From Tribonema minus (taxonomy: Eukaryota; Sar; Xanthophyceae; Tribonematales; Tribonemataceae): 64,000 nucleotides of DNA. The position numbers were made by a program, and so were the translations under genes. The DNA lies in NCBI GenBank assembly GCA_017506865.1, contig JAFCMP010000021.1, positions 186,001 through 250,000 on the forward strand, written 5' to 3'. This document shows, one piece after another, positions 1 to 64,000 of this stretch. The notes beneath the pieces were generated by a model that was given only the letters and a program-made list of their open reading frames with translations, made no database searches and was not told the origin of the DNA. Within the stretch, counting starts at the first letter, position 1, and each line of letters begins with the position of its first letter.

Positions 1-1
1 T

Positions 2-46
2 TATCATAGCGTAAATCAGATTCGCACTCTGATTTACGCAATGATA
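2..46. repeat. Imperfect inverted repeat (strong hairpin)
   Basis: Arms 2-20 and 28-46 are complementary over 19 positions with one A/A mismatch (8 and 40) and a 7-base loop (21-27). The inner 12 bp are perfect. It lies 127 bp upstream of the primase gene and at the very start of the window, so it may be a 3'-end hairpin of the preceding gene. Some giant viruses end transcripts at palindromes; that role here is inference. Confidence 0.75.
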
Positions 47-173
47 TACGCTGTGGTGATTCAGATATACCGCCATGAGATTCGGGCAGCTGTAAATATA
101 TATATCATAAATCAGAGCAGCGGCGCCTAGCGCCTCTCACTCTTTCACTCCACCGCAGATACTGCGCATCGAT

Positions 174-2312
174 ATGAACATGAATCGCGATCAGTGTACC
201 GCTTTCCTGAAGGACGTGGTGTGCACACAAGGGGTGACTGCCACCCACCTGAACATGGTGGGAGGAGCCTACAACATATCCGAGGATCTGAACAAGAACT
301 TCATGCATGCGTACAGCACGTACATCGAGTGCAACAAGTACCAGCCCAACGCGTACCAGCACTTGACCGAAGTGGTGTCGCGCAAATCACCGTACTTTGT
401 TGATTTGGACATCCTGGATCCGTTCGACAAATGCGCCGACCCGCCTGCAGACGATGATGGCGGAGCGATGCACGACATGAACTGCCCTCCGGACCTCAAT
501 ATGATCCACAGATGGACATGCGCCATCAACGTGGCGCTAGCCGAGTGCATCCCCTCCGCGCTGCCTGACGATGCAGAGATCCCCTCCGCGCTGCCTGACG
601 ATGCAGAGGACGATGACCCTACTGGCGGGGACAGCATGTCGGACGAAGAGGAGACCGAAGAGGAGACCTACTACTGCCCTCCTTCTCTCGGAGGCTGTGA
701 CATCATATTCAACGGCATCAATGTCATCAGCGACCGGGACGGCCTATCGCCTCTGGACTGCATCGTGGCGACAGCTCCGATTCGCACGTTGACGAAAAAT
801 GGCGTGAGCTACAGGAAAACGGGTGTCCACATCGTATGGCCGACCATGATCGTGACCAAGCAGTTAGCGAACGTGATACGCGCCATCATCATCGCTGCGC
901 TCTTCGAATTCGACAAGACGGAGCGCAAGCGCGACAAGGGGTACTACTGCCGCGATTGGACGTCCATCGTGGATGAGGCAGTGTACAAGAACATGAGCTC
1001 GCTTCGTATGATCGGGAGCTACAAGTCCTGCAGATGCGATGACTGCGCCACCGACGAGATGAAGAAGAAGTATGCGGAGCTCGCAACTCTGCTGGTGGAG
1101 TTTCAGTGCATGGTGAGCATCAACAACGTGCGCATAACGAACGCCAAAAAAGTCACCGAGAAGGCCGCTGTCAAGCACGCGCGTGCCATCGTGCGCACGG
1201 AGAAGAGCAACAACATGAGAGCGGGCAAGGATCTGATCACGAGGGCATCCAAATTCATTCTTCTGAGTGAGACGATGACGTGCCCGTGCAAGGGTCGCCT
1301 GAAGGCGACAGACGTCGGCGCGGGGGTGTACAGTGTCAAGATCGTGGTCAACGGGGACGGGTCCCGCAACTCGCTCTTCGAAGAGATCATGGCGAACGAC
1401 AATCTCATCATGACCTACGCCATGAGCGTCAGACGGCCCGAAATCACCGCCCTGACGCCTGTCAAGTTCCCGCCTCACGCTCCCGTGGCCTACACAGTGC
1501 AGATGGAGGAACTCGAGACGGACGATGACGACGCACGTGCCGTCAAAGTCAAACGAGGTCATCCGCTTCCCAAGGTGATGACCACTGCGCGTTACAGGGA
1601 AGAGGAGATACACAGCGTGGCCATCCGTGACGCTGCCGAGAACTACATTCGGGCGGGGTGGGTGGGGCCGGAGTACTCCAGGGTGCAGGTGCGCAGGATC
1701 TACAAATTGTACAATCCGAAAAAGAAGAGCTCCGAGCTGGACGTCAACCAAGACGGCTCAGATTCCTGCTCTGTCATCGCGGTGGTGGAGGGGTTCGGCA
1801 GCAGCTTCTGCCGCACAGTCAACAGGGATCACACTTCGAGCACCATCTACTTTGAGTTCACTCCGGACCGCAGGTGCTTGCAGCGGTGCCGGTCCACCAA
1901 GAATACCAACTGCAAGCGCGCCGCCAAGGAGGCGTTCAACGTCGACTACCGTGTCTACGTGTCCCTGTTCCCCTACACTCTGCGCACCGCGCGCGTCTTG
2001 CCAGAGGAGGAGAAGGACTGGCAGAACAAGTCCCTGCCGCGCAGCTACCTCAAGAACTTCCTGGAGCCCAGAGACGTTGACATGATCCCGCGCACCGGAC
2101 CGGTGTTCAAGGCCGTCCTTGGGCTGGCCAGGACCTCGAGCGCGCGCAAGAAGAAGGCCTCGGACGCAGCTCGATTAGCGCTCGGGAGCGTCGGCCCCGA
2201 AGCGGACGAGACCGACACGGGAGCCGCCACCGGTGTCAAGCGCAAGAGGTCCGGGGGGCGCTCCAGCAACAGCACCAGCACGAACTCTATGAGCCCCGTA
2301 ATTGACGGGTAG
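174..2312 (+). CDS. Archaeo-eukaryotic primase of the D5/herpes-pox type, without helicase
   Basis: DNA primase of the AEP superfamily, expected to make primers for viral genome replication. The 712-residue product shows the hhhDhD metal site (VDLD, residues 76-79), the G-x-H motif (TGVHIVWP, His219) and the third conserved block RMIGSYK (about 278-284) typical of NCLDV D5-type primases. No Walker A or SF3 helicase domain follows, unlike the D5 fusion of poxviruses, so the helicase must be elsewhere. An acidic insertion contains a tandem duplication of ten residues (549-608), and the C-terminus is basic and Ser-rich. The start is the first ATG; a second in-frame ATG is two codons on. No neighbour shares a transcript unit with it for certain. 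Confidence 0.85.
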   Translation: MNMNRDQCTAFLKDVVCTQGVTATHLNMVGGAYNISEDLNKNFMHAYSTYIECNKYQPNAYQHLTEVVSRKSPYFVDLDILDPFDKCADPPADDDGGAMHDMNCPPDLNMIHRWTCAINVALAECIPSALPDDAEIPSALPDDAEDDDPTGGDSMSDEEETEEETYYCPPSLGGCDIIFNGINVISDRDGLSPLDCIVATAPIRTLTKNGVSYRKTGVHIVWPTMIVTKQLANVIRAIIIAALFEFDKTERKRDKGYYCRDWTSIVDEAVYKNMSSLRMIGSYKSCRCDDCATDEMKKKYAELATLLVEFQCMVSINNVRITNAKKVTEKAAVKHARAIVRTEKSNNMRAGKDLITRASKFILLSETMTCPCKGRLKATDVGAGVYSVKIVVNGDGSRNSLFEEIMANDNLIMTYAMSVRRPEITALTPVKFPPHAPVAYTVQMEELETDDDDARAVKVKRGHPLPKVMTTARYREEEIHSVAIRDAAENYIRAGWVGPEYSRVQVRRIYKLYNPKKKSSELDVNQDGSDSCSVIAVVEGFGSSFCRTVNRDHTSSTIYFEFTPDRRCLQRCRSTKNTNCKRAAKEAFNVDYRVYVSLFPYTLRTARVLPEEEKDWQNKSLPRSYLKNFLEPRDVDMIPRTGPVFKAVLGLARTSSARKKKASDAARLALGSVGPEADETDTGAATGVKRKRSGGRSSNSTSTNSMSPVIDG
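549..608 (+). repeat. 30-bp perfect tandem duplication inside the primase gene
   Basis: Positions 549-578 and 579-608 are identical and duplicate ten codons (IPSALPDDAE) in the acidic insert. Frame is kept. Identity at every base indicates a recent slippage or duplication event. Confidence 0.95.
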
Positions 2313-2364
2313 TTCTAGTGCATGTACGACGCACAGGTGATTGACGGGTAGTTATAGTGCATGT
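2301..2364 (+). repeat. 25-bp direct repeat around the primase stop codon
   Basis: Positions 2301-2325, which include the primase TAG, recur at 2340-2364 with one change (24 of 25). The second copy ends on the ATG of the resolvase ORF at 2361. The spacing is 39 bp. The repeat may have supplied a second stop and the upstream start codon of the next gene. Confidence 0.85.
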
Positions 2365-2957
2365 GCGCCGCGAAGATAATAAGATATTTGGACCGTGTGT
2401 CAAAGATGAGGGTTCTAGCATTTGATGTCGGCTGTCTGAATTTTGCTGCTTGCCTTGTGGAGGTGAAGCCGCCTGTTCACCCTCAGGTGCTCGCGTGTTG
2501 TAATGTGAAACTCGGGGACTCTAAAGCGTGCATCGCTTCTCTCATCGCAGCGATGCACGCGCAGATGTGCGATCACCCCTTCATGACTGCTGACGGATGC
2601 GGCGCCGTTCTCATAGAACAGCAGTGTGGACATGTGTCGCCCAAAAACTTTGCCCTCTCAGCTGCGCTATACATGTTCTACCAGCAACGCCTAGACGCCG
2701 GCGCCATTAGCTCGCTGCAGTTCGTCAACCCACGCGTGAAGTTCTCCAGACTGGCCCAAATGGACTTGCCAGCGCTCGCACAGTTCAAAGACGAGCTCGT
2801 GCAGTGCAGGGGGAAAGAGCTGAAGAAGCTGAGTGTCAAGTGCGCCATAGAATTGGCGAGGGCTTGGAACTGCACAGTGTTTCAGGAAGCCATGATCCGA
2901 GTCAAGAAGCAGGACGATTTGAGCGATGCCATGCTGTATGCCGTCACGCATTTCTGA
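2361..2957 (+). CDS. Poxvirus A22-like Holliday junction resolvase (RuvC fold)
   Basis: Resolves branched DNA during viral genome replication or concatemer processing. The 198-residue product carries the RuvC-type acidic set: Asp22 in LAFDVG, Glu86 in VLIEQQ, and Asp186/Asp189 in the C-terminal QDDLSDAMLYAV. This matches the A22/RuvC family of NCLDVs in motif order and length. The ATG at 2361 lies in a duplicated 25-bp repeat. The ATG at 2406 (MRVLAFDVG) would put the first strand close to the N-terminus as in relatives and is a serious alternative start. It follows the primase by 48 bp on the same strand. Its last 14 bases overlap the end of a convergent small membrane gene. Confidence 0.85.
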   Translation: MCAAKIIRYLDRVSKMRVLAFDVGCLNFAACLVEVKPPVHPQVLACCNVKLGDSKACIASLIAAMHAQMCDHPFMTADGCGAVLIEQQCGHVSPKNFALSAALYMFYQQRLDAGAISSLQFVNPRVKFSRLAQMDLPALAQFKDELVQCRGKELKKLSVKCAIELARAWNCTVFQEAMIRVKKQDDLSDAMLYAVTHF

Positions 2958-3282
2958 CACTCTTCAGAGACAAGATCAAAACTACAACTACTGATGAAAT
3001 GATACTCAACAAGTTACCACCTAGGCTCAGTACTACCGCTGCTGCTCTCGCTTTGACGTTTGCTGGAGACTTAGGATTGTCGACTCGCTGAAGCGCTCTC
3101 AGCTTGCCCATGTACATTACAGATAGAATGCTGCCGACCGCTGATGCCAGAGTGGCGAGTATGCTTGCGATGATCAGTGCCTGCATAATTTCCTGCTTGT
3201 GATGAATGCAATATTTTTTCATCGGCAGCTCATAGTCAAGGCTACCCCTTACCGAGAATACATACCATAGTCGTAGTTCCAT
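2944..3282 (-). CDS. Small two-span membrane protein, unknown
   Basis: A 112-residue product not recognised as any family. It has two hydrophobic segments, about residues 33-56 (ALIIASILATLASAVG...) and 82-106 (VVLSLGG...VVVVLILSL), separated by a basic loop, so a hairpin membrane protein is likely. The gene is convergent with the resolvase and overlaps it by 14 bases, which is common in compact viral genomes. The ATG at 3282 is used; Met21 is an alternative start. Confidence 0.6.
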   Translation of the reverse strand: MELRLWYVFSVRGSLDYELPMKKYCIHHKQEIMQALIIASILATLASAVGSILSVMYMGKLRALQRVDNPKSPANVKARAAAVVLSLGGNLLSIISSVVVVLILSLKSVRNA

Positions 3283-3616
3283 GCTTCATCCGGAGCAAAC
3301 TTGCATACCTGTTGGGATTGTGGATTGATCAGGGCTCATCCTAAGTCACGGTTCCAGATGGTGAGGATCATCGTATACCTGCTGCAGAGGGCGTTGGTGA
3401 TTAGTGGCAGCGCCATTTAATGTGAATACAATCATGCGGATGAGAATTGAACCTGCAACCATCGCATTGCGAGCAGTGTTACTTACCTTTGCGCCGAAGT
3501 GACGTCCCGGGTTTTGGGGGAACAAAAAAACATATGAAGCTGCGCGTTACAAACTCCACATGTGCATGTTCACTCAAATCCAAAAATAATGTTGGGAATG
3601 TGGTATCAGAGTTGCC
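3283..3616. other. Intergenic gap, no gene recognised
   Basis: No convincing reading frame. The minus strand around 3440-3510 has a B-box-like run (GGTTCAATTC) with tRNA-like spacing, but the anticodon and T stems do not pair, so no tRNA is called. Confidence 0.5.
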
Positions 3617-4090
3617 ATGACGACCACCGCAAGGCAGCGCATGCACCAACCGCTCTCCGTTCCGAGAAGAACGTCGCACGCACCAGCACGTCCGGCCGAT
3701 GACGTGCCGATGACTGCGTCGTTGAATTTGGAAACTTTCAAGCCGGCGGTGCGTGCCTACCTCTCGCAGGAAGATCGAGTCGCGACACTTCAGGCTGAGC
3801 TTTCCAAAGTCAAGCGGGACCATGCGCTACTAGGAGGTCACGTATTATCCTACATGACGTCCACAAATTGCAAGAGGTGTGTTACAGATCATTACAACCT
3901 GACGGTATCGGAAAGCATGGCGCAGAGATCCCTGACGATGGACCTGGTTAAAGATGTCTTGTTGCAACAGTTTCCTGGGCGCCCAGACATGGCCGAGCTG
4001 GTATGCAATGCGATTCGTGACTACAGAAAGATCGGAGCCGGCGAGAGAGTGCGTCTGAAGAGAGTCAAGAGAAGGCAGCCTGCCGCATGA
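3617..4090 (+). CDS. Small coiled-coil protein resembling an NCLDV family (DUF5760-like)
   Basis: 157 residues. The middle (about 45-80: AYLSQEDRVATLQAELSKVK) is a heptad-like stretch with the LxxELxxlKxxxxxLxxxIxxYM pattern that I recall from a short uncharacterised NCLDV family. The C-terminus is strongly basic (KRVKRRQ), consistent with nucleic acid binding. Two cysteines (TNCKRC) lie just after the helix. Function is unknown. A similar but separate small gene lies at 29066-29374. The ATG at 3617 is the first in frame. Confidence 0.6.
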   Translation: MTTTARQRMHQPLSVPRRTSHAPARPADDVPMTASLNLETFKPAVRAYLSQEDRVATLQAELSKVKRDHALLGGHVLSYMTSTNCKRCVTDHYNLTVSESMAQRSLTMDLVKDVLLQQFPGRPDMAELVCNAIRDYRKIGAGERVRLKRVKRRQPAA

Positions 4091-4153
4091 TATTTTTAAA
4101 AACGTAAAGGCCCTGACTAAATTATTTTAGCATTCATTCACTGCACCGTCGCC

Positions 4154-4768
4154 ATGCACATGAAATCTCACGCGGTCGCCATGGCTATTGCACTTTCAAA
4201 AATGCTACCGCGATGGGATATCTACACGGGGCTGTACGTCCCTAAGAGACTGTACAGTCGCGAGCACATCGTCCCGAAATCAGTGCTACAGAAAGCGGGT
4301 CTGAACCACGCAATGTTGGACCTTAATAATCTGTACTGCGTCGACACTGCGGTCAACTGCATGCGCTCAAACTACAAGTACGTAGATGGCGACCCCGCAC
4401 ACATGCGGGAGATTGTGGAAGACGCCGATGCGAAGCTGGTTATGATGTCCTCCGGCATGCTCGCTGAGGATACGCACTCAAACATGGGAACCGTCATATG
4501 CACCAGGACGTCCGGCAGTGTTATCACGGTGAGCGTTTGCTTCGAAGGAACGATCATGACGGTTGACAATTCAAAACGGACAGTGGTGCCTCCCGTCATC
4601 GCCAGAGGAGCGATAGCGAGGTCCGTGTACAAAATGTACGACAGATATGACTGCCTGTTTGACTACAGACACCTAATACTTGATGAGGACGTGATGACAC
4701 GATGGCTCAAGTTGCCCAGATACAATGCAGAGATTAAACATGATGAGTTCTTAAGAAGTTTGAAGTAA
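4154..4768 (+). CDS. Endonuclease I-like His-Me finger nuclease
   Basis: 204 residues resembling secreted bacterial endonuclease I in motif order. It has REHIVPKS with the catalytic-type His38, then DLNNLYCVD (about 56-64) and VNCMRSNY (67-74), and near the end RGAIARSVYKMYDRYD (151-166). These match the EHxxPxS, DLhNL, N-xxRSN and RGDxAR signatures of the family. No clear signal peptide is seen, so it probably acts inside the infected cell or virion, perhaps degrading host DNA. Its stop overlaps the ATG of a following small frame as TAATG at 4766-4770. Confidence 0.7.
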   Translation: MHMKSHAVAMAIALSKMLPRWDIYTGLYVPKRLYSREHIVPKSVLQKAGLNHAMLDLNNLYCVDTAVNCMRSNYKYVDGDPAHMREIVEDADAKLVMMSSGMLAEDTHSNMGTVICTRTSGSVITVSVCFEGTIMTVDNSKRTVVPPVIARGAIARSVYKMYDRYDCLFDYRHLILDEDVMTRWLKLPRYNAEIKHDEFLRSLK

Positions 4769-5163
4769 TGGCGACTTCCTACCTGATGCATCTGCGATAC
4801 CCAGCGAAATCACCAGAGCAGATGTCAGAATGCACACCGCATCCGTGCTTCTTGTACAATCGTGAAATGTTCACATCAAGCAAGACTGACAGAGCGAGAG
4901 ACATGAACGTCGGTGGCATCGCATAGTGATGTGGAAACGGCAGTCATCATAGTACACTTGCACATTCGGAAAAAAGTGCAAAAAAGCCACATGGATACGT
5001 AGCAGATAGGGCAGTGCAGGAAATGGACACAACACAGGACAACAAGGAAGTGGTGACATTGAAAGCGGCCACCATCAAACCTGTTCTAGCTGCTGCCATC
5101 GTTTTCAAACCACGTATTGCTTGTGGAACCTCAATTGTAGTGATCCCATCTGCTAAAGCCTAA
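4768..5163 (+). pseudogene. Broken open frame after the endonuclease gene (TAG-TGA in the middle)
   Basis: An ATG at 4768 overlaps the previous stop (TAATG) and opens 52 codons. Two consecutive stops, TAG at 4924 and TGA at 4927, interrupt it. The same frame then stays open for another 77 codons to 5163. The protein is not recognised. It may be a decayed gene lying just before the transposon insertion, or two chance frames; the stop-start overlap favours a real gene originally. Confidence 0.3.
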
Positions 5164-5201
5164 TAACCGCGAGGAATGCCACCGGCAAGGTCTAGTATCA
5201 C

Positions 5202-5213
5202 TAGGGTTGGCAA
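5202..5213 (+). repeat. Left terminal inverted repeat of the hAT element
   Basis: TAGGGTTGGCAA, the exact reverse complement of 7990-8001. It is preceded by the target duplication copy at 5194-5201. Confidence 0.95.
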
Positions 5214-5341
5214 CACCGTATTCCGTAGATACACCGTATATCCGTATATACGCCGTATCTACGCCGTATGTCAATTTCTGGCGCGTCAAAATTCGTATTT
5301 TGCCGTATTTCCTTCTTTCAAGTCACACAGAGCAGTGCAGC

Positions 5342-7724
5342 ATGGCGGATGCCGCCGATCCTGGCCCCGACCTGGCCAAGCAGGCCAGAGCATTGTATCA
5401 AAAGCGTTGTGATCAAAAGCGCCAAGGTCAGGGGGGCTGGTGGGGGTCATTCAGTGTCGAGCTGGACTCAGTGAAGCACGAGGTGCGGCTTGTTTGCCTT
5501 CGTTGTTCAGCCAAGCTAGGTGCCAGCAACCCTTCGCGCGCAGCAAACGACCATCTTAAGAGCAAGGCATGCCTCAGAGCGACTGCTGCCAGTGCAGCAG
5601 CTGTTGCTGCTGCCGAAGCAGCAGCCGCTGCTGCTGCTGCTGCTGGCGATGGCGAGGAGGAAGTAGAGGTGACTGGCACTAAACGCCACCGCGGTGCTGC
5701 TGGCATCACACCTTACATGGCTACATCAGGCCAGATAACTCAAGCACGGAACAGCCTTGCCCGCTTCTTCTACAAGTCCGGGGTGGCGTTCCACCTGATT
5801 GAGCAGGAGGACTTGGTTGCAGCATTCGCTGCCCTTGGCGCCGACCTGCCTAACCGCAAAGCCTTGGCCGGGACAATGCTGAACAAGGAGCACGACCGCG
5901 TCAGCCGCGACGTCTGGGAAGCGATCGATGCCTTGCACCTCGTCCAGCTTGCCAGCGATGGGTGGAGGCGCAAGCATTGCGGAGACGGCACTCCGCTGGT
6001 TAACCTTTGCGCACTGTTGCCAAAGGGCGGTTCCTACTTCGTGACAACGGAGCCAGCGCGAGGCGTTTGCAAGAATGCGGAGTGGATCGAGGAGCTGCAC
6101 ATGCGGTGGGCGAAGAAGGTCACCAGGGGGAACCTGGACAGGCTGCTGGGAATGGTCATGGACAATACCAAGGTACGTGCTGCTGTAGAAGCTGCTACGG
6201 TGTGTGAAAGTTTTTTGCCAGTGCGTCATTTGCATGCAATGACAGCAATATATGCTACAATAAGTCCAGCAGTGCATGCAATGCAGCATATCATTGTAAT
6301 AAATTGAATGGAAGCAAGTCAACCAGCTCCCCACGCTTGCGCGCTTATCCAGATGCTCCCTTTCTTCGCTTGACACGTGGTTAGTAGCACAGCTCACACA
6401 GGAATTGGTAGTATGCTGGCAAATGCACATGTTGTGGCCATAAAAACTGGAGCAAATCTTGGTACATGCCTGCAGTGCCTCATGATGTTTTCCATCACCT
6501 GCAATAACTTTGCAGGCAAATCGTAAGGCGCTGGACCTGATGAAGCAGAAGCACCCGACTTGGCTGCTTCTGGGGTGCCAGGCTCACGCACTGGCCCTTC
6601 TCATCAAGGATCTACACGGCGAGAAGAATGCGCGATGCGACTGGTCCAAGAAAGCGTACGGCAAAGCGCTGATGATGTCCAACACCATCAACGGCTCAGA
6701 GACCATACACAGCGCCCTGCGTGAGCAGCAGAAGTTCAAGTACGGCAAAGTCAAGGCCGTCCGCTCTCACTGCCCCACGCGCTTCGCCATCCTGCACTTC
6801 ATCTGCTCCGACTTGCTCGACTCCGAGGAGGCCATCAAGCTGATGGTTGGCGACCGCAGCTGGGGTAAAGTGTCTGAGGGCACCACACATGCGGCAGCGT
6901 TTACGACTGCAGCCACAGTAGAGCCAGCACGGGGGCGGGCGGCAGCATACTACTTTTTCGATGAGGCAGCAGCGCTGAAGAAGCTAGTGCAGCCTGTGTC
7001 TGATGCCATTCACCAGGTTGAGAGCGACAAGCCGCTGTTGAGTCAGATGCTGCCGATCTGGAAGCAGCTGTTGCAGCATGCGGCAGACTTCGATGACCAC
7101 ATTGACAATGTCGAGCGCTCCCCTGTGCTGCCACTATTTGAGCGGCGCTACAACACTCACTTCGACAAGTCGTGGCCTGCAGCATATGTGCTTGACCCTG
7201 TCTACGCCTATAAGGTTGATGGGGAGTGGTTTCTGCCTTTCAGTAAACTCAGCAGGCTAGAGAGCAAGGGTGCGCAAGAGTGCTTTCTGGAGCTGGGGGG
7301 AGGGGAGCATGCAGAGGCTGTTGAGGCTGAGCTTGTCAAGTTGCAGCTTGCACCCCTTCCCGAGCCCATGTGGGCTGCGTTGCCTACGTTGACCAAGCGT
7401 ACATCGCTGCCTAAGGGCAAGGTTGAGCTCGCTGACAGCAGCATGCGCCGCGGCTGGTGGCAGACCTATGGTCGCGAGCATTTTCCTCATTTGTCGCGGG
7501 TGGCAGTGCGCCTGCTGTCGTTCCACGTGACTGCATGTGCAACCGAGCGCAACTGGTCCCTGTGGGGCAATGTGTACCCTAAGTGCCGCAGCAGGCTTGC
7601 ACTTGAGCGTGGTGAGAAGCTAGTGTTCATTAAAGGCAATGATAAGGCTGCTGAGCGCAAGACAGATGAGGAAGTCATGCTTACAGTGATGGAGGCGGCG
7701 GAGGAAGAGGTTGTCAACATGTAA
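5342..7724 (+). CDS. hAT transposase, two exons
   Basis: Exon 1 is 5342-6172 and exon 2 is 6516-7724; the 343-bp intron (GTACGT...TTTGCAG) sits between codons. The product is about 679 residues. N-terminal residues hold a BED-type zinc finger (CLRC...HLKSKAC) and then an alanine tract coded by GCT/GCA repeats with an acidic tail. A DUF659-like part (DGWRRK...) precedes the splice. The junction joins MDNTK to ANRKALDL and is followed by LGCQAHALALLIKDL, the conserved D-N...GC-AH-L-L block. The C-terminus has the hAT dimerisation signature ACATERNWSLWG...RSRLALER. ATG 5342 is the first start after the left end that precedes the BED finger. Confidence 0.9.
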
Positions 7725-7989
7725 CATGCAGATGGGGGGATGAAGGACTAGGGCAATATCTACACTAGGCTAATTACGCACATACATGATGTTATTTTCA
7801 AGTGTGTTTGCTTGTATTTATGTTTTACAAGTGTCTGGTTTAGCTGCTTCACTTTTGAAGTTGAAGTTGAAGTTTAAACGCCTGTACTGGTGATATGCGT
7901 TTGTCAGATACGGTTTAGAAATACGTATATACGGAAAATACGGCAAAATACGGTATTTTATCAGTATATGGTTTTCAGAAATACGGATT

Positions 7990-8001
7990 TTGCCAACCCT
8001 A
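7990..8001 (+). repeat. Right terminal inverted repeat of the hAT element
   Basis: TTGCCAACCCTA, the mirror of 5202-5213, followed by target duplication AGTATCAC at 8002-8009. Confidence 0.95.
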
Positions 8002-8083
8002 AGTATCACTGCGCAGAGACCTAACGATAACCGATATCTATATGTGCAACGCTATTACCGTCCGCAGAGGTTGAATTGACATT

Positions 8084-8638
8084 CTAGCTCGACGTCTCGT
8101 CGTCGGCGCCGCCGTCACTGATGATTGCGCTGGGGATGTGCTGGTGAGAGCCATCGCCCCCCGGCACTAGTAGAGCGGCAGCTTGCTGCAGTCGGAGTTG
8201 AGCCTCACTCTGCGAGTAGAAGGCTCTGCGTATTGCGACGAGCTCCATCGCAGACCACCAGATCCGGTCACGGTCTAGCTCCTCCTTAGTGGGCATGAGG
8301 ATGACAGACACCCACTCTTTGAAAGACACGCTCTTACCGGAGGCGCTGCTGAGACTGCCTCTGCTCACATTGGAGTCCCCATCGTCGAAGCAGGAACTCA
8401 TGTCGAAGCTGCTGCTGGAGGTTCTGCGATGGTGCACACGCCCTTTGGTACGCAGCGACTCCAGTTCGTACCTTAGTCTAGCCCACTTGCTGTCGACTGA
8501 CCCGCCGGAGGGGCTGCTGATGCCGCTGATACTGCTGATGCTGCTGGTACCACCGGTTCCGCTGGTGCCACCGGTGCAGCTGGTGCCGCTGGCGCTGCTG
8601 GCGCTGCATGCGCTCATGAATAGGGTGAGGAGCGACAT
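8084..8638 (-). CDS. Ser/Gly-rich protein with a PP1-docking-like motif
   Basis: 184 residues. The N-terminal half is low complexity (S, G, T). The ordered part is KSVSFKEWVSVILMPTKEEL, then IWW at 126-128. KSVSF (102-106) fits the RVxF motif by which partners bind the catalytic subunit of protein phosphatase 1. I recall related VxFxxxVxVxxIPTxxE...WW patterns in proteins of diatoms and oomycetes. A PP1/PP2A-type phosphatase is coded at 50475-51440, so a targeting role is a reasonable guess. The ATG at 8638 is used, with a possible short hydrophobic leader; Met8 is an alternative. Confidence 0.55.
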   Translation of the reverse strand: MSLLTLFMSACSASSASGTSCTGGTSGTGGTSSISSISGISSPSGGSVDSKWARLRYELESLRTKGRVHHRRTSSSSFDMSSCFDDGDSNVSRGSLSSASGKSVSFKEWVSVILMPTKEELDRDRIWWSAMELVAIRRAFYSQSEAQLRLQQAAALLVPGGDGSHQHIPSAIISDGGADDETSS

Positions 8639-8854
8639 ATGTATGGCCTACAAAAAGTGGAGCGCATGTCCTCTGTGCACCGGTCAAACAGAAGTCCCAG
8701 CCAGCTACGGCGATATGGCCATGCGGCCAATGACATGATGTAAAATCTCCGCTCTCGAGCCTTTGAGTTCTGCTCAATTAAGTGTGACAGAACACGTCGG
8801 CACTGTTACCGACAGCAAGCAGCACATCGAGGAGTGCCTAGACATCCAGCCACC

Positions 8855-9430
8855 ATGTTCCTGGTGTCAGCGGGCTCATCTTTTCAGATCAACGCAGAGG
8901 ATGAGCAGCTGCTGATTGAGCATCTCAGAGGGCTATGGGCGGCGGGGAGGTATCACGACGACATCAGCATTACGCTGGAGCCCGACGGACGGCGACCACG
9001 CGTGGATCCTGACATCGACGCTCTGCGCAGACTGCTGCGCAGCAAGCACATCCACAAGCGGGAGCCCGGCTTCTGGAACATCGGTCAGCTGGGTTCCGTC
9101 TGGTTCGATGCGTACCTGGACGGAATCACCTATCGCCTGGCGGTCGACTCACGCCGCCCCGAGCCTCACGTCATCGTCATTCAGTACCGCAATGCCGACC
9201 CCATACCGTCGGAGGGGACCAAGTACTGTGCCTCGTGCAGGTTCGTCGAGCAGGAGGATGAGGAGGAGCCGGATGCTCTCGGGGTCACTGGAAAGATGCT
9301 TCGGTGTGGCGGGTGTAAGCACTCGGATCGTCCCGCGTACTACTGTTGTCCGGCGCACCAAGTGCAGCACTGGATTCTGGAGCACAGCGAGGTGTGTACG
9401 AGAGAGCACAGGGCTAACAGAAGGAAGTAG
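8855..9430 (+). CDS. MYND-like zinc finger protein
   Basis: 191 residues. The C-terminal 75 residues show zinc ligands in MYND order: CASC, CGGC, YYCCPAHQVQHW, H and final C (SEVC). One usual Cys of the second half is replaced by His. MYND fingers bind proline-rich partner peptides. The N-terminal 110 residues are unrecognised but folded-looking. The start is the ATG at 8855 in a CCACCATGT context; the upstream GTG at 8834 is less likely. A second MYND-type gene is at 19910. Confidence 0.65.
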   Translation: MFLVSAGSSFQINAEDEQLLIEHLRGLWAAGRYHDDISITLEPDGRRPRVDPDIDALRRLLRSKHIHKREPGFWNIGQLGSVWFDAYLDGITYRLAVDSRRPEPHVIVIQYRNADPIPSEGTKYCASCRFVEQEDEEEPDALGVTGKMLRCGGCKHSDRPAYYCCPAHQVQHWILEHSEVCTREHRANRRK

Positions 9431-9626
9431 GCGAGGATAGACTGGAGGTAGTGTTTTCACTACATGCTCGTTGCGGCTGTGAATATAATCCCTGCACACT
9501 ACGATAAGTGTTACCAGCTGCCCGCTGTTCTCATTTGCACGGTACAGTATGCGATGTACAACCACAATGCAGATAGGAAACATAATGAGTTCATCTAGAG
9601 CTCAAAATAATGTTTGAACCTAGAAA

Positions 9627-9803
9627 ATGACAGACGTGTTCGTCGTCATCCCTGCTAGGTCGTCCACCCCTGAAGCAGTTCTCTTTTGTAAGGAGGATGC
9701 AGTGTATTTGTGCCAGCTGTACTCGCGAGGGGCTGCAGCTTATCGCCTGCCGATCGGTCAATGTTACAACAGTGTGAAAGTTTACGAAAAGTTCGGCTCC
9801 TGA
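9627..9803 (+). CDS. Small open frame, 58 residues
   Basis: ATG at 9627 opens 58 codons (MTDVFVVIPARSSTPEAVLF...) ending in TGA at 9803. It is not recognised. The pattern of a beta strand, acidic turn and helix is loosely like the start of the next broken gene, so the two could be related small proteins. Short length keeps confidence low. Confidence 0.35.
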   Translation: MTDVFVVIPARSSTPEAVLFCKEDAVYLCQLYSRGAAAYRLPIGQCYNSVKVYEKFGS

Positions 9804-9865
9804 TGATGATGATGATCGCCTCCGCGTGTATGAACTGCTTCACAGATAATAGATGCATTCGGGAG

Positions 9866-10402
9866 ATGATCATGTACGCTGTCGGCCATTTTGAGAGTTA
9901 CGAGGAATCTCATCAGGAGTACAGCATTGATGCTGTGTTTGACACAGCGGATGCGGCATGTGCATTCTCAGAATCGTATCCTCACGTGTAATTTGACGTT
10001 GTCGAGCTTGAACTCAATGCAATACCTGAGCGCTTCGCTGACCACGACGCGAGAACCTGTTCTCAATGCACAGGTGACACCAGTAGGGCTTATGTGCGCC
10101 ACTTCAACGAGGAGAAGCGCATCAACCGAGAAATCACAGAGCAAACTGTCACCGACCTTACAAATGTTATCGTGGCCGCAACAGTTACATCACCACACTA
10201 TCTAGTGCGTGAGCTCGCCGCAGCTGTGCAGTGTAGCAGCATCAGCGACCTGCAACTGCGCAGTACGTGTGAAGCTGCGCTCAGCACGGAGCCACCGCTG
10301 CCAACGCATCTGCTGCGGACGGTGCAAGAGCTGGTGATCATGCTCACACAGAAAGCGCGTGATGACATGCCCTGCATCACATGCAACACTGCATCTGGCT
10401 GA
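9866..10402 (+). pseudogene. Small viral-type protein interrupted by an in-frame TAA
   Basis: From ATG 9866 the frame reads YAVGHFESYEESHQEYSIDA...FSESYPHV, meets TAA at 9989-9991, and continues in the same frame as FDVVELELNAIP... for 136 more codons to 10402. The first part has the look of small NCLDV proteins that pair an I-x-x-VF strand with an AxxFxxxY helix and then an FDVVE strand, so the stop splits one domain. A CSQC pair follows. An intron covering the stop was tested by eye and did not restore the frame. Either a nonsense mutation or read-through. Confidence 0.45.
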
Positions 10403-10453
10403 AAAACATGTAAGCTTTTCCGTTCGGTGCTGCTGTAGCGAGCAGTTTTCACA

Positions 10454-12043
10454 TCACTTCCAAAATACTTGCAGCGCGACGTACACATTGAATGTTTCAA
10501 CCAGCAGCGACGGCAGAAAATTGTAGAATGGGTAGCCTTGCGCAATCCGCATTGCACAGCCCGCATATAATGCCAGCATCTGTGCCAGTGTTACGTGCAG
10601 CAGCATTGCCATGGCAAAGTTGTATCGCTTGTTTTTCGTCTTGCCAGCTGCGCCCCCAGTGGATTGCCACGCCATTCTATCTCCAGCAAACTTGTCGTAG
10701 AGCGCAACGAGGTGCGCGCTGTATTGAAGCCAGCGTATGCGAATGCACTCAAAACCGAAGTGTTGCGTGTTCCAAGCTCGCATCGCGCAGAACGGGAACA
10801 GCAGGGAAGGCAGGGCGAAAAAGGTATTGTACCACATGACGAGGTGGGGCCGTGTATACACCAAAATGATGGCGGGCACTGCATTCACAAAGATGGACAG
10901 CGCTGTAGCAGAGTAGTAGAGACCGCCGGTCGCGTAGCACATTTTCTGTGCTCTAGTCAAGCGTGAGTGCCAAAATTCTGCTGACGTCGTCAGCATAAGT
11001 GACCCTGTACACCAGCGGTAGTTTTGAGTAAAGAACGCCTTCTTCTCATCCGGGCAGGTCCCCATCGACAAGGGCAAAGGGAGGTACTGTACCCTCCATC
11101 CAGCGTTGGTTAAAAGGAAGCCCGTGTAACAATCTTCCGAATACCCCACGTTAGCAGTACCGCCGAGCGGGTCGAGTGCGGTCCGACGGTACACTGCACA
11201 GCTGCCGACGCAAATTGTGGCATTGAATCGTTGCCTGTTCTGCTGTATAATCCGGTAGAAGCCTTCCTGAATGCTACCCGCCCCCCTTTCGACCCACGTT
11301 TGTGTCGGCTTCACCCTGAAGTACTGCGGAGTCTGTAGTATGCAGACGTCAGGATATGTAAAGTAGGGCACGGTATGTTCTAGGAAATCTGTCCGGGGGC
11401 AAAAGTCTGCGTCGAAAATGACAATGAGATCACCATCCGTGTGAGCGAACGCATACATCAAGTTTCCCGCTTTCTTCATGTGACCCGGATCAGGGCGGCG
11501 CATGTAGTTGAATTTGTACTGCTTGGCCAGTGCCTCGATCGATTTCGGCCTGGGACCGTCATCCAACGCGTACACTTTGAATTTGTTGGGGTACCAGTTC
11601 ATCTTTGCCACGAGACTGAACGTGTTCTGGATCACCTCTATCGGTTCACCGCATGAAGGCAAGAACACGTCGACCGTGGGGGTGTAATCTGTGCACTCTG
11701 CTAACAGCTTCTGATGGTCAGTATATATGAAATCCTTACCCCACACGCCGACGCCAAAATACGATATGAGTAGGTAGACGCTCATCAGCAGTGCCATCGG
11801 AGCGAAGAAAGGTTCCACCGATGTGAACAGCCAGAGACCGGTGCATAGGGGGACGCATGAAATGATACCGAAGCCTATGATAAACGCTCGCTTCGTGTCC
11901 ACATAAGACATCATTTGCTCGTCTGTAGGGGCAGACGGGAGGACGGTGGTGTCTCCGCTGTTTTCTTGGTGGATGAGAGAGAGTCCCTCCTCTAGTGATG
12001 AGGAGGCTTTTATGATGTGTGCCCATGATTGGACCAGAGGCAT
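10454..12043 (-). CDS. Membrane glycosyltransferase family 2, cellulose/hyaluronan synthase-like
   Basis: 529 residues from ATG 12043 (a TTG lies three codons upstream). The family adds sugars from a nucleotide sugar to a growing polysaccharide across a membrane. The processive GT2 motifs are present: DDG (about 151), DAD (201-203), TPQ, SED (about 294) and QNYRW (330-334). Two membrane spans precede the catalytic domain and about four follow, as in cellulose synthases. It could build a surface glycan on the host cell or virion. It is convergent with the broken gene at 9866. Confidence 0.85.
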   Translation of the reverse strand: MPLVQSWAHIIKASSSLEEGLSLIHQENSGDTTVLPSAPTDEQMMSYVDTKRAFIIGFGIISCVPLCTGLWLFTSVEPFFAPMALLMSVYLLISYFGVGVWGKDFIYTDHQKLLAECTDYTPTVDVFLPSCGEPIEVIQNTFSLVAKMNWYPNKFKVYALDDGPRPKSIEALAKQYKFNYMRRPDPGHMKKAGNLMYAFAHTDGDLIVIFDADFCPRTDFLEHTVPYFTYPDVCILQTPQYFRVKPTQTWVERGAGSIQEGFYRIIQQNRQRFNATICVGSCAVYRRTALDPLGGTANVGYSEDCYTGFLLTNAGWRVQYLPLPLSMGTCPDEKKAFFTQNYRWCTGSLMLTTSAEFWHSRLTRAQKMCYATGGLYYSATALSIFVNAVPAIILVYTRPHLVMWYNTFFALPSLLFPFCAMRAWNTQHFGFECIRIRWLQYSAHLVALYDKFAGDRMAWQSTGGAAGKTKNKRYNFAMAMLLHVTLAQMLALYAGCAMRIAQGYPFYNFLPSLLVETFNVYVALQVFWK

Positions 12044-12181
12044 TACAGCCAAATGCCTTTGCTCTCTGTAAACATTATTAAAGACTTACAATCAGTCTGC
12101 AGCCTCCTGCAGCACTGAGGACGATGTGCACCAGCCACAGCATACGCCACACACAATCAAATTCAAAAGTCTCCGTTTAAT

Positions 12182-13441
12182 TTATTCAGAGTCGGCGTCC
12201 GCACAACTCCTGATGAGCCTCTTCACTCTGCTGCTGCTCGTGCTCTTCAGCACATGGGCTATGTCCCGCTTGCGCGCGCTGCCGCTGTCGATCAGCATCT
12301 TAATGACGCACCGGCTGTTCACGCAGTCGTCGACGACGGTCTTGCCGTCGCCCGCCGGACAGGCCGCCATGTACTGAAAGTGACCTTGGCGCAGTACGAG
12401 TCTCACGAACCTCGCACCTCTGAGCTTGGTAACGATGCGCGGGACGTTCAAAGCTACGCCGGCTATATTCAAAGTGCTCCACTGATCGGCGCCCGCATCG
12501 CACAGCTTACCTAGCAACTTGTCGATTTCTGTTGCTCTGATCCATTTCTGTGAAGTCGCGAGCGCGACCATGATGAGGGGTGAGACGGTATCATCTCTCC
12601 CCCCGCACGCGTTGATGTCAGCTCCCCACGCCATCAGCGCCGTCGCGCAGTCCGTTCTGACCGACGCGCAAGCTTTGTGCAACGGCGTGTGCCCGTGTTC
12701 GTCGCGGGACTCTATCAAGTCCGGGTCAGCGCACAGCAGCGCGTTGAGCGCATCGACGTAATTCTCCTGCACGGCCACGTGAACCAGATTACCCCTCCCG
12801 TGGATGCCGTCCTTCAGCAGCTGCACCATATGATCGTTGTCGTCCGGCTTGTCATCCTGCTCATCCGGTTCCCCGTACTCCTCCGATTCCTCGTCCTCCG
12901 TGTCTCGGCCTTCTCCGTCTCCCCCCTCCTCACTGTCCGGAGGCGTCATGGCACTCCCCAGCAATCTAACGATCGCCGGCATACGCCTGACCGCCTGACA
13001 CAGACCCGTCACGTTGCGGGTCTGGATGTATCTTACCGCCAGCGCCCAGAGCTCCTTTTCGCTCATGCCGCCCGCATCGGCGTCTATCTCATGGCGCAGA
13101 TCGAAGCCACACGGCGCCCCCGTGACGTGCGCGTCGCACACGTCGTACACGTAAGCGCGCATATAGTCCAGGTCTCGAGGGCAGGGAGGCCTTCTGGCGA
13201 CGGAAACCCGCCAAGGCAGGATCGATATCAGATGAGCAGTCACCCTCCCGCCGCTGTCCTTCTTGCTATCGTCATGAGATATGTGGATCCACCGCTTCTT
13301 GTTTGACTTCTCTTCTGCCACCACGACCCGGATGACGCCACGCATTGTGGAGTGCAGGAGCTTGCATATTGTGTATCCCTGTCTCTGAGTGTCCCAGTCA
13401 TCCCCCCCGGTCTTGCTCCAGTGATGCCATGTGGTGCGCAT
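12182..13441 (-). CDS. Ankyrin-repeat protein with acidic linker
   Basis: About 419 residues. The centre carries a long acidic run (DSEEGGDGEGRDTEDEESEEYG...). It is followed by ankyrin repeats: GNLVHVAVQENYVDALNALL, then HGHTPLHKACASV and GADINACGG. The end is basic and may be a binding tail. The N-terminal 150 residues are unrecognised. I use ATG 13441; an ATG at 13507 is in frame but would run antisense through the catalytic block of the divergent OTU-like gene. The start codons of the two genes overlap in one CATG at 13439-13442. Confidence 0.7.
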   Translation of the reverse strand: MRTTWHHWSKTGGDDWDTQRQGYTICKLLHSTMRGVIRVVVAEEKSNKKRWIHISHDDSKKDSGGRVTAHLISILPWRVSVARRPPCPRDLDYMRAYVYDVCDAHVTGAPCGFDLRHEIDADAGGMSEKELWALAVRYIQTRNVTGLCQAVRRMPAIVRLLGSAMTPPDSEEGGDGEGRDTEDEESEEYGEPDEQDDKPDDNDHMVQLLKDGIHGRGNLVHVAVQENYVDALNALLCADPDLIESRDEHGHTPLHKACASVRTDCATALMAWGADINACGGRDDTVSPLIMVALATSQKWIRATEIDKLLGKLCDAGADQWSTLNIAGVALNVPRIVTKLRGARFVRLVLRQGHFQYMAACPAGDGKTVVDDCVNSRCVIKMLIDSGSARKRDIAHVLKSTSSSRVKRLIRSCADADSE

Positions 13442-13874
13442 GGCAGATTTAATGTGCTGCGAGCAGTGTAAGCATTCACAAGACATGAGTTGCATGTTCG
13501 TCAGCATCGGACAGCTTTTGGGAAAGGACCCTCAGTCCCTGCGCGAGGAGGTCGTCGACTACATGCTTCATCACGGCGACATGGTGTGGCAAGACATGCC
13601 AATAAAAGAGTGGGTGCATCATAGCGCGGAAGCGCAGAACGTGACGCTGGAGAGCTACACACAGAGCATGAAGAGGTCATCTGAGTGGGGGGGGTGCATG
13701 GAGCTAATCTGCATGTCGTTCATGTACGAAGTGTGCATCTTGGTCGTGCTTAGAGATTCTAGTAAGTGCATTGCAGTAGGTGACCCTGCCTTGCCGACTC
13801 TCATCATCGGGTACAATGGCTCCCACTACGTACCTATCAGGCGTGGGCCACCGCTTGTGCACAGTGATGTCTGA
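13440..13874 (+). CDS. OTU-like cysteine protease
   Basis: 144 residues. The OTU deubiquitinase family has D-x-x-C near the N-terminus, a WGG block, and a catalytic His in HY. Here QDMSCMF gives Asp15 and Cys18. SLREEVVDYM follows, then SEWGGCMELICMSFMYEVCI and GSHYVPI with His129. Order and spacing match a minimal OTU domain, so removal of ubiquitin or a similar tag in the host is likely. The start ATG at 13440 overlaps the ATG of the divergent ankyrin gene; Met5 is an alternative. Confidence 0.65.
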   Translation: MADLMCCEQCKHSQDMSCMFVSIGQLLGKDPQSLREEVVDYMLHHGDMVWQDMPIKEWVHHSAEAQNVTLESYTQSMKRSSEWGGCMELICMSFMYEVCILVVLRDSSKCIAVGDPALPTLIIGYNGSHYVPIRRGPPLVHSDV

Positions 13875-13934
13875 GTACGTGCATCGACGAATCACGACGT
13901 TAATCCTTTTGCAAATTAAACATTACGTCTCGTG

Positions 13935-14043
13935 AATCTCATAAATCTCATAAATCTCATAAATCTCATAAATCTCATAAATCTCGTAAATCTCGCGAAT
14001 CTGCTGAATCTCGCGAATCTGCTGAATCTGCTGAATCCGCTGA
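13935..14043. repeat. 9-bp tandem repeat tract (AATCTCATA-type)
   Basis: About twelve copies of a 9-base unit (AATCTCATA, drifting to AATCTCGCG and AATCTGCTG) lie between the OTU gene and the clamp-loader gene, ending 37 bp before ATG 14081. Similar AATC-based short-period tracts occur at 40562-40735 and 59577-59690. Confidence 0.85.
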
Positions 14044-14080
14044 AAGTACGCGCGCGAACCGATCACTCACTTCACGGGAC

Positions 14081-15214
14081 ATGTCATCTCTGCCGCGATT
14101 CGTAAACTGGGGCGACGCCCTCACCGTGGTGCGTACCGTGGAGGAGAACGATGACATACAGACACCCCAGAACAGCATGTGGACCGACTACACTGCGCCG
14201 AAAACACTTTCAGACGTGGTTGGCAATTCGGATGCTGTGGCTAGAGTGGATTCGTGGTTCGCGGGGCCGCGAACCGCGCCGCTCATCATTCACGGTCCGC
14301 CGGGCACAGGCAAGACGACCTTGGTGAGGCTCTGTGCTGCGAAGCACGACGTCGCCCTATTTTCCAGCGGAGCTGATGAGCCCAGAACACAGGCGCAGCT
14401 CACAGGCATCATCAACAATGCGACTGCGCTGAGGCAGACAATGTTCCTCGATGATGCAGACATGTTCGTGTTTGAGCCATCGGGGATAGCGTGCTTGTCG
14501 AAGTGTATCAGAAAACCCGGGGGGGGTTCAGTCATAGTTTGCTTCAATTCAATCGCAGACCCCAGACTGTCGCCGCTGATCAACATGAAGACGTCCGTAA
14601 GGATAGCGATGAAGCAGATAGACGCGGCCGCTCTAGTGACTCGTGCGCAGAGGTGCGCCAGGATGGTCAGCAGGTCCCTCACCTACTTTGATGCTCTGGT
14701 ACTCGCAAGCAGGAGCTGCGGCGATGCGAGGCGCTTGATAATAGATATGCAGGTCGAGGCGATAGACAACGTGTGTCCCCCCCAGAAGAGGAAGCGCGTT
14801 CGCTCGCCTACACTGCAGCACGACAATGCTATCGTGGTGAAGCCATCGTTTCAAGACGCTCTCTCCCCGCACGACGCTACAGTTGCTCCCCTCAAGTGCC
14901 TTGAAATGGCGTGGGGGGGGTGGCTCAAGTGCGTCAAGACAGATATGCACGTGCGCCGGTTGTCGGATCTGGCAGACTCAATAAGCGATGCCGACCTCGT
15001 GATCGGTACGATGATGGAGATAGCCGATCTACATGAGACGGAGGACAAGGACTTCTCTAGCGTCGAAGCCGAACTTCAATACTCCAGCATTCAGCGTCGC
15101 TTGTCGCTCTTCAGAGAGCACAACGGGTGCGATGATTCTGATGAGCAGCTGCTGGAGATGATGAAAGCGGTACCGACACCGCGCCACAGAACAAAGTTCG
15201 AATACGTACATTAA
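14081..15214 (+). CDS. Clamp-loader ATPase, RFC large-subunit-like
   Basis: 377 residues. Loads the sliding clamp onto primed DNA. MWTDYTAPKTLSDVVGN at residues 33-49 matches the start of RFC1-type AAA+ modules. Walker A is GPPGTGKT (72-79) and Walker B is LDDAD (123-127), followed by a sensor-1 Asn (CFNS). The typical SRC arginine finger motif of small RFC subunits is not seen, which favours a large-subunit-like role. The C-terminal collar region is divergent. It is followed by the channel gene after 35 bp on the same strand. Confidence 0.8.
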   Translation: MSSLPRFVNWGDALTVVRTVEENDDIQTPQNSMWTDYTAPKTLSDVVGNSDAVARVDSWFAGPRTAPLIIHGPPGTGKTTLVRLCAAKHDVALFSSGADEPRTQAQLTGIINNATALRQTMFLDDADMFVFEPSGIACLSKCIRKPGGGSVIVCFNSIADPRLSPLINMKTSVRIAMKQIDAAALVTRAQRCARMVSRSLTYFDALVLASRSCGDARRLIIDMQVEAIDNVCPPQKRKRVRSPTLQHDNAIVVKPSFQDALSPHDATVAPLKCLEMAWGGWLKCVKTDMHVRRLSDLADSISDADLVIGTMMEIADLHETEDKDFSSVEAELQYSSIQRRLSLFREHNGCDDSDEQLLEMMKAVPTPRHRTKFEYVH

Positions 15215-15249
15215 ACTCTGCGCGTTTAAGTACAGTAACCAACGAGAAA

Positions 15250-16818
15250 ATGCGGTACACATCGGTCATAGCTGGAGCCGTGCTGTCAGTGCCGTTCTTC
15301 GTGTCGTTCGCGATACTGCTAAAACCTGGCTGGCTGCTGGTGGTGGGGTGCAACATTGTCGCCTGCCCGATCATCAGAGTAGCTTGCTTCTGGCTGCTCG
15401 AGAAAGTGCAGCTGTCGAATTGGGGTGAGAATGATATGGCATACCTTTGCACGCTCATGTCGTCTCAACTCTCATTGCTGATCTGCTCCATAGTCTTTGT
15501 TAGCTCTGCGAATGCTTACGGAGGCTCACATGCTCTCGAACGACTGTCATGGCTCTGTGTGATGTACAGCGCGGTGTTCACCTTTCAGAAAGCCGTGCTC
15601 TTGTTTATAACAGCCAACGTCACGTGGAAGTCGTACCTCTCACGCATTCAAGATACGGTCATGGCGCACCAGATCGTTCAAGGTTTCAAGAATTTTGTCG
15701 CAGAGGAGACGACGGTGATAGACATTGACTGCGCACTCAGCAGAGACTCGCTGCTGTCGCTCAAGTCTGTGCACCGAGCGAAGGACATCACCGATGTGAG
15801 TTTCACAGACGACCCCAGTCAGCTTTTTGACACGGTACTGAGTAGCAAAAAGCTCCGGCTTTCATCCGGCAAAGCACCAATGTACAACACCCTGATGAAG
15901 CGGTTGATGCTTTCACCTCATCGAGAAGTGGCTGCAGGGCCGGCATCTACACCGTCAGCACCATATTCAGGACAGCATCTCACGACCGAGCACATCAAGG
16001 TTATATTTGGTAACACTGCGATGCACGTCGCAGAGATACTGGATCGGAACGGGGACGGATTAGTCGACAAGGAAGAGTTCGTTCGAATTTTTGAAGACAT
16101 ACGGTCCGATGCAGTCAATCTGAAAGAGACACTAAAAGATTTTGAAAAAATCAGTGAGACATTGAACAGGGCGCTCACAGCACTGTCGCTGATAGTCACC
16201 TCGTTTGCTGCGCTGGCAATACTCGGTGTCAACCTCCTTCAAAATTCGGTAGTGATCGTCTCCGTTTTCGTAGCATCGAGCATAGTTTTCGGCTCGTCGA
16301 TGCAACGTTTCTTTGAGGGAATTATACTCGTTTTCGCCAGTAAACCTTATGAAGTAGGAGACCGCGTGCTTATTGACGGCATGTATTTGCTGGTGAAAAA
16401 TATCAGTATTCTGACGACGACTTCAGTTGGTGCTGACGGCCAATATTGTATCCTATCAAACTCTCAGCTCAAGGACGCCGTCATCATCAACGCCTACAGG
16501 TCTGGGGAGTCATCGCAGCGGTGGTCCATCCTAGTTCCTTGCACAGTGCCGCCGACATATTGTGAGGATCTCGAGGCCCACCTTAAAAACTTGAACGTGG
16601 TAGGTGTGGAAGGAATAGACTGCTGGTTCGATAAGTGCAGAGCTGACGGGGTCAACGACGTTATCATTGTATCTGCCCGGCAGAGGACTAACTTTCAAAA
16701 TGTTGTGACGAAGGCGAGAATAGGAAAACAGCTAGCAGCAGGCATCAAAGTTTTCACGGCAGACCTGCCTTCCCCAGCACACATCCTTGCCACGCCGGGG
16801 TTCGGCGAGAATGTTTGA
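15250..16818 (+). CDS. MscS-type mechanosensitive channel with an EF-hand
   Basis: 522 residues. Several membrane spans occupy residues 5-130. A calcium-binding EF-hand loop lies at 265-277 (DRNGDGLVDKEEF). Two more hydrophobic segments and the MscS beta domain follow (SKPYEVGDRVLIDGMYLLV, then LSNSQL). The same order, spans then EF-hand then MscS, is known from eukaryotic MscS channels of fungi and plants, so the gene was probably taken from a eukaryote. It may relieve osmotic stress or release ER calcium in the host cell. Confidence 0.8.
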   Translation: MRYTSVIAGAVLSVPFFVSFAILLKPGWLLVVGCNIVACPIIRVACFWLLEKVQLSNWGENDMAYLCTLMSSQLSLLICSIVFVSSANAYGGSHALERLSWLCVMYSAVFTFQKAVLLFITANVTWKSYLSRIQDTVMAHQIVQGFKNFVAEETTVIDIDCALSRDSLLSLKSVHRAKDITDVSFTDDPSQLFDTVLSSKKLRLSSGKAPMYNTLMKRLMLSPHREVAAGPASTPSAPYSGQHLTTEHIKVIFGNTAMHVAEILDRNGDGLVDKEEFVRIFEDIRSDAVNLKETLKDFEKISETLNRALTALSLIVTSFAALAILGVNLLQNSVVIVSVFVASSIVFGSSMQRFFEGIILVFASKPYEVGDRVLIDGMYLLVKNISILTTTSVGADGQYCILSNSQLKDAVIINAYRSGESSQRWSILVPCTVPPTYCEDLEAHLKNLNVVGVEGIDCWFDKCRADGVNDVIIVSARQRTNFQNVVTKARIGKQLAAGIKVFTADLPSPAHILATPGFGENV

Positions 16819-16831
16819 AATGAGAACACGG

Positions 16832-17029
16832 TCATGATGACAGAAACATCAAAGCGAGCAATATAAGACCGGCAATGCATGAGTACATGCCCCCCTTGCG
16901 AACAGTAGGATCAAACAATTTGTCTTTGCGGGATTTCTTGCGCTGCTCTAGTCCCCACGTCGACCCTCCAGCACCAACTAGCAGTAGGCTGACAGTGAGC
17001 ATGACGTTGGCAAACAAGTGAGCGTTCAT
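16832..17029 (-). CDS. Small two-span membrane protein
   Basis: 65 residues from ATG 17029 (a GTG lies eight codons upstream). Hydrophobic stretches VMLTVSLLLVGAGG and CIAGLILLALMFL flank a basic loop (EQRKKSRKDK). It is convergent with the channel gene, 13 bp apart. Not recognised; the pattern fits small virion membrane proteins. Confidence 0.5.
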   Translation of the reverse strand: MNAHLFANVMLTVSLLLVGAGGSTWGLEQRKKSRKDKLFDPTVRKGGMYSCIAGLILLALMFLSS

Positions 17030-17129
17030 GGTTGAGTCTACGTATATGAACACAATAAAATGCTCCGTTTAGTTTGGTGCGTCATACAAAAAACCGGGAG
17101 CAAAGTAGGTACCTCCCACTTTTCATTAG

Positions 17130-17315
17130 TTATGCAGTTGGCTGTGCCTCCATCGCAGCAGCCCTGCGTGCTGCTTCATCTGCCGTCGCCTTTTCGTCGT
17201 ACATTCTGCCGATCTTCCGCATCATCCAACCCCATGGTGAGAAGTTGACGTGGGGGTGAGTTTGTGCAAAGGACGGTGTGTGCACGGAGGCGTCCATATG
17301 TTTGGAGCTGTCCAT
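17130..17315 (-). CDS. Possible small protein, 61 residues
   Basis: ATG at 17315 opens 61 codons with a tryptophan-rich centre (NFSPWGWMMRKIG) and an Ala-rich helical tail. It lies on the same strand as its neighbours in an otherwise empty gap. Frames are also open on the other strand, so this is weakly supported. Confidence 0.35.
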   Translation of the reverse strand: MDSSKHMDASVHTPSFAQTHPHVNFSPWGWMMRKIGRMYDEKATADEAARRAAAMEAQPTA

Positions 17316-17376
17316 GTTTGTTTAACAGAGTATACATTTGAATGATGCAGTGTTGACAGCAGTACGTCCCAGCTTT

Positions 17377-17787
17377 CTAACCGACGTGCTCGACAACGTC
17401 AAACCATCCTGTGCGCAGCACATTATCCTTGATCTCTGAGTGGTCCAACATCACCCGCAGCATTTCCTGCTCTTTCGCTGTAAGCGCCATGTCCATCACC
17501 TCAGTAGGATCAACAGTTATAATGCGCGGACGATTGTCGTCAAACCATGATGCACTGTGCATTGCGTAGTATTTGGTCGCCAGCAGCCTCTCATCACTTT
17601 GCGCTTGGTGAACGAGAATCAGGACCGGCGACATGGTAGAGCGTTGACCGGGGACAGGATCCAGGATTATGGTGCAGTACCTGACGCCGGTCCTCAACAA
17701 TTTTTCAAGGTCTGGTACAACATCAAATCGATCGACAGGGTGTTTGAGAACGACATAGTATTCGAGGCCGCGATTGACCATTATCAT
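17377..17787 (-). CDS. Unknown protein, 136 residues
   Basis: The ATG at 17787 gives a compact protein with alternating strand/helix pattern (YYVVLKHPVDRFDVVPDL, YCTIILDPVPG, RPRIITVDPTEVM). No family is recognised. The open frame runs on upstream to 18132, but that part looks like chance antisense coding and has no conserved look. An AT-rich AATATT element at 17809-17822, 22 bp upstream of ATG 17787, supports this start. Confidence 0.5.
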   Translation of the reverse strand: MIMVNRGLEYYVVLKHPVDRFDVVPDLEKLLRTGVRYCTIILDPVPGQRSTMSPVLILVHQAQSDERLLATKYYAMHSASWFDDNRPRIITVDPTEVMDMALTAKEQEMLRVMLDHSEIKDNVLRTGWFDVVEHVG

Positions 17788-17808
17788 CCTGCGTATATTG
17801 CATGAACC

Positions 17809-17822
17809 AATATTTAATATTT
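17809..17822 (-). promoter_or_regulatory. AATATT-type element upstream of the 17787 start
   Basis: AATATTTAATATTT, read on the minus strand as AAATATTAAATATT, 22 bp before the ATG. Similar elements precede several other genes (29018, 39152, 43567, 45788, 51463). Confidence 0.4.
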
Positions 17823-17933
17823 GCGCACCTTGACATGATATATATGAACCTGAATCACTGTTCAGCATCACTGTAGCAGTGCATGTGTGCGCACAGTTAC
17901 TGGAAAACATTTTGTGTTGCATTGACAAACAAA

Positions 17934-18337
17934 CATGTTCAGGCCAGCACTTCTCACTCTCAAGCGTAGCGCCCACTCGTTGCCCACCGTCAAGGCAGCG
18001 CATGGACTGAAAGAGGTCGTCGTCTATCACACGTTCTTTCCATGCCCCCGAGCTGTTGTACGTGCCATGCAGGGGCCCTATAGCAGACTTGCTCGCCAAT
18101 AGAGGTGTGGTGGATCTCAATGAGGTGCACAACCAACATGAGATCGACGCGTACGCAATTCAGCATGGCATTACAGCGAATAGCCTAAAAGCGCCAGTGG
18201 CTGTGGTCGGTACGATGCATTGGTACGACTTTGACCCTCCTGTGCCCTTTTCACCGGGCGTGAAAAGCTACCTACCTGTCTTCTATCCGTGGACACGTGA
18301 TCATGACGAAATGGAGCCCGCGCATGGAGTGATGTGA
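17934..18337 (+). pseudogene. Possible frame-shifted gene with mitochondrial-leader-like start
   Basis: ATG 17934 opens 55 codons beginning MFRPALLTLKRSAHSL, a basic amphipathic start like a mitochondrial targeting peptide. Before it ends, a second frame without ATG opens at 18011 and runs to 18337 (ANRGVVDLNEV..., PVAVVGTMHWYDFDPPVP). The two overlap and could be one gene broken by an indel or an intron I could not define. No family is recognised. Confidence 0.3.
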
Positions 18338-18399
18338 TACACATGTGCCGGAAAGCAGTATATAACAAGAGCGAGGCGGGGGTAAATGTGAAGTGACGT

Positions 18400-19650
18400 T
18401 TAACGATATGCGCTGCGCTTTCGTGCCATCTCCTTCTCCTTCTCAACAGTGATAATCAGTTCGTCTTGATCATGCTCGTCGACCATAATCTTCTGTATGC
18501 GTTCTGCAAACTTCACGGCAGAAGCACATATGCTTTCCCAGTCATCTGCGTCAAAAGTTAAAGTGTCAGTGCTGCTCTCTCCCTTGTACTGTTGCACGAG
18601 ATCGCAAGTGTGAATGCCGGTGAGGAACATGTAAGCCATCACCTGGACTCTTTCGTATGCAGCAATATGCGTGAACAGGCGGTTTTGCCTCTTCTTTACT
18701 TCGACCAGACGCTTTCCGTCCTCACGCACCCCGTCGATTCTCCCACCTAGACATACGCCTTCGCCGATGACTTTCTTGTAGAATGTGTCGTTTCGGGCTA
18801 CGACTCGCTGACGCACACGCTTTTCATAGTCCTCAACGACGCCCTGCTCTCCTTCCCGTCCCCGTTTCTTATAGACTTCGCCGGTCACCTGGTCCGCAGC
18901 GAGACAGTCAGCCACCTTCGCGCAGTTCATGGCCTCGAGCACACTCGCGACGGTCGCTGCTGCATCCCGAGCGCGGCGCTCCGCTGCACACTTTGCAGCA
19001 TCGGCAGCTAGCGCTGCAGCTTTCGCTTTCTCCTCTGAATCGGCTCGGGTCTTCTCTTGGAGCTCTTCACTGAGACGAGATGCAGAGGCGGCGACTTCAT
19101 CTTTAGCCTGCTGTGCCCTTCCCGCTGCTACCACAGACGCCGCCTCTGCTCTCTCCGCTTCAGCTGCAGCATCCTGCTCTACCTGCTTGAGCGAACACGC
19201 CGTCTTCACGGCTTCCTCCACTCTCGCAGTTGCCTCATCCGTCAGTGCTATCGGCGCACACGCCTTCATCATGTGCTGTCGGTCCATGTTCTTGACGTCG
19301 TGGATAGTCTGAGCATCGGCGTGCACAACTGTCTTCTGCATGAGCTCGTGTATCTGTCGCTGCAGCTCTTGTGGGTCACACTTCACTGCAGCTGCCATGT
19401 CGAGAGTTTCGGGCAACTGCGCCTCCCTGATGCGTGTACGGTGCATCGCATTGGTGTATGCATGCATATCAGCGCGTTTCCAGATTGCCAGCGCAGCAGC
19501 ATGGCTGCTGTGGTACCTATTTCGACCCACGCACGCAGCGAGCTCATATGCTTGCAGCAGCAACATGAGGCAGGAGGGGGATCTCTTGCACTTGCCACAT
19601 ATATAAATAGTGCACTCGCATACGCGCATGAGGACCATTCTGTTGACCAT
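18400..19650 (-). CDS. RecB-family PD-(D/E)XK nuclease with coiled-coil insert
   Basis: 416 residues. An N-terminal block YELAACVGRNRYHSSH...IWKR is followed by a long Ala/Glu-rich coiled coil (about 100-250). The nuclease core is at the C-terminus: GGRIDGV (about 305), LVEVKKR (about 317) and ERVQVMAYM, giving the D...ExK...Q set. This order is seen in a RecB-like nuclease family of giant viruses and protists. It probably trims or repairs DNA. ATG 19650 is the first start; internal Mets are possible. Confidence 0.7.
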   Translation of the reverse strand: MVNRMVLMRVCECTIYICGKCKRSPSCLMLLLQAYELAACVGRNRYHSSHAAALAIWKRADMHAYTNAMHRTRIREAQLPETLDMAAAVKCDPQELQRQIHELMQKTVVHADAQTIHDVKNMDRQHMMKACAPIALTDEATARVEEAVKTACSLKQVEQDAAAEAERAEAASVVAAGRAQQAKDEVAASASRLSEELQEKTRADSEEKAKAAALAADAAKCAAERRARDAAATVASVLEAMNCAKVADCLAADQVTGEVYKKRGREGEQGVVEDYEKRVRQRVVARNDTFYKKVIGEGVCLGGRIDGVREDGKRLVEVKKRQNRLFTHIAAYERVQVMAYMFLTGIHTCDLVQQYKGESSTDTLTFDADDWESICASAVKFAERIQKIMVDEHDQDELIITVEKEKEMARKRSAYR

Positions 19651-19909
19651 ACATGGCTATATGAGGGGAAGGATTTTGTCGCCGAGTTGCTTTCTTCCGC
19701 GCATGCTATTTACACAAACAGTGCAATATGTTCGCTGTGTGAACAGCGCATGCAGCACATGAAGAACAACCAGTCTACAGGCAAACAAGAGGGCGAAATG
19801 CAAGCAAGAAGTGCTGTGTGGCTTTGCACAGGTGACCTGCGTGATCCGAGGCTAATGTCAGTTTTATAAAAATAAATGTACGCTAGCATGCAGCGGTTCC
19901 CCCAAAACC

Positions 19910-20422
19910 ATGGATAGACCGCTCATCACACTTCACATCGAAACGATCATAGAGGAGCTGCGTCGGAGCCCCGATGAGGCAGTGGCGCACGCTCGACGTA
20001 TGTATGAGATGCACGGAAGAGGCGCAGGGACTTTCACCTACTCGTCTCTTGAAGATGCGAGATTGAGAGTGTGCACGCCGCGCTACGTGCAAATGAGCGA
20101 TGTAAACAGGTTCAGGTTACCGCAATTGCAACACATGGTCGAATCGTATGATGAAGTCTCATCGTGCGTTGTGGTGATCGGGATCGGATCGCGTGGCGGT
20201 CGATGGGCAAGGAAGGCGATAACTCTCACCGAAAACACGAGACACGATCTCTCCACTTCTTCCATCACGCTGAGGCGTGAGGCCATGCACAAATGTGATC
20301 GCAAAGGTTGCAGCAACGTCAGCAGCGTCGACTGCAAGGCTTGCTGCGCCAGGTACTGCACGCGGCAATGCATGGACGAGGACGTCGCGCACGATCGATG
20401 CATGCAAACTAAATATGCATGA
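19910..20422 (+). CDS. Protein with C-terminal MYND-type zinc finger
   Basis: 170 residues. The last 45 residues hold Cys and His in MYND spacing: CDRKGC, CKACCARYCTRQC, then H and C. The N-terminal part has an ordered helix pair and a strand-rich core but is not recognised. Together with the gene at 8855 this gives the window two MYND proteins. Confidence 0.6.
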   Translation: MDRPLITLHIETIIEELRRSPDEAVAHARRMYEMHGRGAGTFTYSSLEDARLRVCTPRYVQMSDVNRFRLPQLQHMVESYDEVSSCVVVIGIGSRGGRWARKAITLTENTRHDLSTSSITLRREAMHKCDRKGCSNVSSVDCKACCARYCTRQCMDEDVAHDRCMQTKYA

Positions 20423-20615
20423 GAATGCCATGACTGACCTCAGTTGATCACGCGCGCCAGATCTTCTGCTCAGGCCCCAGGAAGCAATTGATCGCTGCCC
20501 CCTTCCGGCTTGCGGATGCTGCTGCTATCGTTACGCTTCAGCCAGCGTGGTTCACATCGGGTCAATAGCCGCCGTCGCCATGTCTGCACGTTCTGCTTCT
20601 CCTCTTGCACGCACG

Positions 20616-20805
20616 GTGGGGGTAACAGGTTTATTTGTTATCCCCACCCAGGTGGGGGTAACAGGTTTTTTTGTTGGGAATCCCAGGTGGGGTTAACAGG
20701 GGTTTTTGTTCCCCCCACCCGCTCGATCAGCAGAGGACATCACCAGTGACAAAACTCATCACCAGTGACCCAGGTGGGGGTAACAGGTTTTTTTGTTATC
20801 CCCAC
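20616..20805. repeat. Four copies of a 32-bp imperfect palindrome with T-rich loop
   Basis: Units start at 20616, 20652, 20687 and 20774. The best copies pair GTGGGG(G)TAACA with TGTTA(T)CCCCAC around a GGTTTTTT loop, with one G/T wobble in the arms. Copy 2 has lost its right arm. They lie in the 720-bp gap between the MYND gene and the F-box/ankyrin gene. Possible terminators or remnants of a miniature element. Confidence 0.8.
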
Positions 20806-20993
20806 TTGCTGAGCAGTGTCACAGCAATGCCCACCACCAGCCCGAGGCAGGGCGCCAACGCGCGGATTCCTGATGCAGCAAAATGAGTCAGTGATGCTGC
20901 ATACCAGGACGAGCTCAAACAGAAGGCTAGGTTGGGCATTCGCAAAAGGAGGGCAACACTACTCACCTGTGATGCGCTTTCGTCACTGGTGAC
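20740..20993. repeat. TCACYRGTGA palindromic motifs
   Basis: TCACCAGTGA occurs at 20740-20749 and 20759-20768, and GTCACTGGTGAC at 20982-20993, upstream of ATG 21145. The same palindrome class recurs at 61426-61437 and 61446-61457. Regular palindromes upstream of two unrelated genes suggest a binding site for a dimeric protein. Confidence 0.55.
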
Positions 20994-21144
20994 GCGCTGC
21001 GCCGGGTTTTGTAGTATTCTGAGTATCATACGAGATATATTCCCCCGCGGCACATGTACATTCCCCGTCTGCATAACCCCCTGACGTTGAGCTACAACAC
21101 AACGCATAATTCTGTCAAAGATCCAGAGCGACAACACCTCCCTC

Positions 21145-22443
21145 ATGGATCGTGACGGGGCGAACAAGGTAGCACGGCTTTCGGAAACACGACATAACCA
21201 ACCGCAAAGATGGATCAGCGACGACAGCATCGAGTCGATTTGCAGCTTTCTCGGCCCGGGCCACTTCTGGTCCGCGTGCTTGAATTCCGCTTGGAGGATG
21301 GCCTACATGCGAGCGACCGATGCGACGACGACAGCCATCACCTCTTCCTTCGCCATCTTCAACATCGCCTACGCTTCTGGCTACATCGTCAGCGAGAGCG
21401 CCTGCCATTCGTTGGCTAGAGCCGGAGGGCTGGAGCAGCTCCAGTTCATCAAGGCCAACGTGCCCGACCTGCTCTGGAGCCATGAGGTGACGGACGCAGC
21501 TGCGGCGGGGGGCAATTTAACGACTCTGCAGTGGTTGCTCGAAAACGACGTGCCGCTGACCACTAAAACCGCTCAGGCCGCCGCTAGAGGAGGACACGTG
21601 CATGTTCTCGCCTGGCTACTTCGAGCCGGCGTATACGACAAGAAAATGTTCTCCCATGCCGGCGCCGGCGGCATGACGAATGTACTGCAGTGGCTTCACG
21701 ATATTCCTGACAAGAACCTCAGGAGGCTAGGAAAATTTTCCACAGCGGTGACCAGCGCGGCGGCCACGGGGCAGGTCGAGACGTTGAAGTGGCTGATCGA
21801 CCACGGCTTCAAGACCCGCAATCACGACATCACGGCAGCCGCTCAGGGCGGGTTTACGGAATGTGTCGAGCTCATCTACCCTCACGTCGTCGTCGGCCTG
21901 TGCGATGACGCAGTCAACGCAGCGGCGGGGGCGGGCAACGCCGCCCTCGTCGGGTGGCTCGTCGACCACCAGTTCCCCACTGACCGGTTCACATGCGAGA
22001 TCGTGGCGAAGATGGGGGACGTGCATCTGCTCGAGCGGATCAGGGTGCGAGGCGAAAAATTAAACAGGAGCATCTGCAGAGGAGCAGCTGCGGGAGGGCA
22101 CCTTCACGTGCTCCAGTACGCAAAGGACAACGGATACAGAGGTGGCGAGGACGCGTGCCGCGCAGCAGCTGGCGGGGGGCACTTGGAGGCCCTGAAGCAT
22201 ATTCATGCTGACGGTGCCCTGTTGACACAGTTTACATTCACACAGGCGGCGCGCTTCGGCGACGTCGATGTCCTGGAGTGGCTGTGGCAGCAGGACTGCC
22301 CCTGGTCCGCCAACACGTATGCAGCCGCAGCCGCAGGAGGACACCTGCACGCTCTGCAGTGGCTGCGGGAACGCGGATGTCAGTGGAACGCACACACCAT
22401 CACGGAGGCTGCCGAATACGGTCGCCTAGACATCGTCATGTGA
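21145..22443 (+). CDS. F-box-like/ankyrin-type repeat protein, cut short by TGA
   Basis: 432 residues. The N-terminus (WISDDSIESICSFLGPGHF) looks like a divergent F-box; F-box proteins recruit targets to SCF ubiquitin ligases. The rest is a series of 27-33-residue repeats with the AAAGGHLHxLxWLxxxGC pattern common in giant-virus ankyrin proteins. The frame ends at TGA 22441-22443. The repeats continue in the same frame beyond it (22444-22836), and the register shows that a Trp codon is expected at the stop. A close relative is at 52767. Confidence 0.75.
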   Translation: MDRDGANKVARLSETRHNQPQRWISDDSIESICSFLGPGHFWSACLNSAWRMAYMRATDATTTAITSSFAIFNIAYASGYIVSESACHSLARAGGLEQLQFIKANVPDLLWSHEVTDAAAAGGNLTTLQWLLENDVPLTTKTAQAAARGGHVHVLAWLLRAGVYDKKMFSHAGAGGMTNVLQWLHDIPDKNLRRLGKFSTAVTSAAATGQVETLKWLIDHGFKTRNHDITAAAQGGFTECVELIYPHVVVGLCDDAVNAAAGAGNAALVGWLVDHQFPTDRFTCEIVAKMGDVHLLERIRVRGEKLNRSICRGAAAGGHLHVLQYAKDNGYRGGEDACRAAAGGGHLEALKHIHADGALLTQFTFTQAARFGDVDVLEWLWQQDCPWSANTYAAAAAGGHLHALQWLRERGCQWNAHTITEAAEYGRLDIVM

Positions 22444-22836
22444 GCGCGCAGCGGCGGGTGCAGGTGGGGTCCCAGTTCCATATCGGGTGCCGTCAGGAAC
22501 AAAAAAGTCAATGTCGCGATATGGATGCTGCAGAACGGATGCCCCTTCAACGACGCGACAGTAAATGCAGCCATAGCCATCAATGCTGCAGGTCTCATCG
22601 GTCTCATGCGCGCATCGGGACGACACATCAGAATATCAGACAAGATGATCAATGTGGCGATGCAAAAGTGCCGACCGAGCGTAATTACGTGTCTTGAGGA
22701 ATGGAAGGCGTCACGCGCAGCAGCGACTGCGCCCTACGCAGAGCAAGGTACACCTGTAGTTGCGGCTCGAGGGAGTTTGATTACGGAGTGTATGTCCATC
22801 AAATGCTCGACAAGCTGTTTGAAAAGGACGCGTTGA
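22444..22836 (+). pseudogene. Continuation of the F-box/ankyrin gene after a nonsense codon
   Basis: Same frame as 21145-22443. It contains ARSGGCRW, then AIWMLQNGCPFNDATVNAAI and further repeat-like sequence. GC-to-GC spacing is 27 residues before, across and after the stop, and residue 23 of each unit is Trp, which is exactly where the TGA sits. So this is a TGG-to-TGA change, not a gene end. The last part overlaps the following kinase gene. Confidence 0.65.
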
Positions 22837-23333
22837 TCATGATGCCTCACATATCTGATGCTGTTAAGGTAGCCATCGATCGCGACGGCAGCAAAGTGGG
22901 ACTCCTTATCATGCACGTGTCCGGTCAGCCTCTGTCGCATGTTTTCACATCACGCAATTCAAAGCTGGCCGTGACGGCAGCTTCCACTGTGGGAGCCGTC
23001 TTGAAGCGACTGCACCAGCACGAGATAGTTCATGGAGATGCGCACTCAGACAACTTTTTGATGGGGGATGACGGAATTGTGTACGTGATCGACTTTGACC
23101 GAATGACGTCCATCAGAGGTGCGAGCAAGAGAGTGACGACCGAGTGCATGGACTATGATTTGGTGCTTTTTCTGCAATTCACACCGGTACACGTCTGGAA
23201 ACCTTTTTTCAATGCGTACGGGCGCACTCCCGCATATACACTTTCAAAGAAAACGGTAGGGACAGTGATGCAAAAGCTATGGAGAAAATACAGCGACTAC
23301 CTCGACGAGCAGATGCTGCACGTCAATGAATAG
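22701..23333 (+). CDS. Small protein kinase-like protein (RIO/Bud32-like)
   Basis: 210 residues. The C-lobe is clear: IVHGDAHSDNFLM has the catalytic HxDxxxxN and YVIDFDRM the metal-binding DFD. This HGD(A/L)H form is typical of RIO, Bud32 and aminoglycoside-kinase-like enzymes. The N-lobe is short (from YVHQMLDKLFEKDALIMM), without an obvious Gly-rich loop, so the ATP-binding part may be reduced or the gene truncated at its 5' end. ATG 22701 lies inside the remnant ankyrin frame. Confidence 0.7.
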   Translation: MEGVTRSSDCALRRARYTCSCGSREFDYGVYVHQMLDKLFEKDALIMMPHISDAVKVAIDRDGSKVGLLIMHVSGQPLSHVFTSRNSKLAVTAASTVGAVLKRLHQHEIVHGDAHSDNFLMGDDGIVYVIDFDRMTSIRGASKRVTTECMDYDLVLFLQFTPVHVWKPFFNAYGRTPAYTLSKKTVGTVMQKLWRKYSDYLDEQMLHVNE

Positions 23334-23338
23334 GTTAC

Positions 23339-24088
23339 TCACTTGTACGGTATGAACGAAAAAGCCCTGGGGATATCGAATGATGCGGTGAGCACTGGGA
23401 TCTGAGCGTAGCCTTGGGCCCTGAGAAGTTTTCTCATCTCGGCCACAAGCTTGAACACGTCTGTCCGGGTCGCAGGATTGATCTTCTGTGACTTGATGCG
23501 CGCGCACGTCATCACCCCTTGGTACGTCCGGCTGTCCTGATCGTATGCATCAGCGGACGTCTGAGGGTCCCGACACCCGGAAATGTAAGCTATTTTTCCA
23601 GGGAGCTCTGCATCACCTGACAGTGTGCATATCTTTGATGTGTACTGCCTGTTCATGTCCAGCAGAGAGCCAGAGTGACACGCGTCTGCTAGAAAGCAGA
23701 CTGTTGTGGCAATGTTGAATCGCTGCAGAAGTGATTTCAGAAGATCATCGGTGATGACGCCCTTGATGTTGAAGTCAGAGGGGCATATAGCCTCATCCCT
23801 ACCATCAGCCTCATCTCCGGTCACATCTTTGACCTGTGTGCCATGCCCGCTGTAACTGATGAAAACATAGTTCAAGTTTTGTGAGACGCTGAGATCAGCG
23901 AGATGCGATATCGCATTGCATAACTCCTCTCCGGTGGGCTCACATAGCACAGTGATGTCTTCCATTGCCACAGCTCCTGAACCATCCAGCAGCTTTGACA
24001 AGTTGTTGGCGTCATTCACACATCCTTGCAGTGCATTCGCAGTCTTGCCATAATTGATTCCGATGCAAAGCGCTCTTGATCTACTCAT
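23339..24088 (-). CDS. Metacaspase (caspase-like cysteine protease)
   Basis: 249 residues forming a single p20/p10-type metacaspase domain. It starts RALCIGINYGKTANALQGCVNDA. The catalytic His82 is in SYSGHGTQ and the catalytic Cys137 in DACHSGSLLD. Metacaspases cut after Arg/Lys and control cell death in protists and algae. A viral copy could alter host death or process virion proteins. It is convergent with the kinase gene, 5 bp apart. Confidence 0.9.
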   Translation of the reverse strand: MSRSRALCIGINYGKTANALQGCVNDANNLSKLLDGSGAVAMEDITVLCEPTGEELCNAISHLADLSVSQNLNYVFISYSGHGTQVKDVTGDEADGRDEAICPSDFNIKGVITDDLLKSLLQRFNIATTVCFLADACHSGSLLDMNRQYTSKICTLSGDAELPGKIAYISGCRDPQTSADAYDQDSRTYQGVMTCARIKSQKINPATRTDVFKLVAEMRKLLRAQGYAQIPVLTASFDIPRAFSFIPYK

Positions 24089-24151
24089 GTGCTAGTTTAA
24101 GCTTACACCTACATTTTTATTTGCACTTTTGCATCTTAAAGTTGATTAATT

Positions 24152-24371
24152 CTAATTTGGAATCCGGTGCTGACATAAATACTTTTCACAGCGGCTGGGA
24201 TTGTGGACATGCCTCGCAATGACAATCTGCATTCCGTTGTCGTTGTAGTTGATGTAAAATCGTTTGGTGGTGCTGAAATCTGGGCTGAATGCGATGACCC
24301 CGGGATGATACGCGGCGGCGGCGACGACTGAGAGGTCTCGACGCGCCAACTCCGACTGTATGATACGCTTC
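24152..24371 (-). pseudogene. Open frame without start downstream of the LysM gene
   Basis: The minus-strand frame reads NRHLEKRIIQSELARRDLSV, then PGVIAFSPDFSTTKRFY and a strand-like end, finishing at 24152. It has no usable ATG and begins where the LysM frame ends, one frame over. It is probably the second domain of one gene broken by an indel. An alternative is a 46-base intron (GTGAAG...ATACAG, about 24341-24386 on the minus strand) that would join the frames but remove the end of the LysM fold. The 3' end contains a diverged piece of the 236-bp repeat. Confidence 0.45.
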
Positions 24372-24581
24372 TCAAGATGACGATTGATGATAAAGCTTCA
24401 CTGTTTTTCCAGGGATTAGGAAGGAGACGAAACTGCCGTCTGGCCTAGGTGAAGTCGTTCCGACAGCGCCGTACCAAGTCGCAGCATGCTGTACATATTC
24501 TGCGCTCATCCCGAACTTGGTGCCGACTCCCTGGAACGTATCCCCTCGCTGTGTGATGTACTTGTATCCTCTGTCAGTCAT
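24372..24581 (-). CDS. LysM-domain protein
   Basis: 69 residues from ATG 24581 (the frame stays open upstream, but MTDRG immediately precedes the domain). YKYITQRGDTFQGVGTKFGM, then EYVQHAATW and FLIPGKTVKLY, follows the LysM pattern (Y-x-VxxGDTfxxIAxxfg...I.pGq.L.i). LysM binds chitin- or peptidoglycan-like glycans, so adsorption to a host wall is possible. The following frame (24152-24371) may belong to the same gene. Confidence 0.6.
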   Translation of the reverse strand: MTDRGYKYITQRGDTFQGVGTKFGMSAEYVQHAATWYGAVGTTSPRPDGSFVSFLIPGKTVKLYHQSSS

Positions 24582-24649
24582 GGTGCTGCGTGAAGGCGTG
24601 TGCAATGCTTGCCTTGAAAAAAGCGACACTCCGTAATACACGTGGCTCG

Positions 24650-27600
24650 TCCTGCCAGAAATGCTTTTCAGAGCGGCTGACCCAAAATCCGGAAGGGGTG
24701 AGTGGTGACTATGGGAGGTTCAAGACTCCCCTACATGGTTACTCACCGTCAAGGGTATGAATTCTGTTACTATATTTATCTGACGTTTACTTTTTACTTC
24801 AACAGTCTGTACTTTGCAATCCAGTACTGCCAGAAATACTTTTCAGAGCGGCTGACCCAAAATCCGGAAGGGGTGAGTGGTGACTATGGGAGGTTCAAGA
24901 CTCCCCTACATGGTTACTCACCGTCAAGGGTATGAATTCTGTTACTATATTTATCTGACGTTTACTTTTTACTTCAACAGTCTGTACTTTGCAATCCAGT
25001 ACTGCCAGAAATACTTTTCAGAGCGGCTGACCCAAAATCCGGAAGGTACGACCCTTAGCAGATTTTCGTAAGTCACACAAATATTATGTAGCACCATATA
25101 CCGGTAGGGTAAGCGGTGACTATCGGAGGTTCAAGGCTCCCCTACATGGTTACTGACCCTAAAGGGTATGTATCTTAAAATTAGAATAATTTGAAGTTTA
25201 CTTCTTACTTCAACAGTCTGTACTTTGCAATCCGGTACTGCCAGAAATACTTTTCAGAGCGGCTGACCCAAAATCGGACAGGTACGACCCTTAGCAGATT
25301 TTCGTAAATCACGCAAATATTATGTAGCATCATGTACCGGTAGGGCGAGTGGTGACTATCGGAGGTTCAAAGCTCCCCTACATGGTTACTGACCCTAAAG
25401 GGTATGTATCTTAAAATTAGTATAATTTGAAGTTTACTTCTTACTTCAACAGTCTGTACGTTGCAATCCGGTACTGCCAGAAATACTTTTCAGAGCGGCT
25501 GACCCAAAATTGGACAGGTACGACCCTTAGCAGATTTTCGTAAATCACGCAAACATTATGTAGCATCATGTACCGGTAGGGCGAGTGGTGACTATCGGAG
25601 GTTCAAAGCTCCCCTACATGGTTACTGACCCTGAAGGGTATGTATTCTGTACTAAATATAATTTGAGGTTTACTTCTTACTTCAACAGTCTGTGCTTTGC
25701 AATCCGGTACTGCCAGAAATACTTTTCAGAGCGGCTGACCCAAAATCGGACAGGTACGACCCTTAGCAGATTTTCGTAAATCACGCAAATATTATGTAGC
25801 ATCATGTACCGGTAGGGTGAGTGGTGACTATCGGAGGTTCAAAGCTCCCCTACATGGTTACTGACCCTAAAGGGTATGTATTCTGTACTAAATATAATTT
25901 GAGGTTTACTTCTTACTTCAACAGTCTGTGCTTTGCAATCCGGTACTGCCAGAAATACTTTTCAGAGCGGCTGACCCAAAATCGGACAGAAACGACCCTG
26001 AGCAGATTTTCGTAAATCACGCAAATATTATGTAGCATCATGTACCGGTAGGGTGAGTGGTGACTATCGGAGGTTCAAGGCTCCCCTACATGGTTACTGA
26101 CCCTAAAGGGTATGTATTCTGTACAAAATATAATTTGAAGTTTACTTCTTACTTCAACAGTCTGTACTTTGCAATCCGGTACTGCCAGAAATACTTTTCA
26201 GAGCGGCTGACCCAAAATCGGACAGGTACGACCCTCAGCAGATTTTCGTAAATCACGCAAATATTATGTAGCATCATGTACCGGTAGGGCGAGTGGTGAC
26301 TATCGGAGGTTCAAAGCTCCCCTACATGGTTACTGACCCTAAATGGTATGTATCTTGAAAGTAGTATAATTTGAAGTTTACTTCTTACTTCAACAGTCTA
26401 CACTTTGCAATCCGGTACTGCCAGAAATACTTTTCAGAGCGGCTGACCCAAAATCGGACAGGTACGACCCTTAGCAGATTTTCGTAAATCACGCAAATAT
26501 TATGTAGCATCATGTACCGGTAGGGTGAGTGGTGACTATCGGAGGTTCAAGGCTCCCCTACATGGTTACTGACCCTAAAGGGTATGTATCTTAAAAATAG
26601 TATAATTTGAAGTTTACTTCTTACTTCAACAGTCTACACTTTGCAATCCGGTACTGCCAGAAATACTTTTCAGAGCGGCTGACCCAAAATCGGACAGGTA
26701 CGACCCTTAGCAGATTTTCGTAAATCACGCAAATATTATGTAGCATCATGTACCGGTAGGGTGAGTGGTGACTATCGGAGGTTCAAGGCTCCCCTACATG
26801 GTTACTGACCCTAAAGGGTATGTATTCTGTACAAAATATAATTTGAAGTTTACTTCTTACTTCAACAGTCTGTACTTTGCAATCCGGTACTGCCAGAAAT
26901 ACTTTTCAGAGCGGCTGACCCAAAATCGGACAGGTACGACCCTCAGCAGATTTTCGTAAATCACGCAAATATTATGTAGCATCATGTACCGGTAGGGCGA
27001 GTGGTGACTATCGGAGGTTCAAAGCTCCCCTACATGGTTACTGACCCTAAATGGTATGTATCTTGAAAGTAGTATAATTTGAAGTTTACTTCTTACTTCA
27101 ACAGTCTACACTTTGCAATCCGGTACTGCCAGAAATACTTTTCAGAGCGGCTGACCCAAAATCGGACAGGTACGACCCTTAGCAGATTTTCGTAAATCAC
27201 GCAAATATTATGTAGCATCATGTACCGGTAGGGTGAGTGGTGACTATCGGAGGTTCAAGGCTCCCCTACATGGTTACTGACCCTAAAGGGTATGTATCTT
27301 AAAATTAGTATAATTTGAAGTTTACTTCTTACTTCAACAGTCTGTACTTTGCAATCCGGTACTGCCAGAAATACTTTTCAGAGCGGCTGACCCAAAATCG
27401 GACAGGTACGACCCTTAGCAGATTTTCGTAAATCACGCAAATATTATGTAGCATCATGTACCGGTAGGGCGAGTGGTGACTATCGGAGGTTCAAAGCTCC
27501 CCTACATGGTTACTGACCCTAAAGGGTATGTATCTTAAAATTAGTATAATTTGAAGTTTACTTCTTACTTCAACAGTATGTACTTTGCAATCCGGTACTG

Positions 27601-27996
27601 CCAGAAATACTTTTCAGAGCGGCTGACCCAAAATCGGACAGGTACGACCCTTAGCAGATTTTCGTAAATCACGCAAATATTATGTAGCATCATACACCGG
27701 TAGGGTGAGTGGTGACTATCGGAGGTTCAAGGCTCCCCTACATGGTTACTGACCCTAAAGGGTATGTATCTTAAAAATAGTATAATTTGAAGTTTACTTC
27801 TTACTTCAACGGTCTGTACTTTGCAATCCGGTACTGCCAGAAATACTTTTCAGAGCGGCTGACCCAAATTCGGACAGGTACGACCCTTAGCAGATGTTTG
27901 TAAATCACGCAAATATTATGTAGCATCATATACCGGTAGGGTGAGTGGTGACTGTCGGAGGTTCAAGGCCCCCCCACATGGTTACTCACCCTAAAG
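24650..27996. repeat. Tandem array of a 236-bp unit, about 15 copies
   Basis: The GTGACTATCGGAGGTTC core recurs at about 24702 and 24877 (175 bp apart), then every 236 bp: 25113, 25349, 25585, 25821, 26057, 26293, 26529, 26765, 27001, 27237, 27473, 27709 and 27945. Units at 26057-26764 and 26765-27472 repeat as a three-unit (708-bp) higher-order block. Each unit contains an imperfect inverted repeat (TAGGGTGAGT...ACTGACCCTA). It also has a GGAG/CTCC hairpin around GTTCAAGG and an intron-like GTATGT...TTCAACAG stretch. Short open frames of 64 codons occur in some units only and are not conserved, so I do not call genes here. Confidence 0.95.
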
Positions 27997-28038
27997 AGCT
28001 CTGCACCGTCTTATGGCGATCATACTCGTCCAGACTTA

Positions 28039-28257
28039 ATGGAATGCGTTGATACTCCACAGGAAAAGGCAATAAGAAAGGAGGAGACAGCAAAGGTTTG
28101 TCAAATGATTAGTATACATCCGACTCTGGAGCAGGCAGCGGTCATGCGCAAATGGATGAAAGCTGCACGTGGTACCTACAATATAGGTCTCCGGTTTGTA
28201 AAGGATAAGGCCAAGCGCCAACCTTGTCTTGAAGCTTATTGTCCATTCTCAACCTGA
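28039..28257 (+). pseudogene. N-terminal fragment of a TnpB/Fanzor-type nuclease
   Basis: 72 codons from ATG 28039. ISIHPTLEQAAVMRKWMKAA, then RGTYNIGLRFV, matches the N-terminal signature of IS605/IS607 TnpB and eukaryotic Fanzor proteins (hxPtxeQxxxhxxWhxxxRxxYN). Full proteins are 400-700 residues; here the frame ends at 28257 and no RuvC or zinc-ribbon part follows. It is a remnant lying directly after the 236-bp array and before a diverged repeat copy. Confidence 0.6.
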
Positions 28258-28310
28258 TGATACGGATGGACATGTTTATTGTGTTGTAATCGTAGCAGCT
28301 CACGCAGCAA

Positions 28311-28670
28311 ATGCATTCAGTTCCGCCGTTGTTTCTTACAGACAACGGATTCGACATCACAGCCATTGCAATGTCTTGCGGTGTGCCTTATCAGAAGGCC
28401 GTCAAGGACGCCATGAATCTGCTGTATGCATTGTGCGACTTCCCGTGGAAGCTGAAAAACTTTGATGTGAAGTCCTTCTTCAAGTCTCTGTTGGAACTGG
28501 CGGCTTCCATCATGATAGCATACAAGGTCCTGCAGGTGCTCCGGAACAGTTACGTGTACGCCGCGGGCGTCGGTATGAAGATCACCAAGACAGCGGAAGA
28601 CGTGGCAAGCAAGGCGACGGCGTATGCCTCACATGCGGCTGACACACCTGGTCCTGGTGCGCCTGGCTAA
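28311..28670 (+). CDS. Unknown small protein with one membrane segment
   Basis: 119 residues from ATG 28311. A possible helix (CGVPYQKAVKDAMNLLYAL) precedes a hydrophobic segment (LLELAASIMIAYKVLQVL, about 61-78). The tail is Ala-rich with PGPGAPG. Not recognised. It sits between the main 236-bp array and a diverged copy of it. Confidence 0.45.
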   Translation: MHSVPPLFLTDNGFDITAIAMSCGVPYQKAVKDAMNLLYALCDFPWKLKNFDVKSFFKSLLELAASIMIAYKVLQVLRNSYVYAAGVGMKITKTAEDVASKATAYASHAADTPGPGAPG

Positions 28671-28717
28671 AGTGCTTATGGCATCGATGTATGTGCATCG
28701 TCGTCGTAGCAAACTTC

Positions 28718-28935
28718 AAATTACTGTACTGCCAGAAGTACTTTTCATAGCGGCTGACCCAAAGTCTTCCAGGTACGACCCTTAGTAGATTTTCGTAAGT
28801 TACGCAAACTTTACGTAGCATCATAAACCGGTAGAGTGAGCGGTGACTATCGAAGGTTCCAGGCTGCCCTTAAAGCCTCCCCTCAAATCCGGTACTGCCA
28901 ATTTCTTTACACAACGGCTGACCCAAACTCAGGGG
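28718..28935. repeat. Diverged copy of the 236-bp unit
   Basis: TACTGCCAGAAGTACTTTTC...GTAGAGTGAGCGGTGACTATCG resembles the array unit with many changes. A second partial start (CCGGTACTGCCAATTTC) is at about 28889. It shows that the 28.0-28.7 kb genes lie within a formerly longer repeat region. Confidence 0.8.
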
Positions 28936-29017
28936 ATGCATGAAGCTCTTAGCGAATTTGGATTCACGTATATCGCGAATCGGCGAATCTGATTCACATC
29001 TGCGGTTCAAAAGCGCC

Positions 29018-29024
29018 AAATATT
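29018..29024 (+). promoter_or_regulatory. AATATT-type element
   Basis: AAATATT, 41 bp before ATG 29066. It is part of the recurrent AT-rich motif seen near several starts. Confidence 0.35.
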
Positions 29025-29065
29025 ATGTGCATCACACTATAGCACTCACACACACACTCTGCAAC

Positions 29066-29374
29066 ATGGAAGAATGTGCAAATACAATGGTGGGGCTGAA
29101 CACGAACCTCAAGAGCCTGCGCGATGAAGTGGATCCTCTCAAACAGAGGCTCATAGAGGAGATGACGTCTGCCGGTTTGGAGGAGTACAGGTGTGGAAAT
29201 CATATCATCAAGCTGGAGACCAAACGTGCAAAGAAGAACGTGGGCATCAAGCAGGTCTGCAGCATCGTTCAGGTCAAGTTCGGGGTGGAAGCACTTGAGC
29301 AATTCAAGCAGGCAGTTGAGGATGCAAAGGGAGAGGCTACCGTGAAGCACAGCATCAAAGTTGTAGACGCATAA
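29066..29374 (+). CDS. Small coiled-coil protein, DUF5760-like
   Basis: 102 residues. NTNLKSLRDEVDPLKQRLIE is a short coiled coil followed by EEMTSAGLEEYRCGNHIIKL and a basic stretch (ETKRAKK), the same plan as the gene at 3617. The frame is open further upstream to 28940, but ATG 29066 begins the conserved-looking part and an AATATT element lies just upstream. Function unknown. Confidence 0.6.
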   Translation: MEECANTMVGLNTNLKSLRDEVDPLKQRLIEEMTSAGLEEYRCGNHIIKLETKRAKKNVGIKQVCSIVQVKFGVEALEQFKQAVEDAKGEATVKHSIKVVDA

Positions 29375-29375
29375 C

Positions 29376-29720
29376 ATGCTTTATTATCTCTCTGTGTACA
29401 TGTACAAAAGCATGTCTCTCTGTGATGACTCCAGCTGCATCGAAGGCGTTGAGGAGCTCTTCACGATGGACGCTCATCTGCACTTTCTGATGGAAGAGCT
29501 CGAGCAACACGGCAGTGCGACGCTCTGGCGTGTTGAGGACGTGGACGAGAAAATCAGAGATTGGAGCCGTGTCGGTGGCGAGGAAGCGAGCACTGTTGTG
29601 GATGCGTATTCGCACTATAAGAGCATCATGAGTTTGACAGCAGAGCCTCTGAAGGACGCAGCAGAAGAGCTGACGCAATGGCTTGCGGAAAGGCTGTCAG
29701 GCCTATCCGATGACATCTAA
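29376..29720 (+). CDS. Acidic helical protein, unknown
   Basis: 114 residues from ATG 29376, two bases after the previous stop. It is mostly acidic helix (LHFLMEELEQHG, AEPLKDAAEELTQWLAERL). Met13 (29412) is a plausible alternative start. Probably cotranscribed with its upstream neighbour. Not recognised. Confidence 0.5.
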   Translation: MLYYLSVYMYKSMSLCDDSSCIEGVEELFTMDAHLHFLMEELEQHGSATLWRVEDVDEKIRDWSRVGGEEASTVVDAYSHYKSIMSLTAEPLKDAAEELTQWLAERLSGLSDDI

Positions 29721-29731
29721 ATATACATGGA

Positions 29732-30505
29732 ATGCACGACTTGCTTTGCATCTTACCGCTTTCACCATCAATGCCCCTCAGTACTTCAGATGCTTCTGGT
29801 GATCAGCACAATGACTGCACATGCTATAAGTGCCCGACACATCTTACACCATGGCAAGAACTTAGGCTAGAGAGTAGAGAGGAGCGGGTGGCGCACTGGC
29901 TCACTCAATTTACCGACTGACGTCCGCCCGAGTTGCACTTGTCAAGGCTAAGCGTGCGCGATTTACGAACCCGCAGAGCGCCGTTACTCTTTGCTCGAAG
30001 GCTTGTGCCTGACGTGAAATATCCTAGCAAAGCGAGACTCAAAGTGCGTGCAGAGCACCTCGTGATGGCGGAGGTCGAGAGGTGCCTCGCCCAGCTACAG
30101 AAGGAGGCCCATGTTTACATTTGGGACTGCCCTGTGCGAGGAGTGGCGGACTGCACTCTGAGGAAGCCGGACGGCTTGTGGATTTATCAGAGGGAGGACG
30201 GCATGCGAGCCAGCATGCATATGGAGGTCGATGAGTCAGGCGAAGATCATGAGAATTGCGACACACGCGTGGCCGATATCCAGAGGGCGTCAGAATCTCT
30301 CCACCACTATCTGGTGCGTGTCAATGTCAGGGATTGCGTCAAAAGGGTAAGAGGCACCAACAAGGAGATGTATTACAAGGGCGTTGAGCCCACTTTCGTG
30401 TGCAGGATGGAGATATTATGCGACCTCATGGCCAAAATATGGGAAAAGGTAAAAGCTTTTGAGCCTCCTACAGAAGACACGCATAAGATACAACTGGGTT
30501 TCTAA
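29732..30505 (+). pseudogene. PD-(D/E)XK-like nuclease with an in-frame TGA
   Basis: The frame from ATG 29732 (CTCYKC motif, then ELRLESREERVAHWLTQF) meets TGA at 29918-29920 and continues in frame to 30505. The long second part lacks an ATG before its conserved region. It shows ADCTLRKPDGLWIY, then MHMEVDESGEDHENCDTRVA and LVRVNV. This is the pD...(E)xDExxH...R...(R)hN pattern of a nuclease-like family common in giant viruses, normally preceded by Cys/His zinc sites. I read this as one gene with a nonsense codon; two separate genes, the second with TTG start at 29933, is the alternative. Confidence 0.5.
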
Positions 30506-30519
30506 TAAACATTTTTTAC

Positions 30520-32558
30520 TCATGATGATGTCGTCGCGACGTCAAACTGCAGTGCTCCGGACCAGTCTACATGGCGACTGTCGTAAAAGTGTCCGTCCGC
30601 TGCGAAGAGCTTGAAGCGCATGCTCCTAATCTTCAGTATGTTCACATCCAGCTTCGAGACCGCACTCAGGAAATCCTTGTTGAGGAATGATATCGCGTCG
30701 GACCCTCCCACAAGCGGCAGGCGCGCGAACAGCGTCGTGCCCGGCAGGTTGGCCACGTGTATGTTCCCCACCGGCTGATCGTTGAGTATCAGTTGAAGGT
30801 ACATGTATCTGTGCCCTATGGACATGTCAAACCTGTTGGGCGCCATCGTCAGGACCGGCGAGTACACGTCGGTCGGCGAGTACACCCCGGTGCCGTTGTT
30901 CACCAGCGTCAGCGTGCAGTCTTTGCCGGGCAGCAGCCACGCAGGGTAGCTGATCTTCACCAGCATTCTGTCGTCGTAGTTGGCGCCGTCTACCGAGTCA
31001 AAACCTACTATCACTCCCTCCGCCAGCTGCCACTCATACATCGGATGGAGCAAGGAGTCATAGTCTGTCGCATTGAAGACAACTTTTCTGTCCAGATAAG
31101 TCGCCGTGTCTATGGTGAACCCGCTGGAAACCTCATAACCTACAGTGAACGCATTGTCTCCGGCCGAGACCAGTACGGTTTCAAATTAGCTATCCATTCC
31201 ATGAAGCGGAACGCGGGACTCGTGCTGTGAACGGAGAGCACGTACACTTGCGCATCTACACCGCTGACGGGATCCGTAAAATTCAAGTATTCCATGAACG
31301 CTTCCATCCTTCCCTTGAGCGTGAGATGCGTCTCGTCCTGCACTGCAACCACCTCGTGGTACGCTTGATCAAGGAATGTGTTGGACCCTGAGATGGCCAC
31401 AATGTCACCGATATTCGCGAAGTGCGGGTGTTCCGTGCCTACCACCATGGCCCCGTCGGCTTGTGCGAAGGGACTCTGCAGTCCCAGAACGGTGCTGGTG
31501 CCTATCGTAGGGGCCCATGCATCCTCTGACGTGGAGAACCCCATCAACGTGCCCAGGTTGTCAAAGCCGGTTTGCGGCTTACTGAGCGGCTCCAAGTTTG
31601 CCGACGTGGACACTGGGATGGAAGCTCCTAAGCCTAGTGTTCCCACTATTGAAGACATATCTGAACGCGTGCTGATCTTTGCCGCGCGGCTCATGCCCGT
31701 GACTGTCGCTGTGGTTACAGTGGTCATCGCCATGATGGACCTCACCGTGAGCCTGGAGCCGAGCACCGTCTCCACCACCACTACCTGCGAGCCGAACCTT
31801 CCGCCCAGCACCATATTGCACGCTGCGCCAGGGCTGAGCGGGTACGACTGCGCGTCGGCGACTGTGACCTGTATCTTCGACTTGCTCACCGAGCCGTCGG
31901 GGTTGGCCACCGTCTGGGCGCCTATGACGATGACGTTGGTCGACCGGAAGTGCAGCGAGTACGGAACTTTCTGCGTGCTGCGCACTCCCACAATGCCGAA
32001 TGCGGACGACCTCTGCACTGAGTACTTGTTGAGCAGGGTTGAGTTCTGGCTGCCGACCGCTACTGGCGAATTGAAAGAGTAGTTCAAGGCGTCTACGAAC
32101 TCATCGATGCTGTAGTTGCCTGAAGACACGGCTACGAAGAACGGCTGCCACGAGGCCGACTGGTACTCGCTCACGTAGAGCCTGCCTCCTGCGACTATGT
32201 AGTCCGTGTGGGGTATCTCTACATTCAGCAGTCTGATGCCTTTGACGTCGACTAGCGAATCAGGCACTTCTAGCACGCAGTTGTTCGGCGACGGGTACAA
32301 TAGTTTGTCACGATCCGCAGAGTTGATCGCAATGGTGAATCTGCTCTTGTCGCCCTCATCAAACACTGAGCCCCTGATGGCTGTAGCCTGTGTGCTCGTC
32401 GCCGCGGTGTTGACATTGCTACCCGTCCCGCCGCCGTCTTGGAGGCCAGCATAGTTACCACTATATGCAGAGAACCCACCTGCGTCTGCGCCGAATCCAC
32501 CGCCACCTCCCCCTTGTGTGGTACTGCCGTAAAAGTTGTACCTGGCAGAGTCATTCAT
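30520..32558 (-). pseudogene. Virion structural protein (NSADR-type), frame broken near 31185
   Basis: ATG 32558 starts a Gly-rich leader followed by FTIAINSADRDKLLYPSPNN and IRLLNVEIPHTDYIV, the signature of a large structural protein conserved in many NCLDVs. The first frame stops at 31140. The protein clearly goes on one frame over from about 31185 (ETVLVSAGDNAFTVGYEV, HPMYEWQLAEGVIVGFDSV) to 30520. The joint is in a TTT run after WIAN, so loss of one T would explain it. No slippery heptamer for programmed shifting is seen. An intact form would be about 680 residues. Confidence 0.75.
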
Positions 32559-32651
32559 GGTAGGACGAGCAGATATAGATCACGCACAGGCGTCGATTAA
32601 AGAGTACAATTTATTTTATTGAGACCAGAAACTGTACATGCTGACAAGCGA

Positions 32652-33467
32652 TCAGGGTATGACGAAATGTCCCCGCTCGCTGACAACCATGAGGGGCACC
32701 TCGTTCGCGTTGCCTCGAGCTTCTACGCTCCATAGGACTTGATCCGACATGGCGTCGCCATTTCGAGTCCGTCTCGCAACTTCCACAGTGAATGTGACCC
32801 TCACTAACTTGTCGAATCCTCCTTCCGTACCCGTCCTCTCCACTACCATGTGCACGTAGTGGTAGAGTTCAGGGTTCTGGCGTGACGGGGTGATGGTTCT
32901 CATGTACGCCACAGGACCCTTCTCGCTCCAGTCCCACGATTTGCTCCTGGTGTCCTCCTTCTTGGCATCTATTTGCATGGGGCTGGGGGAATCCCCCTGA
33001 ATGCGGGAAAACTCCCTTCCTGGCGTGATGGTAGCCAGTAACTTCTTGGTAGTCTCTACGTCGAAGAGGATCAGCGTCTTGTATTCGCTGAGGGCGCCGC
33101 ACCTGAACAGTATGCCTGTCAGGGACTCGGGATCGGCAGACGCGCCGCAGCAGTACGGGAAGTAGCGACTCGCGTCGGTGAGTCGGAAGGTGACAAACGC
33201 TCTGTGGAATCTGAGCCTCAGCGCCATTTCTTGCTCCGTCTGCGGCGTCGACGATGAATTGAGGAACTTATCATAGGAGATTTCTTCGGTACAGAGCTGG
33301 GCGGTCTGGTGCTCGCCGAGACAGTTCATCGCGGAGGCTCCGGTCGTAGGCCCTGTAGGTGACCTGGTCGACATGCCAGCGGGGCGTTCTGTTGATTCCG
33401 ACCCTGGCGTGGCGATGGCCAGCGGCGACCGGAGTACGGGGGTGCCAGCAGCTGCACTCGGCGTCAT
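32652..33467 (-). CDS. Unknown protein, 271 residues
   Basis: Ser/Thr/Pro-rich N-terminal 45 residues, then a strand-rich body (FHRAFVTFRLTDASRYFPYC, YKTLILFDVETTKKLL, YHYVHMVVERTG). No catalytic motif is seen. It lies behind the structural gene on the same strand and may be a virion component. Not recognised. Confidence 0.6.
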   Translation of the reverse strand: MTPSAAAGTPVLRSPLAIATPGSESTERPAGMSTRSPTGPTTGASAMNCLGEHQTAQLCTEEISYDKFLNSSSTPQTEQEMALRLRFHRAFVTFRLTDASRYFPYCCGASADPESLTGILFRCGALSEYKTLILFDVETTKKLLATITPGREFSRIQGDSPSPMQIDAKKEDTRSKSWDWSEKGPVAYMRTITPSRQNPELYHYVHMVVERTGTEGGFDKLVRVTFTVEVARRTRNGDAMSDQVLWSVEARGNANEVPLMVVSERGHFVIP

Positions 33468-33719
33468 GAGTCCTCCCCTCTCGTCGTCCTCGTTCGCAGT
33501 GTGCGGTGTGCGAAGTGCGAAGTGCGGGCTGCGCCATCAGAGATATATTCATGTCGGATCACGGATATATATCGATAAATCCGATACATGCAATACTCCG
33601 ACGGAGGTTTACCACATGGATATATGCACATGAATCGCTGAAGCGTCCGACTTCGTTTTCCCGTGCTCAGTCAGTCCACCACCTCACTCCACAGCCGACG
33701 CGTCCAGCAAGCAGACGAG

Positions 33720-34634
33720 ATGTACGCTTACCACCAGGCGGCGCCCTTCGACTGCGTACCTCTTATTCCCAATCACCATGCTTTATCCGTAGCCGCGGGT
33801 GCCTTGGGCAAGCGCGGGCCTGGCAGACCGCGGGGGGTGCAAAACTTCGCCACGCGAGAGAACGAGAGACGCCGCCTAGCCGGGCTGCCCTCTATGGAGA
33901 AGCCTCCTCGCTCTCGCTCTGCCGCCACGAAGCGCCACAAGAAGTCGCCGGTGGCAAATGCCGTCAAGCCGCCCAAGGCCATGACTCTCTACCTGGAGGG
34001 GGCGAGAACAGGAATCGGGGCGGGGACTGAGGAGGACGTTCCGGCACGGATCCAGACGCCCGCCATGGGACAGGTGGACCAGCAACTCAGTCAGATTTCC
34101 TACATTGACTGCCCTGCGACGCTGGACTCGCATATGTTCATGGAGACGAACACCCCGTACCTGCAGCTCGTGCATCAGTACCAGACCATGTTCGTGGACC
34201 TCTCTCACGGGGCACCTCCGAGGTACTCGTGCAACGTCATGTATCAGGACTGGGAGCGCGCATCTCTCGTCCACTCAATAATGAGCAACTGTTCCTGCAT
34301 GGGACTCGACCTCTCCACTTTGGGCGTTCTCAATGAGGCTGCCGGCCTGGACGCTCTTGCGGCTGCCTGTGCGGACGTCGGTGCGGCTGTCGGTGCGGCT
34401 GCCGGTGCGGACGCCGGTGCGGCTGCCGGTGCGGCCGCCGGTGCGGACATCGGTGCGGACGCCGGTGAGGCTGTTGGTGCGGACACCGGTGAGGCTGATG
34501 GTGAGGACACCGGCTCGGCTGCTTCTGTGGGGGAAATGACCGAGCTCATCCCCGACTTCTTCAACCTGTCAGATGAGAGAATACTAGCCGAGATTGGCGA
34601 CATCTTCACCTCCTCCGCCAACACGGCGATATGA
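33720..34634 (+). CDS. AT-hook protein with Ala/Gly repeat and acidic end
   Basis: 304 residues from ATG 33720 (GTG 33663 is in frame upstream). KRGPGRPRGVQN is a typical AT-hook that binds AT-rich minor grooves, followed by a basic Arg/Lys stretch. The middle is unrecognised. Residues about 220-280 are repeats of G-A-D/A-x-G (coded by GGTGCGG units), and the end is acidic and helical (MTELIPDFFNLSDERIL). This build fits a DNA-binding regulator or chromatin protein. Confidence 0.6.
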   Translation: MYAYHQAAPFDCVPLIPNHHALSVAAGALGKRGPGRPRGVQNFATRENERRRLAGLPSMEKPPRSRSAATKRHKKSPVANAVKPPKAMTLYLEGARTGIGAGTEEDVPARIQTPAMGQVDQQLSQISYIDCPATLDSHMFMETNTPYLQLVHQYQTMFVDLSHGAPPRYSCNVMYQDWERASLVHSIMSNCSCMGLDLSTLGVLNEAAGLDALAAACADVGAAVGAAAGADAGAAAGAAAGADIGADAGEAVGADTGEADGEDTGSAASVGEMTELIPDFFNLSDERILAEIGDIFTSSANTAI

Positions 34635-34922
34635 TCTACAGGATAGATCTGATGATTACATACACTGCCGATACAGAATGGGAAAGCGATGGCACGTTGG
34701 TAACGTTGTCGAACGTCGCAAGTTATTTGTTCAGGTGTGTACGCGGCAGCCAGCCAGCATAGACAGACGGGGGGCTGTTCCTCTCTCTGTGCATGCTAGA
34801 AGTTAGATGTTACATGTGCCGTCCGTCGCGACAAAGAGATGGTGGTGAGTGCGAGTGCGTTGATCGATGCGCATATACTTCGGGGCACTTCGTGGGTTCA
34901 CACTCTGGATTGAATGTCACCC

Positions 34923-36107
34923 CTATGACTGTTGACAAGTCGTCGCATGATCTTTCTTTTCATCTCTGATGTCCTCCTCCGTCACGCCGTGCGCATCTAC
35001 GAGCTCCACTTCCAATGCGCATCCTCTCGCTTGCGACGGGCGAGGAGGCAGCCACTTGAGTAGCTCTTCTGTGTTGTCCAGCTCGTCTGGAAATGCAACT
35101 GTGAATGTAATGATCATATGCCCCATGCTGTCATCTTGTGCAGCAGGGCATGGCGGAAGGCCTGCATCCCTCACGACTTTGATCGTGTTGGGCTTCGTCA
35201 CCTGACGCGGCGCGCTTCTCACCCACACAACGGCACCGTTGATGTGAGGTATGGCAAACTCGAAACCGCACAGGCTCTCCGTCACGGTCAGCGATTTGCG
35301 CATGATCAGGTTCTGACTGTGCCGCTTGTACACCGCGTGCTCTTTAGTCTGCACCACGAAGATCACATTGCCTGTAGCCTTGCCAGGGCACTCGTCGGCC
35401 AGGTTGCGGAACACGAACCGGTGCTGGTCCGCTGTGCCAGGCGGCATGTGCACGTCGACAGTCTGCTTGTCGGTGATCACCCGTGCACCGGCGCACTGGT
35501 CACACGTTTTGTCTCCGTCGACACACACCCCCCTGCCCTTGCACACCGGACACATGCTCTGCATGCGCTGCATGAGCCCGGGGGCTATCGGACGCATGCT
35601 GTGTTGCATACCCACGCCCGCGCAGCCCACACACTTGCGTGAATGTCCGGCAGGAGCTCCGGTGCCATCGCACGATCGACACACTATGCTCCTGTTGACG
35701 CACATTCGGAACGTCTTGCCCCTGTATATGTCGTCTAGGGTAACGCGAAGCGGGTGGATAATGTCTGAAGTGGTGGTGGCTCCAGATGCCGCCCCAGGAG
35801 TGAAAAAGCTTGGGAATCCGTTCATATTAGCCGCAGAGAAACCGCCGCCGAAGAACTGCTGGAATATGTCAGCGGGTGGAGGCTGGGGATTGAAGTTGGA
35901 ATTCAGGCTCTCTTCGCCGAACCTGTCGTACATTTCACGTCTCTCCGGGTCGGAAAGAATTCCATATGCGTGAGCGACGCCCTTGAACTTGTCTGGGCAT
36001 CCGTTCTTGTCGGGGTGGTGAAGCAGCGCCAGCTTGCGGTATGCCTTCTTGATAGAAGCGGCATCGGCACCCTTCACGACGCCCAGCACGGCATACAGGT
36101 CAGGCAT
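34923..36107 (-). CDS. DnaJ/Hsp40 type I co-chaperone
   Basis: 394 residues. The J-domain has HPD at 31-33 and stimulates Hsp70 ATPase. A short G/F-like linker (FFGGGFSAANMNGFPSF) follows. The zinc region has four repeats: CRSCDGTG, CVGCAGVG, CPVCKGRG and CDQCAGAR, the last lacking its final Gly. The C-terminal substrate domain is normal in length. Type I layout and length match eukaryotic DnaJA. A virus-coded copy could help capsid folding or recruit host Hsp70. Confidence 0.9.
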   Translation of the reverse strand: MPDLYAVLGVVKGADAASIKKAYRKLALLHHPDKNGCPDKFKGVAHAYGILSDPERREMYDRFGEESLNSNFNPQPPPADIFQQFFGGGFSAANMNGFPSFFTPGAASGATTTSDIIHPLRVTLDDIYRGKTFRMCVNRSIVCRSCDGTGAPAGHSRKCVGCAGVGMQHSMRPIAPGLMQRMQSMCPVCKGRGVCVDGDKTCDQCAGARVITDKQTVDVHMPPGTADQHRFVFRNLADECPGKATGNVIFVVQTKEHAVYKRHSQNLIMRKSLTVTESLCGFEFAIPHINGAVVWVRSAPRQVTKPNTIKVVRDAGLPPCPAAQDDSMGHMIITFTVAFPDELDNTEELLKWLPPRPSQARGCALEVELVDAHGVTEEDIRDEKKDHATTCQQS

Positions 36108-36260
36108 CAGACATTGAGATGCACAGCGGCAAACATAAAAACGACGGCGCGAATATCACATTGCGCATCAGCGTAGTCGCGTTCGGCCGATGCTGCATTC
36201 CACGTTTAAAAAGTGTTATACAAAAATTAAAATGTCTGATATATTCGAGAGAAGGCATCC

Positions 36261-37661
36261 ATGGCTAAATCGCCGAACTCACGTACTCCGCGACGCCGCG
36301 CTGCGCGTATGTCCCCTATGAGGACGCGGTCCAAGAGGTACACGCTGCGCCAGAGCCCCCACAAGAGCTCCCGCAGGACCCCCAGCAAGAGCCCTCATAA
36401 GGGTCGCCATCACAAAGTCAGAGGAGCGCGGAGAAGCAACACTCACATCCTGGGCCTTGAGAGCACCGCTAAGCTGCTCACTGGAGCCAACACTAAACTG
36501 ACGTCTGCATCTAGCACGGTACGTGATGCCTACGATGCGGCACTTACCCGGGGAGCGATGGCAGCGGGGGCGATGGTAGGCAACACGGACGTCGTGAGCA
36601 GCGGGCTGAGGCACTTGGAGAGGCTGAAGAGCAGGGAAGACTTCGACGGGGACTCGTTCTACGATTCTGATGATGGCAGCAGCTCAAAGGCACACTCGCC
36701 CAGACAGAAGAGCAGACATGACGCCGATGGGGGCTCGTTCTACGATTCTGATGATGGCAGAAGTGTGGCCGATGCGCGTCACAATGTGGAGAGGGCTGCG
36801 CGCGGCTACGTCGCAGCAAACCAGGACGCCTCTGTTCTCACTTCGAGCATCACCAGCTGTGTCCCCTCTGTGCGCTTGAGCGATCCCGGGGCCATCTGGA
36901 ACACATTCGCGGGTCTGCATGGACAGCACCGGAGGAGGGGGGACTCGCTGATCGATGTTCGCCGTGCGCAAAACCAGAGGATGCTTATCAAGACTGCATC
37001 CGGCGTGCGCAAGCTGAGCGAATCGCTGGAGAACATCAACGATGTCCTCTACCACACCGGAAAGAGGAGGGCCCAGATCCTTCCCTTGGACAGCTCCATG
37101 ATCACTATTTTCGGAGCGGGGGCCGCGCAGAAGACGACCCGCCTCGTCCTCCCCCCCACCCTCGCGGACGACAGCTTGCACGTCGCCAGGCTGTTCAGGT
37201 TCATCATGACCGGAGAGAAGGGCACGCCGAAGAGCTTCGTCACTCACCTCCGCGCGTTCCATAACATGCACAAGACGAACATGGTGCTGAGGACTGACAG
37301 GACCCCCAAATCTCCGAGGTCCGGTGAGCAACCAGTGAGCGTCAGAAGCCTGGACACCACGAGGAACGAGCTCTACGTTCTGCTCGGTGTCTATGAGTGC
37401 AATGTGCTCTTGATCATCAACCGCACAGGCAAGCCCAAGATAGAGACGCTCCGTTTCGTTCACATGGACAACAACTGGATCGTCCTGTATGTGAACAAAG
37501 ATAACCACATTGAGATCATCTGCGAGACGCTGGAAGATGACGTCATCAGGGTGGTGTTCAGCCCTGAGAACCCGGTGTTCGCCGATATGCTGAAGCAGCT
37601 GCGATTCGATCCGAAACGACCGAGCAACATCTTTTCCACAAAGCTCCTGCTGCCCGACTAG
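36261..37661 (+). CDS. Basic SP-rich protein, candidate DNA-packaging or virion protein
   Basis: 466 residues. The first 55 residues are Arg/Lys/Ser/Pro-rich with SP(H/M)K-like units, like chromatin or packaging proteins. Residues about 130-170 contain a duplicated unit, (D)SFYDSDDG with spacer. The C-terminal half is ordered and strand-rich (LYVLLGVYECNVLLIINRTG) but not recognised. A GATATATTC element is at 36237-36245 near the start. It is convergent with the next gene, ending 14 bp away. Confidence 0.6.
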   Translation: MAKSPNSRTPRRRAARMSPMRTRSKRYTLRQSPHKSSRRTPSKSPHKGRHHKVRGARRSNTHILGLESTAKLLTGANTKLTSASSTVRDAYDAALTRGAMAAGAMVGNTDVVSSGLRHLERLKSREDFDGDSFYDSDDGSSSKAHSPRQKSRHDADGGSFYDSDDGRSVADARHNVERAARGYVAANQDASVLTSSITSCVPSVRLSDPGAIWNTFAGLHGQHRRRGDSLIDVRRAQNQRMLIKTASGVRKLSESLENINDVLYHTGKRRAQILPLDSSMITIFGAGAAQKTTRLVLPPTLADDSLHVARLFRFIMTGEKGTPKSFVTHLRAFHNMHKTNMVLRTDRTPKSPRSGEQPVSVRSLDTTRNELYVLLGVYECNVLLIINRTGKPKIETLRFVHMDNNWIVLYVNKDNHIEIICETLEDDVIRVVFSPENPVFADMLKQLRFDPKRPSNIFSTKLLLPD

Positions 37662-37675
37662 AGTCTTACGTCAAT

Positions 37676-39106
37676 TTAATCGGACTGGGATGAATCGGAC
37701 GGGGGCCCATGCATGGGGCGCTTGGGAGCAGCACTCGCTGCGGGCGCAGCACTCTCCCCTCCCCCTCCGCGCATCATGTTGAACAGCATGCTGAAAGGGT
37801 TCATGCTCGCGAACATCCCACCCACACCTCCCCCGTTCCCCCCCGCCATGCGCCTCACGCCGTCGCTGCTTCGACCGCCGCGGGCGCGTGCGGGCTGAGT
37901 CGCCATGCCGGACGTGTGGTGCACGATGGCGGCGAATGTCAGTGACATGGCCAGCTTCCATTCCGGAGCCATGCCGCTGCCTCTGCCAGAGTACTTGTGG
38001 TGCAGCGCCAGCAGAGTAGGGTCGTACTCGTCCATGTTCGCCATGACTGAGGAGCTGAATCCGGACAGATTCAACTCGAACAGGTTGAAGCTCGCATTGG
38101 CCATTTCAATCAGAGAAGAGGCTGTGACGAGGTAGTTCCTCATGCTCTTCAGGTTCCTGGCCCTGTTGGCCTCCCGCGTCTGCCTGTAGAGCTCGTAGCG
38201 TACGTCATCCAAGGCGGTGTTGACGTTCATCCGTTTTATCGGTGGAAATCCTTCCCTCTCGAGCTGGTTCATCTTGGCGAGAAGCTCGGCCTTCTCCAAC
38301 GCCTCAGTCTCGCGCTGATTGTCGACGTTGAAGTGATCGAAGTCGGTTCTGAATGCCGCCATGTCTTCGCCGAACAAGCCACGATTCTGCTTGACGGGCG
38401 GCATGCGATCGCCGGCACGCATCTCCACTGAGGAGAGAGGGCTGCGACCGGCGTAAGAGTGGCGCTGCCGCCCGTGCCTGTCACCCCCCCTGTCCCCCCT
38501 GTCACCGGGGTCGCGCCGCTCGCGACGCGCATCCTTGTCTCTGTGGCGCTCACGTCGCGACTCTCTGTCCATATCGCGCTCACGTTCACGCCTGTCCTCA
38601 GTTTCTCTCTGACGGTGCTCGCGTTCGCGTTCCTGCTCTCTCTCCAGCTCATGCAGCACCTCTCTCTCCCGCTCAGGCTCGCGCTCACGCTCGCGCTCGC
38701 GCTCACGTTCACGCTCACGATCCCGCACACGATCCCGTTCCATCTCTCGCTCCATCTCACGCTCGAGCGCACGCTCGCGTTCACTCTCACCCTCGTGTTC
38801 AGCCTGCGCTCTCTGCGAGCGTATTGACGTGCGGGGCAGGCGCTCATCTGCTTCATCTCTCGTGCTGCGGTGGCTCGCACCGAGCGCCTCGTGTGGCGCC
38901 GGTTCTCCAAGGATGCTCATCATCACATCTTCCAAGTTTCGAGCGTCTCGCTCCGTTGCAGCTAGGTCGGGCGTCTCGATGAAGTTTGTGACATCACCCG
39001 CCACATCCAACGGAGTGATGAACTTGTCCTTGCACCTGTACGGGTTGGCGACTGCGCGCAGCAACTCATCAGATACGGACACCGTCTCATTGAGTTCCTC
39101 TGTCAT
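37676..39106 (-). CDS. Conserved NCLDV protein with R/E-rich middle (DUF5767-like)
   Basis: 476 residues from ATG 39106 (a GTG lies eight codons upstream). The N-terminal part is unremarkable; a long RE/RD-rich low-complexity region fills the middle. The C-terminal part matches a family I recall from many NCLDVs: ELLAKMNQLEREGFPPIKRM, MRNYLVTASSLIEMAN, and HHKYSGRGSGMAPEWKLAM. The tail is Gly/Met/Pro-rich. The exact role in the family is unknown; a virion or assembly role is inferred from its spread. An AATATATTTT element lies at 39152-39161 upstream. Confidence 0.75.
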   Translation of the reverse strand: MTEELNETVSVSDELLRAVANPYRCKDKFITPLDVAGDVTNFIETPDLAATERDARNLEDVMMSILGEPAPHEALGASHRSTRDEADERLPRTSIRSQRAQAEHEGESERERALEREMEREMERDRVRDREREREREREREREPEREREVLHELEREQEREREHRQRETEDRRERERDMDRESRRERHRDKDARRERRDPGDRGDRGGDRHGRQRHSYAGRSPLSSVEMRAGDRMPPVKQNRGLFGEDMAAFRTDFDHFNVDNQRETEALEKAELLAKMNQLEREGFPPIKRMNVNTALDDVRYELYRQTREANRARNLKSMRNYLVTASSLIEMANASFNLFELNLSGFSSSVMANMDEYDPTLLALHHKYSGRGSGMAPEWKLAMSLTFAAIVHHTSGMATQPARARGGRSSDGVRRMAGGNGGGVGGMFASMNPFSMLFNMMRGGGGESAAPAASAAPKRPMHGPPSDSSQSD

Positions 39107-39151
39107 GACGAGCGCCTCGCGTTCCGCCACGCGACTGTACTCATCATGTAC

Positions 39152-39161
39152 AATATATTTT
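39152..39161. promoter_or_regulatory. AATATATTTT element between divergent genes
   Basis: 46 bp before the 39106 start on the minus strand and 75 bp before ATG 39236 on the plus strand; it could serve either gene. Confidence 0.35.
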
Positions 39162-39235
39162 CATACGATGAGACGCGTCGCACAACGCACAGACATCGGC
39201 ACCTTTTTTTTGTGCTATAGGTAATAGAAGACGGC

Positions 39236-40486
39236 ATGATGCAGATACTCCCTGGTACAATTACCGATGTGCTAGTGTACGGCCAATACACTGGTTCCAT
39301 CACCGCGTGCACTGTAACGGGCTCCACAGGACCCTTTACGTATGCGTGGGACGACGGCTCGCAAGAAGCAGATAGATACGGCCTACGCGAGGGTCTCTAT
39401 GGGCTGACCGTGACGGACATGGTTACTTTGGAGGAAGCAGAGCACACGTACAATGTGACTCAGAACGACCCCATCAGTGTGGAGACTCCCGGCACGGTGA
39501 CCGATGCTGCATTCAGGATAGCGTCAGGAAGCATCGGTCCGCCTGTGGTGATCGGCGGCGATGGGGCGTACACGTATAAGTGGCGTGACTGGCTGGCGCA
39601 CTACGAACCCACACGCGCTGACCTACGTCCGGGGGAGTATGTGCTCATCATCAATGACACGGTCGGCAGTGCCACAGTCCTGCATACGTACGCAGTGGGC
39701 GAATATGAACCCCTGGCCATCAGCATCGCCGGCGCGATCAGCCATGTTTCCGTAAAGGGTGATGCCACAGGAAAAATCGGTCCGTCAGTCTTCTCCGGCG
39801 GCAGCTCAGACTACTCTGCAGCTTGGGGTGATGACAGCTCTGCCGTTACTTCTGAATGTGATGCACTAGTGGCCGGAGACTACACCTTGACAGTCACAGA
39901 CGGCTGTGGGTCGACGCCGCAGAACCACGTCTTCCATGTTGGCGAGAATGCTCGTGTCACTATCAAGCGAGGCGGCGTCGTGAGCCCTAGCTTGGGTGAG
40001 GCGAAAGGCAGTATAGGAGTGGCGATGATAGAGGGAGGCAACGGTTTTTTCACGTACGCATGGGATGACAATGTCGCGATAACGTCAGCATCGAGAACTG
40101 CTCTGGATGAGGGAGTGTACACGGTTTTCATCAGCGACACGGACGGAGCTGAGCCGTGCGAGCACGAATACACAGTTTCCAAACACTATCCGATCGTAGT
40201 CACCCCCGGTGAAGTGCAGCCCAGCATAGGCCTCGGAGCAGACAATGGAATCATATTTCCGAGCACTGTGAGCGGGGACAGCGGCGCGTTTCAATTTCTG
40301 TGGGACGACCGAAGCGATCCGAGCCCCACCACATTTCGGTCAGAACTGCCATACGGCCACTACACGCTGACAGTCTCTGATGTGGAGGACATTGACAACT
40401 ACGCTGAGGTGCAGTACACCGTCAAGCAGTACAAGAAACCCCCGCCCAAGCGCCCAGCTCACCGCCTGCGCCTGCCCGGTTTTTGA
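39236..40486 (+). CDS. SprB-type repeat protein, five repeats
   Basis: 416 residues built of about five 75-residue units: a GxIxxxxxxGGxGxFTYAWDD block, then L..G.YTLTVTD and a short linker. This is the Ig-like SprB repeat pattern best known from surface adhesins of Bacteroidetes. No signal peptide or membrane segment is seen; the tail is Pro/Lys/Arg-rich. It may be a virion fibre or adhesion protein. A second gene with the same repeat is at 57970. Confidence 0.7.
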   Translation: MMQILPGTITDVLVYGQYTGSITACTVTGSTGPFTYAWDDGSQEADRYGLREGLYGLTVTDMVTLEEAEHTYNVTQNDPISVETPGTVTDAAFRIASGSIGPPVVIGGDGAYTYKWRDWLAHYEPTRADLRPGEYVLIINDTVGSATVLHTYAVGEYEPLAISIAGAISHVSVKGDATGKIGPSVFSGGSSDYSAAWGDDSSAVTSECDALVAGDYTLTVTDGCGSTPQNHVFHVGENARVTIKRGGVVSPSLGEAKGSIGVAMIEGGNGFFTYAWDDNVAITSASRTALDEGVYTVFISDTDGAEPCEHEYTVSKHYPIVVTPGEVQPSIGLGADNGIIFPSTVSGDSGAFQFLWDDRSDPSPTTFRSELPYGHYTLTVSDVEDIDNYAEVQYTVKQYKKPPPKRPAHRLRLPGF

Positions 40487-40561
40487 GCGCTGATTAAAAT
40501 ATTATGCATTCATTACACAGACTCCATTGCTGCACGGTGACGCCGTGTAAGCAGTACTATC

Positions 40562-40735
40562 TTGCCAATTTATCTGAATCGCATAAACTGGCGAATCTTG
40601 CGAATCACAAACCGCTTCTCTGAATCACATACACTGGCGAATCTCCGAATCCCAAACCCCATACTCTGGCGAATCTTGCGAATCACAACAGCTTCTGCAT
40701 TTGCATATACTGGCGAATCTGCGAATCACGACTGG
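40562..40735. repeat. GAATC-rich degenerate repeat tract
   Basis: Repeated units of the type ACTGGCGAATCTTGCGAATCAC occur about every 55-60 bp in the gap between the SprB-like gene and the next gene. No gene is seen in 40487-40792. Confidence 0.7.
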
Positions 40736-40792
40736 TTATCCTTCACAACTGCACACACACACTCATAACCGCGGACAATACAACACCTGAAG

Positions 40793-42289
40793 ATGACCCG
40801 TTCACCACTCGTGAAGATTGGAAAGGCATTGAAGATGAATAAGAGGAAGATCTGAAAAATTGTGGAATGTAACAAGTATGCCCAGGGAGGGACAGGCCTC
40901 TGCAAGGGCCACGGCGGAGGCAGACGTTGTAGTGCTCCAGACTGTAAAAACAGCACGTCAGGCAGAGAAAAATACTGCAGGGGGCACGGCGGGGGAAGGC
41001 GGTGCATAACCAAGGGTTGTACGAAAGGCGCCGAAGGTTCGTCAGATCATTGCAGGAAAGATGGAGGCGGCCGACGATGTATGACAGAGGGCTGCGACAA
41101 GGGTGCCCAGGGGTCATCAGGTCACTGCGGCAAGCATGGAGGGGGGAGACGTTGTCAAATAGAAGGTTGCACCAGGCTTGCCGAAGGCGCAACAGACTAT
41201 TGCAGGGGACATGGAGGAGGATGAAAATGCTCACGGGAGGACTGCGATAATTGTGCTGCGACAGGCTCAGATATATGCTTCTTCCATGGCGGCGGAAAAC
41301 GATGCATAGAAGACGATTGTACCAAGGGCGCAGTTGGCGGAACAGCTTACTGCATTGGCCATGGAGGGGGAAAACGCTGCTCTATAAAAGGCTGCGACAA
41401 AGGCGCTAAGGGGGTGAGTGATTATTGCATAGGTCACGGAGGCGGTAACCACTGTGCAAAAGAAGATTGTAACAAGAGTGCTCAAGGAAACACAAAGTTC
41501 TGCAAGGGCCATGGAGGAGGCACCAGGTGCTCAGTACCAGGGTGCGACAAGAGCGCACAAGGTAGTACAGAATTTTGTAAGGGACATGGAGGCGGAGAGA
41601 GATGTGCAATCGAAGGCTGCGATAAGAGCGCAGCAGATTCAACCAAATATTGCAAAGGCCATGGAGGCGGCAACCGATGCACCAGGGATGGCTGCGACAA
41701 AAGCGCTCAAGGTGCAACCGAGTTCTGCATCAGCCACGGAGGGGGTTTGAGATGTGAACACGGGCGACTTCTGCCTCGGTGCCGTGGAGAGGTCTGTCCT
41801 GTAAACAATATCGGCAGGCGATCCTTTGAGGAGATGTTCCTGGACTCCACAGCATTCATAATATGGAGCGGCGCCGACAATTTGGACATGTTTCTGCAGG
41901 CCATCGCCCAGAGCTTCGAGCTTGAACATGTAGTGTGTCCAGACCTCGTCATGGGCACACGAGCATTCTTCCATGACGGCCATCGCTGGCATCACGAGAT
42001 AGGAGAGAGGGATAAGCTCAAGACAGCAGGCATGGTGAGCGCGGGGTTCTCCGTAGTGCGCACGCGCGACCGCATGCCTCCCATTGTGGGGGCAGACAAC
42101 GTGTTGGTCGATGCTAGACAGGGTGTGCGTGTCATGTCAGAAATGTTAGGCAAAGCTCTTGGAGTTGAGGCTGAGGCGTGGCCCAATCTGTGGCTCAAGG
42201 CAGACAGTCTAGCACAACGAGCCATATTGACGCTCTCACAGCAGTATTCACAGACGAAGCAGGGCAGCATGGATGATTGGCTCGTGTAG
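40793..42289 (+). pseudogene. Zinc-type CxxHGGGxRC repeat protein fused to a VSR-like nuclease domain, two in-frame TGA codons
   Basis: ATG 40793 begins a frame that meets TGA at 40853 and at 41222 but is otherwise open to 42289. The body is about 14 repeats of C-x(4-5)-C...C-x-x-HGGGxRC, a Cys/His unit seen in WRKY19-like and oomycete proteins. The TGA at 41222 stands where other units have Arg (CGA in one neighbour), so a C-to-T change is likely. The last 170 residues end in FFHDGHRWHHEIGERDKLKT, then GFSVVRTRDRMPPI. That is like VSR/PD-(D/E)XK nucleases (DGxxWH...rDxxKt...GxxVxRiR). Each half would be coherent without the stops. Confidence 0.6.
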
Positions 42290-42375
42290 TGATGTAAATG
42301 AGACTTGATTTCTTGTACTGTCACATAACCTGTTTTTTATTTTAGTTTGTCCCTGTTGCTGAGCTGATTGCATTG

Positions 42376-43470
42376 TCACGCGGATCGCTCAAAGCGGAAC
42401 CCGAGTTCGTTGCAAATGGTTTTCCACAAACTGTCTTGAACTACCATCTTCTCTTTGCTCTTGAGTAGGGAAAACCTCTCCGCCACATCAGGATAGCCCA
42501 AAATGTTTGCCATCTTGTGAATGAGGTAGCTGTACGATAGCATGTTCGACCTCCCTTCAGGTCTAAGACGCTCCCAAGGAGCCTGTATGAGTTGAAAGAG
42601 GTGAAGAAGTTCTCCCTCCTGGGTCTGCGTCAGAATGAGGGGCTCCTGGTCCGTCGTCAGACACCAGATGCGCGTCGTGTGGTTGTAAAGGCGCGACAAG
42701 CCCAGTTGCTTCAGTATGAGGCGTATGTCTTTCGGGGTGACCTTGCAGAGCTCGTCGTGGTTGTACGTCTTGGCCAGCTCCTGGGAGATTTTTTCCAGCA
42801 CATCAGGCTCTATCTGTGTGGACTCCCGGCCCTGAACCCTCTTGAGGTGATCCCTGAAGTGGTTGCTCCTCTTGTAGAGGTACGGCGTGTGTATGGAGAC
42901 GCCCTCCCTGAAAGATGTGTCGGGCACCATGTACCCGTTCGTCTCCCCGCACGTCAAACAGATGGATTGCGCGCTGCGGGGTTCCAGGACCTTGACCGTG
43001 TTGCAGAGCTCACAGTACTGGTCATCATCCTTGTCTATGAAGTCGTCCACCTCGTCTTCATCCACGAGCGTAGCGTCCGTCTTCACGACGAGGAAAGACG
43101 TGATAGAGCACGTCTCCCTGCCTCCCACCTTCATGCGCTTTAGGAAACGCTGGTCGGGCTCGTTCTTGTGGTGGATCGCCAGCGCGCGCGCCAGGACCCT
43201 TGGAAAGATGACATCGACCTGCGGACACGTCCTATCGGTGGCGGACATGGGCGGCTGAGCAGCCGATGACTGCACAGATGAGGTGGGGCATGCAGGCTGC
43301 TGCTGGTCCTGCGCAGCGGGCCTGCGTTGGATGGTGCGCCTAGGTCGTTTATAGCAGGGCGTGGATTCCGGGGAGGCGGCTGCACACTTCGACGCCATGA
43401 GCACGTCTGCTCGGTCTGCCGCGTGCACTTCTTCATTTTGGGAATCACGAGTATCGCCATAGGTTTCCAT
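42376..43470 (-). CDS. Late transcription factor VLTF3-like
   Basis: 364 residues. NCLDV transactivator of late genes, homologous to poxvirus A2. The N-terminal 90 residues are disordered and basic. A zinc ribbon has CELC (153-156) and CLTC (171-174). TPYLYKRSNHFRDHLKRVQG at 195-214 is the hallmark block, followed by the conserved helical C-terminal domain. It is intact. An AT-rich CATATTTTTTCTGG run lies about 60 bp upstream (43526-43539). Confidence 0.9.
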   Translation of the reverse strand: METYGDTRDSQNEEVHAADRADVLMASKCAAASPESTPCYKRPRRTIQRRPAAQDQQQPACPTSSVQSSAAQPPMSATDRTCPQVDVIFPRVLARALAIHHKNEPDQRFLKRMKVGGRETCSITSFLVVKTDATLVDEDEVDDFIDKDDDQYCELCNTVKVLEPRSAQSICLTCGETNGYMVPDTSFREGVSIHTPYLYKRSNHFRDHLKRVQGRESTQIEPDVLEKISQELAKTYNHDELCKVTPKDIRLILKQLGLSRLYNHTTRIWCLTTDQEPLILTQTQEGELLHLFQLIQAPWERLRPEGRSNMLSYSYLIHKMANILGYPDVAERFSLLKSKEKMVVQDSLWKTICNELGFRFERSA

Positions 43471-43566
43471 AATGAGAGAGCTTCAAATCAAAAGGTTGTG
43501 ATCTGCACACGCGTCTGCAAGTTGGCACATATTTTTTCTGGCGTCAATATTACGGGATGCACGCAT

Positions 43567-43579
43567 AAAATAATATTTT
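43567..43579 (+). promoter_or_regulatory. AATATT-type element
   Basis: AAAATAATATTTT, 24 bp before ATG 43603. Confidence 0.4.
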
Positions 43580-43602
43580 GACTCTGTATCGATCCGAGAT
43601 AT

Positions 43603-44061
43603 ATGCTTATGCTAAAAACTTTGACCAGTACAAGTGCTGGCGCCCACCAAGCTCTGGCCGTTCTCATTCTATTCACCTACGGCGCTCTATCTCTGCTCTC
43701 TCTCATGAGGCACGGGGAGCGCTCCCACTGTCACAATCTTAACCTCAGGGCTGTGAGCATGTTGCGGGATGCGGCGCGCAGCTCTCTGCGTGCGGACAAC
43801 TCCACCAACTCTGCCGCCGACAGATACGTCGACGCCGCGCACGCGAACATCAACGTGTCTGCAATTTCCAAGATACTGACACCGGACACTGTGTCCAAGT
43901 ACGGCATCAGCATCGACGAGCTGAGAGCGTACACTGAGAAGCAGCTCGACAGCGCCTACACGCGACTCGTGAACAGCTGCTCCCCCGCCGTCCCCCCTTG
44001 CCACATCAGAGCCCCCGCCGTCCCCCCTTGCCACATCAGAGCACTGCGGAAGTCGTTTTAG
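43603..44061 (+). CDS. Single-span membrane protein, unknown
   Basis: 152 residues. A hydrophobic segment (about 17-35: ALAVLILFTYGALSLLSLM) near the N-terminus suggests a signal anchor. A helical domain of about 80 residues follows. The end carries a perfect 30-bp tandem duplication (43982-44011, 44012-44041) repeating PAVPPCHIRA. It is divergent from VLTF3. Not recognised. Confidence 0.55.
   Translation: MLMLKTLTSTSAGAHQALAVLILFTYGALSLLSLMRHGERSHCHNLNLRAVSMLRDAARSSLRADNSTNSAADRYVDAAHANINVSAISKILTPDTVSKYGISIDELRAYTEKQLDSAYTRLVNSCSPAVPPCHIRAPAVPPCHIRALRKSF
43982..44041 (+). repeat. 30-bp perfect tandem duplication at the gene 3' end
   Basis: Two identical 30-base copies, same length and frame-keeping as the duplication at 549-608. 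Confidence 0.95.
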
Positions 44062-44391
44062 AGTGGGGAAATCGAGTTTGCGCGGTACGGTTACACACGA
44101 TGTACCCCTTCGTTCCGCACGGAGTATTCGCAACACATTGAAGTTGTATATTATGTCCTGGACCGCATGGGCTGCGCGCACGATAAATCGGGCTTGCAAT
44201 AACTAAATCTACGGAGGAGCCGGCGGTTCGGCGCTGGCCGGCGAGGGCCGCGGCACTTGCAACAGTGCGATGCGGCGGTAAGCGCTGACGTCGCCATCAT
44301 TGAAGTTTGTCAGTACGTAGGAAAGAAAACCTCCGTGTACCGATTCATACGCTCTGAACGCATTCACAACTAGGTGGTCTGTCGCCCAGAC
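44062..44391. other. Intergenic gap, no firm gene
   Basis: 330 bp with no plus-strand gene. A minus-strand frame (44209-44469) is open but half of it is antisense to the acetyltransferase gene, so it is not called. Confidence 0.4.
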
Positions 44392-44949
44392 ATGGTCATG
44401 GCCTTCTTCGGCAACGCCAACCGCTCGGCCACCCTGGAGGAGGCGATATACGACATGGCGTCCATCCATTTCAGCACGCTTCGCATCCGCCAACTCACCA
44501 ACGCCCACGGTTGGTGCGGGTCTCCCCGCTACACAACAGGATCTTTCGCGGTGCCTGGAGGCACCATGCAGCTGCGTCTAAAGGCCAGCATCGAGAAGAC
44601 CGATGTCTCCACGCTGGTGGTCAAGGAACTCTTCGTGCCCGAGGTCAGCAGGGGGAAGGGGGTCTGTACGTCGCTCCTGAAGGACATCATACCCGATCTA
44701 GCCATGCGCGCCGGCTTCACTCAGGTTCTGGTGAACTGCACCGATAACGATGCACTGCTCGCGGTGCTGCGGAGGTGGGGCAGCGACGAATACGTCGAGT
44801 GCAGCTACGGCATGTTCTTCAGGCTGATGAGTGACATCCACAGTTTGCAGTGGGGCGAACCGCTCGTGGAGTCCCCTCGGTGCGTGATCTTGCAGATGCC
44901 CCCCGCCCTCAAGATGCAGCACCACTCAGTGTCAGCAGAGACGCACTGA
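44392..44949 (+). CDS. GNAT-family acetyltransferase-like protein
   Basis: 185 residues from ATG 44392. LVVKELFVPEVSRGKGVCTS (about 84-103) contains the strand-turn-helix with R-x-x-G-x-C/G that binds acetyl-CoA, followed by LLKDIIPDLAMRAGFTQVLV and a helix (NDALLAVLRRWG). These match motifs A and B of GNAT enzymes. The substrate is unknown. The C-terminal 40 residues are an extra tail. Confidence 0.65.
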   Translation: MVMAFFGNANRSATLEEAIYDMASIHFSTLRIRQLTNAHGWCGSPRYTTGSFAVPGGTMQLRLKASIEKTDVSTLVVKELFVPEVSRGKGVCTSLLKDIIPDLAMRAGFTQVLVNCTDNDALLAVLRRWGSDEYVECSYGMFFRLMSDIHSLQWGEPLVESPRCVILQMPPALKMQHHSVSAETH

Positions 44950-45140
44950 GGGTAGGGCGCGGAGACATTTGTACATCAGTGTCGCAGTACTGAGCGTCGA
45001 GCGTGGAAACGGGGACATTTGTACTACAGCAGTTCAGTCACGAGCAACATATATTTCTTGTGTTCATGCATCACCATATGTGAGGCTGAGTACCAACATG
45101 GGCACGCCCTTGTGAGTCCGGTGCACGCAGAGCATGCACA

Positions 45141-45581
45141 TCAACGGCGGCAGTGGTACACTGAGCATGTCGATGGAAGCATCAGTAGAAACTGCGATAA
45201 TCTCTGAGCTCCCTTCAGGTCGGTCAGACATGCATCTGCCAGAAAGCGTCCGTATCGGTCGCATCTGATGTCACACAAATATAATAGTCGGCCTTCTATG
45301 CGCTCCTTCAACCTCGCCTTCCCTGCCTCTGCTGTTTCAATGACACCAGCGCTTGCTTCTGTGAAATCTTGAGAGTTGATGCTGCGCAGCGTGCACTTCA
45401 TCCTGGTCGGTCGACCCTCGTGGGACAGAAAGCCGGCAGTGAAAGTATCTCCGTCAACCTCCAACACCTTGACCCAACTTCCATCGGGTAAAGGTATGTA
45501 AGGCTCGCAGGCATCGTATGAGAGCTCGTTGAGCCGGCTCAATGCACGACGCATAGAACTTTGATGATATTGAGTGCACAT
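45141..45581 (-). CDS. Staphylococcal nuclease-like (SNase) protein
   Basis: 146 residues. WVKVLEVDGDTFTAGFL resembles the first SNase strands with the DGDT metal-site block. RMKCTLRSINSQD follows, then a helix with Lys/Glu (GKARLKERIEGRLLYL) and CDRYGRFLADACL, the conserved (D)xYGRxLA strand. The usual catalytic Glu after the second block is not obvious, so activity is uncertain. Short TM and virion genes lie upstream on the same strand. Confidence 0.65.
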   Translation of the reverse strand: MCTQYHQSSMRRALSRLNELSYDACEPYIPLPDGSWVKVLEVDGDTFTAGFLSHEGRPTRMKCTLRSINSQDFTEASAGVIETAEAGKARLKERIEGRLLYLCDIRCDRYGRFLADACLTDLKGAQRLSQFLLMLPSTCSVYHCRR

Positions 45582-45582
45582 T

Positions 45583-45777
45583 TTAAAATGGCGGATCGTC
45601 CTGCATCGCCCCGAGCGCCTTGCTGAGAGGGTCAGAGTTCTTTAGCGTGTTCAGTCGGGCCTCCAGACCTGTCACTGTCCTGCTCAGTGCCATGACCTTA
45701 ACACCTTGTATGAGAGTGATCCACACTAGCACGAAAACGATCAGGGCATACAGCAGCATGGATGTTTCGCTATACAT
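45583..45777 (-). CDS. Small single-span membrane protein
   Basis: 64 residues: LLYALIVFVLVWITLIQG spans the membrane, followed by a short helix and Pro end. Its stop lies one base before the ATG of the SNase-like gene, so the two are probably cotranscribed. An AATATT cluster lies 11-26 bp upstream. Confidence 0.6.
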   Translation of the reverse strand: MYSETSMLLYALIVFVLVWITLIQGVKVMALSRTVTGLEARLNTLKNSDPLSKALGAMQDDPPF

Positions 45778-45787
45778 ACAGAGGATA

Positions 45788-45803
45788 ATATTTTAATATT
45801 TTT
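45788..45803 (-). promoter_or_regulatory. Double AATATT element
   Basis: AATATTTTAATATTTT, about 11-26 bp before ATG 45777 on the minus strand and overlapping the stop of the upstream gene. Confidence 0.45.
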
Positions 45804-46716
45804 ACCAGCGATGTCGTTTCGCCAACTTGTCAAGCCACAGAGATGTTGGGGCAGGTCCCACCATACTGCGTTTCGCACCGGGGACAGATGTATCATTCAG
45901 GTCGACGTAGCGAGCGGCCTCGACACACAGAGGCGGAGGAACGATCGGCACACCGACACCCCCCCTCGACACTGCATGCTGAGTGCCGAGCGGATACTTA
46001 AAGGTGGATATCATCAACAGCAGAGCCATGCACGACATTAACCCCATGTTGCAACAGCGCATCGCCTTCGCCGTGAAGAACGCCAGTTGCGATCCTCCGT
46101 TATTTATTATATTCATCAGCTTGCCGAGTCCCAGGTTGCTGAGCGCTCCCGCGCACTTGCTGAGGTTGCTCTTGCCGGCGGTGCTAGGCTTACCGATGGC
46201 GACGTGCTTGAACATGAGGCCGTGCCCGAAGCACGTCGATTTGCGCACGAAGACATATCCGGCTCCCACGCTATCGCCGACGCTCGGGTTCCATCCCAGC
46301 CAGCACACTTCGATGCATTGCTTCTCCTCATACGCATCATCAGGACCATTGATCCATTGCACGCAGAAATCGCTCGTACGGCCATCACCTGGTGTACCTT
46401 CTGCTTTAGTGGCAGTAGCAGGGTGCAGAGGCACCTGCGTAGCCTGGGCTTCCCTACTGACTCGCGCGGCGAGCTCACGTAGCTTGTCGACTAGTTGGCG
46501 AGCTTTCTCTAGGGAGTCTGAGCTTTCGATCTTGCTGAAAATTCTATTGCTGCACTCTCTGCAGTCACGAAACGTTTGAGTTCCCATCTCCCCCTCCACC
46601 CACCTTATGTGCTCCCTCATGATGCTCGCATTGTACTGATGCATTCGCATGCTGATCACGGGGTCCATCTGAAGAAGAGGGTCCGGACACAGAGCCCTGA
46701 AGTACGCCAGCGACAT
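45802..46716 (-). CDS. Membrane protein with helical N-terminus, unknown
   Basis: 304 residues. Residues 60-95 form a helix (SDSLEKARQLVDKLRELAAR). Then comes a compact domain with several Cys (FCVQWINGPDD, EVCWLGWNPSVG). A Gly/Asn-rich stretch, a hydrophobic segment (MGLMSCMALLLMIST, about 226-240) and a Pro-rich tail follow. Not recognised; layout suggests a virion envelope protein. Confidence 0.55.
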   Translation of the reverse strand: MSLAYFRALCPDPLLQMDPVISMRMHQYNASIMREHIRWVEGEMGTQTFRDCRECSNRIFSKIESSDSLEKARQLVDKLRELAARVSREAQATQVPLHPATATKAEGTPGDGRTSDFCVQWINGPDDAYEEKQCIEVCWLGWNPSVGDSVGAGYVFVRKSTCFGHGLMFKHVAIGKPSTAGKSNLSKCAGALSNLGLGKLMNIINNGGSQLAFFTAKAMRCCNMGLMSCMALLLMISTFKYPLGTQHAVSRGGVGVPIVPPPLCVEAARYVDLNDTSVPGAKRSMVGPAPTSLWLDKLAKRHRW

Positions 46717-46807
46717 TTTCCTCTTTGTTGCTCAAGATTAAACATGAGTCGTTGTCCGTCGGGAGTCGGGCAAATAAAATCTACAGCTACCAAAAAGCAT
46801 CACGCTC

Positions 46808-47446
46808 ATGCGAGCGCCGGGAATCATCTACTCACTCCTCAGTATCGTCCCCAGCTACAGCGAGCTTTCCAGGGAGTGTGACTTTGCCAAGATCAACGCG
46901 GCCTGCTTGCTGGAATCCAGTTGTGTCGCGTGCGTTCAAGAATATGTCCCGATTACGAACGTCCCGGAGTACTGCTACCAGTTTATTGAAGAAGTTTACC
47001 ACCAGTACCCGATACCCGTGCAGCAGTGCGACGTATACGGCAGCGACACATTTGCGAAGTTTGTGCGGTGCCAAGCCAAGCTCGCCACCGGCGACAACGA
47101 TCACTGCCTGCGCCCCGAGCCGACGGAGCATGTCACGCCGCTGCCCACCGCACCGCCCCCGACCGGTACCCCATCCGCTTCCACCCCTGATCCCACTATC
47201 GTGCGACCGAGCGATGCGCCGATTCACACTCCCGTCGTCTTTCCGACTACGACGCCCGCCGCGCCGAGCCTACAGCCGACCGCGCCTCATGGTGCTGAGT
47301 CTACCATAATCCCCACGGCCGTCCCTACTGCTGATGCATCCACCCCTATGCCGACTGGAGCACCCGATGCCAACGGTGCAACGGCACGAGGCATCGCCAA
47401 GCTCGCGCTGGCATGTGTTGCGGTCATATCTACAGCATTATCCTGA
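46808..47446 (+). CDS. Secreted/surface glycoprotein-like protein with PT-rich stalk
   Basis: 212 residues. A short hydrophobic start (MRAPGIIYSLLSIV) may be a signal peptide. A Cys-rich globular part (eight Cys in about 80 residues: CDFAKINAACLLESSCVACV, YCYQF, QQCDVY, VRCQ, HCLRP) follows. Residues 105-190 are Pro/Thr/Ser/Ala-rich, a likely O-glycosylated stalk. The end is hydrophobic (IAKLALACVAVISTALS), like a membrane or lipid anchor signal. This is the layout of cell-surface or virion adhesion proteins. The 236-bp repeat array begins about 100 bp after the stop. Confidence 0.6.
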   Translation: MRAPGIIYSLLSIVPSYSELSRECDFAKINAACLLESSCVACVQEYVPITNVPEYCYQFIEEVYHQYPIPVQQCDVYGSDTFAKFVRCQAKLATGDNDHCLRPEPTEHVTPLPTAPPPTGTPSASTPDPTIVRPSDAPIHTPVVFPTTTPAAPSLQPTAPHGAESTIIPTAVPTADASTPMPTGAPDANGATARGIAKLALACVAVISTALS

Positions 47447-47539
47447 GCTCCGCAACTTTGCACGTTCTGCCCAACCTCTCTACACTGTGTATGGTGAATA
47501 TACTTTTTTGGTGGAAATAAGAAAATTTGTGCGTTCCGT

Positions 47540-48568
47540 GATTTGGAATCCGGTAATGCCAGAAACTGTTTTCATAGGTGAAGTTAGTGACTTTGGAATC
47601 CGGTACTGCCAGAAATACTTTTCAGAGCAGCCGACCCAAAATCAGACAGGTACGACCCTTAGCAGATTTTCGTAAAATAACGTAAATATTATGCAGCATC
47701 ATATACCGGTAGGGTGAGTCGCATGTTCAAGGCTCCCCTACATGATTACTGACCCTAAAGTTTTCTGTACTAAATATAATTTGAAGTTTACTTCTTACTT
47801 CAACAGTCTGTACTTTGCAATCCGGTACTGCCAGAAATACTTTTCAGAGCGGCTGACCCAAAATCGGACAGGTACGACGCTTAGCAGATTTTCGTAAATC
47901 ACGCAAATATTATGTAGCATCATAGACCGGTAGGGTGAGTGGTGACTATCGGAGGTTCAAGGCTCCCCTACATGGTTACTGACCCTAAAGGGTATGTATT
48001 CTGTACTAAATATAATTTGAAGTTTACTTCTTACTTCAACAGTCTGTACTTTGCAATCCGGTACTGCCAGAAATACTTTTCAGAGCGGCTGACCCAAAAT
48101 CGGACAGGTACGACCCTTAGCAGATTTTCGTAAATCACGCAAATATTATGTAGCATCATGTACCGGTAGGGTGAGTGGTGACTATCGGAGGTTCAAGGCT
48201 CCCCTACATGGTTACTGACCCTAAAGGGTATGTATTCTGTACTAAATATAATTTGAAGTTTACTTCTTACTTCAACAGTCTGTACTTTGCAATCCGGTAC
48301 TGCCAGAAATACTTTTCAGAGCGGCTGACCCAAAATCGGACAGGTACGACCCTTAGCAGATTTTCGTAAATCACGCAAATATTATGTAGCATCATATACC
48401 GGTAGGGTGAGTGGTGACTAACGGAGGTTCAAGGCTCCCTTACATGGTTACTGACCCTAAAGGGTATGTATTCTGTACTAAATATAATTCTGAAGTTTAC
48501 TTCTTACTTCAACAGTCTGTACTTTGCAATCCGGTACTGCCAGAAATACTTTTCAGAGCGGCTGACTG
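47540..48568. repeat. Second tandem array of the 236-bp unit, about 4 copies
   Basis: Same unit and orientation as 24650-27996, with cores near 47939, 48175 and 48411 spaced exactly 236 bp. A shortened, diverged copy stands in front (47580-47770) and a fragment at 47551. It ends abruptly at 48568 inside the unit, followed by unique sequence and the gene at 48628. Confidence 0.95.
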
Positions 48569-48627
48569 TGTGGTTCGCGTCCTGCACCGTGTGCATATTT
48601 TGTTGCCACACACCAATCAGTGACTTC

Positions 48628-49188
48628 ATGGTGCATCCGATACTCTTCCGCGTAGGCATCAAGGGGTTTCACGGCGCTCTTGCCGGAGGGTGTGCAGGGT
48701 TTGTGATGGGGGCATCAGCAGCTGCACTCAGCATCTTCATGGGGGGAGATGACAGTCCACCGCTGAAGTACAATTACAAAGGAACGGAGCTAGTGTTTGA
48801 AAATCTAGAGGCTGTGCATGAGGCGCAAATGGAGGAGGATTTGAGAGTGATCGATGACTACAAAAGCTACAACATTGCATGTCACGGCATCGCGTGCAAG
48901 GCGGTGCAGCGTTTCATAGACTTTTACATGCATTATGTCGACGATCAGCATAAGGGCAACAACTGTGTCGTGCACATCGCTCGAATGCAGAAAGCGGCAA
49001 AGAGAGCAGACAGCAATTTCAGAAAAGTTCTCTCCAGGTTGAAACACATAAAATTTGACATGGCTGCGGACGACGTGGAACGAGCCAGTATGGAGCTGCA
49101 CGTGTCGTTTGAGAAGATCATCGCCCTCGCTAGGGAAGAGTCGTTGCTTCGCGACAATGACATTTCGACCGACCCGACACGCCCGTGA
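48628..49188 (+). CDS. Unknown protein with Gly/Ala-rich hydrophobic start
   Basis: 186 residues from ATG 48628; the open frame upstream is repeat-derived and not counted. GIKGFHGALAGGCAGFVMG, then ASAAALSIFMGG, is a GxxxG-rich membrane-like segment. The rest is helical (YKSYNIACHGIACKAVQRFI, ARMQKAAKRADSNFRKVLSRL). Not recognised. Confidence 0.5.
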   Translation: MVHPILFRVGIKGFHGALAGGCAGFVMGASAAALSIFMGGDDSPPLKYNYKGTELVFENLEAVHEAQMEEDLRVIDDYKSYNIACHGIACKAVQRFIDFYMHYVDDQHKGNNCVVHIARMQKAAKRADSNFRKVLSRLKHIKFDMAADDVERASMELHVSFEKIIALAREESLLRDNDISTDPTRP

Positions 49189-49201
49189 TGGCATGCGGTC
49201 C

Positions 49202-49846
49202 TCAAATGGAAGGGCACGGCTCCTCGTCCAGCTCCGAGACGAATTTGAGAAACTTGGGGAGGCTGTCATTGAACCACTCGGGGTCGAACTCAATCTCGAA
49301 GACCTGGATGGATCTGTCACCTTTGATGTTGTCGCACACCTCCCCGTCAGGGTTCAGCTTGAGGTAGTAGTAGACTATGTGAGTCCGCTTCAGGTCCGCA
49401 CACGCCATCTGGTATTGCACTTGGTAGAAATGAACACGTTTCTCTTTCTTCAGCTTCTTAAGGTCCGACGAGCATTTTATCTCCACATTGACGCCTGCGC
49501 TCGTCATCCCGTCAAGGCTCGCCGCAAGAGACCGGTGGGTGGGGTGCGCTACAGGAAACAAGTTGGTGATGACTTCAACCCCCTTGAGACTCTCGTAGGC
49601 CGCGATGGCAGACGCCTCAAAATCATGACCTGCCTGAGTGTAGGCGTTGCCCTTCCACGGATCTATGATCCCCCTCTTCTCTTTGATCAGCCTCTCCCTC
49701 GACTTCACTGCGGCTCCTATAATCTTCGAGCTATCGGATGCAGTCAGGCGGTACCGCCTCCACAGGAGCCATTCTGGCGTGTTCTGCGCCGGTGCGCAGG
49801 ACGATAGCACGTGTGCTACGCCCCTCGTTTCTTCTATAGTGGTCAT
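49202..49846 (-). CDS. YqaJ-type viral recombinase/exonuclease
   Basis: 214 residues. Lambda-exonuclease-like PD-(D/E)XK fold: WLLWRRYRLTASDSSKIIGA at the start, HDFEASAIAAY (Glu77), LAASLDGM (Asp112) and VEIKC (Glu122, Lys124), then YQVQYQMAC. All catalytic residues are present. The enzyme resects DNA ends for strand-annealing recombination and replication in phages and giant viruses. It is convergent with 48628, 13 bp apart. Confidence 0.85.
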   Translation of the reverse strand: MTTIEETRGVAHVLSSCAPAQNTPEWLLWRRYRLTASDSSKIIGAAVKSRERLIKEKRGIIDPWKGNAYTQAGHDFEASAIAAYESLKGVEVITNLFPVAHPTHRSLAASLDGMTSAGVNVEIKCSSDLKKLKKEKRVHFYQVQYQMACADLKRTHIVYYYLKLNPDGEVCDNIKGDRSIQVFEIEFDPEWFNDSLPKFLKFVSELDEEPCPSI

Positions 49847-50050
49847 CGCGCACTGAGTCTGTGACAGTCTGCATGTTTAATGTCGGCGTGAATCAGGTTC
49901 AGCAGACCGTTACGCGAACCCCCGAATCTCGTGCAGATATCCCGTCGCACAACTCCGTTGCACCCTGAAAGGGTAAACTTAACCTGCGCGTTCGCCGAAG
50001 TTTTAAGATTCACAGCAGCATCACAAATCATCACACACCCAGACCCGAGG

Positions 50051-50392
50051 ATGAACGTCGCCTTCGGTCAGCCCGAGTTCGACCAGGATGACGGCATATT
50101 CCTTATCGACGCCATGCAGATCGATATAGAAGATATGGAGGCTCTACTCCTGGAGGCAGAAGGCATGGCCGCCGATGAACCTCAGCCGACTATGCGAAGG
50201 CAACCTGCATCCGGCTTCATCGTCGACCTCGACATTGACCCTGTCGATTGGGATATAGCGCAGCAGGAGAACGTGGATGCATTTGAGCGCGGGTACATCA
50301 CTCAGCCTCCCTCGCCGCAGAGGCCCAACACGCCTTCCCTGACCCCTTCGCCGTCCCAGTACATATGTGTCGATGTGGACGTCGTCGCGTGA
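50051..50392 (+). CDS. Small acidic protein, unknown
   Basis: 113 residues from ATG 50051. It is strongly acidic (FLIDAMQIDIEDMEALLLEA, VDLDIDPVDWDIA) with a Ser/Pro-rich end. This resembles acidic activation or peptide-binding proteins, but no family is recognised. Confidence 0.5.
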   Translation: MNVAFGQPEFDQDDGIFLIDAMQIDIEDMEALLLEAEGMAADEPQPTMRRQPASGFIVDLDIDPVDWDIAQQENVDAFERGYITQPPSPQRPNTPSLTPSPSQYICVDVDVVA

Positions 50393-50474
50393 TTGCACTG
50401 AGGGAGGGATATCGCATCAATAGAAACCCAGCTTTTCGCATTCTGAGATTTCTCCAGTCTGCTTTCACGTTCTG

Positions 50475-51440
50475 CTACCCTTCATTTTTCTTTGATGTAC
50501 GCGGCGTGGAAGGCTTCCGCTTGAACTTCTCGTTCTCTTGAGGCTGTAGTATCTGGAATGAGCATAGCAGACCAGCAGAAACCGACATCATCCCCCCTGC
50601 ATTATCGAATTCTCCACAGTAGTTCGGTGCCGAGAATATCGTCACCAATTTGCGTTTGGCGAAGAACTCATATCCGTCCTCGACGACTTGGTGCGCTCTG
50701 CAGATGAGGTCGATGTCAAACTTTTGTGTGTACTCATCGACGATGTCGGTCCCGAATGTATAGCTGACGCCACGATCGTTCGGACCCCACCCGGAAGTGC
50801 CCGGCTCAGGATCGCTCCATAGCAGATCACACATCAACCCTTCATCTGGGATGGGAGTAGGACGCCGAAGCTCACGCACGCTGTCCAAGGAGTCCAGGTG
50901 GGGAGAGAGCCCGCCGTGCATGCACAACACGCGATTGCCTACCACGGCGGAAACTGGCATGCAGTTGAAGCAGTCTATGAACTTCTTGTACAGCGCTACC
51001 GAGTACCTCCGCTTGCACTCGTCATAGAAACCGTAGATTCTATTTATCGAGGAGCACTCGTGATTGCCCCGTAGTATGAAAAACCGCTCAGGATACTTCA
51101 AGCGATAGGCGAACAGTAGGCAGATCACTTCCAAACTCTGCTTGCCTCTATCCACATAGTCTCCCAGAAAGAGGTAGCTAGACCCTGGGGGGTAGTCTCC
51201 GTACTCGAAGAGCCTCAACAAATCGGAATACTGACCGTGTATATCGCCGCAGATCTTGACAGGAGGTGGAATTTCGAGCAGCATAGGGCTTTCCAGGAAC
51301 GCTTCCCTTGCCGTAGCGCACAGAGTTGCAACATCACTCTCAGCGATGTTCACCATGGTGTTCGGTGCACAACTTCTGACTGCTGTGAGACGTTCGATGA
51401 TCGAGTCCACACCACAAAATGGCGACGTTTCAGTCGTCAT
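50475..51440 (-). CDS. Ser/Thr protein phosphatase, PP1 type
   Basis: 321 residues, close to the length of eukaryotic PP1. GDIHGQY (65-71), GDYVDRG (93-99) and LRGNHE (123-128) bind the two metals. HGGLSP and the [14 protein letters not shown] block are also intact. The PP1/PP2A signature is strong and closer to PP1. It removes phosphates from Ser/Thr on host or viral proteins. The protein at 8084 has a PP1-docking-like motif. An AATATTTTAT element lies about 23 bp upstream. Confidence 0.95.
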
Positions 51441-51462
51441 AGAGATCTTTTACTGCGATGAC

Positions 51463-51472
51463 AATATTTTAT
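51463..51472 (-). promoter_or_regulatory. AATATTTTAT element upstream of the phosphatase
   Basis: Read on the minus strand as ATAAAATATT, 22 bp before ATG 51440. Confidence 0.4.
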
Positions 51473-51517
51473 TCTCTGCGTACGACTGCGCTGGTGCAGG
51501 CGGGATGCATGATATCA

Positions 51518-52648
51518 TTACGTGACAAATCTAGGTCGCTGCGGAGACCTCCTGGGCAGACTTTGCTGGGGAGACTGGCGTGGTGAAAGGGCAGCCGTCA
51601 GATCGGCACCAGCTTTAGTTGGCAGGTTAGCAGCGTCAGCTTGAGCTTTAGCTTTAGCAGCGTCAGCTTGAGCTTCAGCTGTAGCAGCGTCAGCTTTAGC
51701 TTGTGCTTTAGAAGCGTCAGCAGCAGCCTTAGCAGAGGAGGCGTAAGCAGCAGTGTTAACTGCCTTAGCAGCCGAAGCAGCTTCGCCCTTGAGCGCTGAT
51801 ATTTCAGCGGGAGTAAAAGTTCTGCTGATGCGACTCTTCAATTCTGCCGAGTCAGGGAAGGCTCCGACCAGCTCCATGTCGACCCACTCCCTCACTTCTG
51901 TGAGTGTACTGATGCGAGTGTAAGCACTCGTTGCGCCGCTCAAAATTGCATTAGTGAGATACAATGACGCTGAGAGGCCCGGCGTAATCTGCTTTAACCT
52001 TGTGAGATTCTTCTCAATGACTTGATTCAGCAGAACTCCGCATTCTAATGGCTGACTTCCCCGGAGAAGCTTGTGGTAAACGCGCCACGCATCGCCCCCC
52101 AGATTCTGATACGGCCCGCGAGTACGACCGTTCAGCTCTTTACGACAGCTATCCATGTTAGCTTTTATGTCGTCGATGTTCTTCCCGGGTGTCACGAGCA
52201 ATTCGTTGATCGCAGTGACCACATACGAGACGATGTTGAAGCAAACTGTCTGCTCCCTCAGCTCTGCGTTGTTGGCTCGCTTCATATCGCTGACGGTGAT
52301 GGCCTTGCTGACATTGAACGGTAGTGCGCTCTTCTCATCAGGTGACAAAGACACCAGTTCCTGAGTCGCTCTCCACACCTCCTGCTGACTCAGCAGTGAG
52401 GGAAGTGGCAACGGGGGGGCCGCGATGAAGAGCAGCGGCGTAAAGCATTTCACAGACATGAGACTCAAGTCCCTGTCAAGCTGATCGTAGATGGCGGTGT
52501 GCGAAAGCTGGAGCTTGGCTAAGTCCACCCTGGCGAAGTCCTCGAACGGGTCTTCAAACTTGAGTATCATGTCCAACTCATCATCTACGTCAAACTTGGA
52601 GTTCGTCGGATCCTTGGGATCGAAACGCTCATTGAGTTTACCTCCCAT
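51518..52648 (-). CDS. Unknown protein with N-terminal MGG and Ala-rich repeats
   Basis: 376 residues. MGGKLNERF could be N-myristoylated, although the site is not ideal. The middle is helical and unrecognised. Residues about 300-345 repeat KAQADAAxA(E) units, followed by a Ser/Pro/Arg-rich tail (SPRQSPQQSLPRRSPQRP). A membrane-associated virion protein is possible. Confidence 0.55.
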   Translation of the reverse strand: MGGKLNERFDPKDPTNSKFDVDDELDMILKFEDPFEDFARVDLAKLQLSHTAIYDQLDRDLSLMSVKCFTPLLFIAAPPLPLPSLLSQQEVWRATQELVSLSPDEKSALPFNVSKAITVSDMKRANNAELREQTVCFNIVSYVVTAINELLVTPGKNIDDIKANMDSCRKELNGRTRGPYQNLGGDAWRVYHKLLRGSQPLECGVLLNQVIEKNLTRLKQITPGLSASLYLTNAILSGATSAYTRISTLTEVREWVDMELVGAFPDSAELKSRISRTFTPAEISALKGEAASAAKAVNTAAYASSAKAAADASKAQAKADAATAEAQADAAKAKAQADAANLPTKAGADLTAALSPRQSPQQSLPRRSPQRPRFVT

Positions 52649-52766
52649 CAGAAAATTTATATCGGGTTAGTAGAAAGCACAGAAAAAAAATTCAAAAGAT
52701 GCCGTGAGAACTACCACAAAAATTACTCGTCACTTGTTGCGCTAGAACGCACAAAACACCAGAGAC

Positions 52767-54056
52767 ATGGTACTCGCCGACGAGTGGCACAGTATAGCTT
52801 CATTTCTCGGTGAGGGACACTTTCTGCACATGGCGTCGATATGCGAGGACGCACACGCCGCGTACAGTGCTGAGCGTGAGGCCTACACGTACTCGCGGAA
52901 TATTACGCACAGTGCCGCCCAAGTCGCGTGGGGCGTGCTCATGGGCGCTCCGGTTACTGAGCACCTGCACGAGAAGGCATGCGACGCAGGTGACATGGGC
53001 GTGATCAGGCACCTCACTCACATCGATTGCCCTGCTGATGTGCCCAGCGCGGCAGCTGCAGCAAGAAATGGAAACTTGAGATTGATGAATTTTTTGAGGT
53101 GGCAGAAGGCGCCGATAGACTATTCTGCCGCTGAAGCCGCTGCGGAAGCCGGCCACTTTCAAATGTTCAAGGGCCTGATGTGGCTGACCGCAGGGGATGA
53201 AGACGGCCCCGACTGGCTGTGTGCAGCAGTGAAGGGCGGCAATGAGGACCTCATCCGAGATATGCTGTCGAGGCACTACTGGGGTGATGCCCACACGATG
53301 ATGCATGCGGCGGGCAAGTCCCTGAAAATGGTCAGGCTCTTATTGGAAGATGATGACTGCGGGTGGGACGAGAGAGCCCCCGACGCGGCTGCCGAAGCTG
53401 GACATGTCGACGTCCTCGCCTTCCTCATGGACAACGGATGTCCGATAGACCCGAGCATATACAGCATCGCCGCAGAGCGTGGGCACGGCGCCGTCATGCA
53501 GTGGGCGAAGGAGGAGGGGATCGCGTTCGATGCGGAGTGTTTCTGGCGACGCTTGCACGGAGCACTGGTAGATTACGATGTGGTGCAATTTCTCGTGGAG
53601 GAGGGCCACCTCGACACGATGCTACTACACGGTGTGACCATGACACCCGGGTCGACGTGCACAGAGGCGCGCAGGGCCGTGCGCTGGATGAATGACGCAG
53701 GAGCGCCGATGTCACACAGAGCATGCGAGATGGCTGCGAGGGAGGGGAACCTGCAAGTCTTGATCACGTTGAGGTCCCTGCGAGTAGAGTGGGACGAGAG
53801 AGTCTGCACCGGGGCCGCCGAGCACGCTCACCTGCACGTCCTCAAGTGGGCGATCACGCATGGATGCCCGTACTCCGGCGCAGACTTGACGTTCGCAGCA
53901 CTCACATTTTGCAACATGGCAATCACAGAATACTTGAACGACAAGGAGATATTAACCCGGCCCAGCGTCCTGGGGTATGAAGGGATGTTGCACGTATCAG
54001 AAGAGTGCTTCACGCAGCGTCTATCGAGGTGGCTGCTGCTGCACGGGTACGAGTAG
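52767..54056 (+). CDS. F-box-like/ankyrin-type repeat protein
   Basis: 429 residues. WHSIASFLGEGHFLHMASIC at the start parallels the F-box-like start of the gene at 21145. The rest is ankyrin-like repeats (AAAEAGHFQMFKGLMW, AAEAGHVDVLAFLMDNGCPI, AAERGHGAVMQWAKEEG). This paralogue is intact, so it is a good reference for the damaged copy. It probably acts as a substrate adaptor for host ubiquitin ligase. Confidence 0.75.
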   Translation: MVLADEWHSIASFLGEGHFLHMASICEDAHAAYSAEREAYTYSRNITHSAAQVAWGVLMGAPVTEHLHEKACDAGDMGVIRHLTHIDCPADVPSAAAAARNGNLRLMNFLRWQKAPIDYSAAEAAAEAGHFQMFKGLMWLTAGDEDGPDWLCAAVKGGNEDLIRDMLSRHYWGDAHTMMHAAGKSLKMVRLLLEDDDCGWDERAPDAAAEAGHVDVLAFLMDNGCPIDPSIYSIAAERGHGAVMQWAKEEGIAFDAECFWRRLHGALVDYDVVQFLVEEGHLDTMLLHGVTMTPGSTCTEARRAVRWMNDAGAPMSHRACEMAAREGNLQVLITLRSLRVEWDERVCTGAAEHAHLHVLKWAITHGCPYSGADLTFAALTFCNMAITEYLNDKEILTRPSVLGYEGMLHVSEECFTQRLSRWLLLHGYE

Positions 54057-54116
54057 CACATGAGCAGGGTCGTGGAGGGAAAAAAAATACAATTTCAGAC
54101 ACAATGCCATGTATAT

Positions 54117-55365
54117 TCACTTCTGCCACCTCTTGCAGATGAGCTGCGGGCTCTCATGATTGTAGTGTTCCATGATGTGCTCGTAGGCGGCTTTCTTCTC
54201 GCCCTCATCACCTCCTCTGGACGACAAGTCGAAGTACCTTCTCATGATGTCAATCCTCGACACTGACACCTCACCGCTACCCGTGCATGCGAAGCGCAGT
54301 ATTTCGTAGGGGCAGCTCCCGTGCCCGGAGTGGACTTTCTCGTTGCGCGCCTGCGTGTCTCCGGCCAGGACCGGCGCAGCAGGAGCTGGCGCCCTCAGTA
54401 GAGCTGGGACGGGAATGCCAGTTGAAGAGTGAATCGGAGCGAGGAAGGCGCCCCCCCCTGCTGCGTGGCCTCCGTGATGGTGATGAAAGAGCTGACTGGT
54501 TCCACCATCCGTCGCAGTCCCCCGGACAGGGGTCAGCAGGGACTGCATTCGCAGGTCGCGCGGCGTGTTGTACTGTGGCGTCGACATGAACATCACCGGC
54601 GGCATCGTCATGCACAGTGTCTCGTCGATTCCCAGTGGAATCCATGCCGCCGGCGTGGAAAGACGGGATGATGATGTGTCGTGCTGCAGCACGTAGACGT
54701 AGGGCTGGGCTTCTCCTGGTGCATCATCCATCGACTCGTTGTCCTCAGGATCATATTCATCATCGTCCGAAGCACTCTCATCATCTGACGTCATCATTTC
54801 GCTGCTCATGTCCCGATGAAGCTGAGGTGTGGACATCACGGGAGTCACTATCTCAGGCGGGGGGGTGGCCTTGGGCTTGCGCTGCCGTCCGGGATTGAAG
54901 GCGGCTCTGCGCTTCTTGACGATCACCGGAGTCTCACCAACCTCGTAGACGCCTACCTCGTCCGTGCTGAGTTGAGAGAACACGGAAAAAAGTTAGATTT
55001 TGTTCATGAGTGAACAGACAGACGAGCTACCGCATCGAATCGGTTACTCACTTGGTTTCTGGAAGGTAGTAATACCTCATTTTGGGGCTATGCAGCACCA
55101 CATGGCACAGCCCCGACTCCCAAGGCGACTTGTCGATGAACTGCTCCATCTTCTGGAACCTGCTCCTTATTATAGCGGTGTCACGGTCGTAGTCCTGACG
55201 CTCTGACTGGATGAGGTCATCCCAGAGGGCGTCGTCCTGGTAGACGAGCTGAGTGAGATTGGGGCGCGCTACCCACTTCCTGTCGCGGGCCGTCAAGAAC
55301 CCCCTGGTGTAGTCGGACAGAGCGCGAACTCGCTCTGACCCGAACTTATGAGCGCGGCGGGGCAT
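54117..55365 (-). CDS. Spliced gene: unknown acidic protein, one 85-bp intron
   Basis: Exon 1 is 55365-55052 and exon 2 is 54966-54117. The intron (54967-55051) has GTGAGT at its 5' end, a CTAAC branch-like site, a T-run and TCAACTCAG at its 3' end. Splicing keeps the frame (phase 2, Asn codon) and joins ETN to TDEVGVYEVG. The product is about 387 residues: a basic N-terminus, a Lys/Arg stretch (VIVKKRRAAF), an acidic Ser/Asp region (SDDESASDDDEYD) and a helical C-terminus. Not recognised. Without splicing each exon is a separate open frame. Confidence 0.65.
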
Positions 55366-55635
55366 TGCGGCAGGCCGCAGTACTGCAGCGTTGGTGGCTC
55401 GTTGCTCTGCCTGTGTTGGCCCCCTCTGCTGTTGTGATTCAAAGATCCGAAAACGATTCAGGTTTTGCGTTCCTCCCTTGCGCGAATCTCAGAACACGGA
55501 CAAAAACAAATGCACCGGCGAAACGTTTTTTTGCGGAGATCGCATCATCGGTGACAGATACGCATCAGCGGTGACGGCATACACCTGTTCAGTCTATTCG
55601 CGCTTCACCAAGTACACGACATACCAGCGGCGGCG

Positions 55636-56656
55636 ATGAGTGACGAGAAAGCGATCAGGATCGCAACGGAGACGAATTTCTTGGAGCACGTGGAGCAGCG
55701 ATGGTGTCCGACAACTGCGCTGGTGTGTGCTGAGTGGGGGCGAGCTCATTCGACACATGGCATCCCTTCCACCGCGCTACCCGACTATATGTACGAGTTA
55801 GAGGAAGCAATCGATCACCACTCCTCAAGGGGAGCGTGTGTTCAACGTGTACCAGCACACCACGATTTTCTGCGGTTTTTACGCATCCACCATTGTCCCG
55901 TACTCGCCGTACGACAGCGAGGGGGCCTTGACGCAGACGCTCATGTGGAAGGAGCGAAGGTTATATTTGTACAGGTTCAAGCGGCTCCCCATATTCCGGG
56001 TCAACCTGGTGGTGACCTTCGCCGACGCGTTCATCAAGAGCATAGTGTGCGACAGGTGCGGCGACCTCAGTGCAGGAGACTTTGTGATGTCTACGAACTT
56101 CAACTGCCCTCAGCAGAGGGGGACGTGCATCATGTGTGTGCACGGAGACGCCGAACTCCATCGCTCTCTGCAGTTCGCACGGCTGGAAGCAGAGGCGCAC
56201 AGGATGGAGCAAGTGCTGGGGGCTGATTATGACCTGCTGCAGGATTTTGTCAGTTTACGGAACGCCCTGAAGTGGCACTACTCTCTCATTCTCAAAATGC
56301 TGTACCGCCAGGAATTCTCCCCGAATGTGTGGCCAGTCCTGCGCGCTGAGCACATTGCGGCAGACAGGAAGGACGTCCGCACGATATTGAGAGAGTGGCT
56401 CTCCATGCGGCCCGGGCTGAGCGACGAACACGTGCTGGCGCGCCGCACGGCAGAAATTTACAGAAATGCCTTGGCGTGGGAGAAGAAGAGGCAGTGCGCG
56501 GTGGGTGGGGCGATGCAGTCGCTGCAGGGAGAGAAACTGCCACACCTGATGGTGCCCGGAGTCTTGTCAAACCTGCACACGGTGCACACATTCTTCCCCT
56601 GCGTCAAGCAGACGCTGATGGGCTCCGCCGTGTGGAATCGTGCTGCGTTCAGGTGA
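55636..56656 (+). CDS. Spliced gene: unknown zinc-type protein, one 79-bp intron
   Basis: Exon 1 is 55636-55722 and exon 2 is 55802-56656; the intron starts GTGTGT and ends GAGTTAG. Splicing (phase 0) joins PTTAL to RKQSITTPQG, and the 313-residue product reads smoothly. Four Cys (CDRCGDL..., CIMC) may bind zinc. The rest is helical with several Trp/Arg. Without splicing the frames are offset, so a plain frameshift is the alternative. It is head-to-head with the other spliced gene (270-bp gap). Confidence 0.55.
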
Positions 56657-56761
56657 AGTTGGGCAAGGCAAATAATACATGGGCCGTTCATACATTTATT
56701 TTTTTCATTGTGGCAAGCATCGTTAGTCCTTTTTGGTATGCTGTGTCAAAGTTTTCAGACT

Positions 56762-57898
56762 TCATGCAAACCGGGTCAAGCACCAAAAGTCACCTGCAAG
56801 CCCTGTGTCGATCAGATAGTCGTAGGGGAGGCTGAAGAAACCGTCCTGACCCCACTCTCCCCAGCTGTTTTGTAGGGTGAAAGTACGTGTTTCGTCGTCA
56901 TACGCCACAAGCAGCACGGCGTGACCGCCCAGGCATTCTTCATTATGTGAGGGCATGGGCACGACACCTGTATTTGCTACTTCCTCCGATTCAAAGGTTT
57001 GGTAAACTTGTATACCAACTATTACAGGGTACCCCGTTGCCAGTGCCCCTCTGAGTGCGCTGAGCGTCTGCTCTACCGCGCGGTACGCGAAGGTCGTGTG
57101 CAGCCGCGCGTTCGCCACTGCCAGCGCCGGCGGCCGCTCTGTGATCTGTGTGTCACTGTACGCCATGTATCTTTCGTTGCACGTGTGGAACTTTTGCAGC
57201 GCGCGACAGACGTCTCTCAGCACGCAGCCTGAGTCAATTTCTGGGGAAATGCCTTCGATGTTGACACGGGTGGTGTAGTACACGAACAAGCGGGAGGGGG
57301 GGAAATCCTGAACGTGCTCTTTGCGCAGCAGGTACCGCAGCGCGGCTGCAGCAGCATGCGCGGAGCAAGTCCCAGCGCTGCCCTGGTTGAGCACTGGGCC
57401 AAGAAAACCTGTCGATCGGAGGTCAACTTTCTGGGGGATGCTGTTTCTGAAGCTCGCCACGAACGAATAGTCTCTGCTGTCCTCTTTCTGCTTGATCGTC
57501 CCGTAGCGCCTGCCGCCTGCGGACGCGGGCAGGTGTGCAGGTTTCTTAGCATCTCCCGCTTCCGTCCGCTCAAACTTCTCTAGCCGCGCAGCGTTCGTCT
57601 CCAGCAATTTATCGATCAGCGGCCCAGATGTGCTGATCATAAACTCTATGAGCTCCCTCTCCGGGGTCTGCAGCGTATGAGCCAGAGATTTCATGCATTC
57701 TATAGCCACAGCCTTGTCTGACTTGGCCTCGTGAGCTGGATCAGCATTGCCTGCGGCCACCGCACTGACGACCTCGCACAAGAGCTTGCTGAAGGTGGAC
57801 GGCGTTAGAACGCCATGGGAGAGTGTGGCGAGCACACCAGCCAGATTGTTTATGTGAGTGGACTTGAGCACCATGATTGTTTGACATGTGCGCAACAT
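56762..57898 (-). CDS. Papain-family (C1A) cysteine protease
   Basis: 378 residues. A helical N-terminal part of about 140 residues may be a propeptide or targeting domain. The catalytic domain has VLNQGSAGTCSAHAAA (Gln172, Cys178), GGHAVLLVAYDD (His326) and LQNSWGEWG (Asn344). This is the papain triad with oxyanion Gln. It could process virion proteins or act in host lysosomes. Confidence 0.9.
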   Translation of the reverse strand: MLRTCQTIMVLKSTHINNLAGVLATLSHGVLTPSTFSKLLCEVVSAVAAGNADPAHEAKSDKAVAIECMKSLAHTLQTPERELIEFMISTSGPLIDKLLETNAARLEKFERTEAGDAKKPAHLPASAGGRRYGTIKQKEDSRDYSFVASFRNSIPQKVDLRSTGFLGPVLNQGSAGTCSAHAAAAALRYLLRKEHVQDFPPSRLFVYYTTRVNIEGISPEIDSGCVLRDVCRALQKFHTCNERYMAYSDTQITERPPALAVANARLHTTFAYRAVEQTLSALRGALATGYPVIVGIQVYQTFESEEVANTGVVPMPSHNEECLGGHAVLLVAYDDETRTFTLQNSWGEWGQDGFFSLPYDYLIDTGLAGDFWCLTRFA

Positions 57899-57969
57899 AT
57901 TTTCTGCCGATCTCCATCACACAACACCTGGACAAATAAACACTTGAACTTCCCTCAGTCCGCTTGCCG

Positions 57970-58596
57970 TTAAGTGGTGAGTTTCGCGACCCATACACCA
58001 GCAATGAACTTTTCAATAACTATGCTTCCGACCTCAGCATCTAACCGGATTCGCATAGACCGATTTCCCAAGTACAGCACACCGTTCTGAGCTATATCGA
58101 TAGCTGTTGTGATCTCGACAGTGTCTAAAGCCAGACATTTTTCACGAAGTGGTTGGGACACATAAATTGTCTCGTCTGCTGACATACCCAGTAGGTCTTG
58201 CACATTCACAGAATAATAGCCTTCTGCTAATCTCCTAATATTGCTCTTGGTGCTTCCGGTGCTCCAGACAATGCTGTACGGGGGGGTGCCGCCATATATG
58301 CTCACTGTAAGCTCTCCGTTCTTCGCGCCAAAACGTGTGCAATTACTCTGCTCGAAGGACACACCTAGGCTGTCTGTCACAGTGTAGTCAAACGTATCTG
58401 AAACTCTCTCACTGTCGGCGACCCGCACCGAGTAGACACCGGCGTTGAGGGATACGGCAACACTTGACGTCTGTCCATCACTCCAAAGATAGGAATAAGG
58501 AGGGCTTCCGTTGGATACAGTTATTGAAACCGAACCATACACAACACCATCTGCATTATACGAAGAGTTTACGATTACAGCAGTGGCGGTCAGCAT
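57970..58596 (-). CDS. SprB-type repeat protein, two repeats
   Basis: 208 residues from ATG 58596 (TTG 58680 in frame upstream). Two Ig-like repeats: SNGSPPYSYLWSDGQ with LNAGVYSVRVADS, and YGGTPPYSIVWSTGS with LAEGYYSVNVQDL, then a separate C-terminal domain. It is related in pattern to the gene at 39236. The family is known from bacterial surface adhesins; virion fibre or attachment is inferred. Confidence 0.65.
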   Translation of the reverse strand: MLTATAVIVNSSYNADGVVYGSVSITVSNGSPPYSYLWSDGQTSSVAVSLNAGVYSVRVADSERVSDTFDYTVTDSLGVSFEQSNCTRFGAKNGELTVSIYGGTPPYSIVWSTGSTKSNIRRLAEGYYSVNVQDLLGMSADETIYVSQPLREKCLALDTVEITTAIDIAQNGVLYLGNRSMRIRLDAEVGSIVIEKFIAGVWVAKLTT

Positions 58597-58767
58597 GCTG
58601 TTTACTACAGATTTTACTACAGATGACACAATAAAATATGCGTGTACCTTGCCAGTTCCAGGCTGCAAGACCTGAGCCAACTATTACTTGCAACAGCAGT
58701 GACATCAAGCAAAATTCAAATGACACAGAGAATGTGCAGCCACACACAAGATGTCGTATTTACGGCT

Positions 58768-59566
58768 TCACACACGCTGCTTCTTAGTGATGCTATTGCC
58801 AACATCGCTGTCGCTGTCATCAATGTTGCTGCCAGCGTCATCATCGCTGGCAGGCTTGGTGACGGTTTTGGCCGCCTTGCGCTTGTTGCCGCTCTTGCGA
58901 TACAGCGCGCCCAACTCCTTGAACCGGCTTAGCTGAGCGGTGGTGATGGATTTGATGAAGTTGCTCTGGATGTGGTCCCAAAGTGATCCCATCTTCTTAA
59001 GGTGTGTGTCTGGTGATCTTTTAGAAGGCACTCCCTTGCTTGCTGCCACGTAGTCCAAAAGTTGATCAATTCTGCTGTGCATGGTCCTCTTCGCTTCCTC
59101 CTTCGGGACTGGTGTCCTGAAAAACCCTGGCTTAATGTGGCAGATATGAATGATTTGTTGCTCTGCATGACTTTCAATATGTGGTCAGCGTCGCGTGTGG
59201 CGCCACCACCGTCGGAGTCCGCCAGTCGTTCTGGACCAGGCGACAGAGCACCACGCTAAGAAATGTAGCTACATCCCTCTCTCGCAGTTTGCGTGTCTTC
59301 CGAATTTTCGCCTGCAAGCCGTGGTGAACACCGTCAGCGTCTATGGAAATGCCATCTAAGCCGTATTCTCCGAACGGCTTGCCCTTGCGTCGCGCCTGAA
59401 TTGCCTGGTAACGAGCTTCGTTGAGGTCGTCAACGTACCCCGCGTCAACGAGAATGTCGAGACCGACCTTGGACCAGTGCCAAACATCGTGACCGGTGGT
59501 TTCCCTGTGCACGTCGCACATTTCGAATTCGAACCTCAGCCACTCCGCAATACGCTCAGCCACCAC
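58768..59566 (-). pseudogene. Mrr-like nuclease-type gene with frameshift
   Basis: The first frame (59566-59174) has YGLDGISIDADGVHHGLQAK and RERDVATFLSVVL. This resembles the GiDgi...g..iQxK block of Mrr-like restriction domains that begin some helicases. Near 59190 the sense passes to another frame (ESHAEQQIIHICHIKPGFF, then KEEAKRTMHSRID) running to 58768 with a Lys/Asp-rich end. No helicase motifs are present, so it is a shortened or decayed form. There is no ATG at the 5' end; GTG 59566 or ATG 59521. Confidence 0.45.
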
Positions 59567-59576
59567 AATATTTGTT

Positions 59577-59690
59577 GCCGAATCCCTGAATCCCCGAATC
59601 CCCGAATCCCCGAATCCCTGAACCCCTGAATCGCTGAATCCCTGAATCGCTGAGTCCTGAATCCCTGAATCACCGAATCACATCATGAAT
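59577..59690. repeat. 8-bp GAATCCCT-type tandem repeat tract
   Basis: About thirteen imperfect copies of GAATC(C/G)C(T/C) between the broken nuclease gene and ATG 59692. Same AATC core as 13935-14043. Confidence 0.85.
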
Positions 59691-59691
59691 C

Positions 59692-59961
59692 ATGAAGGCC
59701 TTGTGTGGTCTTCTGTCACCGTCGCGAGCTAGGCGGCATTTATTATACCACTTCTACATTGATAGGAGCATGTTGGGCTGGCAGAAAGAGCTTTACGTGT
59801 TCCTGAGATCACAGGAGCAGCGCGACATTGCTCGTGAGGACCGCGAAAAGGAGCGCGAAGAGCGGGACATTGCACGTGAGGACCGCGAAAAGGAGCGCGA
59901 AGAGCGGGACATTGCACGCGAAAAGCGCGTGATCGACATGTATGAAAGGCTCGTTACATGA
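59692..59961 (+). CDS. Coiled-coil protein with 42-bp tandem repeat
   Basis: 89 residues from ATG 59692 (Met27 alternative). After LGWQKELYVFLRSQEQ, two perfect or near-perfect 42-bp units (59824-59865, 59866-59907) and a partial third code RDIAREDREKEREE. This is a highly charged single helix. Not recognised. Confidence 0.45.
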   Translation: MKALCGLLSPSRARRHLLYHFYIDRSMLGWQKELYVFLRSQEQRDIAREDREKEREERDIAREDREKEREERDIAREKRVIDMYERLVT

Positions 59962-60029
59962 TGCTGCTCTGCTCGGCGAAACTTTTGATGCATTTGAGCA
60001 AATGCCTGCATAATACAGCTTTTTGCCGG

Positions 60030-60310
60030 CAGCAGTATTATGTGTCATTTTGTGCGCATGCTTGTCTGTAATTGAACTCCCAAAACTCCCCTAACGTGGG
60101 TTGTCGAGGACCCACTGCTTCGGCACTTGCGCTGCTGCATTCATTTCCTAGGTGTTTGACTTGTGCAGCTGTTGCTGTACACAGCAAAGCAATGCTTGGC
60201 TGCTGCTGCTGTAGTCAGCTCACTATTGCAGCAGTATTCTGTGTCATTTGTGTGCTTGTCCGCATTGCTAAAACTCCCCTAACGTGGATTGTGGAGGAGC
60301 CACTGCTGCA
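60030..60310. repeat. Duplicated A/B repeat units in the gap before the Ulp1-like gene
   Basis: Block A (TATTNTGTGTCATT...ACTCCCCTAACGTGG...CCACTGCT) occurs at about 60030-60118 and 60233-60310. Block B (CGGCACTTGCGCTG...CAGCTCACTATTGC) occurs at about 60119-60233. A second block B stands at 61204-61316, beyond the Ulp1-like gene. So the gene lies between an A and a B block, while an A-B pair without gene precedes it. Confidence 0.75.
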
Positions 60311-60349
60311 CGCGGCGAGGTTCACGCCTCCACTACATTGTAACCGCCT

Positions 60350-61225
60350 CTACACCTCCCCAGGCTCCACCAGCTGTATGTCGTCGTCGTCATCTTCCTC
60401 CAGCTGCACGGCCGGCGCTTCCCCGCTCTCCCCAACCTCATCTGATACCGCCAGCATCGCCCTCGCGATCACCCTCCTCATCTGGTCGCTCTGCTGTAGG
60501 CCTGCCTGCGTCCACTCCTGCTGTCCCATGCTGCCCCTCCTCAGCGCATAGTCGAATGCAGTGCTCGCGTCGAGGGCGAGCCAGGAAGCGGTCATGAGCA
60601 TGAATGCGCCGCAGCTGCAGAGGTCAGCCTGCTGCGGTGCGTATCGCGCATATTTGGCCGGCCAAGCCTCTGGCTGTGGCTCCGACGTAGCTCCATGCTG
60701 GGTGTAGATGTCCTGCATGAAGTGGCGAATGGCGCCGGCGTACATGGACCGCGAGCTGTGATGCAGCGAGTTGTACTCCGTGACGGTGTGCGCTTCCAGG
60801 TCCGCACATACGACCGTCCAGTGGGTACTTCTGACATGGGCGGGGACGAAGAGCATCGTGACATTAGGGTCGACGAACAGCTTTCCGAGCCCCGACGGGT
60901 GCTGCGGTGTAGTACACTGGACGATTTTCTGGTAGTCGTACTTCTCGTTTCTGCGTTTCAAGAGAGTGCAGAATATCGTGTCGAGGTAGAGGGCGTGGGA
61001 GTCGCGGGCGTTCAGGATAGCAGTGCAGTAGTTGATGACGTCGTCGTTGAGCCAGCAGCCGGACTGAAGCCTCCTGAATGACTTGGCGCTCACGTCGAAG
61101 GCTTGGAAGGATGCTACGACGCTGTGGTCAGGGCGCGCCATGGCGGTGGCGTACGCCTGCTCTTCTTGATCCGTGAACGACCTGTCGTAATCGTCTGGTC
61201 CCATCGGCACTTGCGCTGCATTCAT
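60350..61225 (-). CDS. Ulp1/SENP-like cysteine protease
   Basis: 291 residues from ATG 61225 (Met at 61204 also possible). GCWLNDDVINYCTAIL is the substrate-entry block. HWTVVCADL has the catalytic His (about 135). QQADLCSCGAFML has the Gln and catalytic Cys (about 205). The usual Asp after His reads as Asn (EYNSLH). Ulp1-type enzymes remove SUMO or cut viral polyproteins, and they also occur inside some eukaryotic transposons. The end is acidic. The start lies within repeat block B. Confidence 0.75.
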   Translation of the reverse strand: MNAAQVPMGPDDYDRSFTDQEEQAYATAMARPDHSVVASFQAFDVSAKSFRRLQSGCWLNDDVINYCTAILNARDSHALYLDTIFCTLLKRRNEKYDYQKIVQCTTPQHPSGLGKLFVDPNVTMLFVPAHVRSTHWTVVCADLEAHTVTEYNSLHHSSRSMYAGAIRHFMQDIYTQHGATSEPQPEAWPAKYARYAPQQADLCSCGAFMLMTASWLALDASTAFDYALRRGSMGQQEWTQAGLQQSDQMRRVIARAMLAVSDEVGESGEAPAVQLEEDDDDDIQLVEPGEV

Positions 61226-61316
61226 TTCCCACGTGCTTGACTTGTGCAGCTGTTGCTGTACACAGCAAAGCAATGCTTGGATGCTGCTGCTGCTGTGGTC
61301 AGCTCACTATTGCGGC
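61204..61316. repeat. Block B, second copy
   Basis: About 110 bp nearly identical to 60119-60233, including the 5' end of the Ulp1-like gene and its upstream region. Confidence 0.75.
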
Positions 61317-61425
61317 GCTGCTTTGTGGTCACTCCTGGTTTTTTAGATCCTGCCTATCAAACTGACGTTCGCCAAACCCTTTCGAGCTACTTGCGTGCTC
61401 GGCATATCGGGTTATCAGCAACTAT

Positions 61426-61590
61426 GTCACCGGTGACGCGGTCCTGTCACTGGTGACGCGTTCTAGGTCATTTGTCTCCTTCAGCACGTGTTCGGTCCCG
61501 ATTTTCGAGCAATTGCTCGCTTTTCGCCGTGCTGAGCACAATCTGCTCCCCTCGGGCCCGATTTGCCACCCCCGTGCGAGCAATTGCTCG
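61426..61590. repeat. Palindrome cluster upstream of the oxygenase-like gene
   Basis: Two 12-bp palindromes, GTCACCGGTGAC (61426-61437) and the near-palindrome GTCACTGGTGAC (61446-61457), start exactly 20 bp apart. They are followed by two copies of the perfect 14-bp palindrome CGAGCAATTGCTCG at 61506-61519 and 61577-61590, 71 bp apart. The arrangement looks like operator sites for dimeric regulators. Confidence 0.8.
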
Positions 61591-61626
61591 CTTTGCTTCC
61601 TGAGAGCAGCAGGTGGGGAGGACGCG

Positions 61627-61667
61627 ATGACGTCTACAGCTGAGGGTGCCTCAACAGCAGCAGCAGA

Positions 61668-61698
<31 letters not shown>

Positions 61699-62871
61699 GT
61701 AACAACAGCAGCAGTAGCAACAGCAGCAGCAGCAACAGCAGCAGCAGCAACAGCAGAAGCGGTAGCGGCGCAGGAACTGAAGCGACAGCGGAAACGAAAG
61801 GCTGACCGTGACCGCCAGGCCGCGCTGCGTCGAGATGAGGAGTGGAGAAAACAGAAAAACGAGGTAGAGAGGGAGAGGCAGCAGGAGCTGAGGGCGAGCA
61901 AAAAAACATTAGACGTCCTGGAGGCATCGTTGCCGATTGCCCCGATGCAACTGGTTGCTCACTTGCAGCAGCAGCAACGGCATCAAGCAGAGCCCCTGTC
62001 CTTGGACGACCTCGTCAAGGACATCTACGCCTACTCCGTTAGAGCGGATCTCCACACGGTCCCTGTGGATGATGCGAGTGCCGATTCTGCCTGCGTGGAG
62101 GAGGGCCGCCAGCCTCGCCTCTGCAGAGTGCCGCCGGATCACCGCTTCGGCCCTGCTGAGGCAGTACTTCGCAGGTGGCAGGAGAGCACGTCGCTGGAGC
62201 GGCACGGCTTCTGCCTGTGCGACCTATCTGGCTCTGTGGACCACAGAAAACTGGTCGGCCAGCTCAAGGGATACGCACCTACCAAAGCTGCGAAGTGGGT
62301 GAAGCTGGTCAACGGCAAGCAGGTGGCGCACGGGCGTAGCGGGTTCAGCGAAGCGGGTCGCATCATGTGCGTGGCGTTCAGGTCAGACGATGAGGGAGGC
62401 CTTCCGATGGTGGAAGGCACTGAGTCTTTGCTGAGTGACCGTGAGTACTCGGCTGCATTGCATATGGTCAAGGACTGTGCTCCCACCGCTTGCAGGCAGG
62501 AAATAGAGACGTACACGCTGCAGCAGATTCAGTACCTGTTAAGCATACCTGATTGTCCCCGGCAGCCCCAGCACACCGATTTTCCGACAGTGAAGGACAG
62601 CAACATCAGCGGCGCAGACGGGTTGACGATACTGATCGCATTAGACACAGACGCCGCATGGTACATTCAGCCGTACGGTTTGAATTATGAAATTCGTATC
62701 CAGGTGCCCCGTTTCTGGGCGATAGCGTTCAAAGGCGACGTGCCTCACGCGGGCGCTGAGTTAGTCGGCACACGTGTCAACGACATGCGCTATCACATGT
62801 ACTTGACCAGAGGCAATGCTAAGGTGCCTCATGAGAAGGACGGCTCTATATACAATGTGCGGTACCTGTAA
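61627..62871 (+). CDS. 2OG-Fe(II) dioxygenase-like protein with alanine tract
   Basis: 414 residues from ATG 61627 (open upstream to 61453). An Ala-rich run coded by GCA/CAG repeats (about 61650-61765) precedes a basic coiled coil. The C-terminal half fits the double-stranded beta-helix: HTD (His316, Asp318), VPHAGAEL (His374) and Arg388 in NDMRYHMY, the HxD...H...R set of 2-oxoglutarate oxygenases. These hydroxylate protein, DNA or small molecules. Exact subfamily is unknown; TET/JBP-like is only a guess. It has no close neighbour on the same strand. Confidence 0.55.
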
Positions 62872-62905
62872 CATCCTTCGGTGAGCGACTATCTCAAACT
62901 TGTCC

Positions 62906-63564
62906 TCATCTTTGTGCCTGCTCGCGTTCTTTGCCGGAGGCCACTTGTGCATATCGAGAATCACTAGCTTTCCAGTCTGTCCACTGCTGGATTTTCTGTT
63001 GTACCTCAGTGACCTGCGTTTCCTTCTCGTCGAAGTACGATGTGTACCCCTTCTTTCCCTTCATGCGCTCGACGACCTTCTGTGCTTGCTGTTTGTGGGT
63101 GAGGAGAGCCTTCTCACGGAACTGAATATCCTCAACCAACTCCTTCATGCGCTCTCCAGCAGTGTCTCCCCTGTTTATTCTCGTCTCAATCTCCTGTCTG
63201 ATGGAGTCATCAGTCATATGTTGGGCTTGCACATGCATTCCGTTGTGCAATGTCTTGTCGTGGTCGGGGCTAAGAAAGTTGGCCTCTCTTTCTGCCTGAT
63301 CCAGGTCATTGACAAAGTACTCATCCTTTCCCCACTGCGGCATTTCAGACCACTCCTGTCTGGCCGCTGCCCATCTCTTCTTCTTATTGGTGAACAGAAT
63401 GTCACCGAGGAACCTCTCAAACAGACTCGTCTGGCATCAGCAGGCACTGTCAAGTAGGTTTGCATGAGGTAGTCCTCCCACGCGTACTGATCAACGAGCT
63501 CACCATTCACCCAAATTCTGCCGTCATTGCGAAAGTCAACTGGAGGCTCCCACGCGTCATTCAT
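62906..63564 (-). pseudogene. Coiled-coil protein gene with frameshift near 63440
   Basis: ATG 63564 opens with NDGRIWVNGELVDQYAWEDY and LMQTYLTVPADA. The sense then moves one frame over (SLFERFLGDILFTNKKKRWA, then EWSEMPQWGKDEYF) and runs to 62906 with Lys/Glu/Gln-rich helices. The two frames overlap by 130 bp with no intron signals. So one indel in a single gene is the simplest reading. Not recognised. Unbroken length would be about 220 residues. Confidence 0.5.
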
Positions 63565-63837
63565 GAACACTATAAACCCCGGGGGCGCAACCTACGCAGT
63601 ACTTTCAAACTCAAGAACCGCCCTTTTGGCACGCTTATGGTTTGCAAGCTCGTGCTGATTCTGATCGGAGCGCTGAGCTGGCGACAAGGTCTCACCATGT
63701 TTACCACCACGCGGCGAATCCATCACACTTGTATCTGCTTGGAACTGACATTATATTTCAAGAATCGGAACCTTTACATGTGAACACTAACGGCATTTTA
63801 CGACTTATAAATATCATAATGTAGTAGTGTATAGGAA

Positions 63838-64000
63838 ATGGATGACTCGACGCTACGTGCAGTTATCAATGCTGCTCCAGACGGTATACTGTTGGTCGAT
63901 GACAGAGGTACCATAGTAATGGCAAACAGACAGGTGGAGGTGCTTTTCGGATACAGCAACACTGAAATGCTTTCTGAAAGGGTGGAGATGTTGATTCCTA
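63838..64000 (+). CDS. PAS-domain protein, 5' part (cut by window end)
   Basis: ATG 63838 opens 54 codons to the window end. AVINAAPDGILLVDDRGTIV, then MANRQVEVLFGYSNTEML, is a clear PAS sensor fold start as found in bacterial-type sensor kinases and some eukaryotic regulators. The ligand or cofactor and the output domain (kinase or other) lie beyond the window. Confidence 0.75.
   Translation, partial: MDDSTLRAVINAAPDGILLVDDRGTIVMANRQVEVLFGYSNTEMLSERVEMLIP

What the first reader, a model, noticed from the sequence alone, without database searches (positions are those of the whole stretch)
4768..63564. Widespread in-frame stops and frame breaks in a viral gene set
In-frame stops occur at 9989 (TAA), 22441, 29918, 40853 and 41222 (TGA). 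Frame breaks occur near 24370, 31185, 59190 and 63440, in genes that otherwise read smoothly. TGA also ends many intact genes (for example 2957, 4090), so code reassignment is unlikely. The pattern suggests an endogenised, slowly decaying viral element rather than a replicating virus, or a draft assembly with indels.
Basis: partly seen in the sequence, partly recalled or inferred. Interest (0 to 1): 0.75.

Follow-up and report, generated by a model that had tools for sequence, protein, structure and literature searches.

The report
Decaying giant-virus provirus in an alga
The window is part of a giant-virus genome lodged in the yellow-green alga Tribonema minus, where a host transposon has landed in it and several genes are already broken while related copies are still whole; it is a good example of a known kind of thing.

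Summary
It carries giant-virus genes (VLTF3, AEP/C962R-type primase, DUF5767, DUF5901). 9989 is suggestive; 29918 and 40853 are not established; 24370 looks like a normal gene end. Related elements on C179 and C90 keep compared frames open (15 of 16 query pieces found in each, no stop in any reported match). A 2,800-bp hAT transposon at 5202-8001, near-identical to 26 full-length copies on 24 other contigs, sits inside a perfect 8-bp target duplication. Outside the window DNA polymerase B has two frameshifts. Broken DUF5901 still shows dN/dS near 0.04 against relatives, so its damage looks young. Best reading: an endogenised, early-decaying provirus of the phaeovirus/xanthovirus kind. Not shown: host flanks of C21, raw reads, phylogeny. 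A known kind of thing, with new detail.

The parts
174..2312 (+). AEP/C962R-type primase gene, uninterrupted
   Evidence: Pfam PF23162; C179 and C90 copies open
5202..8001 (+). hAT DNA transposon, 2,800 bp, 12-bp terminal inverted repeats, 8-bp target duplication at 5194-5201 and 8002-8009
   Evidence: PF05699; 26 full-length near-identical copies on 24 other contigs
9710..10402 (+). ORF with TAA at 9989, suggestive of a nonsense lesion
21145..22707 (+). Ankyrin-repeat gene with in-frame TGA at 22441
22701..24088 (.). Kinase-like (+) and caspase-like (-) genes, uninterrupted
   Evidence: open in C179 and C90
24372..24641 (-).
24871..27996 (+). Tandem array of a 236-bp unit, 13.2 copies
30520..32558 (-). 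DUF5901 gene split into two frames at 31170-31176
40796..42289 (+). WRKY19-type zinc-finger array gene with TGA at 41222 (real lesion) and 40853 (not established)
42376..43470 (-). VLTF3-like late transcription factor, uninterrupted
   Evidence: PF04947
44138..44299 (+). 162-bp interspersed repeat
   Evidence: 31 other places at 99-100% and one at 93% among 39 scored of 498 candidates; also at L033:5677-5838
47590..48566 (+). Second array of the 236-bp unit, 4.2 copies
58768..59566 (-). Two stubs of one gene with about 1.7 kb of its middle missing
63245..63618 (-). Gene piece with a frame change near 63440 and a stop at 63592-63594

Best explanation
The window is the middle of a large giant-virus element of the phaeovirus/xanthovirus kind carried in the nuclear genome of Tribonema minus. 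Shown: viral gene content; related elements in the same assembly; a host transposon inserted with target duplication; nonsense codons, frameshifts and a large deletion in genes that are open in relatives; low dN/dS between elements. Inferred: a virus integrated (phaeoviruses are thought to use a tyrosine recombinase), became a resident provirus, escaped selection recently, and is collecting its first lesions by ordinary host mutation and transposition. With DNA polymerase B frameshifted twice, this copy probably cannot complete a cycle by its own means.
For: Capsid-family genes at 10 places on 9 contigs and VLTF3 at 8 places on 7 contigs, C21 in both. hAT with 8-bp duplication, near-identical to 26 full-length copies on 24 other contigs. 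Intact relatives at the confirmed lesions. In C179 and C90 15 of 16 query pieces each were found, with no stop in any of the 32 reported matches. Polymerase frameshifts against P0038, P0039 and P0041. dN/dS total 0.09 for C21-C179 and 0.12 for C179-C90.
Against: Host flanks of C21 were not seen, so integration of this copy is inferred. Most genes in the window are open. Synonymous sites between C21 and its relatives are near saturation (dS about 2.2), so dN/dS is rough. The ankyrin gene (0.25-0.29) and the deleted gene's stub (0.21-0.35) lie above the 0.05-0.21 of unbroken genes with a defined ratio, which could mean earlier relaxation. Other elements in the genome also hold stops: two capsid matches on C144 and C485 have one TAG each.
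Confidence: 0.85

Rival explanations
1. Draft-assembly artefact: the element is intact and the breaks are consensus errors.
For: Several breaks are simple frame changes; no reads were available. None of the four frame-break sites checked lies in a long homopolymer, except that a run of five T lies near 24370, which neither proves nor excludes error.
Against: Compared genes of C179 and C90 in the same assembly show no stop; a 1.7-kb deletion and a transposon with target duplication are not base-calling errors; nonsense codons at 22441 and 41222 are substitutions by their continuous frame.
Confidence: 0.08
2. A latent but functional provirus in which the breaks are spliced introns, readthrough or dispensable genes.
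For: An active Ectocarpus element has introns in 14 genes, DNA polymerase and MCP included (PMC13236599, passages). The C21 polymerase holds a 103-bp GTGAGT...CAG insert absent from P0038. Most ORFs are open.
Against: At 22441, 31173 and 63440 and at both polymerase frameshifts the alignment to relatives is contiguous, leaving no room for an intron. 59190 is a deletion.
Confidence: 0.05
3. A free virus co-sequenced with the alga and not integrated.
For: Dense, mostly viral-looking open frames over the 264 kb looked at; host flanks of C21 not seen.
Against: Host hAT and other interspersed repeats inside it, frameshifted polymerase, and relatives on contigs of 1.2-2.1 Mb.
Confidence: 0.02

Closest known systems
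Xanthoviruses, proposed sister clade of phaeoviruses, known from xanthophyte genomes (PMC13236599 section 6 part 1 and passages; PMC12993054 passages)
   Same: Same host group and host genus; hallmark genes in the algal genome
   Different: Membership was not tested by a tree here; those passages do not describe lesions of this element. The Tribonema polymerase and capsid sequences used there as a tree root may include copies of this one
Phaeovirus endogenous elements of Ectocarpus (PMC13236599)
   Same: Large integrated giant-virus genome (288-407 kb there), multiple copies per genome, transposon insertions, introns in DNA polymerase
   Different: One Ectocarpus element (EVEc) is shown to be active; this copy has a frameshifted polymerase. 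Their transposon was an IS4-type restricted to the element; here it is a host hAT found on many contigs
Eroded giant endogenous elements of Euglena gracilis (PMC12455990, start of abstract only)
   Same: Transposon invasion and erosion read as inability to reactivate
   Different: Here most compared frames are still open

Membership tests
Endogenous giant-virus element (Nucleocytoviricota) | Hallmark genes (capsid, VLTF3, polymerase B, primase) | tested here: met
Endogenous giant-virus element (Nucleocytoviricota) | Continuous with host chromosome | tested here: inconclusive
Endogenous giant-virus element (Nucleocytoviricota) | Gene erosion relative to open relatives | tested here: met
Phaeovirus/xanthovirus clade | Position in a polymerase or capsid tree | not tested
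   No tree was built; best non-Tribonema polymerase hits are unnamed metagenome proteins
Phaeovirus/xanthovirus clade | Hybrid histidine kinases (recalled as a phaeovirus trait, not from a call) | tested here: met
   L024, L026, L034 ORFs with HisKA, HATPase_c and response-regulator domains
Phaeovirus/xanthovirus clade | Tyrosine recombinase near an end and CC/CC junctions | tested here: inconclusive
   No integrase family hit among 80 C21 ORFs scanned, but not every ORF was scanned and the ends were not seen
hAT transposon | Terminal inverted repeats, 8-bp target duplication, hAT dimerisation domain | tested here: met

The most novel reading that the evidence does not exclude
Tribonema minus holds a graded series of sibling giant-virus proviruses, some with open frames in what was compared (C90, C179) and some decaying (C21), so that a damaged copy may still exchange sequence with or borrow functions from intact siblings, and the decay of single copies does not end the lineage.
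Probability: 0.12. Interest if true: 0.6.

Novelty: new member of a known kind. Interest (0 to 1): 0.32.

Why it matters
If right, it is a snapshot of the first steps of giant-virus decay inside a host: low dN/dS still visible, a handful of lesions, one replication gene hit, a transposon arriving, with open sibling copies in the same genome as an internal control. That makes the order of events in endogenisation testable in a close relative of brown algae. It also shows that automated gene models can bridge such breaks (public protein P0037).

Tried and rejected
Codon-usage Viterbi scan for further frame breaks: badly behaved (one-base segments), discarded. Codon log-odds around each site: weak bias and only 6 control gene ends passed the filter, not used; against my reading, 29918 and 40853 scored no better than ordinary gene ends there. 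The search for homologous proteins with 29933-30505 found nothing. VLTF3 against the phage collection: no match. Code reassignment rejected: TGA ends 14 of 34 uninterrupted ORFs. My first idea that a repeat inserted at 24370 was dropped.

Limits of the selection test: no dN/dS ratio could be given against C179 for 6 genes (2361-2957, kinase, caspase, 29376-29720, SprB2, papain) and against C90 for 7 (the same plus DUF5767), because synonymous sites were saturated. The 16 query pieces and 18 were chosen from orthologues I had fetched, partly because of the lesions, so they are not a random sample; C179 lacks 8834-9430 and C90 lacks 43603-44061 because those places were not fetched. The deleted gene's stub differs much more between C179 and C90 than the rest (dN/dS 0.54) and was kept in the totals.

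Full report
WHERE THE WINDOW LIES. The window is C21:186001-250000 of a 158,181,000-base genome in 554 contigs. VLTF3 and DNA polymerase searches returned Tribonema minus proteins on contigs of 1,195,936, 1,361,928, 2,115,883, 2,105,467 and 483,246 bases, the lengths of C179, C90, C112, C223 and C21. The host is therefore taken to be T. minus, a yellow-green alga. Capsid-family matches fall at 10 places on 9 contigs and VLTF3 at 8 places on 7 contigs, so the genome holds several giant-virus elements.

WHAT IT CARRIES. 40 window ORFs were scanned with Pfam. Hits include an AEP/C962R-type primase, VLTF3, DUF5767, DUF5901, DnaJ, a caspase, a papain-like and an Ulp1-type protease, ankyrin genes and a phosphatase; many of the 40 had no hit. 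40 ORFs from flanking C21 tiles add DNA polymerase B, a capsid gene, hybrid histidine kinases, an EsV-1-7 motif, BRO and two reverse-transcriptase ORFs. Gene-dense sequence continues over all of C21:86-350 kb, with 31-98% of each stretch in long open frames. I did not see host flank.

THE NINE SITES. The stops are as written. After each flagged stop the same frame stays open for 122-354 codons, against at most 83 (median 15.5) after 34 uninterrupted ORFs; the chance of 122 open codons in random sequence of this composition is about 0.6%. Related elements decide most cases. 22441: frames in C179 and C90 align across it. 31173: one frame in C179 and C90, two here. 63440: one frame in C162, two here, plus a stop at 63592-63594. 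41222: inside a regular zinc-finger array; 61 of 69 homologous rows elsewhere have no stop, 8 do.

59190 IS A DELETION. The upstream piece matches C90:1019807-1020139 and C179:391623-391955, inside open frames of 863 and 847 aa. The downstream piece 58771-59127 matches C90 ~1021967-1022311 and the corresponding end in C179, in the same frame by arithmetic on the coordinates. About 1.8 kb separates the parts in the relatives and 97 bp here.

SITES THAT DID NOT HOLD OR STAY OPEN. 24370 is the stop of an 89-aa ORF: a distant C90 relative has a 92-codon frame without stop, and C110 similarity (that copy has one TGA) ends at the same point. 29918 may lie before its gene (ATG 30065; similarity of three copies starts at 30038-30047). 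40853 has 28 open codons before it. 9989 has one homologue of 28% identity starting right after the stop.

A REPLICATION GENE IS BROKEN. On C21 the exonuclease and polymerase domains of DNA polymerase B lie in different frames. Against P0038, P0039 and P0041 the frame changes near L019:1160-1162 (C21 ~117,161), and again near 1684 (C21 ~117,684), without inserted sequence. Between them is a 103-bp GTGAGT...CAG insert (L019:1414-1516) where P0038 has none; an intron alone would not mean decay, because an active Ectocarpus element has introns in DNA polymerase and MCP (PMC13236599, passages). The public model P0037 gives a 928-aa protein over this region, so gene models can bridge such breaks.

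TRANSPOSONS AND REPEATS. Window 5202-8001 is a 2,800-bp hAT element with AGTATCAC on both sides. One search scored 40 of 190 candidates; 26 essentially full-length copies at ~100% lie on 24 other contigs. The 162-bp repeat at 44138-44299 is 99-100% identical at 31 other places and 93% at one (39 of 498 candidates scored), and lies at the end of a reverse-transcriptase ORF at C21 ~325.7 kb. Six arrays of a 236-bp unit are spread over the C21 stretches read, with relatives on C401, C514, C92 and C110.

AGE AND SELECTION. Over 4,403 codons C21 and C179 give dN/dS 0.09 (dS 2.2, near saturation); C179 and C90 over 4,138 codons give 0.12 at dS 0.17. The broken DUF5901 gene has 0.03-0.04 on both sides of its break. 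The ankyrin gene has 0.25-0.29 on both sides and the deleted gene's stub 0.21-0.35, above the 0.05-0.21 of unbroken genes with a defined ratio, so some earlier relaxation there cannot be excluded. Most divergence was laid down while the genes worked, and the lesions came late. In C179 and C90, 15 of 16 query pieces each were found, some cut by tile ends, with no stop in any of 32 reported matches. C179 and C90 stretches are 91.6-98.0% identical apart from one of 76.9% and one 161-bp piece of 87%; dS runs from 0.06 to 0.48 by gene, which may mean recombination.

WHAT IS KNOWN. Xanthoviruses, a proposed sister clade of phaeoviruses, and phaeovirus-like tyrosine recombinases in Tribonema are in print (PMC13236599: section 6 part 1 and passages; PMC12993054: passages). 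Searches for Tribonema + giant virus (5 papers), xanthovirus, Tribonema minus + genome + viral and Xanthophyceae/phaeovirus terms showed no title or abstract start that describes this element; bodies were not read except as said, and supplements not at all. Eroded, transposon-invaded giant-virus elements are reported from Euglena (PMC12455990, start of abstract).

VERDICT. Endogenised, early-decaying giant-virus element, confidence 0.85; a new, well-controlled example of a known kind; interest 0.32.

Noticed in passing
window 24871-27996 and 47590-48566; L017, L018, L029, L030-L031: A 236-bp unit forms six tandem arrays spread over the C21 element, with related arrays on C401, C514, C92 and C110. 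Role and origin unknown.
   Followed up: partly
window 40796-42289: Zinc-finger array gene lying between the homologues of two genes that are adjacent in C179 and C90; its C-terminal part looks like a restriction-type nuclease (recalled resemblance, not tested), so it may be a mobile gene.
   Followed up: partly
L019:1414-1516 (C21 ~117,414-117,516): 103-bp GTGAGT...CAG intron-like insert in DNA polymerase B that the C112 relative P0038 lacks.
   Followed up: partly
C179 and C90 elements (L002/L003, L036-L045, L049, L050): Synonymous divergence between the two elements varies from 0.06 to 0.48 by gene, suggesting recombination or mixed ancestry.
   Followed up: no
L016:5886-9530 and L033:1601-5767: Two long reverse-transcriptase ORFs within the C21 element.
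   Followed up: no
L023:2449-9512: Two long minus-strand ORFs (794 and 1,559 aa) abut with one base of overlap; they could be one broken gene or two coupled genes.
   Followed up: no
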